The notes below the pieces were generated by a model that worked only from the letters and a program-made list of their open reading frames with translations, had not been told where the DNA came from and did not search any database. From Crossiella cryophila (GTDB lineage: Bacteria > Actinomycetota > Actinomycetes > Mycobacteriales > Pseudonocardiaceae), in assembly GCF_014204915.1 (NCBI RefSeq), contig NZ_JACHMH010000001.1, forward strand, positions 1,860,001 to 1,924,000: DNA of 64,000 nucleotides, in the 5' to 3' direction. Shown in pieces: positions 1-64,000 of this stretch (positions are counted from its first letter, which is position 1; every line of letters starts with the position of its first letter). A program made the translations under genes and the position numbers.

Positions 1-256
1 CCGCTGCCACGATGACGAAGTTGATGGCCGCGTTGATCACCTCGCCGAGGTTGATGAACGTGGAGTCCTTGCCGGAGATGATGTGGAAGCCCAGCCCCTT
101 GGCCGGGTCGGAGCCGCCGATGGAGTTCACCAGGGGCTGGATGAGGTATTTGGTGACCGTGGTGACGATGGCGGTGAACGCGGTGCCGATGACGACGGCG
201 ACGGCGAGTTCGACCACGTTGCCGCGCATCAGGAAGTCCTTGAAACCCTTGAGCAT
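1..256 (-). CDS. mscL: Large-conductance mechanosensitive channel MscL (partial, C-terminus beyond window)
   Basis: The reverse strand encodes an N-terminal MscL segment beginning MLKGFKDFLMRGNVVELAVA, with the glycine/alanine/valine-rich first transmembrane helix and the conserved FxxFLxRGN start. MscL is a homopentameric inner-membrane pore that opens under membrane tension to release osmolytes on hypo-osmotic shock. About 85 residues are inside the window; the second transmembrane helix continues past the left edge. The ATG overlaps the TAA of the preceding SAF gene by one base (TAATG), so the two are probably translationally coupled. The mscL / FmdB-like / cyclo-ligase neighbourhood matches the mycobacterial order. 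Identity is secure from sequence; only the end is missing. Confidence 0.93.
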   Translation of the reverse strand, partial: MLKGFKDFLMRGNVVELAVAVVIGTAFTAIVTTVTKYLIQPLVNSIGGSDPAKGLGFHIISGKDSTFINLGEVINAAINFVIVAA

Positions 257-888
257 TAGCGCAGCGTAATCGCCACCGATCGGGTGAGTGACGAGGTGGC
301 CACCCTTGCGGCGTCCTGCCTGGGTACGGCGATCAGGACCAGGCGGTGGGACTCGCCCGCCTCGGCCCTGGGGGCTAACGCGGTGAGCACGGTGGCTGCC
401 TCGGCCAACTGCTCGGGTGGGTCGGCGGAGAAGACGTCGACCTGGGCGCCAGGGGTCAGCAGCTCGGCCAGGGCCGGGTCGGACAGGCGGACCGGGACGG
501 CGGTGGTGTCCTTGCCCGCGGTCAGGGCGGTCAGCCTTGGGCCGGTGAGGCTCAGGTCGGTGAGGGGTTCGCCGCGGCGGGCCGCGCGGGCCAGCAGGCG
601 GCCGGTGGCGGCTGCCGGGTCGGTGAGGGCGCCGTCGGGGACGGCGTCAGTGGGGTGCTGGGACTGGCGCAGGTCGGTCGCGGCGAGCTGGGTTCCTGGC
701 GACAGGTCCTTGGCGGCGAGCAGGACCGGGGTGGTGCGTGGGCCTGGGCTGCCTGGGTGCGCCAGCAGGGCCAGGGCGAGCAGGGTGCACAGGGCGGCGG
801 CCAGCCGGCGCAGGGCCGGTGGCCTGGCGCCGGGCAGGCGGGTCAGCAGGGTGCGGAGGCGGTCCCAGGGGGTGGGGTCGAGGGGCAT
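256..888 (-). CDS. SAF-domain protein (CpaB/RcpC-like)
   Basis: A 210-aa protein with a short basic N-terminus, one transmembrane segment around residues 25-45 and a SAF/CpaB-like domain from about residue 52 (PVLLAAKDLSPGTQLAATDL, then a G-x-L-L-A-R motif). CpaB-family proteins act in Flp/tight-adherence pilus assembly, but no other pilus gene is visible here. Orthologous SAF proteins occupy this slot next to mscL and the FmdB-like gene in other actinobacteria, so the role may differ from pilus assembly. The ATG at 888 has only a weak ribosome-binding site. Two DnaA-box sequences lie 53-79 bp upstream. The family is a confident call; the function is inference. Confidence 0.75.
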   Translation of the reverse strand: MPLDPTPWDRLRTLLTRLPGARPPALRRLAAALCTLLALALLAHPGSPGPRTTPVLLAAKDLSPGTQLAATDLRQSQHPTDAVPDGALTDPAAATGRLLARAARRGEPLTDLSLTGPRLTALTAGKDTTAVPVRLSDPALAELLTPGAQVDVFSADPPEQLAEAATVLTALAPRAEAGESHRLVLIAVPRQDAARVATSSLTRSVAITLR

Positions 889-940
889 GGCTCGACGTTA
901 AGGCCGCTGGGGGTGGGGTGGGGCTGGCCGCCGGGGTGGC

Positions 941-967
941 TGTGGATAAGTGGGCGGCTGTGGATAA
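941..967 (-). promoter_or_regulatory. Two perfect DnaA-box sequences
   Basis: On the minus strand TTATCCACA occurs twice, at 959-967 and 941-949, separated by 9 bp. Both equal the canonical 9-mer DnaA box. They lie between the FmdB-like gene and the SAF gene, upstream of the latter. No dnaA or dnaN gene is here, so this is not oriC; it could be a DnaA-titration or regulatory site, or chance. Confidence 0.45.
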
Positions 968-975
968 CTCCGGGG

Positions 976-1296
976 TCAGCTCGCGGCGGAGCTTGTGGAG
1001 GTGGTGCTGGCCGAGGATGATGCCGGGCTGCTCGACTCGGACTTGGTCGAGGAGCTGCCCGAGTCCGCCTTCGACTCCGACTTGGACGAACCGGCCGACA
1101 CCGTGGACGAGCCACCGCTGCCCCGGCTGTCGGTGCGGTAGAAACCGCTGCCCTTGAACACGATGCCGACCGCGCCGAAGAGCTTGCGCAGCTTGCCCGA
1201 GCAGTTGGGGCACTCGGTGAGGGTGGCGTCGGTGAAGGCCTGCACCGCCTCGAAACGGTGCTCGCACTCGGTGCATGCGTACTGGTAGGTCGGCAC
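976..1296 (-). CDS. FmdB-family zinc-ribbon protein, Ruc-like redox-regulated chaperone
   Basis: A 106-aa protein. The N-terminal half is a CxxC...CxxC zinc ribbon (PTYQYACTECEHRFE, then CPNC) followed by a Phe/Gly strand region; the C-terminal half is a long serine-rich, disordered tail. The start is taken as GTG at 1296 because a GGAGGG ribosome-binding site sits 6 bases before it; a longer reading frame to 1329 lacks such a site and loses the family N-terminus. The architecture, the position beside the cyclo-ligase gene and the CIRCE operator directly upstream match M. tuberculosis Rv0991c (Ruc), a redox-switched chaperone under HrcA control. Orthology is inferred from architecture and synteny. 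Confidence 0.82.
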   Translation of the reverse strand: MPTYQYACTECEHRFEAVQAFTDATLTECPNCSGKLRKLFGAVGIVFKGSGFYRTDSRGSGGSSTVSAGSSKSESKADSGSSSTKSESSSPASSSASTTSTSSAAS

Positions 1297-1322
1297 GACA
1301 GTCCCTCCGCGAACGGCTCTGA

Positions 1323-1349
1323 CTGGCACTCGTGCTGACAGAGTGCCAA
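1323..1349 (-). promoter_or_regulatory. CIRCE element (HrcA operator)
   Basis: CTGGCACTC - 9 bases - GAGTGCCAA, an inverted repeat with exactly the CIRCE spacing (consensus TTAGCACTC-N9-GAGTGCTAA). It sits 27-53 bp upstream of the GTG start of the FmdB-like gene, in its promoter or leader. HrcA is the heat-shock repressor of groE operons, so the gene is probably heat-induced. Confidence 0.85.
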
Positions 1350-1395
1350 CAAATATGATGCGTCAGCCGAGGGGGCGAACGCAAACAGGCGTCGC

Positions 1396-1983
1396 TCACA
1401 CCCGTTCGGGGAATTCCACCAGTCCGCCATCCGGCGTCAGCGCGCCGGTCATCCGAATGTCGTGCGGCTCGGCGGGCAGCAGGTCCAGCAGCTCCTCGTC
1501 CCGCACCACCGCCAGCATTGGCACACCTGGCCTGACCAGCGGCAACGATCGATCGTAGTGCCCGGCCCCTCGTCCGAGCCGCACCCCGGACCGGTCCACC
1601 GCCAGCGCGGGCACCAGCAACCCGGCCAGCTCGGCCACGGCCGCCGGGCCAAGGCGCGGCCCACTCGGTTCGAGCAATCCGTAGCGAGCCGGGGCCAGCG
1701 ACTCCGGCCCCGCGTACTCGGCCCAGTCCAGCGGGGCCGCGCCGACCACGATCGGCAGCAGCACCCGGCGGCCCGCCGCGCGCAGCGCGTCCAGCAGCGC
1801 GGCCGAACCGGGCTCGGCGCCCACCGGCACGTAGGCTGCGACCGGTCCGGCCAGCCGGGCCGCCCACGCCGCCGCGGCCGTGGCCAGCGCCGCCGCCTCG
1901 GCAGCCCTGACCTCCGGCGACAGCGCCCGCCGGGCGGCCGTCAGCCGGGTCCGCCACTCGTTCTTCGAGGTCAACGCGCTCAC
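1396..1983 (-). CDS. 5-formyltetrahydrofolate cyclo-ligase
   Basis: A 195-aa protein of the MTHFS family, which converts 5-formyl-THF and ATP to 5,10-methenyl-THF in cytosolic one-carbon metabolism. Visible features are the N-terminal R-x-x-x-x-x-x-R-R-A-L-S helix, the VAAYVPVGAEPGS strand, and the signature GRGAGHYDR at about residue 135 (consensus G-x-G-G-G-Y-Y-D-R), then PHDIRMTGALTP near the end. GTG at 1983 is chosen because it gives the usual family N-terminus and length; the frame stays open much further but overlaps galU. It is divergent from galU, as in mycobacteria. Confidence 0.92.
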   Translation of the reverse strand: MSALTSKNEWRTRLTAARRALSPEVRAAEAAALATAAAAWAARLAGPVAAYVPVGAEPGSAALLDALRAAGRRVLLPIVVGAAPLDWAEYAGPESLAPARYGLLEPSGPRLGPAAVAELAGLLVPALAVDRSGVRLGRGAGHYDRSLPLVRPGVPMLAVVRDEELLDLLPAEPHDIRMTGALTPDGGLVEFPERV

Positions 1984-2065
1984 AGTCGCTGACCCTAGCG
2001 TCGGATACGCCCGTATTCGAGGCGTCACGAAACGTGATTTACAGCCCCCGTTAGGCTCGCTTCCC

Positions 2066-2956
2066 ATGAGCTCGTCGAGCGCCTTCCGTACCGCCATCGT
2101 GCCTGCCGCGGGGCTGGGCACCCGATTCCTGCCGACCACCAAGACGGTTCCCAAGGAACTGTTGCCGGTCGTGGACACCCCTGGCATCGAACTGGTGGCC
2201 GCCGAGGCCGCCGAGGCCGGCGCCACCAGGCTGGTGATCGTCACCTCGCCCGGCAAGGACGCCGTGGTCAAGCACTTCGAGCCGCAGCCAGAGCTGGAGG
2301 CGACCCTGGAGAAGCGGGGCAAGGACGCCCTGCTCGCCAAGGTCCGCCGGGCCAATGAGCTGATCAAGGTCGAGACCGCCATCCAGGAGGAGGCCAAGGG
2401 CCTCGGGCACGCGGTCGGCTGCGCCGAGGGCAACCTCGACGGCCAGGACGAGGCGGTCGCCGTGCTGCTGCCGGACGACCTGGTGCTGCCCACCGGCGTG
2501 CTGAAGACCATGGCCGACGTGCGCGCCCGCTTCGGCGGCAGCGTGCTCTGCGCCTTCGACATCCCACGCGCGGAGATCTCCGCCTACGGCGTCTTCGACG
2601 TGGCCGACACCGACGACGCCGACGTCAAGCAGGTCCGCGGCATGGTCGAGAAGCCGAAGGCCGAGGACGCCCCGTCCACCTTCGCCGCGGCCGGTCGCTA
2701 CCTCCTCGATCGGGCGATCTTCGACGCGCTGAAGCGGATCACCCCGGGCGCCGGCGGCGAGTTGCAGCTCACCGACGCGATCGCGCTGCTCATCGCCGAA
2801 GGCCACCCGGTGCACGTCGTGGTGCATCGCGGCGGTCGGCACGACCTGGGCAACCCCGGCGGCTACCTGCGCGCCGCGGTCGACTTCGCGCTGGAACACC
2901 CTGAGTACGGCCCCGGCCTGTTGCAGTGGCTTCAGGGGCGGGTTGGCGCATCCTGA
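2066..2956 (+). CDS. galU: UTP-glucose-1-phosphate uridylyltransferase GalU
   Basis: A 296-aa nucleotidyltransferase that makes UDP-glucose for trehalose, glycogen and cell-envelope glycan synthesis. The Rossmann-type motif AIVPAAGLGTRFLPTTK with PKELLPVVD (UTP-binding loop and lysine) is present at residues 9-35, followed by EAAEAG, LPDD (metal-binding) and GRHDLGNPGGYL near the C-terminus. The ATG at 2066 gives the family N-terminus; the frame is open upstream but without homology. The stop is 5 bases before the glp start, so this is the first gene of a galU-glp-rimJ-(glpR) operon. A short palindrome, TCACG-AAA-CGTGA, lies at 2025-2037. Confidence 0.95.
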   Translation: MSSSSAFRTAIVPAAGLGTRFLPTTKTVPKELLPVVDTPGIELVAAEAAEAGATRLVIVTSPGKDAVVKHFEPQPELEATLEKRGKDALLAKVRRANELIKVETAIQEEAKGLGHAVGCAEGNLDGQDEAVAVLLPDDLVLPTGVLKTMADVRARFGGSVLCAFDIPRAEISAYGVFDVADTDDADVKQVRGMVEKPKAEDAPSTFAAAGRYLLDRAIFDALKRITPGAGGELQLTDAIALLIAEGHPVHVVVHRGGRHDLGNPGGYLRAAVDFALEHPEYGPGLLQWLQGRVGAS

Positions 2957-2961
2957 ATGCC

Positions 2962-4185
2962 ATGAGGTCAGTAGACGAGCAGCTAGCCCGCGTCCTCGCC
3001 GCCGCGGTGCAACCTTCACCGGTGCGGGTGGCCATCTCCGAGGCGCAGGGTCTGCTGTGCGCCGAGGAGGTCGTCGCCGAGCGGGCGCTGCCCGGCTTTG
3101 ACCAGGCCGCCGTGGACGGCTACGCGGTACGCAGCGTGGACGTCCAGGGCGCGGCCACCGAACCGGTGGTGCTGCCGGTGGTCGGCGAGATCGCCGCCGG
3201 CTCCCGGCAGCCCAGCAGGCTCCAACCGGGTCAGGCGGTGCGGGTGGCCACCGGCGCCCCGCTGCCCACCCTGGCCGACGCGGTGGTGCCGCTGGGTTAC
3301 ACCGACGGCCACCAGGCCAGGGTCTCCGTGCAGCAGCCGGTGCCCTCGGCCGCCTACGTGCGGCGCACCGGCGAGGACGTGCAGACCGGCGATGTCGCGG
3401 TCCGGCGTGGCGCGGCCATCGGCGCCGCCCAGGTCGGGCTGCTGGCCGCGGTCGGCAAGGACAAGGTGCTGGTGCACCCCCGGCCGCGGGTCTCGATCGT
3501 GTCCATCGGCGACGAGCTGGTGGACGTGGACCGCTCGCCGGGACCAGGCCAGGTCTACGACGTCAACTCCTACGCGCTGGCCGCGGCGGCCAGGGACGCA
3601 GGCGCCGAGGTCAGCCGGGTCGGCATCGTCTCCAGCGACCTGCGCAGGCTGCGCGAGGTGATCGAGGGCAGGTTGCTGCTCTCGGAGATCGTGGTGGTCG
3701 CGGGCGCGGTCGGCGGTTCGGCAGGCACGGAGATCTGCGCGACCCTGGCCGATCTCGGCGACCTGGACACCTCCAGGGTGGCCATGCACCCCGGCTCGGT
3801 GCAGGGCTTCGGCAGGCTCGGCCCGGACGCGGTGCCCACCTTCCTGCTGCCCGGCAACCCGATCAGCGCGCTGGTCGTCTTCGAGGTGCTGGTCCGGCCG
3901 CTGATCAGGGCCTCCCTCGGCAAGAACAACCCGTACCGGCGCACCGTCACCGCCCGGCTGGTCTCCCCGGTCAGCTCCACCAAGGGCCGCCGCGGCTACC
4001 TGCGCGGCACCCTGCTGCGCGACACCGACACCGACGACTACCTGGTGCAGCCGCTGGGCACCGCCGGTGCGCACCTGCTGTCCTCGCTGGCCGAGGCGAA
4101 CTGCCTGATCGTCATCGACGAGGACACCGCGGACGTGCCGATCGGCGAGCCGGTGCGGGTGAGCTTCCTCGCGCAGCGCGGGTAG
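2962..4185 (+). CDS. glp: Gephyrin-like molybdotransferase Glp (MoeA family)
   Basis: A 407-aa MoeA/gephyrin-type protein with all three domains: MoeA N-terminal (GFDQAAVDGYAVRS, the D-x-S/A-x-x-D-G-Y-A motif, around residue 50), the MoCF-binding domain (SIGDELVD; GGSAGTE, in place of the usual GG-x-S), then the C-terminal beta-barrel. Classical MoeA inserts molybdate into molybdopterin. In Corynebacterium the copy encoded next to its membrane receptor GlpR instead binds FtsZ and couples division to polar growth. The position between galU and rimJ, with glpR downstream, makes this the Glp paralogue. No other moe/moa gene is in view. Confidence 0.9.
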   Translation: MRSVDEQLARVLAAAVQPSPVRVAISEAQGLLCAEEVVAERALPGFDQAAVDGYAVRSVDVQGAATEPVVLPVVGEIAAGSRQPSRLQPGQAVRVATGAPLPTLADAVVPLGYTDGHQARVSVQQPVPSAAYVRRTGEDVQTGDVAVRRGAAIGAAQVGLLAAVGKDKVLVHPRPRVSIVSIGDELVDVDRSPGPGQVYDVNSYALAAAARDAGAEVSRVGIVSSDLRRLREVIEGRLLLSEIVVVAGAVGGSAGTEICATLADLGDLDTSRVAMHPGSVQGFGRLGPDAVPTFLLPGNPISALVVFEVLVRPLIRASLGKNNPYRRTVTARLVSPVSSTKGRRGYLRGTLLRDTDTDDYLVQPLGTAGAHLLSSLAEANCLIVIDEDTADVPIGEPVRVSFLAQRG

Positions 4186-4191
4186 CCGGCG

Positions 4192-4878
4192 ATGACCCGG
4201 CCCGAGGAGGCCGAGTACGGCAGGCATCCGGGCTGGCCAGCCCGGCTGGGCCCGATCGTGACCCCGGCCGGACACGTCGCGCTGCGCCCGCCACGGCTCC
4301 GGGACGCGGGCGCGTGGAGTTCGATCCGGCTGCGCGACCGGCCGCACCTTGAGGACTGGGAACCCAGCGGCTTCGGCGACTGGTCCGACCGCAACGCCAC
4401 CTTCGCCTGGCCGGCCCAGTGGTACGCGCTGCGCGCACTGGGGCGGCGTGGGCAGGCGCTGCCGTTCGTGATCACGGTGAACGACCAGTTCGCCGGGCAG
4501 ATCACCATCGGCAACGTGGTCCGCGGCGCACTGCGCTCGGCCTGGCTCGGGTACTGGGTGAACAGCGCGCTGACCAGGGGCGGGATCGCCACCGCGGCCG
4601 CCGCGCTGGTCGTGGACCACGCCTTCGGCCCGGCCGGGCTGCACCGGATCGAGGCCACCGTGCGGCCGGAGAACGCGGCCAGCCTGCGGGTGCTGGGCAA
4701 ACTCGGCTTCCGGCAGGAGGGCGTCTACCGCCGCTACCTGGACGTGGCCGGTTCCTGGCGGGACCACCTCTGCCTGGCCCTGACCACCGAGGACACGCCC
4801 GGCGGACTGGTCGCCCAGCTCATCCACGAACGGCTGGCCTGGTACCCCGGAGCACGCCTGTCCGGCGGCGGTCGTTAG
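4192..4878 (+). CDS. rimJ: GNAT N-acetyltransferase, RimJ type
   Basis: A 228-aa GNAT-fold protein beginning 6 bases after glp. It has the RimJ/RimL-like arrangement: GHVALRPPRLRDA at the start, a beta4 strand around GQITIGNVV, the acetyl-CoA loop region LTRGGIATAAAALVVDHAF (a G-x-G-x-A variant) and the late motif HRIEATVRPENAASLRVLGKLGFRQEG. Family members acetylate N-termini of ribosomal proteins or other amines; the substrate here cannot be read from sequence. Gene order equals that of mycobacterial Rv0993-Rv0996. Confidence 0.87.
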   Translation: MTRPEEAEYGRHPGWPARLGPIVTPAGHVALRPPRLRDAGAWSSIRLRDRPHLEDWEPSGFGDWSDRNATFAWPAQWYALRALGRRGQALPFVITVNDQFAGQITIGNVVRGALRSAWLGYWVNSALTRGGIATAAAALVVDHAFGPAGLHRIEATVRPENAASLRVLGKLGFRQEGVYRRYLDVAGSWRDHLCLALTTEDTPGGLVAQLIHERLAWYPGARLSGGGR

Positions 4879-5006
4879 CCCCAACGGGGGACAGACATAG
4901 CTTGACTACGGCCACTATTGCGGCGTGCCTCCGACACGGATGTGACTGCTGTGACTAGCGTGGCGGGTGGTAATGGCCGCTCGGACCGCGGGGGAGGTGG
5001 CGCGGG

Positions 5007-5765
5007 ATGCCAAGTTCACTGATTTTCGCGGCGCTCGCAGCCGCTTGGCTGATCGTCCTCGTGCCCATGGTCGCCCGTCGCAGGGGCCCGGTGGCCCGCA
5101 CCGCGGACTCGGCGCTCGCCGCCAGAGTCGTGCGCCGCGGCGGTTCGACGGGCACGGTGGAAGAGGTGCTCGCCATGCCAGAACCCGAAGACGGCCACCA
5201 CGACGATCCAGTCGAGGCAGCGCCGGAGCGCCCACGCCGGGCCAAGTTCGCCCCACTCGACGGCGAAGAGGCCACGCCACGCCGCTACCGCCCAGGTAGA
5301 GGCGGTTTCGACCCCGAACAGGCCGCCCTGGTCGCCGAGGCCAAATACGCCTTCCGCCAGCGCGTCGTGCTCGCCATGCTGCTGCTCGCCCTGGGCACCG
5401 GCCTGGCCGCCGGGTTCCTCTGGCCGATGCTGTGGTGGGGTCACGGAGCCGTCGACCTGCTGCTTGTGGGCTATCTCACCTACCTGCGCAGGCAGGTCCG
5501 GATCGAGGCCGAGGTGCGCGAACGCCGCCTGGCCCGGCTCGGTGGCAGGCGCGCGGTCGCCGAGGACGCGGACGAGGCCGAGGAGGCCGAGGTCGAGGGC
5601 GAGTACGTGGCGCCCAAGCCCACGGCGGGCGTGAAGCCCACCCCGAAGCCCAGCTGCACCTCCCGTCCTGGCACGGTCATGGTCGAGATCGACGACGGCG
5701 ACCCCGCCTTCGACGAGCTGGACCCGCCCGGTCAGGTGTCCTACCGACGCGCCGCGGGCGAATAG
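5007..5765 (+). CDS. glpR: Divisome membrane protein GlpR/SepX-like (Glp receptor)
   Basis: A 252-aa protein with an N-terminal transmembrane helix (SLIFAALAAAWLIVLVPM), a charged cytosolic loop to about residue 105, a pair of hydrophobic helices at about residues 112-155, and an acidic, Glu/Ala-rich tail with a C-terminal region. This topology and the slot after galU-glp-rimJ match GlpR of Corynebacterium and SepX of Streptomyces, the membrane receptor that holds Glp at the division site. A GGGGGAGGTGGCG purine-rich ribosome-binding site precedes the ATG. Function is inferred from synteny and topology. Confidence 0.82.
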   Translation: MPSSLIFAALAAAWLIVLVPMVARRRGPVARTADSALAARVVRRGGSTGTVEEVLAMPEPEDGHHDDPVEAAPERPRRAKFAPLDGEEATPRRYRPGRGGFDPEQAALVAEAKYAFRQRVVLAMLLLALGTGLAAGFLWPMLWWGHGAVDLLLVGYLTYLRRQVRIEAEVRERRLARLGGRRAVAEDADEAEEAEVEGEYVAPKPTAGVKPTPKPSCTSRPGTVMVEIDDGDPAFDELDPPGQVSYRRAAGE

Positions 5766-5822
5766 ACCCCCCGCTGCGCAGCCCCCCTCGGATCAACTGC
5801 TATGCTCTGCGAGCACGAACAC

Positions 5823-5896
5823 GGGGCTGTAGCGCAGTTGGTAGCGCGTCTCGTTCGCATCGAGAAGGTCAGGGGTTCGATTCCCCTCAGCTCCAC
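5823..5896 (+). tRNA. tRNA-Ala (anticodon CGC)
   Basis: A complete cloverleaf: acceptor GGGGCTG with CAGCTCC (one G-U pair), D arm GCGC-AGTTGGTA-GCGC, anticodon stem TCTCG/CGAGA around loop TTCGCAT (anticodon CGC, decoding GCG), and T arm with TTCGATT. The discriminator is A and the CCA tail is not encoded. It lies 57 bp after glpR. Confidence 0.93.
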
Positions 5897-6189
5897 CCAA
5901 CAACGGGAGCGCCCTGCTTAGCGGCGGGGCGCTTTCGCTGTTTGTTGGGTTCTTTGACCCGGGGGCCCGAGCCCCCGGACCCCCACGGTGCGGTGGGTGG
6001 CCGAACCAGCGGGGCTGGGTTCGCTGGAAGTTTTTCTTTTGGGTTTGTTTGTGGGTTCTGTTCTGTTTTTTTGGGCTTACTTTGTTGTGCTTTTTTGTGG
6101 TTGTTTTTGGTTGGGGAGCTGCGCCGGTCAGGTGTTTTTTGTGGGGGTTTTGGGGGTTTTCCGTCACACTGGGGCGCTCGGGGTGTGGG
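5897..6189. other. G/T-skewed spacer after tRNA-Ala
   Basis: Between about 5985 and 6190 the plus strand is nearly devoid of A and C and consists of G and T runs (several T5-T7). The reverse strand therefore gives long A/C-rich, low-complexity open frames without homology. The tRNA's own short hairpin at 5905-5935 (GGGAGCGCCC.. region) may be its terminator. No gene is supported here. Confidence 0.5.
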
Positions 6190-7077
6190 GTGGGAGAGGG
6201 GGCGGTCTTGTTTCCTCGGTTTGTGGACTGGTTGGACGGCTTCCTTGCTGAGGAGGGGGCTCGGGGGATCGTTCGGGGTGCGTTGGGGTTGATGTCGTTC
6301 GGGGCTGTGTTGGGGGTGTTGTTCGGGGACGCGGCTGTGCGGGCGGGGGTGATGGTGGGGACGTTGCTGGTGGTGTTGGCGATCATGGTGGCGTTGACGG
6401 GGGATCGGCGGCGGTTGCTGGGGGAGTTGGAGGAGCAGAAGCATCTGGTTCGTAGTTATGGGGATGCTTTGTGGGAGCAGCATCCGCGGAATTTTCGGGT
6501 GTTGAGTTGGGAGCAGACGGCTTATATCGAGGCTAATGGGGATACTCGGGAGTTTATTGTTATTCATGCGGTGATTGAGGGGCAGGATGCGCCGTTTGTG
6601 CGGTTGCGGTTTGGGGCGGGGTGGCCGCAGCCGAAGCGGTATCAGCGGAAGGTGTCGGTGAACGTTCGTAGTGTGGCGGTGGATGGGCGGGCGGGGACGC
6701 GGTTCCGGGTTACCAAGGACTGGATGCCGGATGGGCGGATCAGTGTGATGTCGCACTTCACCACGCCGGCCGCGGTGGGCACCGATGTGCGGTTGCGGAT
6801 GGAGTGGTTCTGGCCGGGCAAGAGCGTGCCGCTGACCTCGCGGCGCAACCCGGACGACTTCACCTTCAAGTTCGGCAACCCGGTGGAGCGGGCGGTGTAC
6901 AAGGTGATCCTGCCGCTGGGGGCGACCGTGTACTGGGAGCCGATCGGGTTCCGGACCGGGGACGGGGTGGCGACGCTGGCGGTGGACGAGAGCGGGGAAC
7001 GCACGCAGGTCACCGTGGAGGTGCAGCGGATGCCGGTCAGCCGCAAGGTCGGCGTGCGGCTGGAGCTGAAGAAATAG
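6190..7077 (+). CDS. Two-helix membrane protein of unknown function
   Basis: About 295 aa from a GTG at 6190; the exact start is uncertain because the frame stays open into the G/T-rich tract. It has two hydrophobic helices at about residues 30-48 and 52-74, a short basic/charged helix (RRRLLGELEEQKHLVRSYGD) resembling a coiled coil, then a beta-rich soluble domain of about 200 residues. I recognise no catalytic motif. The first part uses G/T-rich codons and the last third (after 6700) returns to normal high-GC codon use, a compositional break inside the gene. A hairpin terminator follows at once. Real gene likely, function unknown. Confidence 0.6.
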   Translation: MGEGAVLFPRFVDWLDGFLAEEGARGIVRGALGLMSFGAVLGVLFGDAAVRAGVMVGTLLVVLAIMVALTGDRRRLLGELEEQKHLVRSYGDALWEQHPRNFRVLSWEQTAYIEANGDTREFIVIHAVIEGQDAPFVRLRFGAGWPQPKRYQRKVSVNVRSVAVDGRAGTRFRVTKDWMPDGRISVMSHFTTPAAVGTDVRLRMEWFWPGKSVPLTSRRNPDDFTFKFGNPVERAVYKVILPLGATVYWEPIGFRTGDGVATLAVDESGERTQVTVEVQRMPVSRKVGVRLELKK

Positions 7078-7081
7078 CGAA

Positions 7082-7105
7082 GGCCCGCTCGGGTGGGAGC
7101 GGGCC
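7082..7105. terminator. Hairpin terminator
   Basis: GGCCCGCTC, a 6-base loop, then GAGCGGGCC: a 9-bp perfect stem right after the stop codon of the membrane-protein gene. It has no T tract on the plus strand and can serve transcripts from either direction. Confidence 0.6.
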
Positions 7106-7130
7106 TCGCTGAAGTCTTGGTGGTGGCGGG

Positions 7131-7169
7131 TTACTCGTCGCCGTTCTCGCCACCGGTGTGCTGAACCAC
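7131..7169 (-). CDS. Possible 12-residue peptide
   Basis: On the minus strand an AGGAGG ribosome-binding site stands 7 bases before a GTG that opens a 12-codon frame, VVQHTGGENGDE, ending in TAA (first residue read as Met). A terminator hairpin follows 25 bases later. The strong Shine-Dalgarno at ideal spacing is the only evidence for translation; no homology can be judged at this length. It could be a leader peptide fragment or a chance site. Confidence 0.3.
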   Translation of the reverse strand: MVQHTGGENGDE

Positions 7170-7280
7170 GGTGTTGCCTCCTGGGTGGATGTGGGCCAAA
7201 GCGGCACTCTAGCCCCTCGCTGGCCAGGGGATCCGTGCGCTGGCTCGCTTCTGTGGGCAATCGACACCCAATCGTGTGGG

Positions 7281-16203: not shown

Positions 16204-16761
16204 ATGACGACCCTGGAGGAGGTCCCCGCCCCGAGCGTGGACTTCCAGGCGTGCCAGATCTTGTGCCTTGACCTTCCCTCCGACGTGCCACCGGCCAGGG
16301 TGGTGCACGAGCTGGACGGGGTGGCCCATCCGGTGGAGCCGTCCCGGCTGCTGGCCGTCGGCCACGCGCTCTGGCAGAGCTGGCTGGGCGATCCACACCA
16401 CGACCGGCCGGACGTGCTGCTCGGCTTCGACACCAGCGGGATCGTGCCGACGCTCGCGGTGGCCATGGCCTCCGGCCTGCCGTACCACCTGGCCTGGAAG
16501 CTGGACACCGAGCGGCACGGCGTGCCGAGGCGGCGCAGTGCGGAGATCTTCACCTACGGCCGGTTGCAGGGCCGCCGGGTGCTGATCGTCGATTCCGCGC
16601 TGACCCACTGCCACGCGATCGGCAGCCTCATCTCGGTGCTCCGGGACGAGGCGGCGGACGTGGTCGGGGTGGCCGCGCTGACCGAGGACGCCGACGGCCG
16701 CAGCCGGATGCACATCGAGTCCGCAGGCGTACCCCTGGTCTCGCTCACCAGGATGCGCTGA
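16204..16761 (+). CDS. Phosphoribosyltransferase-like protein (degenerate PRPP motif)
   Basis: A 185-aa protein resembling type I phosphoribosyltransferases of the adenine/orotate type: a substrate region VLLGFDTSGIVPTLAVAMASGLPYHLAWK followed by GRRVLIVDSALTHCHAIGSLISVLRDE in the PRPP-loop position. The canonical loop (V-L-x-V-D-D-x-x-T-T-G) is altered: the second Asp is Ser and TTG is THC. So it may bind a nucleotide-like ligand without full transferase activity, as PurR-type regulators do. It is divergent from hyuA, which hints at a role in that pathway; this is inference. Confidence 0.65.
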   Translation: MTTLEEVPAPSVDFQACQILCLDLPSDVPPARVVHELDGVAHPVEPSRLLAVGHALWQSWLGDPHHDRPDVLLGFDTSGIVPTLAVAMASGLPYHLAWKLDTERHGVPRRRSAEIFTYGRLQGRRVLIVDSALTHCHAIGSLISVLRDEAADVVGVAALTEDADGRSRMHIESAGVPLVSLTRMR

Positions 16762-16934
16762 GTCCGACGGCGGTCTGTCCCCACGGGGAATGGGGTCAGG
16801 CCGCACCCGGTGTCAGGGGACCCCCAGCTCCCGGCACCGGCGGTCCACCGTCCGTGGCACCCGCGCTCACGCGCGCTGACCTCCCCAAGAGCGGGGTGCG
16901 GGGCCACGGGCGGTGCGTTCAGAACCGTGAATCG

Positions 16935-16976
16935 TTGACAGTCTTTTCCTTGTGCCGTCAGCATGTAAGCGCTTAC
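16935..16976 (+). promoter_or_regulatory. Promoter -35 box with LacI/GalR-type operator
   Basis: TTGACA at 16935-16940, then the palindrome GTAAGCGCTTAC at 16965-16976 where the -10 region/start site would be. TGTAAGCGCTTACT fits the LacI/GalR-family consensus (WGWAANCGNTNWCA) at all but the last base. It sits 46-87 bp upstream of the lyase-like gene start, which is typical of carbon-source-inducible control. No lacI-type gene is in the window. Confidence 0.65.
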
Positions 16977-17021
16977 TCAGGGTCCGCCGCCATCCCTGAC
17001 GACGGAACTGAGGAGAAGACC

Positions 17022-17804
17022 GTGAGCAACGCACGCGAAGTCAGCCGCCGTACCGCGCTGTCCCTGTTCGGCGGCGCCGCCGCGCTCTCCCTGGCCGGTC
17101 CCAGCGCGCTGGCCGCGCCGATGGCCTGGCAGCAGCGCTGGGCGCCGGTGCCCAGCCGGGACGGGCTGGGCGCGTTCGAGGGGGTGGAGGACGACCGGGC
17201 GAACTCGCACCCCGGCGTCAAGCACATCTACGCCTCGGGCGATACCTACCGCTTCGACATGCACAAGCGGGACCGGGACACCTCCACCGACCGGCAGCGC
17301 AATGAGGTCCGCGGCATGCGCAGCGGCGGCGCCAACGTGGACCTGTTCAACGGGCAGACCTGGCGGTTCACCTACTCGATGTTCATCCCCAGCTCGCTGA
17401 AGGCCACCACCAGCTTCACCCACATCATGCAGACCAAGATGCCCGGCCTGGGTTCCGCGCCGGTGACGGTGATGTCGTTGCGGCGCAAGGGGACTCGCTC
17501 GACCATCGAGTTCAAGGTGTGGGAGGGCGACGTGACGGTCGGGGACACCGACCTGGCGCCGTTGCAGAACAAGTGGATCGACACCGAGGTGGAGATCAAG
17601 GTGGGCGACGGCAACGGCGCGGTGCGCTGGGTGGTGCGCGACGGTGGCAGCACCGTGCTGGACGTGCGCAAGTCCAATGTGGACACCTGGCTGGGCGACC
17701 GGCTGCGGCCCAAGTGGGGCATCTACCGCTCGCTCAGCGACGCGGCCAACATCAACGACACCCACCTGCTGCTGCGCAATCTCAAGGCGTACCAACAGGT
17801 CTGA
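17022..17804 (+). CDS. Secreted polysaccharide lyase-like protein (Tat exported)
   Basis: A 260-aa exported protein. The N-terminus has a twin-arginine signal (SRRTALSLFGGAAALSLAG, cleavage near ALA-AP at about residue 32). The mature part is a beta jelly-roll resembling polysaccharide lyases (PF14099/PL7-like): QRNEVRG, WRFTYSMFIP, and KWGIYRSLS in the place of the usual K-x-G-x-Y motif. It probably binds or cleaves uronate-containing glycans outside the cell. The GTG start at 17022 has AGGAG seven bases upstream. A LacI-type operator in front suggests sugar-dependent induction. Exact substrate is unknown. Confidence 0.75.
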   Translation: MSNAREVSRRTALSLFGGAAALSLAGPSALAAPMAWQQRWAPVPSRDGLGAFEGVEDDRANSHPGVKHIYASGDTYRFDMHKRDRDTSTDRQRNEVRGMRSGGANVDLFNGQTWRFTYSMFIPSSLKATTSFTHIMQTKMPGLGSAPVTVMSLRRKGTRSTIEFKVWEGDVTVGDTDLAPLQNKWIDTEVEIKVGDGNGAVRWVVRDGGSTVLDVRKSNVDTWLGDRLRPKWGIYRSLSDAANINDTHLLLRNLKAYQQV

Positions 17805-17810
17805 GCCTTC

Positions 17811-17844
17811 GGGACGCGCCGGTCGGCTCAGACCGGCGCGTCCC
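17811..17844. terminator. Bidirectional terminator hairpin
   Basis: GGGACGCGCCGGTC, a 6-base loop, and GACCGGCGCGTCCC form a 14-bp perfect stem between two convergent genes (stops at 17804 and 17850). Confidence 0.85.
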
Positions 17845-17849
17845 GCGCG

Positions 17850-19115
17850 CTATCGGCGCACCAGGTAGACGTCCGGGTGCCTGCCCTCGCCGAGGCCGAG
17901 CCGGGCGTGCGAGGCGAAGGCGATGCTGCGGCCGTCCGCGCTCAGCGCGGGCGTGACGGAGAAGCCGTCGGCCTGCTTCCCGTTGGCGCGCAGGCTGATC
18001 CGGGTCAGCACGCCGGTGCGCAGGTCCTTGAGGAAGACGTCGTCGACGTTGTTGGTGTCGCCGGGCACCAGGTTCGCCGCGATCGAGGAGAAGCTCAGGT
18101 AGCGGCCGTCCGCGCTGATCGTGGGCTGGTAGGGCTGGGCGTCCGCGGCCCGCCCGTCGCCGGCGGTGTTGACCCGGCGGATCTCCCCGGTGCGCAGGGT
18201 CTTCACGAACACGTCCGGGGTGTCCTCGGTGTCGCCGGGCACCAGGTTGTCGCCCCAGGCCACGAAGAACACCTGCCCGCCGTCGGCGGTGATCGCCGGC
18301 ATCAGCGTGTACGAGCTGCTCTGCTCTCCGGTGGCGGTGGTGTTCGCCCTGGTCACCGTGCCGGTGGCGCGGTCCTTGAGGAACATGTCCACGCTGCCGT
18401 TGGTATCGCCCGGCACCAGGTTGGTCGCGGCCGATGGGAACACCACGAACCGCCCGTCCGCGCTGACCGCGGTGCCGTGGTGGGCCAGCTTGTCGCCCTG
18501 GGTCCCGGCCGCGGCCACGCTGACCCGCTCGATCCCGCCGGTGCGCAGATCCCGCACGAAGACGTCCGCGACCCCGTTGGTGTCGCCGGGCACCAGGTTG
18601 GTCGCGGCGGAGCGGAACACCACGAACCGCCCGTCCGCGCTGATCGAGGGCGCGCCGAAGGACTCCCCGTCACCGCCGGTGCTCACCCCGGTGGTGCGGC
18701 CGGTGCGGCGGTCGGTGACCACCACGTCCGGCAGGCCGTTGGCATCGCCGGGCACCAGGTCGGCGGCGTCGGTGAGGTAGGCGACCAGTCGCCCGTCGGC
18801 GCTGATCGCCGGGGCGTCGTACGCCGGACCGTCACCCCCGCTGACCTGTGTCGTCAGCCCGGTCCAGGTGTCCCGGACGAAGATGTCGGAGTGCCCGTTC
18901 CGGTCGTGGGGGACCAGGTTGGTCGCGGTCGAGGCGAAGGCCACGAACCGGCCGTCCGCACTCACCGCCGGCGTGCCGGATGGGCCGTCGGCGCCGCCGC
19001 CGAACCAGGCGCGGCTGACCACCGAGGCCGGGAGCGCGGCCGAGGCCGGACTGGGGAGCAGGGCGGCCGCGGCGGCTACGGCGAGTACAACTGCGGTACG
19101 TGCGGTCACCCGCAC
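17850..19115 (-). CDS. Secreted beta-propeller (TolB/PD40-like) protein
   Basis: A 421-aa protein with a Sec signal peptide (hydrophobic residues 8-25, ending SPASA-A) and seven or so repeated blades of the form SADGRFVAFASTATNLVPGDTNGVxDVFVRDLRTG. These are WD40-like PD40 repeats as in TolB, making a beta-propeller that usually binds proteins or peptides outside the cell. No transmembrane or catalytic domain is present. The repeat DNA is nearly identical between blades, so the gene could recombine internally. It is convergent with the lyase-like gene. Confidence 0.82.
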   Translation of the reverse strand: MRVTARTAVVLAVAAAAALLPSPASAALPASVVSRAWFGGGADGPSGTPAVSADGRFVAFASTATNLVPHDRNGHSDIFVRDTWTGLTTQVSGGDGPAYDAPAISADGRLVAYLTDAADLVPGDANGLPDVVVTDRRTGRTTGVSTGGDGESFGAPSISADGRFVVFRSAATNLVPGDTNGVADVFVRDLRTGGIERVSVAAAGTQGDKLAHHGTAVSADGRFVVFPSAATNLVPGDTNGSVDMFLKDRATGTVTRANTTATGEQSSSYTLMPAITADGGQVFFVAWGDNLVPGDTEDTPDVFVKTLRTGEIRRVNTAGDGRAADAQPYQPTISADGRYLSFSSIAANLVPGDTNNVDDVFLKDLRTGVLTRISLRANGKQADGFSVTPALSADGRSIAFASHARLGLGEGRHPDVYLVRR

Positions 19116-19162
19116 ATGCGACCATCCCGGCAGGTCATCGCGACAGGTCCGGTCGGCCGAAT

Positions 19163-19177
19163 TGGAAAGCGTTTACA
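19163..19177. promoter_or_regulatory. LacI/GalR-type operator-like palindrome
   Basis: TGGAAAGCGTTTACA: the last 14 bases match WGWAANCGNTNWCA at 13 of 14 positions. It lies between the divergent beta-propeller gene (start 19115) and the GNAT gene (start 19252). It resembles the site before the lyase-like gene 2.2 kb away, so one regulator may control both. Confidence 0.5.
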
Positions 19178-19251
19178 TTCACTGGAGAGGCTGGCGTGTC
19201 CCGGTCCGGGCTGGTCATACTCACCCATCCCGAGAGGCTGGGGAGGCCTCG

Positions 19252-19728
19252 ATGGCAATGATGCGTCTGACGGCGTACGAACGAGCCGATCGCGACGACT
19301 GCCTGCGGCTGTTCGACAGCAACGTGCCGTTCTTCTTCGCCGCGAGCGAGCGCGCGGAGTTCACCGAGTTCCTGGACAAGCTGCCGGGGGTCTACCTGGT
19401 CGGCCGGATCAACGGCGGACTGGTGGCCGCGGGCGGGCACGCGCCCAACGGCGCGCAACCGGGCGTGTGGACGCTGTGCTGGGGGATGGTCGAACGACGC
19501 AGGCACCGCCAGGGCCTCGGCCGGGCACTGCTGGAGGCGAGGCTGCGGCTGATCGCGGCCGATCCGGATGCGGTCGCGGTCACCCTGAGCACCAGCCAGC
19601 ACAGCACCGGGTTCTTCGAGCACCTGGGATTCCGGGTGGAGAAGATCGTGCCGCAGGGGTTCGCGGCGGACATCGATCAATATGACCTGCGGTTGGACCG
19701 GGCGGAGCTGATCGCCCGATTCGGCTAG
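19252..19728 (+). CDS. GNAT family N-acetyltransferase
   Basis: A 158-aa single-domain GNAT enzyme. Motif A is VERRRHRQGLGRALLEARL (R-x-x-G-x-G binding the acetyl-CoA pyrophosphate) at about residues 82-100, followed by TLSTSQHSTGFFEHLGFRV, the usual late Tyr/Phe-containing helix. GGGGAGG is placed just before the ATG at 19252. The amine substrate is unknown. A LacI-type operator lies upstream. Confidence 0.85.
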   Translation: MAMMRLTAYERADRDDCLRLFDSNVPFFFAASERAEFTEFLDKLPGVYLVGRINGGLVAAGGHAPNGAQPGVWTLCWGMVERRRHRQGLGRALLEARLRLIAADPDAVAVTLSTSQHSTGFFEHLGFRVEKIVPQGFAADIDQYDLRLDRAELIARFG

Positions 19729-19732
19729 GCGA

Positions 19733-19975
19733 TCAGGCCAGGGCGAGCAGGGTCACCGTGATCACGGCCCGGCTGGTGTGCCGGACCCGGACCCGCGCGC
19801 TGAAGACCGGCGGCTCGTCGATCCGGTGGCTGGAGTAGTCCTCGCAGTCGAGCAGCTCCGCGTTCCTGGCCCAGCTCTCGATCCGCCCGGTGATGCGCGC
19901 GCGGGTGGCCGCTGGCAGCCCGTCCAGGGTCTTGCGCGGTTGGTCCTCGTAGACCACCAGGTAGCCGCCGGTCAC
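19733..19975 (-). CDS. Small RelE/ParE-like protein (possible toxin)
   Basis: An 80-aa protein with the beta-alpha-alpha-beta pattern of RelE/ParE toxins: a first strand GGYLVVYEDQP, helices over RKTLDGLPAATRARITGRIESWARNA, and a C-terminal strand pair ending RAVITVTLLALA. Its ATG overlaps the stop of the upstream 110-aa gene by 4 bases, the classic antitoxin-toxin coupling. No catalytic residue set can be assigned with confidence. It could equally be a pair of unrelated hypothetical proteins. Confidence 0.5.
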   Translation of the reverse strand: MTGGYLVVYEDQPRKTLDGLPAATRARITGRIESWARNAELLDCEDYSSHRIDEPPVFSARVRVRHTSRAVITVTLLALA

Positions 19976-20304
19976 AGTTCCCCCCGCTCCAGCCGGAGCC
20001 TGCGTACCGACTCCAGCTCCCCGTCCCGCCCCTCCGCGATCAGCCGGGCCGCCCGCTGGTACTCCTCGTCGTGCAGGTGCACCGCGTGCGCGCCCCAGTC
20101 CTGCACCACCGCCACCAGCTCATCAAGCCTGGCCCCGGCCAGCTGTCGCTCGAACTCCGCCAGCGCCTTCGCGGGCAGCAGCCGCCGGATCTCGGCGATG
20201 GTGGGGAAGCGGCCGACCTCCAGGTTGGGGGGTGTCGGGGGTAGGGGGCCTTCGTAGGGCGGGATGCGCGGTGCGTCCCAGCCGTAGCGGAAGTCTTCGG
20301 TCAT
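19972..20304 (-). CDS. Small helical protein upstream of RelE-like gene (possible antitoxin)
   Basis: A 110-aa protein: an N-terminal Pro-rich segment (PRIPPYEGPLPPTPPN) then helices with RRLLPAKALAEFERQLAGARLDELVAVVQDWG and a charged C-terminal helix. This resembles small actinobacterial hypothetical families (DUF6247-like) that often precede RelE-like genes. It overlaps the next gene by ATGA. No DNA-binding motif is obvious, so autoregulation as in true type II antitoxins is not shown. Confidence 0.5.
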   Translation of the reverse strand: MTEDFRYGWDAPRIPPYEGPLPPTPPNLEVGRFPTIAEIRRLLPAKALAEFERQLAGARLDELVAVVQDWGAHAVHLHDEEYQRAARLIAEGRDGELESVRRLRLERGEL

Positions 20305-20373
20305 GGCGGCCAGTGTTGCGTTTGCCCCGTTGGCAAGCCATCACTCGATGGCGGATCCCGGTAGCGTGCGGAC

Positions 20374-20994
20374 ATGGCGGAGATCGTCGCGGCGGGCCTG
20401 GGGGTCCGGGTCGCGGAGCGGTGGCTGTTCCGGGAGCTGGACCTGACCGTGGAGTCCGGTGAGTGCGTGGCGCTGACGGGGGCCAACGGCATCGGGAAGT
20501 CGACCCTGCTGCGCTGTGTCTACGGCACCCAGCCGGTCAGCGAGGGCCAGGTGCTGGTGGCCGGGGTGGTGCCGGATGAGACCTCGGTGGCGTTCCGGCG
20601 GGCCGTGTCGGTGAAGCTGGACGACTCCGAACTCTTCGCCGAACTCAGCCCACGTCAGCACATCGACCTGCTGCTCGGCTCCTTCGGCCGCCCGGCCACT
20701 CCAGCGGATGTGCAGGAGCTGCTGGAGTACGCCGGACTCGGGGTGTGCGCGGACGTGGCCGCGGCGGCGCTGAGCGCGGGGCAGCGGCAGCGGTTGCTGC
20801 TGCTCGGCGCGATCGCGCGGCCGCACGACGTGCTGTTGCTGGACGAACCCGAGCGGGCACTGGACGCCGGGGCGCGGGGCTGGGTGGCGGAGTTGGTGCG
20901 GCAGTGCACGGCCGAGGGGGTCGCGGTGGTGGTGGCCACGCATGATCCGAACCTGCGGGCGGCCATCGCGGATCGCACGGTGGAGCTGACGTGA
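20374..20994 (+). CDS. ABC transporter ATP-binding protein
   Basis: A 206-aa ABC ATPase: Walker A GANGIGKSTLL at about residue 35, signature LSAGQRQRLLLLGAI, Walker B VLLLDEPERALD and H-loop ATHD. It drives the co-encoded membrane protein: its TGA stop overlaps the next GTG start (GTGA). The short size and the lack of a substrate-binding protein suggest an exporter or a small-molecule/peptide efflux module. Confidence 0.88.
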   Translation: MAEIVAAGLGVRVAERWLFRELDLTVESGECVALTGANGIGKSTLLRCVYGTQPVSEGQVLVAGVVPDETSVAFRRAVSVKLDDSELFAELSPRQHIDLLLGSFGRPATPADVQELLEYAGLGVCADVAAAALSAGQRQRLLLLGAIARPHDVLLLDEPERALDAGARGWVAELVRQCTAEGVAVVVATHDPNLRAAIADRTVELT

Positions 20995-22220
20995 CCCGCC
21001 TGCTGCCGGATGACCGCGCCCTGGGCTGGGTTTTCCTGGCCGCGGTGCTGGTCTACCCGTTCTTCGACCTGGCCGACGTCCGCCGCACCCTGGGCGTGAC
21101 CACCGGGGCGGCCGCCGAGCCCGCGGTACTGGCCCTGCTCTGCCTGGCCGCCGCGCTGGCCTGGCGTTCACTGAGCCAGCGCGGGTTCCAGTGGGCCAGT
21201 CCGGCCCAGCTCACCTGGTCCGACTTCGGGCCCGGCGGGCGGGTGCGCACCCTGGGCCGCCGGATGTGGGCGGCCTGGGCGGCCCGGCTGGGCGGACTCG
21301 GTTACCTGTGGGGGCTGGCCGCGCTCGTCGGCGGGCTGTCCGTGCCCGCCACCCTCGCGGGCACCGCGCTGCTGCTCAGCAGCGCGCTGCTGACCGCGGT
21401 GCTGGTGTGGCGGCTGCCGACCGAGTTGACCAGCGCGGTCGAACTCGCGCTGCCCGCGGTGCTGGCCGCGGTGGCGATCGTCGCGCTCTGCGGACTGCTC
21501 ACGCCGATCCTGCTGGCCACCGTCTCCGGCGCCTTCCTGGCCCTGACCGGGGCCGTTCTGCTCGGCGCGAGACGGGCGGCCGATCGGCTGGGCCGGGCCG
21601 TGCTGGTCCGGCGCTGGGCGGGGCGGGTGGTGCGTGGCACCGCGACCCGGTTCCTGGACGTCCTGCTGCTGCTCCCGGTCGGCGAACCCGTCTCCGCCCG
21701 CCTCACCCTGCGCAGGCCGGTGCTGCTGCGGCTGGAGCTGGTCCGGCTGCTCGCCCGCCGCCGCTTCGTGCTGCCCGCGCTGCTGCTCGCGGGCCTGGCC
21801 GCGGCCGGGACGGCCTGGGGGCTGTCGCCGGTCTGGCTGTTCGGGCTCGGCGGCTACTTCGCCGCGCTGCCCTTCACCGGCGGTCTCGGCGGGCTGTACC
21901 GCGGCGCCGGGCTGCGCCGCTGGCTCGGCTTCGACCGCCGGGTGATCTGGTGGACCTGGGCCGGTCTGCTCACCGCCCTGGTCACGCTGTGGACCGCGGC
22001 CGCGCTGCTGCTCGCCCCGGCCGCGCTGACCCCGGCGCTGGCCCTGGTCGTGCCGCTGGTCGCGGTGTCCGCGCTGCGCACGGTCGCCCGCGACGCGGCC
22101 AGCTACGAGACCAGCACCGCCACCATCGAACTCGGCGGCGGGCCGATCCCGGTCGCCTACCTGGCCAACACCTTCCGCGGCCTGGTGCTGCTGCTCTTCG
22201 GCCTGGTCCTGCTCGGCTGA
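20991..22220 (+). CDS. Polytopic membrane protein, partner of the ABC ATPase
   Basis: A 409-aa protein, about 11 hydrophobic helices, Leu/Ala-rich, with basic loops (e.g. RRAADRLGRAVLVRRWAGR). It begins at a GTG that overlaps the ATPase stop, so the pair forms one transporter. It resembles actinobacterial DUF6297-type permeases, but I see no motif that names the substrate. Convergent with pmt (stop at 22222), leaving only one base between them. Confidence 0.7.
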   Translation: MTRLLPDDRALGWVFLAAVLVYPFFDLADVRRTLGVTTGAAAEPAVLALLCLAAALAWRSLSQRGFQWASPAQLTWSDFGPGGRVRTLGRRMWAAWAARLGGLGYLWGLAALVGGLSVPATLAGTALLLSSALLTAVLVWRLPTELTSAVELALPAVLAAVAIVALCGLLTPILLATVSGAFLALTGAVLLGARRAADRLGRAVLVRRWAGRVVRGTATRFLDVLLLLPVGEPVSARLTLRRPVLLRLELVRLLARRRFVLPALLLAGLAAAGTAWGLSPVWLFGLGGYFAALPFTGGLGGLYRGAGLRRWLGFDRRVIWWTWAGLLTALVTLWTAAALLLAPAALTPALALVVPLVAVSALRTVARDAASYETSTATIELGGGPIPVAYLANTFRGLVLLLFGLVLLG

Positions 22221-22221
22221 G

Positions 22222-23817
22222 CTAGTTCCAGGACGGCAGCCAGACCTCGGCCTGCCAGCGCCACGGGGTCACCGAATCGCCGTTGAGGATCGGCCACAGC
22301 CAGACGAAGTTGGCGATCACCAGGCCCACGTACAGCGCGACCACCAGCAGCCCGGTCTTGCGTCTTTCCACGCCGTCGGTGGCCTTGCCCAGGATCTCGC
22401 CCAGGATCAGCACCAGGCCCAGCACCATGAACGGGGCCATCGGGGTGGCGTAGAAGTAGTACATCTGGCGGTCCAGGTTGGTGAACCAGGGCAGCCAGCC
22501 CGCGCAGTAGCCGACCAGCACGGCGGCGTAACGCCAGTCCAGCTTGCCGAAGGCGCGCCAGACCGCCCAGCCCAGCATCGGGAAGGCCAGCCACCACATG
22601 GCCGGGGTGCCGATCAGCTTCACGCCCGCCATGCAGTCGGTGCGGCCGCAGCCGGGCACCACGCCGTTGGACTCCAAGTAGTAGAGCATCGGCTTGAGAC
22701 CCATCGGCCACGCCCACGGCTTGGACTCGTACGGGTGTTTCTCGGTCGGGCTGAGGTTGTTGTGGAAGGTGAGCACCTCGCCGTTGTTGTACAGCAGCGC
22801 ACGCAGCGCGTCCGGGATGAAGCCCCAGGTCCCGCCCTCGGGCAGGGTGCCGCCGACCAGGTGCCGGTCCACCCCGGTCTCACTGGCGTACCAGGCCCAC
22901 CAGGTGCCGAAGTAGACCAGCACCGGCACCACCGCGAAGGCGGCGAAGGCCGGGAACAGGTCCCTGGCGATGGTGCCGCGCCACGGGCGGCGCACCCCGG
23001 CCGCGCGGCGGGCGGTGACGTCCCAGAACACGCTCAGCGCGGCGAAGGCCAGCACGAAGAAGGCCGCCGACCACTTCACGCCGAGGCCGAGCCCGAGCAG
23101 CAGCACACCGGCAAAGCGCCACCAGCGGAAACCGAGCCGCGGCCCGTACTCACTGGCGTTGATCCAGCCCTCGCGCACCGCCACCGCCAGCCGGTTGCGC
23201 ACCAGGTCCCGGTCCACCAGCAACGCGCCGAACCCGGCCACGATGAACACGGTCAGGAAGATGTCCAGCATGCCGACCCTGGACTGCACGTGGCTGACCC
23301 CGTCGGCCACCAGCAGCACCCCGGCCAGCGCGCCCAGCAGCGTGGAGCGGGTCAGCCGCCGCGCGATCCGGACGATCAGGATGATGCACACCACGCCCGC
23401 GATGGCCGCGGTGAACCGCCAGCCCAGGCCGTTGTAGCCGAAGAGCCACTCGCCGAAGCCGATCAGCTGCTTGCCCAGCGGCGGGTGCACGATCAGCCGG
23501 AAGCCGGGGTTGTCCTCGTAGCCGCCGTTGCGCAGCACCTGCCAGGCCTGCGGCACGTAGTGCTTCTCGTCGAAGACCGGCGTGCCCTTGTCGGTGGGGT
23601 GGGCCAGGTTCCAGAACCGCACCAGCCCGCCCAGCAGCGCCAGCGACAGGGTCACCAGCCAGCCACGCAGGCGGTCGGTGGGCATGGGCGGGCCGAGCCT
23701 CTCGGCCGGGTCGTGGACCACGGCGCCACCCGGTGGTTCGGGCGGCGGCGCCTTCTCGGCTGCCAGCCAGCCCTCGTCGGTGGAACGGCCGGCGGCGGGC
23801 GGCACCAGAACACTCAC
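22222..23817 (-). CDS. pmt: Protein O-mannosyltransferase (GT39)
   Basis: A 531-aa integral membrane glycosyltransferase that moves mannose from polyprenyl-phosphate-mannose to Ser/Thr of secreted proteins. Visible are the cytosolic Pro-rich N-terminus, the catalytic-loop motif VFDEKHYVPQAWQVLRNGGYEDNP (D-E residues, residues 81-105) and HPPLGKQLIG, then about ten transmembrane helices and the PMT C-terminal region with TPMAPFMVLGL. The divergent rsmI neighbour is the arrangement seen in M. tuberculosis Rv1002c/Rv1003. Start chosen at ATG 23817, 24 bp from rsmI. Confidence 0.93.
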   Translation of the reverse strand: MSVLVPPAAGRSTDEGWLAAEKAPPPEPPGGAVVHDPAERLGPPMPTDRLRGWLVTLSLALLGGLVRFWNLAHPTDKGTPVFDEKHYVPQAWQVLRNGGYEDNPGFRLIVHPPLGKQLIGFGEWLFGYNGLGWRFTAAIAGVVCIILIVRIARRLTRSTLLGALAGVLLVADGVSHVQSRVGMLDIFLTVFIVAGFGALLVDRDLVRNRLAVAVREGWINASEYGPRLGFRWWRFAGVLLLGLGLGVKWSAAFFVLAFAALSVFWDVTARRAAGVRRPWRGTIARDLFPAFAAFAVVPVLVYFGTWWAWYASETGVDRHLVGGTLPEGGTWGFIPDALRALLYNNGEVLTFHNNLSPTEKHPYESKPWAWPMGLKPMLYYLESNGVVPGCGRTDCMAGVKLIGTPAMWWLAFPMLGWAVWRAFGKLDWRYAAVLVGYCAGWLPWFTNLDRQMYYFYATPMAPFMVLGLVLILGEILGKATDGVERRKTGLLVVALYVGLVIANFVWLWPILNGDSVTPWRWQAEVWLPSWN

Positions 23818-23841
23818 GGCGTCGATCGTAGGGTGAGGAGC

Positions 23842-24696
23842 ATGGACGCCCCACCCGGATCGGGTCGATTGGTGCTCGCCGCCACCCCGCTTGGCGAGAT
23901 CGGCGACGCCTCACCGCGCCTGTCCGAGGCCCTGCGCAGCGCCGATGTCATCGCCGCCGAGGACACCCGACGCCTGCGCAACCTGTGCGCCGCACTCAAG
24001 GTCGAGCCACTCGGCCGGATCGTGAGCTTCTACGAGCAGAACGAGGTGGGCAGGCTGCCCGGCCTGGTCGAGGCCATCCGCGGCGGGGAGACGGTCGTGC
24101 TGGTCACCGACGCCGGCATGCCCAGCGTGTCCGACCCCGGCTACCGCCTGGTCGCCGCCTGCGTGACCGAGGACCTGCACGTCACCTGCCTGCCGGGGCC
24201 CTCCGCGGTGACCACCGCGCTGGCCGTCTCCGGCCTGCCCTGCGAGCGGTTCTGCTTCGAGGGCTTCCCGCCGCGCAAGTCTGGCGACCGGCGGCGCTGG
24301 CTGGTCCAGCTCAGCAGCGAGCAGCGGACCTGCGTGTTCTTCGAGGCCCCGCACCGGCTCGCGGACACCCTGGCCGACGCCGCCGACGTGCTCGGCCCCG
24401 ACCGGCAGGCCGCGGTCTGCCGCGAGCTGACCAAGACCTACGAGGAGGTCCGCCGCGGCACCCTCGGCGAACTGGCCGAGTGGGCGGCCGAGGGCGTGCG
24501 CGGGGAGATCACCGTGGTGCTCGCGGGAGTGTCAGCCGAGCAGGACGAGGTCGAGGTGACCGCGCTGGTGGAGGTGGTGGAGGAACGGGTGCGCGGTGGC
24601 GCCCGGCTCAAGGACGCCACCGCCGCGGTCGCGGCCAGCACCGGGGTCAGCCGCAAGGCCCTCTACGACGCGGTGCTGCTGGCCCGCAAGACCTGA
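23842..24696 (+). CDS. rsmI: 16S rRNA (cytidine(1402)-2'-O)-methyltransferase
   Basis: A 284-aa tetrapyrrole-methylase-fold enzyme that methylates C1402 in the decoding site of 16S rRNA using SAM. It shows LVLAATPLGEIGDASPR at the start (usually P-I-G-N-L-x-D), VIAAEDTRRLRNL, LVTDAGMPSVSDPGYRLV, LPGPSAVTTALAVSGLP, and FFEAPHRLADTL. Note that the usual PIGN is PLGE here. GAGGAG lies four bases before the ATG. Divergent from pmt as in other actinobacteria. Confidence 0.94.
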   Translation: MDAPPGSGRLVLAATPLGEIGDASPRLSEALRSADVIAAEDTRRLRNLCAALKVEPLGRIVSFYEQNEVGRLPGLVEAIRGGETVVLVTDAGMPSVSDPGYRLVAACVTEDLHVTCLPGPSAVTTALAVSGLPCERFCFEGFPPRKSGDRRRWLVQLSSEQRTCVFFEAPHRLADTLADAADVLGPDRQAAVCRELTKTYEEVRRGTLGELAEWAAEGVRGEITVVLAGVSAEQDEVEVTALVEVVEERVRGGARLKDATAAVAASTGVSRKALYDAVLLARKT

Positions 24697-25068
24697 TCAG
24701 CCCAGGCAGACCTTGCGCACGGTGTTCAGGTTCTGCACCGTCTGCTTGGCCCAGTTGCCCAGGTTGACCACGCCGTCGACCTTCTCCTTGGCCAGCGCGG
24801 TGTAGTGGTCGGCCACCGTGGTCAGCGCGCCCTTGACGTCGGCCTCGGCCACGTTCTTGGTCAGGTCGATCAGCCGGTCGGCCTTCTCCTTGGCCTCGTT
24901 CCTGGTCTGCTGCGGGTCGTCCGGGTTCGGCTGCAGGGTGGCCAGGTTGATCGCCTCGGTGCACACCTTGGCCTTGTCCGCGAACGCGCTCGCCTGCTGG
25001 CAGGCGCCGAGCACGGCGATCGCCGGCACCGCGGCGAGTGCGAGTAAGACCAGCCGTGACCTGCGCAT
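24697..25068 (-). CDS. Small secreted lipoprotein, unknown function
   Basis: A 123-aa precursor with a type II signal: MRRSRLVLLALAAVPAIAVLGAC, lipobox LGAC at residues 20-23. The mature part is helical and charged (EAKEKADRLIDLTKNVAEADVKGALTTVADHY). It is anchored on the outer face of the membrane; no enzyme motif. ATG at 25068 is preferred over an upstream ATG because it gives a clean signal peptide. Its stop codon abuts the rsmI stop with no gap (convergent). Confidence 0.8.
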   Translation of the reverse strand: MRRSRLVLLALAAVPAIAVLGACQQASAFADKAKVCTEAINLATLQPNPDDPQQTRNEAKEKADRLIDLTKNVAEADVKGALTTVADHYTALAKEKVDGVVNLGNWAKQTVQNLNTVRKVCLG

Positions 25069-25125
25069 CGGAACCCCTCCAGTGGTGGACGTCGTCAGTG
25101 GCGCCAAGGCTAGGGAGATCGGAAG

Positions 25126-26142
25126 TCAGCCCGCGTCGGTCCCCGGGTTGACCCCGATCTCCTCCGCTGGGTGGACAACCTCGCCCGCGTAGAGCCGGCG
25201 GATCACGTCGTCGATGCTGGGCTCCACCACCGAGATGTCGTGCACCGCGGCCCGTTCGGCCACCGCCGCGATCAGCGCGGCCGCGGTGATCCGGTCCCGC
25301 CGGAAGGTCAGGTGGTGCCGCCTGCCCTCGTTCTCCACCCGGCAGCCGGTCACCCCCGGCAGCCCGGTCAGCGGCTCGGCAGGCTGTTCCAGGTCGACCA
25401 CCAGGGTGCGCTCACCGACCGCCTCGGTGCGCAGCCGGGACAGCGGCCCGTCGGCCAGCACCCGGCCGTGGTCGATCACCAGCAACCGGCGGCACAGCCG
25501 TTCGATGTCGTCCAGGTCGTGCGTGGTCAGCAGCAGGGTGACGCCGCGGGTGGCGTTCAGCTCGGCCAGGAACTCACGCAGCCGCTCCTTGGACTCCAGG
25601 TCCAGGCCGATGGTCGGCTCGTCCAGCACCAGCAGTTCCGGGGCGTGCAGCAGGGCCGCGGTGACCTCGCCGCGCATCCGCTGGCCGAGGGAGAGCTGGC
25701 GCACCGGCGTGCCCAGGAAATCGCCCAGCCCCAGCAGTTCCACGCATTCCGCGAGCCGGGAGGCGTGCTCGGCGGCCGGCACCCGGTAGATGTCGCGCAG
25801 CAGCGCGAAGCTGTCGGTCAGCGGCAGGTCCCACCAGAGCTGGCTGCGCTGGCCGAAGACCACGCCGATGCGCGCGGCCAGCTCCACCCGCCGCCGGGAC
25901 GGGTCCAGCCCGCAGGTGCGCACCCGGCCGCCGGTGGGGGTGAGGATGCCGGTGAGCATCTTGATCGTGGTCGACTTGCCGGCGCCGTTGGGCCCGACGT
26001 AGCCGACCGCCTCGCCGCGCTCCACCGCGAAGGACACCGAGTCCACCGCGGTCACCTCGTGCCGTTCGCTGCGGAACCGGCTGAGCTTGCGGCGCACGGT
26101 GAAGGTGCGGGTCAGGTCCTCGGCTTCGAGGTGCGGGGTCAT
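25126..26142 (-). CDS. ABC-2 exporter ATP-binding protein
   Basis: A 338-aa ABC ATPase: Walker A GPNGAGKSTTIKML, signature LSLGQRMRGEVTAALL, Walker B LLVLDEPTIGLD, H-loop TTHD, and a C-terminal regulatory extension of about 100 residues. The Q-loop VFGQRSQLWWDLP is characteristic of the natA-like ATPases that pair with PF06182 permeases. It is co-transcribed with the two permease genes to its right (ATGA overlap at 26139). Likely role is export of a hydrophobic molecule; substrate unknown. Confidence 0.9.
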   Translation of the reverse strand: MTPHLEAEDLTRTFTVRRKLSRFRSERHEVTAVDSVSFAVERGEAVGYVGPNGAGKSTTIKMLTGILTPTGGRVRTCGLDPSRRRVELAARIGVVFGQRSQLWWDLPLTDSFALLRDIYRVPAAEHASRLAECVELLGLGDFLGTPVRQLSLGQRMRGEVTAALLHAPELLVLDEPTIGLDLESKERLREFLAELNATRGVTLLLTTHDLDDIERLCRRLLVIDHGRVLADGPLSRLRTEAVGERTLVVDLEQPAEPLTGLPGVTGCRVENEGRRHHLTFRRDRITAAALIAAVAERAAVHDISVVEPSIDDVIRRLYAGEVVHPAEEIGVNPGTDAG

Positions 26143-26939
26143 GATCCAGTCCCTCGGTAGTGTCTGACCGCGGCCCGCCACACCAGCGCGGCCAGCCCCA
26201 GCGCGAGCACCGCCACGAGCGGGCTGATCCAGCCCAGGAAGGCAGGCGTGCCAAGGGGATCGGGCTTGCCGAGCAGGGCGAGCGCGGGGAAGTAGGCGAT
26301 GAAGGCGGCCGGGATGACGAAGGCCAGCGCGGTGCGCAGCCAGGCCGGGTAGACGGTGATCGGGTACGAGGCGAGGAAGTGCCCGCCGTAGGTGAGGCTG
26401 TTGGCCAGGTCCGAGCCCTCGATCAGCCAGAAGCACACCGAGGCCGCCATGATCCACACCGCGCTCATCAGCACCGCGCCCGCGATCGGGGTGATCACCA
26501 GCAGCAGCGCGGTCGGCAGGCTCCACGCGATGTCCACTGTGGACACCACATAGGTCAGCACGCCGATACCAAGGCAGATCCGGCCCAGCCGCCGCAGCTG
26601 GAAGTCCGAGACCATGATCTGGCCGAGGCTGCTCAGCGGCCGGGTCAGCACCGAGTCGAACTTCCCGGTGCGCAGGTACTGCGGCAGCCGGTCGAGCTGG
26701 CCGACCGCCAGATCGGCCAGGCCGAAGGAGGTGCTGGCCAGCGCGTACATCAACAGCACCTCGGCCCGGCTGAACCCGCCCAGATCGGTGATCCGGGAGA
26801 AGATCACCAGGATCGCCACCAGCTCGGTGGCCTGCGCGACCGCGTCGCCGACACAGGCCATCGCGAAGGAGGCCCGGTAACTGAGCTGCGAGCGGATCTG
26901 GGCGCCGATCAGCCTGCGGTACACCGCGACGCTAGCCAC
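26139..26939 (-). CDS. ABC-2 family permease (PF06182-like), subunit 1
   Basis: A 266-aa six-helix membrane protein. The motif LRTGKFDSVLTRPLSSLGQIMVSDFQL after the second/third helix is the marker of the PF06182 (DUF990) permease family. It starts eight bases inside the end of the next permease gene and overlaps the ATPase by ATGA. Together the two permeases form a heterodimeric pore. Confidence 0.85.
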   Translation of the reverse strand: MASVAVYRRLIGAQIRSQLSYRASFAMACVGDAVAQATELVAILVIFSRITDLGGFSRAEVLLMYALASTSFGLADLAVGQLDRLPQYLRTGKFDSVLTRPLSSLGQIMVSDFQLRRLGRICLGIGVLTYVVSTVDIAWSLPTALLLVITPIAGAVLMSAVWIMAASVCFWLIEGSDLANSLTYGGHFLASYPITVYPAWLRTALAFVIPAAFIAYFPALALLGKPDPLGTPAFLGWISPLVAVLALGLAALVWRAAVRHYRGTGS

Positions 26940-27753
26940 CCTGCACCACCACCTTGCGCACCGCGCCCAGCATGGCCAGCCGCCCGCCGAGGTAGAGGAT
27001 GCCGAACCAGGCGAGCTGGTAGGCCAACGGGATCAGCGGCGAACCGGCCTCGGTGAACACGTCGATCGGGGCCTGCACCAGACAGGGGAACGGGGTCAGC
27101 CAGAGCACGGTCTGCACCCAGTCCGGGAAGAAGGCCAGCGGCACGATCAGCCCGCCGAGGATCCCGGCGGACATGCCGTACAGCGAGACCGGACCGCGGT
27201 TGTCCAGCAGCCAGAACGCGCTCAGCGCCAACAGGAACCGGGCGCTGAAGCTCACGCCGACGGCCAGCGCCAGGCTCAGCGGGAACAGCAGCCAGGTCAG
27301 GCCCTGTCCCGGCCACAGGAACGGGAAGAACAGCGCGCCGAAGACCACCGGCGGCAGGAACCGGGTGAGCACGGCGTACCCGGCCCGGCCGAGGTCCTCG
27401 GCGAGCAGGGCCAGCTGCAGGTTCCACGGCCGGGACAGGTCCACCACGACGTCCCCGGTGCGCACCCGCTCGCCGATCTCGTGCTGTCCCCACAGCACGA
27501 CGGTGGCGAGCATGCCCTGCCCCAGCCAGACGTAGGTGGCCGAGCGGGCCGGGTCGTAGCCGGCGATCTCCCGCCGCCCGTCGAGCATGGCGAAGAGCAC
27601 CGAGACCCGGAGCAGCCCGAAGACGACGTTGGTGAACAGGCCCGCGACGGTGGCCTGACGATAGGAGGAGTAACGACGGAAACCCGCGCCGATCATGCGC
27701 GCATAGGGAGCTGCCGAAGAGCGCACGTCCAGCAACGCTACGGCGCGGGGCAA
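26932..27753 (-). CDS. ABC-2 family permease (PF06182-like), subunit 2
   Basis: A 273-aa six-helix membrane protein homologous in layout to its partner: VRTGDVVVDLSRPWNLQLALLAEDLGRA is the equivalent cytosolic motif. It is the first gene of the three-gene exporter operon. The stop of the downstream permease start overlaps by eight bases, so the operon is tightly coupled. Confidence 0.84.
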   Translation of the reverse strand: MPRAVALLDVRSSAAPYARMIGAGFRRYSSYRQATVAGLFTNVVFGLLRVSVLFAMLDGRREIAGYDPARSATYVWLGQGMLATVVLWGQHEIGERVRTGDVVVDLSRPWNLQLALLAEDLGRAGYAVLTRFLPPVVFGALFFPFLWPGQGLTWLLFPLSLALAVGVSFSARFLLALSAFWLLDNRGPVSLYGMSAGILGGLIVPLAFFPDWVQTVLWLTPFPCLVQAPIDVFTEAGSPLIPLAYQLAWFGILYLGGRLAMLGAVRKVVVQGG

Positions 27754-27758
27754 GTCAA

Positions 27759-28760
27759 TTAGGGGATGAGCACGATCTTCCCGACCCCGCGGGAGCCGGT
27801 CATCCTGGTCAGTGCGGCGGCGGCCTCCACCAGCGGCAGCCGCTCGGCGATCGGCACCTCCAACTGTCCACTCCGGACCAGCTCGAACACCTCGGCCAGC
27901 GCCGCGTTCGCGCCTGGACCCGGCCGGATGCCGTAGAAGTCGGCCCGCCGCCCGTTGCTCGCACCGAGCAGCCCGCGCACCTTGTAGCCGAGGATCCGGC
28001 CGACCAGCGGCAGGTACGGCAGGAACCGGTTGCCGGGCTTGTCGTAGGTGCTGGCCGAGCCGTAGCCGATGACGATTCCCTTGCGCGCCAACAGGTTCCA
28101 GCTCTGCGCGTAGCTCGCGGCGCCCAGGTGGTCGAAGATCGCGTCCACCCCGTCGGGCGCCAGCTCGCGCACCCGCGCCGGCACGTCGCCGCGGTAGTCG
28201 ATGGGTTCGGCGCCCAGCTCGCGCACGGCCTCGTGCTTGGCCGCCGAGGCGGTGCCCAGCACCCGCGCGCCCGCGTTCAGCGCGAGCTGCACCAGCAGCG
28301 TGCCCACCCCGCCGCTGGCCCCGTGCGCCAGCACGGTCTGCCCGGAAGCGAGTTTGGCCCTGGCGGCCATCTGGAAGGCGGTGATCCCGTTGAGCACCGC
28401 GGCCACCGCGGTCGGGCTGTCGATGCCCTCGGGCACCGGCACCAGCTTCGCGGCAGGCACCTCGGCGAAACTCCGCCAGCCGCCGGTGACGGTCAGCGCG
28501 GCCACCCTGGTGCCTGCCAGGTGCTGGGAGACGCCGTCGCCGATCGCGCGCACCTTGCCGACCAGGTCGTAGCCGGGGGTGAACGGGAACTTGGGTTGGG
28601 CGGGGTAGGTGCCGTGCAGCATGTGCACGTCCGCGAAGGCCACCCCGCTGGCCTCCACCTCGATCAGCGCGGTGCCTGCCTCCGGGTGGTGCGCGGTGCG
28701 TTCCCGCACCTCAACCGGTCCGCCCTTGGCCGCAACCACGATCTCGCGTACCCGAGTCAC
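27759..28760 (-). CDS. Medium-chain NADPH:quinone-type oxidoreductase
   Basis: A 333-aa zinc-independent MDR protein: N-terminal GroES-like domain (VEASGVAFADVHMLHGTYPAQPKFPFTPGYDLVGKV), a Rossmann motif TVLAHGASGGVGTLLVQLALNAGARVLGTAS, and a C-terminal LTRMTGSRGVGKIVLIP. It reduces quinones or enones with NAD(P)H. GTG at 28760 has GGAGGAG seven bases upstream. It is divergent from a TetR gene with a strong operator between them, so it is probably repressed by it. A truncated sister gene lies directly upstream. Confidence 0.9.
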   Translation of the reverse strand: MTRVREIVVAAKGGPVEVRERTAHHPEAGTALIEVEASGVAFADVHMLHGTYPAQPKFPFTPGYDLVGKVRAIGDGVSQHLAGTRVAALTVTGGWRSFAEVPAAKLVPVPEGIDSPTAVAAVLNGITAFQMAARAKLASGQTVLAHGASGGVGTLLVQLALNAGARVLGTASAAKHEAVRELGAEPIDYRGDVPARVRELAPDGVDAIFDHLGAASYAQSWNLLARKGIVIGYGSASTYDKPGNRFLPYLPLVGRILGYKVRGLLGASNGRRADFYGIRPGPGANAALAEVFELVRSGQLEVPIAERLPLVEAAAALTRMTGSRGVGKIVLIP

Positions 28761-28777
28761 CAGGGCACTCCTCCCAG

Positions 28778-28930
28778 TCAGGGGGTGAGCACGATCTTGC
28801 CGGTGACACCGCCCGCGGTGAGTTCGGTCAGCGCCTCACCGGCCCGGTCCATCGGCAGCAGTTCGGCCACCCGTGCGTCCAGCTTTGCACCTCGCACCAA
28901 ACCGAGAACTTCAGCCAGTGCGGTTCGGCT
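28778..28930 (-). pseudogene. C-terminal remnant of a second MDR oxidoreductase
   Basis: The minus strand reads ALAEVLGLVRGAKLDARVAE, LLPMDRAGEALTELTAGG and VTGKIVLTP before TGA, clearly the last ~50 residues of another MDR enzyme. There is no start or coenzyme domain upstream; the DNA runs into the TetR operator region. A deletion has removed the front of a tandem copy. Confidence 0.75.
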
Positions 28931-28982
28931 CCACCCTCAGCCCGCCCACCCCGCCGCCCACGCTGACCCCTAATAGGCTCTT

Positions 28983-29009
28983 ACTCATGTAACAACTTCT
29001 TACATGAGT
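28983..29009. promoter_or_regulatory. TetR-type operator
   Basis: ACTCATGTAA - 7 bases - TTACATGAGT, a perfect 10-bp inverted repeat 46 bp before the TetR start. A further half-site, TTACAT, follows at 29019-29024. It is the probable site for autoregulation and for control of the divergent oxidoreductase. Confidence 0.8.
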
Positions 29010-29054
29010 TTGAGTCTGTTACATTCACCCTGTCAAGAGGGCGGGAGGACACGG

Positions 29055-29711
29055 GTGAACGACCGGCGTGAGCGGTTCCGCGAGCAGACCATCGCCGAGG
29101 TGAAGGAGCACGCGCTGGCCCAGGTGGCCGAGGCGGGTGCGACCGGGGTGTCGGTGAACGCGATCGCCAAACGCATGGGCGTGACCGGCCCGGCGCTCTA
29201 CCGCTACTTCGCCAGCCGGGACGCCCTGCTCACCGCGCTGATCTCGGACGCTTACCACGACCTGGCCGACACGGTGACCGAGGCGACCACCGGCGCGGCC
29301 GGGCAGCGGGCCCGCGCCTACGCCGCCGCCTTCCGCGGCTGGGCGCTCGCGCAACCGCACCGGTACCTGCTGCTCTTCGGCACCCCGGTGCCCGGCTACC
29401 AGGCCCCAGCGGACACCATCGCGGCCGCGAACCGGGCGATGACCGTGCTGCTCACCGTCTTCGACGACACCGAACGCAAACCCGGCCCTGACCTGCCCGG
29501 TCAGCTCCAGGACGAGCTGGCCGCCTGGGCTGCCCGCGCCGGGCACGGCGGTCGCAGCCCGGCCGAACTGCACTGGGCGCTCACCGCGTGGAGCCGCCTG
29601 CACGGCCTGGTCAGCCTGGAGGTGACCGGGCAGTTCGGCCCGATGGGCATCACGGCAGGCGCGCTGTACGAGCGCGAGGTGGACGAACTGGTGGCCGAGC
29701 TGCCGGGTTAG
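29055..29711 (+). CDS. TetR-family regulator with WHG domain
   Basis: A 218-aa TetR regulator. The N-terminal helix-turn-helix is VSVNAIAKRMGVTGPALYRYFASRDALLTAL (residues 34-64); the C-terminal part resembles the WHG domain (FRGWALAQPHRYLLLFGTPVPGYQAP). GTG at 29055 is chosen because GGGAGGAC precedes it; an upstream ATG at 29004 would start inside the operator. It probably represses itself and the divergent MDR oxidoreductase in response to a small hydrophobic ligand. Confidence 0.87.
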   Translation: MNDRRERFREQTIAEVKEHALAQVAEAGATGVSVNAIAKRMGVTGPALYRYFASRDALLTALISDAYHDLADTVTEATTGAAGQRARAYAAAFRGWALAQPHRYLLLFGTPVPGYQAPADTIAAANRAMTVLLTVFDDTERKPGPDLPGQLQDELAAWAARAGHGGRSPAELHWALTAWSRLHGLVSLEVTGQFGPMGITAGALYEREVDELVAELPG

Positions 29712-29714
29712 GAC

Positions 29715-30551
29715 CTAGCCCGCGGCCACCGGCGGCAGCGAGGACCAGCCGCCGGGCAGCAGGTCCCACTCCAGCCAGGGCACCGCCCCGGCCCGCTGCA
29801 ACGCGGCCGCGGACAGCCACACCGCGGCGAAGGTCAGCACCGGCAGGATCAGGCTCAGCTCGACCTTGCCGCCGGTCTTCATCCGCAGCAGCTTCGGCGG
29901 GGCCACCGGGAACCACAGCCTGCCCATGATCGGCACCGGCCACAGCATCGGGCAGCCCTGCTCGGTGATCGCGTCCCCGAGGTAGTGCGCGACGCAGCCG
30001 GTGATCACCGCGATGCCCAGCGCCGGGGCCTGTTCCGGCCCGTTCTGCGCCCAGGACCAGCACAGGATGGTCAGCAGCGCCGAGGTGCCGCTGATCGCCC
30101 AGGCGTCCCGCTTCGGGCACCACTTGTGCATCAGCCCGCGCACGGCCAGGCCGCAGAAGAAGAACAGCAGGATCGGCAGCGCCCACCGGTTGGTCGCCTG
30201 CACCACCGCGGTGGTGCCGATCCCGGCCAGCAGCGCGAAGACCACGGTGTGGGTCAGGCCGCGGTGGCCGCCGTCCCGGTTGGAGTCCCGCTTGGTCCTG
30301 GTTCCCCGATACACCGCGTGACTGACCGTGTTGATCGCCTTGGACGCGGCCTTGCTGATCGGGCCGAAGGTGCGCGACACCGTGGAGCCGGGGTGGTCAA
30401 GATCGGGCAGCAGGGCCGCGCCGGAGGCCATGATGGCCCCCACCACCACGGTCTGCGGGGTGAAGTGCCCCAGGTCGTAGGCGCCGAAGCCGACCACCAC
30501 CGCCCCCCAGGCGGCGGTGCCACTGATCGCGTGCGTCGGCCCTGTCGACAT
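29715..30551 (-). CDS. Membrane-bound metal-dependent hydrolase (YdjM/DUF457-like)
   Basis: A 278-aa protein with the YdjM-type motif set: THAISGTAAWG at the start, ALLPDLDHPGSTVSR (D-x-D-H) and HRGLTHTV (H-R-x-x-T-H), and a late HYLGDAITEQG. These conserved His/Asp residues bind metal; five or six transmembrane helices surround them. Substrate unknown. Convergent with the TetR gene (stops 4 bases apart). Confidence 0.85.
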   Translation of the reverse strand: MSTGPTHAISGTAAWGAVVVGFGAYDLGHFTPQTVVVGAIMASGAALLPDLDHPGSTVSRTFGPISKAASKAINTVSHAVYRGTRTKRDSNRDGGHRGLTHTVVFALLAGIGTTAVVQATNRWALPILLFFFCGLAVRGLMHKWCPKRDAWAISGTSALLTILCWSWAQNGPEQAPALGIAVITGCVAHYLGDAITEQGCPMLWPVPIMGRLWFPVAPPKLLRMKTGGKVELSLILPVLTFAAVWLSAAALQRAGAVPWLEWDLLPGGWSSLPPVAAG

Positions 30552-30712
30552 GATTCCCCCCGCAGATTCACCCGGTTCAGCGAGGAAAACCTATCGGTCG
30601 GCACCGACAGCGAGTGTGACGGTGTTCCCTTTTCCCGAGGGCCGAAAGCGACTACCCGCCGCTACCAGTACGCTTGTCTTGCTTGCATTGTCGCGAGAGG
30701 AGAGCCCGCCGC

Positions 30713-31933
30713 ATGGGCAAGATCAAGGTTCACGGGACCGTCGTCGAGCTCGACGGCGACGAGATGACCCGCATCATCTGGCAGTTCATCAAGGACAAGC
30801 TGATCCACCCGTATCTCGATGTCAACCTCGAGTACTACGACCTCGGCATCGAGTACCGGGACGCCACCGACGACCAGGTGACGATCGACTCGGCCAACGC
30901 CATCAAGAAGCACGGCGTCGGCGTCAAGTGCGCGACCATCACCCCCGACGAGGCGCGCGTCGAGGAGTTCGGCCTGAAGAAGATGTGGCGGAGCCCGAAC
31001 GGGACCATCCGCAACATCCTCGGCGGCGTGGTCTTCCGCGAGCCGATCATCATCTCCAACATCCCGCGCCTGGTGCCCACCTGGACCAAGCCGATCATCA
31101 TCGGTCGGCACGCGCACGGTGACCAGTACAAGGCCAGCGACTTCAAGGTCCCCGGCCCCGGCACCGTCACCATCACCTACACCCCGGCCGACGGCTCCGC
31201 GCCGGTGGAGATCGAGGTGGCGCAGTTCCCCGAGGGCGGCGGCGTCGCCATGGGGATGTACAACTTCCGCAAGTCCATCGAGGACTTCGCCCGCGCCTCG
31301 CTGTCCTACGGGCTGCTGCGCAACTACCCGGTCTACATGTCGACCAAGAACACGATCCTCAAGGCCTACGACGGCATGTTCAAGGACGTGTTCGAGGAGA
31401 TCTTCCAGGCCGAGTTCAAGGCCGAGTTCGACGCCAAGGGCCTGACCTACGAGCACCGCCTCATCGACGACATGGTCGCCGCGGCCATGAAGTGGGAGGG
31501 CGGCTACGTCTGGGCGTGCAAGAACTACGACGGTGACGTGCAGTCCGACACCGTGGCGCAGGGCTTCGGCTCGCTGGGCCTGATGACCTCCGTGCTGATG
31601 ACCCCGGACGGCAAGACCGTCGAGGCCGAGGCCGCGCACGGCACCGTCACCCGGCACTTCCGCCAGCACCAGGCGGGCAAGCCGACCTCCACCAACCCGA
31701 TCGCCTCGATCTACGCGTGGACCGGTGGCCTGAAGCACCGCGGCAAGCTGGACGGCACCCCCGAGGTGACCGGCTTCGCCGAGGCCCTGGAGCAGGTCAT
31801 CATCAACACCGTCGAGAGCGGCAAGATGACCAAGGACCTGGCGCTGCTGATCAGCAAGGACCAGGAGTGGCTGACCACCGAGGACTTCCTCGGCACCCTG
31901 GATGAGAACCTGCAGAAGAAGATGGCCGGCTGA
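30713..31933 (+). CDS. icd: NADP-dependent isocitrate dehydrogenase
   Basis: A 406-aa enzyme of the homodimeric eukaryote-like IDH type. Recognisable: [16 protein letters not shown] at the start, [36 protein letters not shown], the phosphate/NADP motif [22 protein letters not shown], and the active-site Asp region [11 protein letters not shown]. It makes 2-oxoglutarate and NADPH in the TCA cycle. ATG at 30713 gives the family N-terminus with GAGAGGAGA upstream. A strong Rho-independent terminator follows. Confidence 0.96.
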
Positions 31934-31952
31934 GTCCGGGCACCACAGGTTC

Positions 31953-31995
31953 CGAGGGCCGTCTTCCCGCGCCGGAAGACGGCCCTCGGGCTTTT
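31953..31995 (+). terminator. Rho-independent terminator of icd
   Basis: CGAGGGCCGTCTTCC, a 6-base loop and GGAAGACGGCCCTCG form a 15-bp perfect stem, then GGCTTTTT. Confidence 0.93.
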
Positions 31996-32136
31996 TCCGC
32001 TCACGGTTCGTTGCCGCCGCAAGCACGTTCGGGTGGCCGGTCCGGCCACCCGAGTGCACTTGCCCGCCGCCCTCTTCGCAGCTCAGGGCCAGCCCGCTAT
32101 ACCGGGTACAGGCCCGTGAGCGTCGAGGAGGCCGCC

Positions 32137-32457
32137 GTGTTCATGATCCGTCCGGTGCTGTTGGTGGGCGCCGCAGCCGCGGGGTTGTTCGTGTTGTCCT
32201 TCGGCGGCAGCGCCCAGGGTGACAAGCCGGGGGAGGCCCCGGCCGACGGCAAGCCCCGCTGCGAGTTCCACGTGCAGGCCGACCTGCTCAACGTCCGCTC
32301 CGGCCCCGGCACCGCGCACAAGGTGGTGGCCAGGCTGCGCAAGGACGCCCAGACCGGCGGCCACGGCGAGACCAAGGACGGCTTCCGCAAGCTCGCCGAC
32401 GACCGCTGGGTGGCCGCGGAGTTCCTGAAACCGGACTCCCGCAACACCTGCCAGTAG
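32137..32457 (+). CDS. Secreted small SH3-like protein
   Basis: About 106 aa: a signal-type N-terminus (MIRPVLLVGAAAAGLFVLSF) and a bacterial SH3-like fold starting CEFHVQADLLNVRSGPGTAHKVVARLRKD, the L-N-V-R-x-G-P hallmark of SH3b modules that bind peptidoglycan. Two cysteines (first of CEF and last of NTC) may form a disulphide. GTG at 32137 has GAGGAG six bases upstream; ATG at 32143 is an equally likely start. Confidence 0.75.
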   Translation: MFMIRPVLLVGAAAAGLFVLSFGGSAQGDKPGEAPADGKPRCEFHVQADLLNVRSGPGTAHKVVARLRKDAQTGGHGETKDGFRKLADDRWVAAEFLKPDSRNTCQ

Positions 32458-32461
32458 CGCC

Positions 32462-33097
32462 TCAGCGCACCCCGGTCGCCACGCCCGCGGCCCCCAGTTC
32501 GACCCGGGGCCGTTCCCCGTCCATGTCCAGCCCCCGCACCGCGAGCCCCGAGACGCCCGCCGGCAACTGCGCGCGCCGCGGTGCCGCCGCCGCTCGCGCG
32601 CCAGGGGGCAACGCGTCGATGGCCACCGGATCCCCGGCCACACTCGCGCTCTCCGCCACGACCACCACCTGGTTGCCCTCGAGCCGGGCCCCCAGCACGA
32701 GGTCCACCCGGACCCCGTCCACCTCGCCGCTGAGCCGCGCGCCCTCCACCGCCCGCAACCCGGTCACCGCGGGCAGTGAGACGAACCAGGACACGTCCTC
32801 GGCCCGGTGCTGCCCTGGATCCACCTGCCGGGCCACCACCCGGACCGAGTTCCCCATCCCGTCCACCCCGGTCGCCTCGACCAGCTCGAACCAGCTTCCC
32901 TGGGAGTCCACCCCCGGCAGCCCCTCCACCCTGACCTCGGACACCTGCCCGCCCACCAGCGGCCGCACTTCCGCCGCCGCGGCCTCCGAGGCCGAATTCC
33001 CGGCCAGCAGCAGGGGCGCGATCAGATAGCCCACCACCGCCAGCCCCGCGACAAAGGCCGCCACCCGCCCCAGATTGACCCGCCGCCCGGTCCCCAT
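32462..33097 (-). CDS. DUF2993/LmeA-like envelope lipid-binding protein
   Basis: A 211-aa protein with an N-terminal transmembrane anchor (GRVAAFVAGLAVVGYLIAPLLLAG) and an extracytoplasmic beta-rich domain: VRPLVGGQVSEVRVEGLP and late GVSGLAVRGLDMDG. The pattern fits DUF2993 (LmeA) proteins, which bind phospholipids in the periplasm and aid mannan or lipid trafficking. Homology is judged by eye only; a generic secreted protein is the alternative. Confidence 0.6.
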   Translation of the reverse strand: MGTGRRVNLGRVAAFVAGLAVVGYLIAPLLLAGNSASEAAAAEVRPLVGGQVSEVRVEGLPGVDSQGSWFELVEATGVDGMGNSVRVVARQVDPGQHRAEDVSWFVSLPAVTGLRAVEGARLSGEVDGVRVDLVLGARLEGNQVVVVAESASVAGDPVAIDALPPGARAAAAPRRAQLPAGVSGLAVRGLDMDGERPRVELGAAGVATGVR

Positions 33098-33227
33098 GTC
33101 ACGTGCTCCTCCCAGTGAATGAGGTCAACCCTGCCGGGCCACCGGCGGCCCGGCCTCGGCTGATGAGCCGAAGATCAGGCCGCCGGATCGGTCATTCGGT
33201 CAGCCTCGGGCACCGCTCCGACCAGCC

Positions 33228-33256
33228 TTGACACCCTCAAGACGACTGGTCATATT
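33228..33256 (+). promoter_or_regulatory. tetR promoter with operator; probable leaderless start
   Basis: TTGACA (33228-33233), 17-bp spacer, CATATT (33251-33256). The start codon follows 6 bases later, so the transcript probably begins at the ATG itself. AAGACGACTGGTCATATT (33239-33256) reappears with one change before the adjacent adh gene. Confidence 0.8.
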
Positions 33257-33262
33257 TAACTC

Positions 33263-33841
33263 ATGCCACGTCCAAGCGTCCGTGAGGTCATCGTCGAGAC
33301 GGCCCTCGTCGAGTTCCACCGCAGCGGTTATTCCGCCTGCTCCGTGGACGCCATCACCCGCGCCGCCGGCGTGCCCAAGGGCTCCTTCTACAACCACTTC
33401 CGGAGCAAGGAGGAGCTGGGCGTGGAGGTGATCGGGCGCTACGCGGCCAACCCGGAGTGGAGCCGGGACCCCGATCCCTCGGCACCGCCGTTGCAGCGGC
33501 TGCGGGCGCGGTTCGGGATCATGCGGGATGTCATGGTGGGCAACGAGTTCACCCGCGGCTGCCTGATCGGCAACATGGGCTCGGAGCAGGCCGATCACAG
33601 CGTGGCGATCCGGGCCGAGGTGGACACCGACCTGACCGCCTGGTCCGGGGCGATCGCCGAACTGGTGCGACAGGCGCAGGCCGGTGGCACCGCACCCGCA
33701 GGGCTGGACCCGGACCGGGTGGCCCGGTTCGTGCTCAACGCCTGGCAGGGCACGGTGTTGCGGACCAAGGTGGTGCGGTCCGGGCAGGCCTTCGACGACT
33801 TCTTCACGACCGTCTTCGACGACCTGCTCGCCGCGGGCTGA
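33263..33841 (+). CDS. TetR-family regulator
   Basis: A 192-aa TetR protein: helix-turn-helix CSVDAITRAAGVPKGSFYNHFRSKEELGVEVI (residues 28-59), then the C-terminal ligand domain containing TRGCLIGNMGSEQADHS, typical of repressors of detoxification genes. No ribosome-binding site precedes the ATG; the promoter places the transcript start there (leaderless). It probably represses itself and the convergent alcohol dehydrogenase, which has the same operator. Confidence 0.88.
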   Translation: MPRPSVREVIVETALVEFHRSGYSACSVDAITRAAGVPKGSFYNHFRSKEELGVEVIGRYAANPEWSRDPDPSAPPLQRLRARFGIMRDVMVGNEFTRGCLIGNMGSEQADHSVAIRAEVDTDLTAWSGAIAELVRQAQAGGTAPAGLDPDRVARFVLNAWQGTVLRTKVVRSGQAFDDFFTTVFDDLLAAG

Positions 33842-33842
33842 G

Positions 33843-34874
33843 CTACGCGGTCAGGTCGAGCACCACGCGGAAGCGGGCGTTGCCGGAGAGCATGTGCTCG
33901 TAGGCCTTGGGCGCCTCGCTCAGCGGCAGCACCTCGTTCATCGCCCGGATCCCGCCGCGCACGCTGAAGGCCAGGTTGTCCTCGTTCTCGATCGAGGAGC
34001 CGGTCAGGCAGCCGGTGATGGACCGGGTGCCGAAGATCAGGTCGGTGGTGTTCACCGTGATCGGGTCACCCGCCGCGCCGAGCACCAGCAGCACGCCCCG
34101 CGGCGCCAGCCCGGTGACCAGCGGGGACATCGAGGCCCCGCTGGCCGCGGTGGCCAGGATCGCGGCCGCGCCGCCGAGTCGCTGCAGCGCCTCGCCCGGG
34201 TTCTCGGTCCGGCTGTCGATGTAGTGCTCCGCGCCCAGCCTGGCCGCCAGTTCCGCCTTGTCCGTGCCCCTGGCGATCGCGGCCACCCGGTAGCCGAGCG
34301 CGCGGGCGTACTGGAGTCCCAGGTGCCCGAGTCCGCCGATGCCCTGCACCGCCACCAGCGCCCCGGGCCGCGCGTCCAGCCCGGCCAGCGCGCTGTAGGT
34401 GGTCAGCCCCGCGCACAGCAGCGGCGCGGCCTCCACCGCCGACAGCTCCTCGGGGATCCGGACCAGCCCGGACGCCCGCGCGTAGACGACCTCGGCGTAC
34501 CCGCCGTCCACGCTGGTGCCGGTGCGCGGCTGGTCCGCGCAGTTCACGAAGTCGCCCCGGCGGCAGGGGTCGCAGGCGCCGCAGTGCCCGCCGAGGAAGC
34601 CCACGCCCACCCGCTCGCCGACCTGCCAGCCGCGCACCCCGGCGCCGAGGGCCTCGACCACCCCGACGACCTCGTGCCCAGGCACGATCGGCTGGCTCGG
34701 GTCCTCGCGCAGCCCCTCGGCCGCGATCGCGTCGGTGTGGCAGACACCGCAGGTCAGCGCGCGCAGCCGGACCTCGCCGGGGGCGGGCTCCCTGATCTCC
34801 CGCTCGACCAGCGTGAACTGCCGGGAGCCGGTCGCCTCGACGGCGCGGTAGGTGGTCTTGGCATCAGTGCTCAT
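33843..34874 (-). CDS. Zinc-dependent alcohol dehydrogenase (MDR)
   Basis: A 343-aa zinc MDR. Catalytic zinc ligands C-x-x-C-H in LTCGVCHTDA (residue 38 region) and GHE; structural-zinc loop CGACDPCRRGDFVNC; NAD-binding GIGGLGHLGLQYARALGYRVAAI. It oxidises alcohols/aldehydes with NAD(P). ATG at 34874 is chosen: a -35/-10 pair ends 6 bases before it, suggesting a leaderless transcript like its regulator's. It ends one base from the tetR stop. Confidence 0.92.
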   Translation of the reverse strand: MSTDAKTTYRAVEATGSRQFTLVEREIREPAPGEVRLRALTCGVCHTDAIAAEGLREDPSQPIVPGHEVVGVVEALGAGVRGWQVGERVGVGFLGGHCGACDPCRRGDFVNCADQPRTGTSVDGGYAEVVYARASGLVRIPEELSAVEAAPLLCAGLTTYSALAGLDARPGALVAVQGIGGLGHLGLQYARALGYRVAAIARGTDKAELAARLGAEHYIDSRTENPGEALQRLGGAAAILATAASGASMSPLVTGLAPRGVLLVLGAAGDPITVNTTDLIFGTRSITGCLTGSSIENEDNLAFSVRGGIRAMNEVLPLSEAPKAYEHMLSGNARFRVVLDLTA

Positions 34875-34880
34875 GCGGTC

Positions 34881-34910
34881 AATATGACCGGTCGTCTTAA
34901 ACCCTGTCAA
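34881..34910 (-). promoter_or_regulatory. adh promoter with TetR operator
   Basis: On the minus strand TTGACA (34905-34910), an 18-bp spacer, then CATATT (34881-34886), with ATG 6 bases further. AAGACGACCGGTCATATT (34881-34898) differs from the tetR copy at one base. GACCGGTC is its palindromic core. Confidence 0.8.
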
Positions 34911-34948
34911 GCGGCGCCCGGAGGCTCGCGCCGTCGCGACCCGTGTCG

Positions 34949-35398
34949 CTAGCGCGCCTTGCCCTCCTTGAGCAGCTCGACCGACTTCGCGACCCGCCGG
35001 GCCCTGGTGTCCGCGGTCTTCGCGCCGTCGATGTTGAGCGTGTGCCAGCGCTGGTTGCTGTAGGACAGGCTCCGGAAGAACTCCGCGGCGGCGGGTTCGG
35101 CGGCCAGCGCGGCGGCCAGGTCCGCAGGCACCTCCACCGTGCGCGGCGCGGTGTCCAGGGCCACCGTCACCTCGATCCGGTCACCCGCCGCCACGCCGGC
35201 CGCGGTGCGGTTCTCCGCGCTCAGCGGCAACCAGTACTCCCCGCCCATCACCGCGACCGTGCTGCGGTAGCTGTGCTTGCCGATGGTGACCTTCACGGCG
35301 GGCCGCTTGCCCGCGTCGAGCACCTCCACCACCTCGACCGGCACCCGCAGTCCGGTCGCGTTCTTGCCGCCAAGCTCAACGGTGGTCAGAAACTTCAT
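34949..35398 (-). CDS. DUF1905 / YdeI-OmpD-associated protein
   Basis: A 149-aa protein: N-terminal DUF1905 beta-barrel (FLTTVELGGKNATGLRVPVEVVE) followed by the YdeI/OmpD-associated C-terminal helical segment (FFRSLSYSNQRWHTLNIDGAKTADTRARRVAKSVELL). The family is widespread and cytosolic, of uncertain role; the Escherichia member affects resistance to cationic peptides. Length is typical. No operon partner. Confidence 0.83.
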   Translation of the reverse strand: MKFLTTVELGGKNATGLRVPVEVVEVLDAGKRPAVKVTIGKHSYRSTVAVMGGEYWLPLSAENRTAAGVAAGDRIEVTVALDTAPRTVEVPADLAAALAAEPAAAEFFRSLSYSNQRWHTLNIDGAKTADTRARRVAKSVELLKEGKAR

Positions 35399-35433
35399 CG
35401 CGGCGCCCTCTCCACTCTGGTACCAACGCGATC

Positions 35434-36567
35434 GTGAGCACTGCCGCGGATCGCCTCGACCACTGGATCCGCACGCGGTTCGCCGACCTCAACACCGAAC
35501 TGGAACAGCGCTACTTCGCCGCCCACACCGAGATCCTGCTGGGTGACCCCGAGATCGACCGAGTCAAACACACGATCGTGACCCAGGGCGCGGCGCTGAT
35601 CGCCGAGCTGGACCCGGTCACCAGCTACGACCTGCTCGGTCTGGTCGGCTTCTACCTGGGCGCCTGCCGCAGGCACGAGGTCGGCAGCCCCGCCGAGCTG
35701 ACCCCGGCCTACGCCGTGGCCAACCGGATCGGCCTGGCCCTCGGCGTCGCACCGCGCTACGTCTTCGCGCACCAGTCGCTGTACAACCTGGCCGGCCGCG
35801 AGGGCTACCGCACCTTCACCACGCTGCCCGACGAGCGGATCTTCATCGAGTACAACGGCCTGGCCGTGCTGGCCTACCAACGCGCCGCCACCGCGCTGCG
35901 CCGCATCCCCACCCTGGGCGTGGGCAACCCGCTGGCCGGCTACCTGCTCGAGGACGCCCGTACCGCGCTGCTGGATGTGTTGCGGTTCAACCAAAGCCTG
36001 GCCAAGGAACTGGACGTGGACCGGTTCTTCCTCAACATCCGGCCGTACTTCAAGTCCTACCGGGTCAACGGCATCGAGTACCGCGGCGCCAACGCGGGCG
36101 ACTTCGCCGCGGTCAACGAGATCGACCTGCTGCTGGGCCTGTGCCGCCAGGAGGACCCGTTCTACCAGCGCGTGCTCAGCGAGAAGGCCCCGTACCTGCC
36201 GCCGGAGGACCAGCCGCCGCTGCGTGCCGCGATGACCACCGAACCCCTGCTGACCGCCTTCCTCCGCGAGTCAGCCGAGCCCATGCCACCCCAGCTCCGC
36301 GCCAACGCGGAACTCTTCCTCGAGGTCTGCCGCGCGCACGCGGCCGCCTACGCCTTCCACCACCACCGCCTGGTCAAACCGTTCCTGGAGGTCCCGGCCC
36401 AGCACGCCCCGCCCAGCCGCCAGGAGGACCTCACCGCCAGCGGCCCGCCGCTGTCCGTGGTGATCGAGTCCCTGGCCCGGCTGGCCGACCTGCGTGCCGC
36501 CAGGGACCGTCCCGGCCTGACCACCGCCCGCGCCGCCCTGGATCAGCTCCGCGACCGCTGCGCCTAG
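35434..36567 (+). CDS. PrnB-family protein (DUF1864, heme dioxygenase superfamily)
   Basis: A 377-aa protein resembling monodechloroaminopyrrolnitrin synthase PrnB, a heme enzyme of the indoleamine dioxygenase superfamily that rearranges tryptophan derivatives. Family blocks visible are NRIGLALGVAPRYVFAHQSLYN, FKSYRVNGIEYRGANAGDFAAVNEIDLLLGLC and the C-terminal AFHHHRLVKPFLEV; His309-311 lie near where PrnB places its heme-ligating histidine (313). No halogenase or other pyrrolnitrin gene is nearby, so it is probably an orphan enzyme acting on another indole or amine. Function inferred. Confidence 0.72.
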   Translation: MSTAADRLDHWIRTRFADLNTELEQRYFAAHTEILLGDPEIDRVKHTIVTQGAALIAELDPVTSYDLLGLVGFYLGACRRHEVGSPAELTPAYAVANRIGLALGVAPRYVFAHQSLYNLAGREGYRTFTTLPDERIFIEYNGLAVLAYQRAATALRRIPTLGVGNPLAGYLLEDARTALLDVLRFNQSLAKELDVDRFFLNIRPYFKSYRVNGIEYRGANAGDFAAVNEIDLLLGLCRQEDPFYQRVLSEKAPYLPPEDQPPLRAAMTTEPLLTAFLRESAEPMPPQLRANAELFLEVCRAHAAAYAFHHHRLVKPFLEVPAQHAPPSRQEDLTASGPPLSVVIESLARLADLRAARDRPGLTTARAALDQLRDRCA

Positions 36568-36573
36568 CCCGCC

Positions 36574-37485
36574 TCACCCCGGCAGCGAGGCCCCACCCAG
36601 CCGCTCCGCCACCGACCACAGCGAGGCAGCCAGATCCACCCCGCGGGTACTGCGCGGCAACCCGGCCTTGATCGTCGGCCCGACCAGCCCAAGGTGCCGA
36701 GGCCCGTAGTACGCGCCCTGCTCCGCCGCCGGATCCGCCGCCGCGAACAGCAACGGCTCGGTGCCCTGGGTGACGCCCTGGGAGGGCAGCAGGGTGAAGT
36801 CGCCGCGGAACAACGTGCGCTGCCGGGCCCGCCCCAGATTGGGACCGCTGCGCTGCAGGTTCGTCCTGGTGTAGCCGGGGTGCGCGCTGGTGCTGAGCAG
36901 GTCCCAGCCGCGTTCGGTGGCCACCGCGGCCAGGTGCCTGGCCATCAGCAGGTTGGCCAGTTTGGACTGCGCGTAGGAGAGGTTCGGGCGGTATCGCCCG
37001 GCGAACTGCAGGTCGTCGAAGTGGATGCGACCGAAGTTCGCGGTGCCGCTGGACATGGTCGCCACCCGGGGTGAGTCGGCGCGCAACAGCAACGGCAGCA
37101 ACAGGTTCGTCAGCACGAACGGCCCGAGGAAGTTGCTGCCGAACTGCAGCTCGAACCCGTCCGCGGTGGTCATCCGGCTGGGCGGGGCCATCACCCCGGC
37201 GTTGTTGACCAGCGTGTGCACCGGCTCGCCCTGCTCGAGCAGCTCCCGCGCGAACGCCCGCACACTGCCCAGGTCGGCCAGATCGACCCGCCGGACCTCC
37301 AGCCGCGCCGAGGGCACCCGCGCCAGGATCTCCGCCCTGGCCGCCTCACCCTTGGCCGGCGTCCGCACCGCCATGACCACCCGCGCCCCGGCCGCCGCCA
37401 GCCGCGCCGTGGCCTCCTTGCCGGTCCCGCTGTTCGCCCCGGTCACCACGATCCGCCGCCCACTCTGATCAGGCACCTGGTACAT
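36574..37485 (-). CDS. Short-chain dehydrogenase (retinol-dehydrogenase-like SDR)
   Basis: A 303-aa SDR: cofactor motif [18 protein letters not shown] (T-G-x-x-x-G-x-G), NNAGVMAPP, and catalytic [10 protein letters not shown] (Y-x-x-x-K) with a preceding Ser. The pattern and length match the protochlorophyllide/retinol-dehydrogenase-like group, NADP-dependent. An inverted repeat (CGGACC-ACC-GGTCCG, 37553-37567) lies upstream and may be a regulator site. Substrate unknown. Confidence 0.9.
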
Positions 37486-37662
37486 CGCAACTCCTAAAGT
37501 TCCGCCGGTCTGTTACCTCCCCCAAGTTAACAGCCCGCCGGTCTCATATCAACGGACCACCGGTCCGCTATCTGTGACGCCCACCTCTCCAGTGCGGCTA
37601 CGTATTTAATTCGCCCGCTCTTGACTGTGATCGGCGTCACCGGCCACGCTCGCCCCATCTTG

Positions 37663-37676
37663 CTACTCGTGAGTAG
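37663..37676. promoter_or_regulatory. Palindrome before the SGNH esterase gene
   Basis: CTACTC-GT-GAGTAG, a 14-bp perfect palindrome 13 bp before the ATG at 37689, just upstream of the GGAAGG ribosome-binding site. It overlaps the likely 5' UTR and could be a repressor site. Confidence 0.45.
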
Positions 37677-37688
37677 GGAAGGTCCCCC

Positions 37689-38567
37689 ATGGCTTCAGGT
37701 GTTCGTGCTCCCGGCCGCCTCCTGCTCGCGGCCGGCCTGGCCGCGACGATGGCCCTGCCCGCCGCGTCCGCCATCGCCGCCGCCGCACCGGCGGGCGTCG
37801 GGCGCTACGTGGCGCTGGGCGACTCCTTCGCCTCCGTCGGCACCCTGACCAACATCCACCTCGACCCGGTTGGCTGCGCCCGCTCCAAGGACAACTACCC
37901 AGCCCAGCTGGCCGCCCGCCTCAAGCCGAAAACCTTCGTAGACCGCACCTGCGGCGCCGCCACCACCCCAGACATGACGTCACCCCAACAGGTCCCCCTT
38001 GGCGTCAACCCACCCCAGTTCGACGCCCTGACCCCCGACACCGACCTGGTCACCCTCACCATCGGCGGCAACGACATCGGCTTCGCCGAGATCGTCCTGA
38101 CCTGCGCCACCCTCAGCATCACCGACCCCGGCGGCACCCCCTGCAAGAAGCACTTCACCAAGGACGGCGACCAGATCCAGCGCCGCATCGCCGAACTGGG
38201 CCCCAAGATCACCAAGGTCCTGACCGGCATCAAGGCCAAGTCCCCCAAGGCCCGCATCGCCGTGGTCGGCTACCTCCGCATCCTCCCGCCCGGCAAGGGC
38301 TGCTGGCCGCTCGTCCCCATCGCCGCAGGCGACGTGACCTACCTCGACCAGGTCCAGTCCCACCTCAACACCAGCATCGGCGGCTGGGCGAAGACCGCGG
38401 GCGCCACCTTCGTCAACCCTGGCCTGGTGACCGGGCACGACGTGTGTCAGCTGCCGGGGACGAAGTGGGTCGAGGGTTTGATCCCGACCTCGCTGTCGGT
38501 GCCGGTGCACCCGAACGCGCTGGGACAGGACTACGTGGGGGGCCTGGCCGCCGACGCGCTGCGCTGA
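37689..38567 (+). CDS. Secreted SGNH/GDSL esterase-lipase
   Basis: A 292-aa exported esterase. A Sec signal peptide (residues 1-32, ending AIAAAA) precedes block I YVALGDSFASVG (nucleophile Ser46), then the Asn block LTIGGNDIGFAE and the C-terminal His in VPVHPNALGQ. It matches the actinobacterial GDSL lipase (Streptomyces SCO1725/rimosus lipase) type with several Cys likely in disulphides (CARSK, CGAAT, CATLS..C). It cleaves acyl esters outside the cell. A 22-bp hairpin follows. Confidence 0.9.
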   Translation: MASGVRAPGRLLLAAGLAATMALPAASAIAAAAPAGVGRYVALGDSFASVGTLTNIHLDPVGCARSKDNYPAQLAARLKPKTFVDRTCGAATTPDMTSPQQVPLGVNPPQFDALTPDTDLVTLTIGGNDIGFAEIVLTCATLSITDPGGTPCKKHFTKDGDQIQRRIAELGPKITKVLTGIKAKSPKARIAVVGYLRILPPGKGCWPLVPIAAGDVTYLDQVQSHLNTSIGGWAKTAGATFVNPGLVTGHDVCQLPGTKWVEGLIPTSLSVPVHPNALGQDYVGGLAADALR

Positions 38568-38577
38568 CCACCCTTCT

Positions 38578-38640
38578 CGCGACGGCATCCGTCCGCCGCA
38601 CCGTGGCCGAGGCCGCGGGCGGCGGACGGATGCCGTCGCG
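38578..38640. terminator. Long hairpin (22-bp perfect stem)
   Basis: The arm at 38578-38599 is the exact reverse complement of 38619-38640, with a 19-base loop. It begins 10 bases after the esterase stop and ends 63 bases before furA. No T tract follows, yet it should stop or shield the esterase transcript. Confidence 0.7.
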
Positions 38641-38703
38641 GCGCTGTTCGACCCGCCGATCGCCAACTTGATTCATTCCAGAAAATGGGCCAGACTGCCG
38701 CCT

Positions 38704-41401
<2,698 letters not shown>

Positions 41402-41410
41402 TCCGCCCCG

Positions 41411-41441
41411 TCCAGGCCGGCCACCACCCGGCCGGCCTGGA
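41411..41441 (+). terminator. Terminator hairpin after katG
   Basis: TCCAGGCCGGC, a 9-base loop and GCCGGCCTGGA give an 11-bp perfect stem 9 bases after the katG stop. Confidence 0.75.
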
Positions 41442-41539
41442 CGCCCAGGCGTCGCGTCACCAATTGAGGTGAACTCCCCAACCCGCTAGACCCGTACTCC
41501 TGCACAAGTCGGAATCACCCCGGTGCAGGAGGTCGTCGA

Positions 41540-42457
41540 ATGCCCGCTCGACACAAGAGGCTCAACCGCCCCAAGATCGTGGTAACCGCCGCCACCATCA
41601 CCCTGGCTGCGGCAGTGGTCATCGCCCTGCCCCAGGCCAACGCAGCCAACACCGCCACCGAAGCGGACCCCACCGCCTCCCCCACGGAAACCTTGCGCAG
41701 CAAGGCATCCATCCCCGGCACGGCGTGGGCCGAAGACCCCCAGACCGGCCAGGTAATGGTCACCGCCGACAGCACCGTCAAGGGCGACAAGTGGAACACC
41801 CTGATGTCCACCGTCGGCTCCATCGGCACTGACAAGGTCCGAGTCCAACGAGCCCCCGGCAAATTCACCCTCCTCGCCGAAGGCGGCGACCCCATCTTCA
41901 GCGGCAACTCCCGCTGCTCCCTGGGCTTCAACGTCACCACCAACACCGGCGCCCCCGCCATCCTCACCGCAGGCCACTGCGTAACAGCAGCCCGCCGCTG
42001 GTCCCTCACCCAAGGCGGAACCCCAGTCGCCACCGCCCGCCAATCCAGATTCCCCGGCACAGGCGACTTCGCCCTCCTGACCTACGACAACCCCAACACC
42101 CGCGCCCCCAGCACAGTCGACACCGGCGGCGGCCGCATCGTGCAGATCCGCCGAGCCGCCGCGGCCACCGTCAACCAACGCGTCTTCCGCATGGGCAGCA
42201 CCACCGGCCTCCGCAACGGCCGGGTGACCGCGCTGGGCGCGACGGTGAACTATCCGGAGGGCACGGTCACGGGCCTCATCCAGACGACGGTGTGCGCGGA
42301 GCCTGGGGACAGTGGGGGGTCGTTGTTCACGCAGGATGGGAGTGCTGTTGGGCTGACTTCGGGGGGTAGCGGGGATTGCCGGTCCGGCGGGGTGACGTTC
42401 TTCCAGCCGGTGACCACGGCGTTGGCGGCGGTCGGCGCCAAGATCAGCGGGACCTGA
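41540..42457 (+). CDS. Secreted S1 serine protease (streptogrisin/alpha-lytic type)
   Basis: A 305-aa preproprotease. Signal peptide over residues 1-36 (hydrophobic IVVTAATITLAAAVVIAL, ending ANA-A), a short pro-region of about 80 residues, then a trypsin-like domain with triad His146 (ILTAGHCV), Asp176 (GTGDFALL) and Ser258 (EPGDSGGSLF) and three Cys pairs. AGGAGG stands seven bases before the ATG. The short pro-region is less than that of alpha-lytic protease. It ends just left of the low-GC island. Confidence 0.92.
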   Translation: MPARHKRLNRPKIVVTAATITLAAAVVIALPQANAANTATEADPTASPTETLRSKASIPGTAWAEDPQTGQVMVTADSTVKGDKWNTLMSTVGSIGTDKVRVQRAPGKFTLLAEGGDPIFSGNSRCSLGFNVTTNTGAPAILTAGHCVTAARRWSLTQGGTPVATARQSRFPGTGDFALLTYDNPNTRAPSTVDTGGGRIVQIRRAAAATVNQRVFRMGSTTGLRNGRVTALGATVNYPEGTVTGLIQTTVCAEPGDSGGSLFTQDGSAVGLTSGGSGDCRSGGVTFFQPVTTALAAVGAKISGT

Positions 42458-42623
42458 CCTTGCGCCACAACTTTGGGCTGCTTGGCGTAGGAGAGCAGGT
42501 GCCGGCCGGATAGGGCGGTCGTCAGCTGTGGCTCGGCGGCGAGCGCCAGCAGCAAACTAGCCAACCCGAACGGCCTGAAAGGTTGTCGCCAGCCTGAGCG
42601 TGAGACAGAACAGCGGTGCATGG

Positions 42624-44480
42624 TCAAGGCTTCCAGAAGGCCCGCCACGCCGGTCCTGCAGGCGGTACCGGTGTGGCACCAGCCGGCGGTGGCAGCGTGC
42701 CGAACAGCTTGTTGCGATCCAGCTCTGTGTTGAACCGCTCGCAGGCCACCTCGCTGGTGTACAGACAAGTCGCACACGCACCGCCGAATGATCGGCGACA
42801 TGGCGGATCGAATACACAGCGAGGGTCAGCGTCGAGTTCGGTGAGGGCGGCGTCTAGGTCATAACGGAACACATGTTCGATGCCTCCCAAGGTGAATTCG
42901 TTGCGAGAGTTGGCGTAAATCAGGAACGCCGCTGCCGACGGGAACAGGTACTCGGACAGAGAGTCGATGTGCAGGCCACAGCGGACGGCCAGCGCCTTCA
43001 TGAACCGGTGTGACATCGAGTGAACGAGCCCCAGGACCGCCGCCGTCTGCGGAGCCTCCGGCGGGTTGAAGATGTCGGATACTGGTGGGAGGTTCCGCAA
43101 CAACCAGGCATATGCGGCTTGTGTGTCACCGACGTGCGGGTCTTCTGAAACGCCCGAATCCGCTAACCATGAGATGACCGCCCGCGGGTCGATGCGGACT
43201 AGCAGCGCCTCAGTAGTGGCTTTCCGCCCGTACATCGGGAACTTGTCCGAACGGCCGTTGTGGAAGAAGTTGAAGGTGGTTGGAACAGGTCCACGTCGCG
43301 TCGACTGCTCGTGGGTGGGCGACAGCCGGGTAAAACCGGCGACGATGTGTGCGACCGGTAGTTTCTGAAGCAGGGTAACTTCGGCTAGCTGGTATTTCTC
43401 CAACAGTTCCTGGTAGCGGCGATAGGTAGGCATTAGATCCGGCGTAGGGGAGAACTTGATCAGGTCTGTGATGGTGACCGGTTCGGCCACGCGGGCGCGG
43501 GCTAGTGCCAGAGCTTCGTCACCGGCAGCCTCGAGCCGGTCTTCGTCCAATTCAAGCTCGTCCACGGCCTCGCGCCACCCGCCGGCTGCCTCCGTCTGCT
43601 GCCGTTGGTGCGCCACCAGCTGCTCAAAAAGCGGGTTGTCCATACTGATGTTGAGCGCGGCAGCGACCGCCTTCACCCGGGCTTCAGGTTCGCCGGCGGC
43701 GACACTGGTGCTGGCAGCCTCGCTCAGCGCGGCCAGGCCGGGCTTGACCACGCCGATGAGTTGGCCCACTGCGGCGGCGCGGACATCGGTGGTGGCCAAC
43801 GTGCCGTATGTGGTTCGGTCCGGCGGGTTGAGCACTGTCAGGTGTTGTGGGTAGTGCGCTGAGGTTTGCGCGACTCGGTCCACCCGTGCCCAGCCATTCC
43901 TGCATTGCGAGCAGAATCGCTGCAGTCTGGTTTCGGAGCGTCGGCCGCATCGTGAACAGCTCCAGAACCACTGCGCAACCTGGAACTGGGTGGTGTTTCG
44001 CAGCTGCATAGGTGCCCGGCAGTCACGTGCGCATCTCGGCGGGGCCAGTTCCCGTAGCAATCCACAGTTATGCATCTCGACCCACTGAAACTGCAGCAGC
44101 TGCCCGCAACCCCTGGGGCAGCGCGGAACAGGGTCTCCGGGGTGGGTGACATCGAAATGGTCGCATTCGCGGCAATGGAAGGTGTTGGGGAACCGTTCGG
44201 CGGAGACGCCGTCGACAGTGACGAGTTCGTACATGCCGCGGTTGACAATGTCGAGCTGAGTGAAGCCCGGCTCGCTACCCACGCTGCGCGGCCTGGTGAA
44301 GGGACGAATAAGGCGGCGCAGCTGCGGTGCCACCCACTCCTCGGGAACGTTCAGCGGGTTCGGATGGGCCGGTGCGTGGCCCAGGACCGTGACCTTGTGG
44401 TGCCCCCATTGGTAAGGCTGCTGCGGTAGGTGGCTCCACAGCACCTGGGTGGTCGAGCGGTTGAGTTCATCAGTTGACAT
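42624..44480 (-). CDS. DrmB-like DUF1998 protein
   Basis: A 618-aa protein with two Cys-rich zinc motifs in the first half (CRECDHF...CPRGCG; CSRCGRRSE...CSQCRNGW) and the DUF1998-type C-terminus: GLVHSMSHRFMKALAVRCGL then LGGIEHVFRYDL and CRRSFGGACATCLYTSEVACERFN. This is the DrmB pattern; in DISARM it forms the DrmAB complex with the helicase and stimulates it on DNA. It follows drmA directly (11-base gap from ATG 44480 with GAGGA upstream; a GTG at 44495 overlapping the drmA stop is the alternative). Last gene of the operon. Confidence 0.8.
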   Translation of the reverse strand: MSTDELNRSTTQVLWSHLPQQPYQWGHHKVTVLGHAPAHPNPLNVPEEWVAPQLRRLIRPFTRPRSVGSEPGFTQLDIVNRGMYELVTVDGVSAERFPNTFHCRECDHFDVTHPGDPVPRCPRGCGQLLQFQWVEMHNCGLLRELAPPRCARDCRAPMQLRNTTQFQVAQWFWSCSRCGRRSETRLQRFCSQCRNGWARVDRVAQTSAHYPQHLTVLNPPDRTTYGTLATTDVRAAAVGQLIGVVKPGLAALSEAASTSVAAGEPEARVKAVAAALNISMDNPLFEQLVAHQRQQTEAAGGWREAVDELELDEDRLEAAGDEALALARARVAEPVTITDLIKFSPTPDLMPTYRRYQELLEKYQLAEVTLLQKLPVAHIVAGFTRLSPTHEQSTRRGPVPTTFNFFHNGRSDKFPMYGRKATTEALLVRIDPRAVISWLADSGVSEDPHVGDTQAAYAWLLRNLPPVSDIFNPPEAPQTAAVLGLVHSMSHRFMKALAVRCGLHIDSLSEYLFPSAAAFLIYANSRNEFTLGGIEHVFRYDLDAALTELDADPRCVFDPPCRRSFGGACATCLYTSEVACERFNTELDRNKLFGTLPPPAGATPVPPAGPAWRAFWKP

Positions 44481-44491
44481 GACAGCGGTCC

Positions 44492-47400
44492 TCACACGTT
44501 CCCGATAATGGTGATGGGCGCTTCGATATCCCGCAGCGAGCGCGGCACTGGTGGGTGGAGCAGATCGGCGGTCCGACGTACTCCGCCCGTGCTGACCTGC
44601 AGGCGGATGAGGGTGCTGTCGACGAATTCCTCGACCGTGTCCCGATGCCGTTCGTGATACGGATTGCCCGGCTGCAGTCCCAGGCCTGCCTGTAGCTCAG
44701 CGATCAGCCGGCTGCGGTCGAGAAACCCCGCCGTGACTGCATCGCGGACCTGGTCAGCGTTTGCGAGGGACGGGCGGGTACGTCCAGAGGCCATCCACAG
44801 CCGGTCGTGGACCTGCAGAAGCCGGGCCATCAGCGCACCAGGAAGTGCACGCTGCAGTACTGGCAGGGACTCCCGGTTGACCGGCACCTTACTAACCAGC
44901 CGGTCGAGGTAGCTGACCCACTTGGCATACCAGCGGAACACTGACGTGTCTCGATCTCGGGATGGATTGAACACGTGCACCACGAGTCCGGGATGGGTGC
45001 GGCCGACGCGGGCGGTCGCCTGGATGATCTCGGCAGCTTGGATGGGGGTGCCCATGAGCACCATGATTCCTAGCCGGGGGGAGTCGAAGCCGTGCCCAAT
45101 GGCCTTCGTGGCAGCGACCAGGCGGGTCCGTCGCGCCGGGTCAGGCGGCGGGTTGTTCAGCCGGGACACTGCCTCCCGGATAGCCGCGATGTCCTGGCTG
45201 CCTGAGATGACCGCCTGGCTCTCCGCGCTGACCAGCAGGTCGCCGACCCGGTCATCGGTGATGTAGGCCGCCATGTCTTCATTGCGCAGGCAGTAGCCCA
45301 GCAATACCTCGTAGTCCTCGGCGACCGCGCGCCTGACCACCTCTACTACTTCCGGGTCGTCGGCCTGCAGACCGGCTGCTCTGGCTGCCGCCGCCGGGTC
45401 CGCGAGCGCGTCGCGTAGCCATTCGTTGTGGATACGGGTGACGTCCGCTCCGGCGGTGACCATCGTGGTGCCCCGCGGGCAGATACCCAAGTAGCGGCGC
45501 AGTGGATCGTCGTGGTGGACGCTGGAGAAGAAGTTCTGCTCACTTCCAGGGCCCGGCTCGGGGAAACGTCGCGCGGGTCGCTGGTACAGGTGCTGGACCT
45601 GATTGTCGTAGCCCTCAATCGTGCCGGTGGCTGCGAGGATATGAAGGGGACGATTCTCCAGGTCTTCACCGATGTGCTGAACGACGGTCTCGTACATTCC
45701 GTCGAGTGCCCCCAGGCTCTCGTCCAGCAGGTGCAACTCATCGGTGATTTCGCAACGTAGATGCCCGAAACCGTTAGAGACGGGGACCCTGGGCTCGGTG
45801 CAGTCGTGGACGCTGCAGCGAGCGGGGTTGACTGTCCAGCCGTGTTTGGCACAGCGGGAGACTGCCTGACCAAAGATGATCTTAAAGGAGTTGCTATGGG
45901 CAACCTGGGCCAGTTTGTCCACCGTGCCGACGAGTACTGAGGGCGCGTGCCGGTAGATGTCGTCATCAACCACCCATAGCGGGAGCGGACCGTACATCCG
46001 GCATGAGCGGTTGGTGCACCGGTGCTGCATGGTCCAGCTGTCCTCGTTGAAAGCAACCCTGAGCCTCGTTCCGGTACCACGCGGGTCGCAGACGGGGCAG
46101 TGCTCGAGAACACGGCATCGGGCCGCCTCAGCTGGATTCGTCGGGTCGATGCCCCTCGCCCATGGAGTGTTCGGCGGCCAGTAGCGATTAGGGGTGGTGG
46201 TGCTGCCGACGAAGTAGCCGATGCCGAAGGGGTCGCCTTCGCGCAGGTCTTCCGTGTCGCGACGGATCAGCTCGGCGACGAAGACCGCGACGGCGAAACG
46301 CTCGGTCTGCTGGGCCGCCAGTAGTCGTAGCGGGAAACGGGCCCAGACGGTGACACCGTGCCGATCCCCGCAGATCCGGGCATAGAAGAGATGGACAATT
46401 GCGACGGCTGTGAAGCCCTCTGTCTTGCCGCCCCCGGGTGGCACAGTGAGGATTTGTACGGCAGGGTCGATCTCTGGATCAGCGACCGCGGGCAGGCAGC
46501 CGATAATCCAGGCGATCTGGAAAGGGAACCAGTCGGTGAATCCCTTGTCCGCAGACAGCTGCTGCATGGCTTGGTTCATCAGTACGAACGCTCGCCGCAG
46601 CTGCCCATTGGTGGCGAGTACAGCGAGTCCGTTGCGTAGCCACTGCACTTCGTTGTGGGCGGCCTTCGCCTCTAGTTCCGCGGCCCTGCGGGCTTCAGGC
46701 GACCAGCCGAGCGTGGCCTGACGATCGTTGAGAGCCTGCTGCGACCAGTTTTTGTCGACCCAGGCGGCATGCTTGTCAAGCAAAGCAGTTGCCGCCGCGA
46801 CTGGGGCGTCGATGAAGGCTGTGAAGGAGGTGTCCGCTCCACCCCCTCCCGGGTGCGCCCGGCCAGTGGTTGACACCGCGCCGTAGCTGGTGCGCAAGGT
46901 CGTTTCGCCGGGGCCAGGACCAGGCATTACCTGTACGGGGCAGGCCTGCCCGAACGCCTCGACCGTGCGGTCATAGCGGTGAGAACGGACAACCTGCTCC
47001 AGGGTGTAAACGTCCAGTGGCGCGCGAGCGGTGATGGTCAGTCGGACTTCGTACAGACGGGTGTCCAGGTGGTTGCGGTCGAATCGGACCTGCCCCTTGT
47101 GGTCCGCGAATTGAGCTGCGTCAGCAGGGGAAGTGTTGACCACGGTGACCATCAGGTCCCGGCCGCGCTCGGTGCCGGTGACGTCGACATCAATTGCCGC
47201 TGACAGGGTCGGCGCAATGGCGTGGTCAGCCGGAAGAAGGTTGGAGCTGGCGTAGGCATCCCAGGATGCGGCGTCGACGAAGTCATCGTCGCGAGGCAAC
47301 CTGCCGTAGCCTCGGCGGGCCCGGTACAGCTGGGTTCCTGTGGCGGCACGGACAGCGGAGTCGATCGCGGTGGCGATCTCCATGGCGCCGAAGCGATAGC

Positions 47401-47905
47401 TGGCGATATCCGGACTGACGGTCGCCCGCAGGCGCACGGGTCCGACTGGGACCTTGAGCCACACCGTGGCCAACTGGCGCCCCAGCTGACTGCAGCTGCC
47501 TCTGGTCGTGCGGATCGAGGAGGCCTTGCTAACCGGTGCAGCATTCGTGAACGTCTGCTGTTCCCCGACCGTTGGGTGCAGCGGCACGTATACCGCGAAG
47601 GCCAGTTCAGCTTCGAGGGGGACTGCGGAGCTGCCACGCACAAGAAACGAAAAGCCCTCGGCGGCGGGAACCAGTCGATCACCGCCGAGGTTGCGACTCC
47701 GGTCGGCGGATAGCTGTGGCTCGCTGGCTAGCTGGCCCAGCCAGAGTTTCGCCTGCTGATTGTTCTGCAGTCTGGTGAAGGGTTGAATGTCCTCGCCAGC
47801 GGCTACCCGGAGAGTACGGTTTTGCAATTGTTCCAGCAGTGAATCGCGGACTTGTGCTGGTGTGGGCTTGGTGTTAGTGGAGGATGTGGTGTGCATGGGC
47901 GACAT
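44492..47905 (-). CDS. DrmA-like DISARM helicase
   Basis: An 1137-aa superfamily-2 helicase of the DrmA type. After a ~480-residue N-terminal region come WIIGCLPAVADPEIDPAVQI and Walker A VPPGGGKTEGF (about residue 490), a Cys quartet (CPVC...CTNRSC), LPLWVVDDDIYRHAPSVLVGT, motif II DELHLLDES (about 720), and in the C-terminal domain GHGFDSPRLGIMVLMGTPIQ and QATARVGRTHPGLVV (about 965). Those blocks are DrmA hallmarks. DrmA unwinds or loads on DNA with DrmB. ATG at 47905 has AAGGA nine bases upstream; an earlier in-frame start at 47956 lacks one. Confidence 0.82.
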   Translation of the reverse strand: MSPMHTTSSTNTKPTPAQVRDSLLEQLQNRTLRVAAGEDIQPFTRLQNNQQAKLWLGQLASEPQLSADRSRNLGGDRLVPAAEGFSFLVRGSSAVPLEAELAFAVYVPLHPTVGEQQTFTNAAPVSKASSIRTTRGSCSQLGRQLATVWLKVPVGPVRLRATVSPDIASYRFGAMEIATAIDSAVRAATGTQLYRARRGYGRLPRDDDFVDAASWDAYASSNLLPADHAIAPTLSAAIDVDVTGTERGRDLMVTVVNTSPADAAQFADHKGQVRFDRNHLDTRLYEVRLTITARAPLDVYTLEQVVRSHRYDRTVEAFGQACPVQVMPGPGPGETTLRTSYGAVSTTGRAHPGGGGADTSFTAFIDAPVAAATALLDKHAAWVDKNWSQQALNDRQATLGWSPEARRAAELEAKAAHNEVQWLRNGLAVLATNGQLRRAFVLMNQAMQQLSADKGFTDWFPFQIAWIIGCLPAVADPEIDPAVQILTVPPGGGKTEGFTAVAIVHLFYARICGDRHGVTVWARFPLRLLAAQQTERFAVAVFVAELIRRDTEDLREGDPFGIGYFVGSTTTPNRYWPPNTPWARGIDPTNPAEAARCRVLEHCPVCDPRGTGTRLRVAFNEDSWTMQHRCTNRSCRMYGPLPLWVVDDDIYRHAPSVLVGTVDKLAQVAHSNSFKIIFGQAVSRCAKHGWTVNPARCSVHDCTEPRVPVSNGFGHLRCEITDELHLLDESLGALDGMYETVVQHIGEDLENRPLHILAATGTIEGYDNQVQHLYQRPARRFPEPGPGSEQNFFSSVHHDDPLRRYLGICPRGTTMVTAGADVTRIHNEWLRDALADPAAAARAAGLQADDPEVVEVVRRAVAEDYEVLLGYCLRNEDMAAYITDDRVGDLLVSAESQAVISGSQDIAAIREAVSRLNNPPPDPARRTRLVAATKAIGHGFDSPRLGIMVLMGTPIQAAEIIQATARVGRTHPGLVVHVFNPSRDRDTSVFRWYAKWVSYLDRLVSKVPVNRESLPVLQRALPGALMARLLQVHDRLWMASGRTRPSLANADQVRDAVTAGFLDRSRLIAELQAGLGLQPGNPYHERHRDTVEEFVDSTLIRLQVSTGGVRRTADLLHPPVPRSLRDIEAPITIIGNV

Positions 47906-47986
47906 GGGCGGAATTCCTTCTGGGTGTAGCGGTGGCCAATTACGCAGTGCGGTCAACTCGGTGCAGGTGGCGATCTGTCAACAAAT

Positions 47987-50425
47987 TCAAGACCGCAAGC
48001 TCGGTGTGGTTTTGGTGTTACTGGATGGCATCGTGGTGGCGGAACGTCCGTCGGCCTCTGCCAGGATTGCCACGATTGTCTCGGAGCTGGAGAGAACTCC
48101 GAGCGTCGCAGCTGGTGCCATGACGAGGTCTCCCGCCACGTCGGCGACCTGGTGCAGGGTCACAGCATCGAGCAGATCGGCAACGTGCACTCGGAGCTGA
48201 GGGTCAACAAGCGCGTCGTTGGTTTTCAGGCGGACGCCGTTGATTTGTGCGGACAGCCAGCGGCCGACGGCCTGATGAATGGTGCGCAGGTAGGTGAAGG
48301 CATCGCCTATAGCGCTGGAATTGTGCGCGAGTTCGGAGTCGCCAACAGCGACGGCGAAGCGGTGGACGTCGGCTGCACGCAGTGGGACGGTGTTGTGCTT
48401 GAACCAGTTCCGAATCGTCTGTTCGGTGGTCAGCTGGGTTGGGTTGAGGCCGGACTGCATTCGGGAGAGGACCTCTTGGTAGGTCAGACCTAGGTCCCGG
48501 GCTGCGTCGACGCGGATGTGCCACAACTTCTCAAAGAAGGTTAGCAGGTGGTACTCGGGGTTGATGCTGGCGAGCACGTTGATGACCGAGTTGAACAGGT
48601 CTCGCCGTGCGGTGGTGTCGACCAGTGCAACGACATCACCAGGAACCAATGCCTTCGCCGCCACCCTGCGGGTCTCGGTGCCGATACTGCGGTAGACGGG
48701 ATCATTAGGTGCGAGCAGTAGGCCACAGTTGCCGGTGAATATGATGTGCAAGGCACTAACCTGCTCATCGGGGCCGACGTCAGTGTCGCGGCCCGGAGGG
48801 ATTAGGTCGGCGTTGTCAGTTGCCCAGCCACGAGCCTGCGTGAGCATGGTCTGGATATCGAAAGTGAATGGCTCCCACGGTGAGCCGTCTTCGATAGCAG
48901 GCTCTACCGGTGATTGGTCGCGCCAGATGAGTACTTGCTCCGGAGCATCGACGTGTTTGTCAAGGGGTACTCGCAATTTCGGCGCGCTGATCGCAGTGGT
49001 CTCCTGACGCAGCGCGGTGAGCGCTTGCAGTGTTTGCCGCGCCTGCCGAGCGGCGCGACTGGCCTCCCAGACACCAGCTGTGGCGATGACGACCTGCCTG
49101 GCCCCAGGTGCAGCAACCATGCTCGCGAACGATCTGGGCACCGGCCCGGTTAGAAGCATTGAGTCGACAGGCAGGTTGGTTACCCTGCCGTACAGCACCT
49201 CCCGCAGGCTGACGACGCGTACCCGGGTGTGCCAGCGGAACGGTGTGCCGGTGTGCTCCTCCAGGGCGTCGACGAGCGCTTGCGTTGCGGCCCGGTTGCG
49301 GGTGACAAGCAGGCCACTGCAGTCCGTCTCAGTCAGATCGACAAGCCATCGCTGTACCAGTGGCAATTTCGGTGCATCGGCGGCGCTGCACAGCAAGTGA
49401 TCGAAGGAGTCGGTGAGTGCCAGCCACGCCTTGCGAGTAGCGCCGGTGCGGTTCCGCGCAATGGCTCGGGCATGTGCCGGGGAGTCGGCCAGCCGTGTCA
49501 TGTACGGACTGCGAGGCACGTGCCGGTCGTGCTGGTCCGGGCTGGTTGCTGACAGGGCGAAGCTGTGGAACGTACTCCAGGCCCAGCCCAGCGCAGCTGC
49601 GGTGGCCACATTCTCGTTGTCTTCCGCGGTGAGCGACCTCAGGGCATTCCAGGCAACGCGCATGGCCTCGTCCAGTGGGGCGTCGCACGCCGGAACCAGT
49701 ACCTGCCGGTTGGCAGTGCCGGCAGCAGCCAATAGCTCTGGAGATGCAGCGACCGCGTGCTTGCCGTCGTGGGTTTGACCGGGCAGACTGGTCGCGAGCC
49801 GGGCCATAGTTGGCGGGTCGAATGCCCACACCACGCCACCCGCATCGCGCACCTTGGCCAGTGCCTCGTCGAATGGGTTGTCGGTGATGTACACCAGCTC
49901 TGGCCGGGAGCGCAGCAATCGACTGAGATCAATAGGTCGGCCGCCAGTACCGTCGATAACCAGGCTGCCACCGAAGTCGGGAACGCGCTGAGGATCCCCG
50001 GTGAGGATCATTCGGCCCCCGCCGGATCCCGGATAAGGTTCTCCCACGGGAACGATATCGCCGTCAGCGGTGATTCGAGCCCGTGGGATCACTGATACCA
50101 GAGAAGAGTCGCGGACATACAACCGGTCGTAGAGGGTTCGCTGAGAAAGCCTGGCAGAGACGACCGTTGCGGAGACGGCAACGCTCCAACTACGGACGAT
50201 CTCCGCTGATAGTGAGGCGGCGCCCAGCACTATCGGCGTGTCGGCTGCCGGCAGTGGCAGGACCAGTGCGATCGGTCTGCGGTCTGCTGCTGCGGCGTCG
50301 ACCGCCGTAAGCAACTCCTTGTCGAATAGCGTTGGATTGATGCGGCGCAGGCCAGCGTCGGTGCGCAGTCGTAGGTCGCCGCGACACACGACCTGCGACA
50401 GTCCGGGGAGTTCCGGTGCGGTCAT
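47987..50425 (-). CDS. DrmE-like DISARM protein
   Basis: An 812-aa protein directly upstream of the drmA-like gene, 82 bp after the MBL gene stop. The C-terminal third resembles DrmE of class 2 DISARM: ALVPGDVVALVDTTARRDLF, EKLWHIRVDAARDLGLTYQE and a helix-turn-helix-like TTEQTIRNWFKHNTVPLRAADV. The central part contains LLVTRNRAATQALVDALEEH and similar strands suggesting a degenerate nucleotide-binding fold, with no Walker A lysine. DrmE's role is unknown. The identification rests on position, length and these blocks, so it is moderate. ATG at 50425 is used; GTG at 50434 is possible. Confidence 0.6.
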   Translation of the reverse strand: MTAPELPGLSQVVCRGDLRLRTDAGLRRINPTLFDKELLTAVDAAAADRRPIALVLPLPAADTPIVLGAASLSAEIVRSWSVAVSATVVSARLSQRTLYDRLYVRDSSLVSVIPRARITADGDIVPVGEPYPGSGGGRMILTGDPQRVPDFGGSLVIDGTGGRPIDLSRLLRSRPELVYITDNPFDEALAKVRDAGGVVWAFDPPTMARLATSLPGQTHDGKHAVAASPELLAAAGTANRQVLVPACDAPLDEAMRVAWNALRSLTAEDNENVATAAALGWAWSTFHSFALSATSPDQHDRHVPRSPYMTRLADSPAHARAIARNRTGATRKAWLALTDSFDHLLCSAADAPKLPLVQRWLVDLTETDCSGLLVTRNRAATQALVDALEEHTGTPFRWHTRVRVVSLREVLYGRVTNLPVDSMLLTGPVPRSFASMVAAPGARQVVIATAGVWEASRAARQARQTLQALTALRQETTAISAPKLRVPLDKHVDAPEQVLIWRDQSPVEPAIEDGSPWEPFTFDIQTMLTQARGWATDNADLIPPGRDTDVGPDEQVSALHIIFTGNCGLLLAPNDPVYRSIGTETRRVAAKALVPGDVVALVDTTARRDLFNSVINVLASINPEYHLLTFFEKLWHIRVDAARDLGLTYQEVLSRMQSGLNPTQLTTEQTIRNWFKHNTVPLRAADVHRFAVAVGDSELAHNSSAIGDAFTYLRTIHQAVGRWLSAQINGVRLKTNDALVDPQLRVHVADLLDAVTLHQVADVAGDLVMAPAATLGVLSSSETIVAILAEADGRSATTMPSSNTKTTPSLRS

Positions 50426-50507
50426 CCTCAGCACCTCTGTTCAGACAGTAATACCAAGAACAGGAATTAGGACTGGTTTCGGAATAGAATATGGAAAGAT
50501 CCGCTGT

Positions 50508-52697
50508 TCATTGAGCTGAGGACCAGTGCCCGGTGGGTGCTATCGCCTGGCCTCGCATCGACAGCCGTGTGGCGAACGTCGCTTGGTTGTGACGCTCGCC
50601 ATGCACCAGCATGACCTCGTGAGCACCGATGTCGGCGCTGATGGCGACCAGTTCGTCAGCGTTGGCATGCGCGCCCAGCCCGTAACGGTTGACCTGGGCC
50701 CGAACTGGGACCCGGATCAGTTCTCCCTCGAAGTTGGGCAGCTCGAACTCGCCGCCGCCGGTGCGAGCTAGCTCAAGCAATCGTGCGCCGGGGGAGTCCT
50801 CATCCTGATAACCGACGACCATCAGTCCGGCTGCTGGGTCGGGCAGCAGCGCCTTTGCCCAGGCGACTGCAGGTCCGGCGGTGAGCATCCCCGAGGTTGC
50901 GATCACCACTCCGCTGCGTAGGTTGCCGATTGCGTCACGAGTGCCACCCGGCGGTACCGCCCGCACTCGCGGGCCGAAGATGCGCAACGGTCCCCCATCC
51001 GGCGCAGGCTGCTGCTCGTAGACGGAGGCCACACTGCGGGCCAGGCCGTCGATGAGCACATCCACCTCAGGCAGACCCTCTGCGAGGGTGAGGGCCACTT
51101 CCTGTGCGCGACCAAGGGCAAATGCGGGAATGAGCACCCGGCCGCCGGAGCTGGTCACCGTCGCCACATCGCTGATCAGTTGCGCTGCCTCCGCCGCTCG
51201 TGGCGGCATTCGCCTGGAGTTGGCGTAGGTCGACTCCAACAGCAGCAGGTCCGCGCCACGGGCGGCGTCAGGCACCTCGATGCCGCCGACGGTTCGCTGA
51301 CCGGGCCTGGACACATCGCCGGAAACGACGACACGCTGGTCACCGGCGTGAACAATCACCCCAGCAGCGCCGACGATGTGCCCGGCTTGGAACAGCTCGA
51401 TGTCCACGGTGCCGAGCCGGTGCCGCCGACCGAACGGCAACGGCCGCATGCGGTCGAGTGCGTGCCGCACGTCATCCTTGCCGTAAGGGACGGGCGGACC
51501 GGTCCCGTCCGCCTCGACGCTTCTGCGCGCTAGCACCTTTGACGAGTCGAACCACATCGTGCTCAGCAGAGCCGCGGTGGCGTCGGTGACCAGTACTGGC
51601 GTGTCTGGACGCCGGATCAACACCGCTGGCACCCAGCCGGCATGGTCGTTGTGGGCGTGTGTGACGACGACACCGTGCAGTGGTCCGTCGAAGGCCCGCT
51701 CGATTCCCGGCGGAGCAAGCTCGGAGAACGTGACCGCGCCTGGCCGGGTGCCGGCATCGATCAGTAGACGTGTGTCGCCTGCAGTGATCAACACACATGA
51801 GCCGCCGATCTCGGTGCCGCCGCCGAGCACCTCAACTCGAAGCTCCCGCCCACGCACCTGCGCCACGGGGCGTGGCGGGGTGATGAACGCACGGAGCAGG
51901 GCTGGCAACCACATCGCTGTGGCTCCAGCGATGTCGTCGGGTAGACCAGCGATTCGGGCTGCTGCGGTCACACGTTCGGGGTCGACCGCCTGTGCTGGAG
52001 GAGGTCGTCCGGGATCAACCCTTGTTGGTTCACCCGGGCCAACACCGCGACTGTCGTGCAGACGCCCCTTGATCTGTGGCATGAGCGCGGAAGCCAGGGC
52101 CGCCGCGGCTCGCACTGGATCAGCCGCGTCGAGCCGGGCAGCATTCAACCGCGTCTCCGCTACCTCGGCGCGCCCAGTGACGGCAGCCAACTCGCTGGCG
52201 AGCTCCACCAACTCGGCTCGGAGTTCTGCGGCCTCTGCTTCGGCCTGCCTTGCCTGGACCTGAGCGCGATCGCGGGCCGCACGCACTTCCTTCAGTCGCC
52301 GCGCGGCGCGCTCCTCCTCTCGCTGCGCCACGGGCGCCCGCTCGGACCGCTCGACTTCTCGTGCCGCCCGCCTGGCAGCTCTGCGAGCGGAACTGAGCAG
52401 GCCGCGGACACTGGCCACGCCACGGGATGCAGCGGCGGTGTCCGGTGCCAGCAGACATGCGGCCAACTCACCGCCATCTGACTGCTCAGGGCACGGCTGG
52501 CCGTATCGGGCGGCCACCTCGGCTCTCAGCCCGGCTGACTGCTCGAGAAGCGCCAACAGCGTTGCCACGCCTTGTGATTCGGTCACCACCCGGTCGGGGT
52601 CCAACGGCTCAGTTGACCGTTCGGCCACTACGACGGCTGCGCTGCGCAGGACCTCCCGCACTGCGCCAGGCAGCACTGCGGCCGCATTGCCGCTCAT
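50508..52697 (-). CDS. Beta-CASP metallo-beta-lactamase nuclease with coiled-coil N-terminus
   Basis: A 729-aa protein. Residues 1-270 are helical and highly charged (REVERSERAPVAQREEE, then an AEAAELRAELVELASELAAV heptad-like run). The catalytic part holds the MBL signature VVVTHAHNDHAGW (residues about 343-356, H-x-H-x-D-H), FQAGHIVGAAG, VVVSGDVSRPG, then beta-CASP motifs LLLESTYANS and MLVHGERHNQATFATRL. Such CPSF73/RNase J-like enzymes cleave RNA, some also DNA. Its ATG overlaps the giant ATPase stop (ATGA), so they are made together. In DISARM the nuclease slot is normally filled by the PLD protein DrmC. Confidence 0.85.
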   Translation of the reverse strand: MSGNAAAVLPGAVREVLRSAAVVVAERSTEPLDPDRVVTESQGVATLLALLEQSAGLRAEVAARYGQPCPEQSDGGELAACLLAPDTAAASRGVASVRGLLSSARRAARRAAREVERSERAPVAQREEERAARRLKEVRAARDRAQVQARQAEAEAAELRAELVELASELAAVTGRAEVAETRLNAARLDAADPVRAAAALASALMPQIKGRLHDSRGVGPGEPTRVDPGRPPPAQAVDPERVTAAARIAGLPDDIAGATAMWLPALLRAFITPPRPVAQVRGRELRVEVLGGGTEIGGSCVLITAGDTRLLIDAGTRPGAVTFSELAPPGIERAFDGPLHGVVVTHAHNDHAGWVPAVLIRRPDTPVLVTDATAALLSTMWFDSSKVLARRSVEADGTGPPVPYGKDDVRHALDRMRPLPFGRRHRLGTVDIELFQAGHIVGAAGVIVHAGDQRVVVSGDVSRPGQRTVGGIEVPDAARGADLLLLESTYANSRRMPPRAAEAAQLISDVATVTSSGGRVLIPAFALGRAQEVALTLAEGLPEVDVLIDGLARSVASVYEQQPAPDGGPLRIFGPRVRAVPPGGTRDAIGNLRSGVVIATSGMLTAGPAVAWAKALLPDPAAGLMVVGYQDEDSPGARLLELARTGGGEFELPNFEGELIRVPVRAQVNRYGLGAHANADELVAISADIGAHEVMLVHGERHNQATFATRLSMRGQAIAPTGHWSSAQ

Positions 52698-55600
52698 ACC
52701 TCGGCCCCAACTGGCGCCCCGGTGACGAGCGCGGCCAACGTCAGCTCCGGACGCAGCCGGCCTGTGCTGGTGACAGTGAGGCAACCGAGCGTGGCCAGCA
52801 CCGCGATGACATCGTCGAGTGAGCCGAAACCGGCATCGACCGCCATGGCGGTCAGATCAACGCGGTCATCAAGTTCGAGCAACTCAACGAGTTCGTGCGG
52901 ATCCTCCCCACTGGCTCCGACAAGAGCCACCACGGAGTGGAAGACCTGGGCAAGCATCGTTGTCTCTGGCCCGAGCCCGGCACGGGCCGGAAGCTTGTGT
53001 CCTTCTCGTCCGGACAGCCAGGCCGTGAGGTCTCCCAACAGTTTGCCGCTGCCAATGGCAGCTCCCGCGGATTCCGTAAGTCTTTTTGCCTGGGTGATCG
53101 CCTGCGGCCATCCGCCGGTCACCGCCAGCAGTCGGGCACGAGACTCGTCGTCGCGAAACGGCAGGTTGTCCTCGTCGCACCACATCCGCAGGCCGGGCTC
53201 GTCTACACGGATCAGGTCGACCCTGGAAGCCCGGGTGATCCAGGCGGAGGCATTGGCCGGAGACACGATCACTGCCACAGTGACGTCGAGCCAGGCAGCT
53301 GCTACCGCCTCCTCGGCAGTGGCCAGGAGCGCAGTCAGCGCTACCGGTGTCAGTGCCAATGCGTCGACTAGCAGCAGGGTGGTGTTGGCGGCGGCGCGCG
53401 CCACCGCGGCCCGAACCCCGTCAGGGGTCACCGTGCGAGCACGGTTCACTGTGGTCAGGCGTGCTCCCTCGGCGGCTGCGGCCTCGACCGCGGTTAGCAC
53501 CGCGTCCACTCCCAGAGCCAAGGAACCAGTTACCGTCAACACTTCGCGGCGAGCATCGAAGAGCCGCCCGAGCTGCCGCTCAGTCAGTGGAGACCTGGCG
53601 TGCCCCACCCGGCGCCGGTAGGAACCAGCATCCGAAGGTGACGGCACCACCAGACGTTCCGAGGCGGTGTAGAGGGTTTCGAGTACCTCCTCCTCCGTAC
53701 CCAGCAACCGCAGCACTGTGGGTGTGCGCAGCCGGTAGCTGCCGCCATCGATGGCCAGGACACCGAGATCAACGCACTCAGCGACCAGGCCGCGGAAGTC
53801 ATCGGCACTGACACCGCTGAATCCGGCCGGCCAATGCAGCCGCGCGATCTCGGACAGTTCACTCAGCCCGAGGCTCGTGTCGATGCCACGTTCGTGCGCA
53901 GCCTCGGCGACCGCGTACGCGATCACCAGGTAGCGGTGGTCAAGGTTGAGGGTCAGCACGTACTTCTCGCGGAACGCCGCGCGTAGGTCGGCGTCGGCGA
54001 ACACCTCGTCGACATCAGCGTCGGTAATGCGCTGCGGCGGCCCGTCAGCCGGGACCGAACGGGAGGCAAGGTGCTTGACCAGAGCCTCGCCAAACAGCTG
54101 GAGCAAAGCCGGCATGTTGTTCGCCATCGCCAGGATCCGCGCCGGCAGCGCGATCGGTTCGGCGAAGGTGAACCCCAGCGCGGCCAGCGGCTCGGTGAGC
54201 AGATCGTGGGCATGCTGCGGGCGCAGCGGCCCCACACTGATCGGGCGGCCCAGGTGGGACAGTGGCTGATTGGGCAGGGACTCGAAGCGGGCAGTGCGGT
54301 GCAGGCCGGCGAAAACGACCTTGACCCGGCGACTGGTGTCCAACATCAGTCGCCGACACCAGTCGACGTGGGTAAAGCGAACACCGGCGGCGTCGGCGTC
54401 GAGAAACGCGTCAGCCTCGTCGAGCAGGATGAGCAGCGCCCGGGTCGGGTCGTCATCCAGCCACCGCAGCACCGAGTCGTAGACGACCTGCGCGATGTCG
54501 ACATCCTTGGCCAGCACGGTTTCCGTCACGATGCCGATGCGGGCCAGGTGGGGCCACAGCGCGTCCCACAGTCGTTCTGGGCGCCCGTCGCCACCCACAG
54601 TGAACACACTGGTCAATACGGCGTGCCGACGGGGACCGGAAGCCTCGAAGCGACGCGCGGCGACGCGCAGCAGTGCGGACTTACCCAGCTGCCGGCCACC
54701 GGAAACGAACGATGGGCCGTTGAGGTCCACGACGGCGGCCAGCTCATCGGTACGTCCGTAGAACATCTCCGGTGGGGTATCGCCTGGCGTGTCGCGGTAC
54801 GGGCTCGCCGCAGTAAATGGCAGCGCAGTCGCCGCGAACGTGGACCGCCGTGGCTCGGGCTGGCACACCAGGTAGGCCAGGGCGGCTGTGTCCAGGACGA
54901 GCAGCGGAGGAGTAGGCCGACCACGAGCGGCGTTGGCGATCGCTCGTCGGTCAGTCGGGGAGAGCGCTCCGCTCAGCCACAGCGCCAGCACGGTGTGATC
55001 TGGAGTTTCGCCGCTCATCCACTCGATGAGCGTCGTTGGCGTGGGCGCGCTGCGGACGAGTAGCACCCGCAGGGTGGCGCCGTCCGGGCTCATCGCCGAT
55101 CCCAGCGTCGGGGTGAGCGCCTGCCCGGTGCCAGTGACCCCGGACAGGCGAATCCATTGCCGGCCGGTCTGTCTGGTGCTGGACTGATCCATCTTTGCGC
55201 CGGTGAACTCCAGGCCGGCTTGGGCGAGCACCGCCTGCAAGGCGGTGGTGATGTCGGCCTTGCGTGCGCCGGCTCCTTCGTGTCCGGCAAGTGCCTTCCA
55301 ACAGCCCAGCGCGCGACGGCCAGCGTCACAACGGGCCTGTGAGAGGTCGGCAAGATTGAGCCCGGCAGCATCCAGAGACGCCACACTGACGTTGGCTGGC
55401 CCGCGGGAAAAGGCTGCGTGCAGCTCGTCGAGCAGGTTGGGCCGCTCGATGGCCAGCTGAGGCACAGCGGGAAAGTACTTTTCCAGATGGTCCACACCCC
55501 GGCTGGCAGCCGGCAGCGCACCGCCGGTCAGCGCTGTCTCCAGGTACTCCTCGGCGCTGGCGACCTGACCGTCACGAGTCAGCCCAGTCAGTACCTCGGC

Positions 55601-58600
55601 AGCCTCGGCCACGGCCTGGTTGCTGCGAGCTCGTTCCTCGATGCGGGCCAGTGTGGCCGTGATCTTGTTATCGACAAGCGCGTTGAGGTCGGCAGTGATT
55701 TCGGCGACTGTGGCGCGGATGCGGCCGAAGTCCCGTCTCGCGGGGTCAGCGAGTGCCTCGGCACGAGCGGCCAGGGCTGCCCACGGCTGGTCGTCGAGGG
55801 TTCCAGCAAGTCGCCGTGTGTCGATGAGCCTGGCCATCGCGGTGACCTCGTCTGCCACGTCCGCGGCCTGCTCAGCGATGTCGCTGCCGCGGCGGCGTTC
55901 CAGCGCGGCAGCGGAGGTCGGGTCGGAGGTCCGCACGCCGGTGATCAGAGTGGCGGTCAGGTCGTGATCTCCACGCTCAGCGCGATGCGTGTACATGTCG
56001 ACCGGGTCGGCAGGATCGGTGCCGGCAACTGCCAGCAGCGCCGGCACGTGTTCAGCCGAGAGGCCACCGGCGGGCAGCAGCGTGTTTGCCTCCAGCGCCA
56101 GTGGCGTGGCCAATAGTTCGGCGTGAGCGGCGAATGCCACCGGCAGTTCGTCGGAATCGGGAGCCGCGCCGTCGCAGATGGCGAATGCGTCGGCGAGCAG
56201 CTGCCCCGCCGCCTCAACCGCCGCTGTGGTGTCTGGGTCCTTGCCCGACTGGGCGGCCAGCTCAGCTACCGCCTGCTCACGCACCCCGGCGATGCGGTGT
56301 CGCATTGTGGTCAATGGTCCGGCCTGCCACGCGCCCGTAGCGACGGTCACCTGTCTCTCGGTGGTGCGTTCGGTCAGCTCAGCCCAGCGGGCGGCCAACT
56401 CGATTGCCTCCTCCCAGCGAGTCAGGAGGGTGCTGCGGGCACCAGCGATGATGCGGTTGGACCGGTTACGCCGCTGCGCGGCGAACGTGCTGTCGATAGC
56501 CTTGTGCGCCCTGCCGCGCAAAGCCACGACCTTGTCGCGGACCGACGTCAGGGTGTCGGGGTTGTTGGTCGCGACCAGAGCGAGCAGCGTGCCGAGTTCC
56601 CCCTCGGGGCTCATCCAAGCCTGGTACACGCCGTTGGCCGGGATGTACTTGATTGTGCGGCGTGTGGCACCGGACAGCAGCCCCGCAGCGTCGCTAGCTG
56701 CTTCAGCAGCTGCGTTCTCCGCGGCTGCCAGCGTGCCGACTGCGTCCGCGGCTTCGGCCAGCACGACAATCCCGGCCCGGCTGGCGTCGGCCAGCGCGGT
56801 GAGCGATTCGGTGAGCGCCGGTTGCTCGCTGACGCACGGGAGGAGTTCCAGTAGCACGGTTGCCGGGCCCGCGGACGGTGCCAGCAACGCGATTCGCCCG
56901 GCTGCGGTGAGCGCGACGAGCTGCCCAGCGCGGTCCTCGCCAAGTGCTTCCCGGCTGACCACCGGGGCGAGTTCGGCAAACGCGGTCGCGAGGCGACCCG
57001 TGGGACTGGTCAGCGCCGCGGCGTAGGCGGCCAAGCGACGGGCGGCGACGCTCGGTGCCGATGCACCACTGGCCTCCAGCAGATCAGCGGCAAGACCGAA
57101 CCGACCCGCGGGCAGCAGAGCAGCGGCACCGACTCTGTCCACGGTGCCGGTGCTTTCCACCTCGGTGGGGCGTGAAGGTGCGAAACCGGTTGGCGTTGCC
57201 ACGCCGGCGTCTTCCAGCGTGGTGTCATGGACTGCTGACGCCGTCGAACGCCGTCTGGGGTTGCTGACCGCAGCCAAAGTGGCACCAGCGCCTGCTTTGA
57301 GCAGAGCGTCGAGGTCAGCAAGTTCGGCGTCTCCGCTGTTGGTCGAGGGCACCAGGCCCGAACCGGGGTCCTCAGTCGGAAGGTCGCTGGCTCCTTCCGC
57401 CAGTGTTGCCATTTCAGGGCCAGTTCCATCGAGGACACCGGGCCCAGTCGACTGCACCGACGGCTCGGGTGTCGCAACGGGCTCTGATGGTTCGGCGGGA
57501 GGTACCCGCTCCACGCCTGACTCCGGGACCTCAACGACTGGCTCGGTTGTCGATTCCTGATTCGGGACAGTGACCGCACCGTAGGCAATAGCGGCGATGA
57601 GCGGCCCCGCAGTTGGCCAGGCAACCTGCGCAGCGGTCTGCGTCTCGCTGAGCACGGCGAAGTCGACTGTCGCACCGCCCCGGGCAGCTTCAGTGAGTTC
57701 GAACAGCGCCCACAGCGCGGCCAGATGTCCCCGCGGTGCTGCTGGGGCGCTGATTGCGGCAGTGGCTGACTCGCGCACCTCGGCGACAGCGCCGTCAATG
57801 CCTTGCGGTCCCTCGATCCCAGCCAAACGACGAAGCCAGATTATGTCGGCCGCTGCCTGTGCGCGCTGGGTGAGCGTTTCGACGGCGCTCAGCAGAGCAT
57901 CCCGAGTGCCGGGAATCGCCTCTCCTAGCACGGAGTGCAGATCATCCAGGACGGTCAAACCGGTTTCGGCGTGCTTGGCTATCCGGGCAACGTCTCCGGC
58001 AGCGGGGAATCGCCCTTCTTTGAGCGCATTTGCAACGGCATCGGCGGCAGCACACGCCGCGTCCCACTCTGTGAGCAGAGCCTGGGCACGTTGCGCAGGA
58101 GATGACTGGTCGGCTGAGGCGAGAACAGCGCTCGCTGGATTCTCCTCCACCGGAGAATCAACCTCCTGGGCGAGGACGGCCGCGTCGTCAGGGCCATTGG
58201 GCAGCTCGTCGAGTAGGTCAGCGAGGTCTTCGCCAGAGATGTTGGTATTGGTCACTCCGAGCGCGGCGAGTCGCGCCGGCTGTACAAGTTCACTCAGCGG
58301 GGCGGCAGGGATCGGCGGCAGCTCGGGATAGGACTCGCTCAGGTGTTGGTATGTGGCGCGGGCGGAGTCATGCTCTCGGGCCAGCACGGCGAGTGCCGCT
58401 GCAGCAGCAGCGGTGTCCTTGGTAATCGCGACGGTCAGTCCAGCAGTGAGCAGCCGGGGGCTCAGGTCGCGCACCGCAGCTTCGAGGCTGCCCGCTAGAG
58501 CACGGTTGTCCGCGTAGACGTTGAGCGCGAGTCGAGGGTCGGAGCCCAAGAGCGCGGTCCACTGCCCAGGGTCGGCGCCAGCGTCGAGAGCCACACTGAC

Positions 58601-58948
58601 TGGTGCCGTGATATTTCCCAGGAGGTCGGAGTGTGCTGCTGGGTGGTCGGCGCGTAGGCGGGCCAGCATCTGGGCAGCCATACCGCGATTTACGGTTGCC
58701 ACCACGCGCAGCCCAAGCACGCTGAGCACGTACTGGCGGTGGCGCGGCTGCATGGCACGAAGAACCCTGAGGACGTCGTCCGCAGTCACCTGTTCCAGCG
58801 CCTCGGTAGCGATCGCATCGAGGTCGCAGAGCTCCGCGATCTCGCGACCTGACGGCCACTGAGTTGGCCTGGTTGGCAGAGGTTCGTGGTGGTGGGCGCG
58901 ACCGTTGCAACGGCAACGGCCGGGCTTGCGTCGTCGGGGGTTCGCCAT
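52694..58948 (-). CDS. Giant 2,084-aa ATPase of the defence operon
   Basis: First gene of the operon. N-terminus RRRKPGRCRCNGRAHHHEP is basic and Cys/His rich (possible zinc). Residues 50-460 and 600-1390 are Ala-rich helical arrays with no motif I know; 460-550 is a Pro/Glu/Thr linker. A STAND/MoxR-unlike AAA module follows: MFYGRTDELAAVVDLNG, Walker A SFVSGGRQLGKSALL (Lys about 1421), Walker B ALLILLDEADAFLD (about 1509), then a winged helix LGLSELSEIARLHW and a C-terminal alpha/beta region. This looks like a sensor/scaffold NTPase. ATG 58948 has GAAGG seven bases upstream; frame is open 56 codons further with no site. Confidence 0.75.
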   Translation of the reverse strand: MANPRRRKPGRCRCNGRAHHHEPLPTRPTQWPSGREIAELCDLDAIATEALEQVTADDVLRVLRAMQPRHRQYVLSVLGLRVVATVNRGMAAQMLARLRADHPAAHSDLLGNITAPVSVALDAGADPGQWTALLGSDPRLALNVYADNRALAGSLEAAVRDLSPRLLTAGLTVAITKDTAAAAAALAVLAREHDSARATYQHLSESYPELPPIPAAPLSELVQPARLAALGVTNTNISGEDLADLLDELPNGPDDAAVLAQEVDSPVEENPASAVLASADQSSPAQRAQALLTEWDAACAAADAVANALKEGRFPAAGDVARIAKHAETGLTVLDDLHSVLGEAIPGTRDALLSAVETLTQRAQAAADIIWLRRLAGIEGPQGIDGAVAEVRESATAAISAPAAPRGHLAALWALFELTEAARGGATVDFAVLSETQTAAQVAWPTAGPLIAAIAYGAVTVPNQESTTEPVVEVPESGVERVPPAEPSEPVATPEPSVQSTGPGVLDGTGPEMATLAEGASDLPTEDPGSGLVPSTNSGDAELADLDALLKAGAGATLAAVSNPRRRSTASAVHDTTLEDAGVATPTGFAPSRPTEVESTGTVDRVGAAALLPAGRFGLAADLLEASGASAPSVAARRLAAYAAALTSPTGRLATAFAELAPVVSREALGEDRAGQLVALTAAGRIALLAPSAGPATVLLELLPCVSEQPALTESLTALADASRAGIVVLAEAADAVGTLAAAENAAAEAASDAAGLLSGATRRTIKYIPANGVYQAWMSPEGELGTLLALVATNNPDTLTSVRDKVVALRGRAHKAIDSTFAAQRRNRSNRIIAGARSTLLTRWEEAIELAARWAELTERTTERQVTVATGAWQAGPLTTMRHRIAGVREQAVAELAAQSGKDPDTTAAVEAAGQLLADAFAICDGAAPDSDELPVAFAAHAELLATPLALEANTLLPAGGLSAEHVPALLAVAGTDPADPVDMYTHRAERGDHDLTATLITGVRTSDPTSAAALERRRGSDIAEQAADVADEVTAMARLIDTRRLAGTLDDQPWAALAARAEALADPARRDFGRIRATVAEITADLNALVDNKITATLARIEERARSNQAVAEAAEVLTGLTRDGQVASAEEYLETALTGGALPAASRGVDHLEKYFPAVPQLAIERPNLLDELHAAFSRGPANVSVASLDAAGLNLADLSQARCDAGRRALGCWKALAGHEGAGARKADITTALQAVLAQAGLEFTGAKMDQSSTRQTGRQWIRLSGVTGTGQALTPTLGSAMSPDGATLRVLLVRSAPTPTTLIEWMSGETPDHTVLALWLSGALSPTDRRAIANAARGRPTPPLLVLDTAALAYLVCQPEPRRSTFAATALPFTAASPYRDTPGDTPPEMFYGRTDELAAVVDLNGPSFVSGGRQLGKSALLRVAARRFEASGPRRHAVLTSVFTVGGDGRPERLWDALWPHLARIGIVTETVLAKDVDIAQVVYDSVLRWLDDDPTRALLILLDEADAFLDADAAGVRFTHVDWCRRLMLDTSRRVKVVFAGLHRTARFESLPNQPLSHLGRPISVGPLRPQHAHDLLTEPLAALGFTFAEPIALPARILAMANNMPALLQLFGEALVKHLASRSVPADGPPQRITDADVDEVFADADLRAAFREKYVLTLNLDHRYLVIAYAVAEAAHERGIDTSLGLSELSEIARLHWPAGFSGVSADDFRGLVAECVDLGVLAIDGGSYRLRTPTVLRLLGTEEEVLETLYTASERLVVPSPSDAGSYRRRVGHARSPLTERQLGRLFDARREVLTVTGSLALGVDAVLTAVEAAAAEGARLTTVNRARTVTPDGVRAAVARAAANTTLLLVDALALTPVALTALLATAEEAVAAAWLDVTVAVIVSPANASAWITRASRVDLIRVDEPGLRMWCDEDNLPFRDDESRARLLAVTGGWPQAITQAKRLTESAGAAIGSGKLLGDLTAWLSGREGHKLPARAGLGPETTMLAQVFHSVVALVGASGEDPHELVELLELDDRVDLTAMAVDAGFGSLDDVIAVLATLGCLTVTSTGRLRPELTLAALVTGAPVGAEV

Positions 58949-59669
58949 GATGAAGCCTTCGGGTCTCCGTGGATGAGTGTTACTGCACGTAGTCAGTTCT
59001 GGACACAACGTATCTTTGTTGAGATCTTTTTGAACCCATGCTGCGACTACTTCGGGGCTAGCTTGCGTAGCGATTGAGCTGACCTCTGGCGCAACATAGG
59101 GCTGGAGCAGCGACAAACGTGCCCCGTCGGCATCCCGGAATCGACAATTTTGGTGCGCGTTTTGTCTATAGAAGTCCGGGTGGCAGGTGGCGTCAGGTGC
59201 ATCCGCTTGTTGAGAAGTTGCGATCGTGGCCTGCGGTCTGCTATCGCTCCGGCATGCTGCTCCGGCTGCCGCTTACGGTGCAGGAAGGCGGTACTCGGAT
59301 ATGTAGATTCGCTACCTGTATCTTTCAGGGATTGTGCTTCGGGTGTGGCGTCCGGCGTCAGTCGATCCACGTGGCGACGACAGGTGAAAGCAGTCAATGC
59401 TCGATTCGGTCAGTAGTCCGCAGTAGGCGATGTGGCAGTCTGTCGAGCAAGTCCGGGGCGGAACTTCGTAGTCGTCAAGGTGATCCGGTCGGTTTTCGAC
59501 CCGCTGTTGTTGTATTAGCTGGGTGCGATCGGGTAATTCCTGATGGTGCGAACCATGATGGCGAAGCAGTGCCGTTGAATGTGCAGTGGTTGACTTGATT
59601 AACGTCTAAGGATATTTGCGAAGAGTGCGAAGCAAGTGGCATGACGACATTCTTGCAAGTCTGCTGCAT
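58949..59669. other. Long AT-richer region upstream of the defence operon; no supported gene
   Basis: About 720 bp of noticeably lower GC than the rest. It must hold the operon promoter; a possible minus-strand -35 (TTGTGT, near 59003) with a 17-base spacer and CAGTAA is visible but weak. Short plus-strand open frames (59119-59598, 59150-59416) have Arg/Ser/Cys-rich, non-protein-like composition and no ribosome-binding site, and I do not call them. Confidence 0.4.
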
Positions 59670-59713
59670 AAAAAAGACCCATCTGGCTGATGTGAGAATC
59701 AAGCCAGTGGGTC
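59670..59713 (-). terminator. Rho-independent terminator of tRNA-Leu
   Basis: On the minus strand GACCCACTGGCT, a 13-base loop and AGCCAG-A-TGGGTC (one bulged A), then TTTTTT. Confidence 0.88.
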
Positions 59714-59729
59714 ATATGAACAGTGAAAG

Positions 59730-59812
59730 TGTCCGAGGGGGGACTTGAACCCCCACCCCCTTTCGGGGACTAGCACCTCAAGCTAGCGCGTCTGCCATTC
59801 CGCCACCCGGAC
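59730..59812 (-). tRNA. tRNA-Leu (anticodon GAG)
   Basis: Acceptor GTCCGGG/CTCGGAC with one mismatch or G-A position, anticodon stem CTAGC/GCTAG with loop TTGAGGT (anticodon GAG, codon CTC), a long class II variable arm (TCCCCGAAAGGGG) and T arm with TTCAAGT. Discriminator A; CCA not encoded. Its 3' end faces the defence island. Confidence 0.93.
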
Positions 59813-59838
59813 CGGTGGAAGGACCCCGTTGACCAGCG

Positions 59839-60752
59839 TCAGCGGGCTCCGTCCCGCTCAGCGTAGCGCACCCCCTCCGCCACCCCCGCCACGGGGCGCT
59901 CCACCCGGCCCGACGCGACCACCAGCACCACCGCCACCACCAGCGCCGCCCCCGCCCACTGCGGTCCGCTGAACTCCTCGCCCAGCACCACCGCGGCCAG
60001 CAGCACCGTCACCACCGGCTCGAACGTCGAGATCGTCGCGGTCGGTGTCGCGCCGAGCCTGCGCAGCGCGCCGAAGAAGGACAGCACCGCGCCCACCGTG
60101 CAGGCCAACGCAATCGCGGCCAGGGCCAGCCAGCCTCCAGTGGTCGCTGGGAAGGACGGGGTGTGGGCTAGGGCGGAGCCCAGGTAGACCGCTGCGGCGG
60201 CTGTGCAGACGACCGCGGTGGCGCCCAGTGGGGCTACTCGGGAGGACGGGGCTGCTCCGGTGAGATGTAGATCGCGTAGGTGACGGCCGCGGTCAGGGCG
60301 AGGGTGGCGCCCAGGGGGTTTCCGGTGAGGATGGGGCCTGCTACCAGGGCGGTGCCGGTGGCGGCGAGGGTGGCCATGAGCAGGAGGGTGGGGGTGGGGC
60401 GGCGGCGGTGGATCGCGGCGTCCAGGAGGGCTACCAGGATGGGGTAGGTGCCGAAGAGGATGCCTACCAGGCTCGCGGGGGCCAGGGCGACGGCGCCGAA
60501 GTAGGACAGGGACTGGGTTACGTAGCCGATGCCGCCCAGGGCGGCGAGTAGCCACAGGTCTCGGCCTCGGGGGAGTAGGCCCTGGTGGGCTGCCAGGGGG
60601 AGGAGGAGCAGGGCGGCCAGGGTGAAGCGGGTCAGCAGGAGGCCGTGGACGTCGGCGCCCGCGGTGTAGGCCACGCCGGCCAGGACGGCCATGGCGCCGA
60701 AGCCGGTGGCGGCGGCCAGGGCCAGCAGGGCGCCGGTGGTGCGGGGGGACAT
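59839..60752 (-). pseudogene. EamA/DMT-family transporter, frameshifted
   Basis: The first half (start ATG 60752; TGALLALAAATGFGAMAVLAGV, five helices) reads to YAIYISPEQP and stops at 60234. The second half (SSRVAPLGATAVVCTAAAAVYL ... FEPVVTVLLAAVVLGEEF) is in another frame and ends at 59839. The whole would make about 305 aa with ten transmembrane helices, normal for an EamA drug/metabolite exporter. The shift lies at about 60235-60275; the total is one base short of a multiple of three. Real mutation or a sequencing error cannot be told apart here. Confidence 0.8.
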
Positions 60753-60846
60753 GGGATGTGTGCCTACCGGGCTCGGTGGGCTGGACCAACCGGGTTTCCC
60801 GCGTGGTGGGCTAAGGGTTGTCGGGGGTGGTGGTTACCCTCGCGCC

Positions 60847-61647
60847 GTGCTGACCGTCTCCACCGTCAATGTCAACGGCCTGCGGGCCGCCGCCAAGAAG
60901 GGCTTCCTGCCCTGGCTCGCCGCCACCAGCGCCCAGGTGGTGTGCCTGCAGGAGGTGCGGGCCGAGCCGGGGCAGCTGACCGAGGAGGTCAGGGAACCCG
61001 AGGGCTGGCACGTGCTGCACGCGCACAGCGAGCTGAAGGGGCGGGCGGGGGTGTCCCTGCTGACCCGGGAGAAGCCTTCGGCGGTGCGGGTCGGGTTCGG
61101 TGTCGCCGAGTTCGAGCGCAGTGGGCGTTATGCCGAGGTGGATCTGCCTGGGCTGACCGTCGGCAGCCTGTACCTGCCCAGTGGGGATGTCGGCACCGAG
61201 CGCCAGGACGAGAAGGAGCGGTTCATGGCCGCCTTCCTGCCCTACCTGATCGAGCGCCGGGAGAAGGCCGCGGCCGAGGGGCGGGAGGTGCTGGTCTGCG
61301 GGGACTGGAACATCGCGCACCAGGAGATCGACCTCAAGAACTGGAAGAGCAACCAGAAGGAGTCCGGGTTCCTGCCAGAGGAACGGGCCTGGCTGGGACG
61401 GGTGCTGGGCGAGGAGGGCGGCTACGTGGACGTGCACCGCGCGCTCCAGCCCGAGGGGCCTGGTCCGTACACCTGGTGGTCCTACCGCGGCAAGGCCTAC
61501 GACAACGACTCGGGCTGGCGGATCGACTACCACCTGGCCACCGCCGGACTGGCCGGCCGCGCCCGCACCGCGGTGGTCGAGCGCGCCGCGACCTACGCCG
61601 AGCGCTGGTCCGACCACTCGCCCGTCACGGTGACCTACGCCGCCTGA
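60847..61647 (+). CDS. xth: Exodeoxyribonuclease III
   Basis: A 266-aa Exo III/AP endonuclease: TVSTVNVNGLRAAAKKGFLPWL (N-terminal Asn), VVCLQEVRAE (metal-binding Glu), GDWNIAHQEIDLKNW (Asp/Asn), WRIDYHLAT and WSDHSPVTV (catalytic Asp-His). It repairs abasic sites and 3' blocked ends. GTG at 60847 fits the family start; the longer open frame has no site. Confidence 0.94.
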   Translation: MLTVSTVNVNGLRAAAKKGFLPWLAATSAQVVCLQEVRAEPGQLTEEVREPEGWHVLHAHSELKGRAGVSLLTREKPSAVRVGFGVAEFERSGRYAEVDLPGLTVGSLYLPSGDVGTERQDEKERFMAAFLPYLIERREKAAAEGREVLVCGDWNIAHQEIDLKNWKSNQKESGFLPEERAWLGRVLGEEGGYVDVHRALQPEGPGPYTWWSYRGKAYDNDSGWRIDYHLATAGLAGRARTAVVERAATYAERWSDHSPVTVTYAA

Positions 61648-61770
61648 TCCCAGCCGCGTCGCATCGGGACTCCCTGGTTTCTTATTCCCGAATTCTCGGT
61701 GATATTTGGTACGACGCCCTCGGCCCGCGCGTCGTTCCCTCCGGTCACCGCTGGTGCCTAGGCTGCTGTG

Positions 61771-64000
61771 GTGACCGCGGAAGATCAGCGACCCAGTCCA
61801 TCGGCGATCCGGCGCGCGCTTCGGCGGGCCAGGGACGGCGTCAGCCTGGACGCGGCGGAGGCGGCGGTGCTGCTGGCCGCGCGGGACGAGGAGTTCGAGC
61901 AGCTGCTGGCCGCCGCGGCCATGGTGCGGGACGCGCACCTGCGGGCCGAGGGCCGGGAGGGCCTGGTCACCTACAGCCGCAAGGTGTTCATCCCGCTGAC
62001 CCGGCTGTGCCGGGACCGCTGTCACTACTGCACCTTCGTCACCGTCCCGCACCGGGTGCCCGGCGCCTACCTCGAACGCGAGGAGGTGCTCGAGATCGCC
62101 CGCCAGGGCGCGGCCATGGGCTGCAAGGAAGCCCTGTTCACCCTGGGCGACCGGCCGGAGGAGCGCTGGCCGCAGGCCAAGGAGTGGCTGGACGAACGCG
62201 GTTATTCCTCCACTGTGGACTACGTCAGGGCCTGCGCCATCGCGGTGCTGGAGGAGACCGGGCTGCTGCCGCACCTCAACCCCGGCGTGCTCAGCTGGGA
62301 GGAACTCCAGCGGCTCAAGCCGGTCGCGCCCAGCATGGGCATGATGCTGGAGACCACCGCGACCCGGCTGTGGAGCGAGCCGGGCGGCCCGCACTACGGC
62401 TCGCCGGACAAGGAGCCCGCGGTCCGGCTGCGCTCGATCACCGACGCCGGCCGGGTCGGCGTTCCGTTCACCACCGGCATCCTGATCGGCATTGGCGAGA
62501 ACCTCACCGAGCGCGCCGAATCCCTGCTCGCGATCCGCCAGATCGCCCGGCAGTACGGGCACATCCAAGAGATCATCGTGCAGAACTTCCTGGCCAAGCC
62601 GGGCACCGCGATGATGCACGCGCCAGACGCCGACCTGCGCGAACTGGCCGCCACCGTCGCCGTCGCCCGGCTGCTGATGCCGTCGGGGGTGAGCGTGCAG
62701 GCGCCGCCGAACCTGGTCGGCAACGAGCACCTGCTGATGCTGCGCGCCGGCATCGACGACTGGGGCGGCGTGTCCCCGCTGACCGCCGACCACGTCAACC
62801 CGGAGAAGCCCTGGCCGCAGATCGAATCGCTGGCCGCGACCACAGCCGAGGCCGGGTTCACCCTGGTCGAGCGGCTGACCGCGTACCCCAAGTTCGTCCG
62901 CCAGGGCCAGCCCTGGTTCGACGTCCGGGTGCTGCCGCACATCACCGCGCTGGCCCAGCCGGGCGGGCTGGCCGACATGGCCGCGCCGGTGGTCGGGCAC
63001 GAGTGGCAGGAGCCCGACGGCGGACTGGCCGGCACCGGCCGGGTCGATCTGCACACCAGCATCGACACCGAGGGCCGCACCGAGGACCGCCGGAGCGATT
63101 TCGACTCCGTCTACGGCGACTGGGACGAGCTGCGCAGCCAGGCGGGCGGCGCGGTCACCCCCGAGCGGCTGGACGCGGACGTGCGGGCCGGTTTACGGCT
63201 GGCCGAGTCCGATCCGGCCGCGCTGCTGGAGGAGGGCAACGCCGCCGCCGCGCTGGCCCTGTTCACCGCGGACGGCCCGGCGCTGGAGACCATGACCAGG
63301 CTGGCCGATGAGCTGCGCGCCGAGGTGATCGGCGCGGACGTCACCTACGTGGTCAACCGCAACATCAACTTCTCCAACGTCTGCTACGTCGGCTGCCGCT
63401 TCTGCGCCTTCGCCCAGCGGGAACGCGACGCGGACGCCTTCCGGCTCTCCCCTGAGCAGGTCGCCGACCGCGCCGAGGAGGCCTGGAACGAGGGCGCCAC
63501 CGAGATCTGCATGCAGGGCGGTATCGACCCGGAGATCCCGGTCACCGGCTACGCCGACCTGGTGCGCGCGATCAAGGCGCGGGTGCCCGGCATGCACGTG
63601 CACGCGTTCAGCCCGATGGAGATCGTCAGCGGCGCGACCAAGGCCGGGGTCAGCATCGCGGAGTGGCTGACCGAGCTGCGCGACGCCGGGCTGGACACCA
63701 TCCCGGGCACCGCCGCGGAGATCCTCGACGACGAGGTCCGCTGGGTGCTGACCAAGGGCAAGCTGCCCACCGCCACCTGGCTGGAGGTGGTCGGCACCGC
63801 GCACAAGCTGGGCATCCGGTCCAGCTCCACGATGATGTACGGCCACGTCGACCACCCCGGCCACTGGCTCGGGCACCTGCGCACGCTGGCCAGGCTGCAG
63901 GACGAGACCGGCGGCTTCACCGAGTTCGTGCCGTTGCCCTTCGTGCACCGCAACGCCCCGATCTACCTCGCCGGGGTGGCCCGTCCGGGTCCGACCCGGC
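61771..64000 (+). CDS. fbiC: FO synthase FbiC (CofG-CofH fusion), runs off the right edge
   Basis: 743 residues are in the window of a normal ~850. It makes FO, the deazaflavin chromophore of coenzyme F420, from tyrosine and a ribityl-uracil by two radical SAM domains. The N-terminal CofG part has CRDRCHYC (C-x3-C-x2-C) and [13 protein letters not shown]; the C-terminal CofH part has [15 protein letters not shown] and QGGIDPEIP. The start is the GTG at 61771. The stop is beyond 64000. Confidence 0.93.

Follow-up and report, generated by a model that had tools for sequence, protein, structure and literature searches.

An operon that joins DISARM-type DrmE, DrmA and DrmB to a giant ATPase and a beta-CASP MBL protein in a Pseudonocardiaceae genome

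The window, by which we mean the whole 64,000-nucleotide stretch of DNA that was analysed, comes from the 10-Mb genome of a soil-type bacterium of the Pseudonocardiaceae. It contains a leftward operon encoding, in this order, a predicted STAND/ORC-type ATPase (2,084 aa), a beta-CASP MBL protein, a DrmE-like protein, DrmA and DrmB, and all five open reading frames were verified on the minus strand at the positions given by an earlier note on this DNA. The features are listed below, with the evidence for each in brackets.

42624..44495, minus strand: DrmB (PADLOC, PDB profile search, alignment)
44492..47956, likely ATG at 47905, minus strand: DrmA, a YprA-family SF2 helicase (PADLOC, NCBIfam, PDB, motifs)
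47987..50434, minus strand: DrmE-like protein, with DrmE_C at about 48242-48754 (Pfam, profile-profile match, weak model, Foldseek)
50508..52700, minus strand: beta-CASP MBL, putative nuclease; longest ORF to 52784, likely ATG at 52700 (Pfam, NCBIfam, PDB)
51642..51659, minus strand: MBL residues 376-381, the metal-binding motif HxHxDH (sequence, alignment)
52694..58948, minus strand: giant ATPase of 2,084 aa; longest ORF to 59116, 2,140 aa (ORF, model, DNA comparison)
53087..53554, minus strand: putative second, degenerate ATPase-like domain without GKS/T (secondary structure of the model and sequence)
53717..54769, minus strand: conserved ATPase core, ORF residues ~1450-1800 (alignment of 61 sequences, model)
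59729..59812, minus strand: tRNA-Leu (gag); the insertion has its right border at the 3' end of this gene
42460..59728, no strand: inserted segment of 17.3 kb, comprising the operon and its upstream region (comparison with G760, gene calls)

When the ATG starts at 58948 and 52700 are taken, the ATPase and MBL genes overlap by 7 bp, while 82 and 81 bp separate the genes at the next two junctions, and DrmB is preceded by either a 4-bp overlap or an 11-bp gap; with the chosen starts, the compact leftward operon described by the earlier note is thus borne out. Homology with a genome of the same genus (G760, locus L192) ends at window position 42459 and restarts at 59729, G760 having 77 bp where the window has the 17.3-kb segment, and the right edge of this insertion coincides exactly with the 3' end of the tRNA-Leu. 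Beyond the operon no other gene, and no integrase gene in particular, was called in the segment, and no direct repeat of at least 12 bp links its two ends. Promoter and terminator scans scored below the shuffled means. All five genes are under purifying selection, with pN of 0.16-0.29 and pS of 0.61-0.70 between the window and NRRL S-836, which together with the recurrence of the order in other genomes speaks against a chance arrangement.

The length of the ATPase is supported by DNA comparison since similarity to relatives starts at ATG 58948 or inside the gene. In L089, the nearest full-operon relative, it begins at window position 58947, one base from this ATG; in three other relatives it begins 50-90 bp further inside the gene, and in none does it extend upstream, a fifth (L091) giving no match. 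The core displays a Walker A (GGRQLGKS) and a Walker B (LLDEAD) motif, and across 61 sequences, window included, G1474, D1566 and E1567 are 100% conserved and K1479 98%. Our structural claims concern the C-terminal part that was modelled (residues 1080-2140, pLDDT 88.5), which Foldseek matches to SSO1545 (6e-7), Orc1/Cdc6 (1.7e-6), Avs3 (1.1e-4) and CED-4 (1.1e-3). This part is predicted to form a STAND/ORC-type AAA domain and, behind it, another P-loop-like domain that lacks Walker A. The window ATPase matches no model of PADLOC, Pfam or NCBIfam. Pfam AAA_22, which it lacks, is present in 35 of 41 relatives, and PADLOC 2.0.0 run on 41 ATPase sequences at E<=0.01 gave four marginal matches to three families (E 0.004-0.01). 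A profile search of the PDB returned weak helical matches only, and we found no description of this giant ATPase in the literature.

As for the MBL protein, its Lactamase_B, Beta-Casp and RMMBL domains all score above the Pfam cut-offs, and NCBIfam and PDB searches match it to the RNases TTHA0252, FttA and CPSF73 as well as to the type VII CRISPR protein Cas14, while PADLOC 2.0.0 gives no match. The catalytic and metal-binding positions D343, H376, H378, D380, H381, H469, D490, E517 and H706 are conserved in 16/16 sequences, and among them are the MBL motifs and the motif-C His. It is therefore a probable RNase of the TTHA0252/CPSF73/aCPSF1 type, and its substrate is presumed to be RNA rather than DNA because of this family resemblance; the beta-CASP family serves mostly housekeeping RNA processing, and some beta-CASP enzymes act on DNA. 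The window MBL shares its MBL/beta-CASP/RMMBL architecture and active site with Cas14 and aCPSF1/TTHA0252. However, it differs from them by ~300 extra N-terminal residues, which lie outside the nuclease domains, and by its genetic context, with MBLs of the close type directly following the giant ATPase in 13/13 fetched loci, 11 of them with a 4-bp overlap.

The remaining three proteins correspond to a DISARM core. PADLOC identifies DrmA (E 4.5e-89) and the DUF1998 protein DrmB (E 4.8e-47), and their sole PDB matches are the respective chains of the Serratia DrmAB structure, 7s9v_A for DrmA (2.6e-51, at E<=0.001) and 7s9v_B for DrmB (1.8e-7, at E<=0.01). NCBIfam matches are all below cut-off (324/950 bits for DrmA, 77/240 for DrmB and 30/80 for DrmE). 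In a tree of 35 DrmA proteins the window member sits in its own starred clade of nine, and all nine members of this subtype conserve the GGGK[TS]E and DELHLLD motifs of DrmA and 17 invariant Cys/His in DrmB. PADLOC finds no match at E<=0.001 for the DrmE-like protein, the MBL or the ATPase, and no DrmD or DrmMI of DISARM class 1 among the five proteins. The DrmE-like protein scores 43.1 bits against Pfam DrmE_C (cut-off 27) and aligns with the DrmE-type proteins of three other loci (hhalign 99.3%, E 9.1e-21), of which the two covered by the Pfam scan fall below its cut-off. By profile, the third protein is thus a divergent DrmE. A profile search of the PDB gave no match for it, and its model, built from seven sequences, is weak (mean pLDDT 65.6); a RIG-I/LGP2-like Foldseek match (E 5e-6, TM 0.2-0.3) is a lead only, which would suggest an SF2-like fold, and no Walker A motif is seen in the sequence. 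Taken together, these searches indicate that the DISARM-type DrmA, DrmB and DrmE are genuine, as the earlier note had proposed.

The same five-gene order, whose recurrence the earlier note had set as a check, was found co-linear in three other genomes (NRRL S-836, Goekera and Geodermatophilus), and three further loci (L098, L104 and L187) have ATPase-MBL-DrmA-DrmB with a divergent DrmE. For the seven loci, the DrmA and ATPase trees show identical groupings. Both modules also occur apart: ATPase-MBL stands alone in 7/13 fetched loci (L091, L093 at a contig end, L094, L096, L097, L099 and L101), in whose genomes no DrmA of this subtype was found elsewhere, and DrmE-DrmA-DrmB-DrmC of the same subtype lacks the pair at L185/L186, two loci almost identical to each other. 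G326 has MBL fragments without an ATPase. Each module can persist alone, and co-operation is therefore not required. Two separable modules are united in the operon, one of them a family in itself and as yet without a name. Its distribution is patchy, DrmA of this subtype being present in 5/297 genomes of the family, with none at E<=1e-60 in four other genomes of the genus, and DrmE in 1/296 genomes of the class, the window's own. Other defence genes neighbour some of the ATPase loci: L097 has Wadjet JetC, and L187 encodes DUF3323/DUF2399 as well as SbcC-type proteins.

A single scan of the genome collection, seeded on the ATPase, yielded 64 fetched loci from many phyla, in which the neighbour of the ATPase is a HEPN-type protein (26), a beta-CASP MBL (13), an SNF2 helicase (9), an unknown protein (5) or none recognised (11). 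HEPN-type partners were assigned from their motif and from Pfam matches below cut-off; R-x4-H lies near the C-terminus in 24/24 clustered proteins, and two more were chosen partly for that motif. Of the partners, one HEPN-type and one C10 protein drew no PADLOC match. The ATPase tree is a quick one with long-branch warnings and was used only for the MBL clade and the groupings within it; it labels L129 and L115 as HEPN, where an MBL of distant type also lies upstream in L129 and a helicase is clustered in L115. The partner of the ATPase is exchanged between RNase-type proteins of unrelated fold. According to its model, the window ATPase resembles Avs, BREX BrxC and DUF499/Hma by its ORC/Cdc6-STAND fold, and the HEPN-DUF499 fusion, as covered in parts of PMC3710099 and PMC12839542, likewise ties an ATPase to an RNase effector. 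Unlike Avs, BrxC and DUF499/Hma, it gives no family match in Pfam, PADLOC or NCBIfam, and its effector is a separate gene swapped between lineages.

We tentatively favour, at just short of an even chance, a two-module composite defence operon, consisting of a DISARM class-2-like core and a sensor-ATPase/RNase effector. This reading is based on the homologies of the proteins, their preserved catalytic motifs, the recurrence of the gene order, the agreement of the trees and partner exchange; from these we infer phage defence, joint working of the modules, RNA as the target and an abortive outcome. The DrmE-DrmA-DrmB core would recognise invading DNA and move along it, the DNA being ssDNA or 5' overhangs in the case of the Serratia DrmAB complex. 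The STAND/ORC-type ATPase would act as a sensor or switch: a signal from the core or the phage would make it assemble or change its state, and once activated it would license the co-translated beta-CASP MBL to cut RNA, which would halt the infected cell, probably abortively. We consider it unlikely, yet a serious contender, that a DISARM-like DrmE-DrmA-DrmB system and an ATPase-RNase system lie side by side, co-transcribed and not co-operating. The solitary loci of each module, DrmEAB(C) included, and the other defence genes near ATPases in L097 and L187 are consistent with such independence, whereas the co-linear order with short gaps in four genomes, the agreement between the DrmA tree and the ATPase tree in two lineages and a window segment devoid of any other called gene argue against it.

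DISARM class 2 comprises drmE, drmA, drmB, drmC (a PLD nuclease gene) and the cytosine methyltransferase gene drmMII, and it is the methyltransferase that defines the class. The window resembles it in the order DrmE-DrmA-DrmB and in the match of DrmA and DrmB to the solved Serratia complex, and three relatives have DrmC after DrmB (Goekera, Geodermatophilus and Micromonospora; L211, L212 and L213). It departs from it in having neither a cis methyltransferase nor DrmC, in placing an ATPase and a beta-CASP MBL first and in its own DrmA clade. DrmC has no significant match in the window (tblastn, three DrmC queries, best E 1.4), and the window, NRRL S-836 and G793 seem to have lost it secondarily. 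PADLOC's best name is DrmC in L211 and L212 and ZacB, with DrmC second, in L104/L213, while L215 has a 29-aa match to the DrmC start; a home-made caller based on codon usage supplied the neighbour genes and misread L211, where DrmC comes from tblastn. That the MBL is, as a general rule, a plain substitute for DrmC was rejected, since the two coexist in Goekera, Geodermatophilus and Micromonospora. The earlier note's proposal that the ATPase and MBL replace the usual partners therefore holds in that both recur as additional partners in two lineages of DrmA, but not as a strict replacement, given the DrmC kept in three relatives and the separability of the modules.

None of the five window proteins is a methyltransferase by PADLOC, Pfam or NCBIfam. 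With three tblastn queries, no methyltransferase match was found in the window at 1e-3 or beside 6/7 pair-bearing loci of this DrmA subtype, and another ten neighbour genes, taken from five relatives, include none (five have no Pfam match at all), a test that a divergent enzyme could escape. The seventh locus, L104, has a 57-aa methyltransferase-like match beside DrmE (E 1.2e-7) within a 93-aa reading frame, which looks like a remnant. A C5 methyltransferase beside L185/L186 best matches MTase_II (316 bits, DrmMII only 112) and looks like part of a separate R-M cluster. Mutual exclusion of methyltransferase and ATPase-MBL does not hold, in view of L104, the near-identical L185/L186 with their R-M-like enzyme, and the more distant L095, where ATPase-MBL, methyltransferase, DrmE-, DrmA- and DrmB-like genes occur together. 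We regard as improbable an ordinary class-2 system in which DrmA, DrmB and DrmE work with host nucleases and methyltransferases and the ATPase-MBL is a backup suicide effector. It would fit the retained DrmC, the L104 and L095 methyltransferase sequences and the C5-methyltransferase domains at 2.16 Mb in the window genome, and in the available part of PMC9142583 DrmC is described as non-essential, the authors of the DrmAB structure suggesting that a different PLD nuclease is brought in by DrmAB. However, no intact cis methyltransferase was detected by the above searches of the seven close loci, and the ATPase-MBL pair is first in the operon, ahead of DrmE. A non-defence cluster, in which a large ATPase-RNase and a helicase serve RNA turnover or DNA repair, is very improbable despite the housekeeping bias of beta-CASP proteins and the repair branches of the YprA superfamily noted in part of PMC12458937, because of the patchy distribution, the tRNA-gene insertion and the defence-type DrmA/B/E homology.

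Through DrmA, the composite operon shares its helicase superfamily with the YprA-family systems ARMADA, BRIGADE, TALON, Druantia and Dpd, as described in the consulted portion of PMC12458937. A figure legend of that paper mentions that numerous DISARM-like classes are uncharacterised; the words 'DrmE', 'metallo' and 'CASP' are absent from its main text, and 'MBL' appears there twice, as part of accession numbers. An operon in which DrmE, DrmA and DrmB are joined to a sensor ATPase and a probable RNase would offer a way to test by what means DISARM destroys a target once DrmAB has loaded onto the DNA. It suggests that DISARM-type recognition may be read out as RNA cleavage and that such defence systems can exchange their weapon. 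On a broader view, which we think possible with the balance somewhat against it, the ATPase would define an undescribed, phylum-spanning ATPase-effector immune family whose single effector position is taken by HEPN RNases in most of the phyla sampled, by a beta-CASP RNase on one occasion in Actinomycetota and, in cyanobacteria, by SNF2/PLD helicases. Its Actinomycetota module would have joined a DISARM core, so that DNA recognition by DrmAB/DrmE leads to the destruction of RNA instead of methylation-guided restriction. The giant ATPases, with neighbours that can be exchanged, would then make up a new immune sensor family, from cyanobacteria to actinomycetes.

Searches of viral contigs with DrmE, the ATPase and DrmA came up empty, as did phage records for the ATPase and plasmids for DrmE; MBL relatives (30-36% identity) are found on 10 plasmid records and distant ATPase relatives on 24.

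The five ORFs that the earlier note had placed on the minus strand of the window were indeed found in those places, and in order of transcription they are as follows.

52694-58948, minus strand, giant ATPase (2,084 aa), first
50508-52700, minus strand, beta-CASP metallo-beta-lactamase (MBL), second
47987-50434, minus strand, DrmE-like protein, third
44492-47956, minus strand, DrmA-like protein, fourth
42624-44495, minus strand, DrmB-like protein, fifth

The gene order recurs elsewhere. A single scan of genome contigs, seeded with the ATPase alignment, yielded 64 loci, and the complete order ATPase-MBL-DrmE-DrmA-DrmB is also present in L089 (Nocardia sp. NRRL S-836, identical with locus L184 of genome G923), L090 (Goekera), and L092 (Geodermatophilus). 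L098, L104 (Micromonospora), and L187 (genome G793) display ATPase-MBL-DrmA-DrmB with DrmE upstream in the opposite orientation, and a more distant version of the operon, with a methyltransferase, occurs in Nocardioides (L095/L214). The pair formed by the ATPase and its adjacent MBL is found without Drm genes in seven of the 13 fetched close-MBL loci (L091, L093, L094, L096, L097, L099, and L101, the sequence of L093 stopping 2.2 kb past the MBL). At E<=1e-20, four of these seven genomes had no DrmA match, and the other three had only distant DrmA proteins (<=181 bits).

Profile matches uphold the assignment of the last three genes to DISARM, whose classes are taken here in their usual definitions. 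The DrmA-like protein matches the PADLOC DrmA profile (4.5e-89), in the PDB it matches Serratia DrmA alone at E<=0.001 (7s9v, 2.6e-51), and all nine members of its DrmA lineage, hereafter the subtype, retain the helicase motifs GGGK[TS]E and DELHLLD. The DrmB-like protein matches the PADLOC DrmB profile (4.8e-47), with DrmB from 7s9v (1.8e-7) as sole PDB match, and 17 Cys/His positions are unchanged across the nine members. As for the DrmE-like protein, its score exceeds the Pfam DrmE_C cut-off, and a profile of seven relatives matches one built from the DrmE-type proteins at three further DISARM-like loci (99.3%, E 9.1e-21, 607 columns). All three window proteins score under the NCBIfam cut-offs. 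Because no Walker A motif was seen when reading the sequence of its first domain, and a weak structure model looks like RIG-I-type SF2 helicases, the DrmE-like protein might be a helicase-derived adaptor.

The giant ATPase has no match in PADLOC (E<=0.001) or NCBIfam (E<=0.1), the whole protein has only chance-level Pfam matches (E 0.03-0.06), and its C-terminal half has none in Pfam or PADLOC at E<=0.01. This half was modeled by AlphaFold (pLDDT 88.5; alignment of 41 sequences), and Foldseek matched the ATPase model to the archaeal AAA+ protein SSO1545 (6e-7), Orc1/Cdc6, Avs3, and CED-4. Walker A and Walker B are nearly invariant across 61 sequences, and downstream lies a second ATPase-like domain lacking Walker A, reminiscent of the inactive STAND domains that PMC12839542 reports in BREX proteins. 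The MBL is a beta-CASP nuclease whose best solved relative is the RNase TTHA0252 (1.4e-36); others include aCPSF1/FttA, CPSF73, Integrator 11, and type VII CRISPR Cas14. Nine catalytic or metal-binding positions are identical in 16/16 sequences, including the distant one from L129.

The partner of the ATPase is exchanged among the 64 loci. A beta-CASP MBL is found in 13, with a 4-bp overlap in 11 of them, and in 26 a protein of ~300-430 aa with a C-terminal R-x4-H motif is encoded 3' of the ATPase. Twenty-four of these 26 form one sequence cluster, all with the motif, and two (L143 and L146) were included on position and motif; the clustered genes overlap the ATPase gene or lie within 80 bp in 23 cases, and at 850 bp in L131. 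Pfam HEPN_Swt1 matches three of the four scanned weakly, under the cut-off (E about 0.02). Nine cyanobacterial loci carry an SNF2 helicase, 5' of the ATPase in seven and 3' in two, and the only one scanned (L110) has a PLD domain. Five actinobacterial loci have C10, a protein of unknown nature, upstream, and in 11, several at contig ends, no partner was recognized, L152 among them holding just a 75-aa ATPase piece. An ATPase with interchangeable, mostly RNase-type proteins suggests a sensor with an effector slot. In the actinobacterial L105, L106, and L114, an ATPase relative lies 3' of C10 and of a helicase gene of ~1,600-2,000 aa, whose product in L106 is DinG- and DpdF-like; this is the third multi-gene layout seen in the family. 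In two Nocardiopsis loci (L107 and L130), the ATPase and C10 sit beside an operon on the other strand that contains DrmA together with a DrmB-like match. The Bradyrhizobium elkanii conjugative plasmid pS15H (L222 1746-11048) encodes a ~3,100-aa homologue, annotated as an RNaseH-domain protein, then another AAA ATPase and, further along, an HNH endonuclease, perhaps another effector type.

ASCERTAINMENT

Since the recurrence loci had come through the ATPase, a separate DrmA-seeded search was made. Subtype DrmA (at least 49% identical) is present in 5/297 genomes of the window's family, Pseudonocardiaceae, and two of the four besides the window's, G923 and G793, have the pair in cis. The other two, the near-identical G855 and G322, display DrmE-DrmA-DrmB-DrmC without the pair: the G855 contig (L185) starts 3.7 kb ahead of DrmE, the pair is absent from the 8.6 kb covered upstream in G322 (L186), and the top MBL match in G322, among the 10 of 93 candidates scored, reaches 28.7 bits. 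An MBL-seeded search of 100 family genomes revealed one further ATPase-MBL pair (G324, 45% identity), as well as fragments in G326, 66% and 51-53% identical to the window MBL, with no ATPase match in those stretches.

L035:1226-2026, MBL fragment (66%)
L038:11616-12005, MBL fragment (53%)

These are apparently decayed copies. None of the remaining matches exceeded 44% identity or 131 bits, and most spanned ~100 residues. The DrmE-seeded search, with three candidates scored per genome, matched only the window's own among 296 class genomes.

In a tree of 35 DrmA proteins, the nine subtype members form a single clade (100/100) with two branches, one holding window, L089, L090, and L092 and the other L185, L186, L187, L098, and L104. 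An ATPase tree of 65 rows, built by a quick method, places all 15 MBL-type ATPases on one branch (SH-aLRT 99). Its seven Drm-linked members reproduce the groupings of the DrmA tree, pairing L090 with L092 and the window with L089 (support 89) and giving (L187,(L098,L104)); the solo-pair L094 adjoins L089. These topologies fit co-inheritance of the two modules with later loss of one or the other, and the modules might also have joined twice separately.

The most economical reading, a tentative one, is detection by DrmE-DrmA-DrmB coupled to ATPase-driven MBL activation. According to PMC9142583, Serratia DrmAB is autoinhibited, loads on 5'-overhang DNA, and requires ATP hydrolysis, and DrmC lies outside the core. 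DrmE-DrmA-DrmB would sense invading DNA through its structure, and the ATPase would respond to this signal, or to a different one from the phage, by activating the MBL. With no methyltransferase in cis, self-protection would need another basis, either substrate structure or an effector held off until triggered. Three queries found no methyltransferase beside the window, L089, L090, L092, L098, or L187 copies. L104 has a 57-aa match (E 1.2e-7) near DrmE, in a 93-aa frame (L104:5097-5378) resembling part of a type IIG methyltransferase; it looks like a remnant, possibly a trace of this system's lost enzyme. DrmC lies 3' of DrmB in L211, L212, and L213. In L215 only the start of DrmC is matched, over 29 aa, and no DrmC was detected around the copies in the window, L184, or L187. 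That two systems, one DISARM-like and one ATPase-MBL, are simply neighbors is less likely, the separate occurrence of each module speaking for it and the shared gene order and tree groupings against. DISARM with accessory genes is improbable.

G+C is 63-69% in all nine 2-kb bins spanning 42-60 kb of the window, and 70-75% in 19 and 65-70% in four of the remaining 23. Homology to the same-genus genome G760 (L192) runs up to 42459 and resumes from 59729, the exact 3' end of tRNA-Leu(gag); in place of the 17.3-kb segment G760 has 77 bp, and a stretch within those 77 bp looks by eye like the 3' end of the tRNA and may be a former attachment site. Gene calling found no integrase or any gene beyond the five in the segment, and the other four genus genomes searched had no DrmA match at E<=1e-60. 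Much of a transporter gene across the tRNA-Leu (59839-60752) is also absent from G760, so both flanks of the tRNA differ.

Among the matches listed from the open-access literature, no title or abstract start describes this combination of DISARM genes with the ATPase and MBL, and no experimental test of an ATPase-effector family member was found there. The sister group of the DrmA subtype (L069/L070 of G095, L189, L190, L197, L198, and partly L196) carries DrmB and often a helicase gene. G095 additionally encodes an MzaA-like sigma-factor protein, a DrmD-type helicase, a type IIG restriction-methyltransferase, and a 2,112-aa MZB helicase, another DISARM-like arrangement that looks undescribed. 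The window genome itself holds a second DrmA/DrmB-type locus (L083, G000:C1:2772500-2792000), with a DrmA of 1,059 aa that branches distantly in the DrmA tree, a DrmB of 618 aa, and a TmtA-like protein of 1,588 aa.
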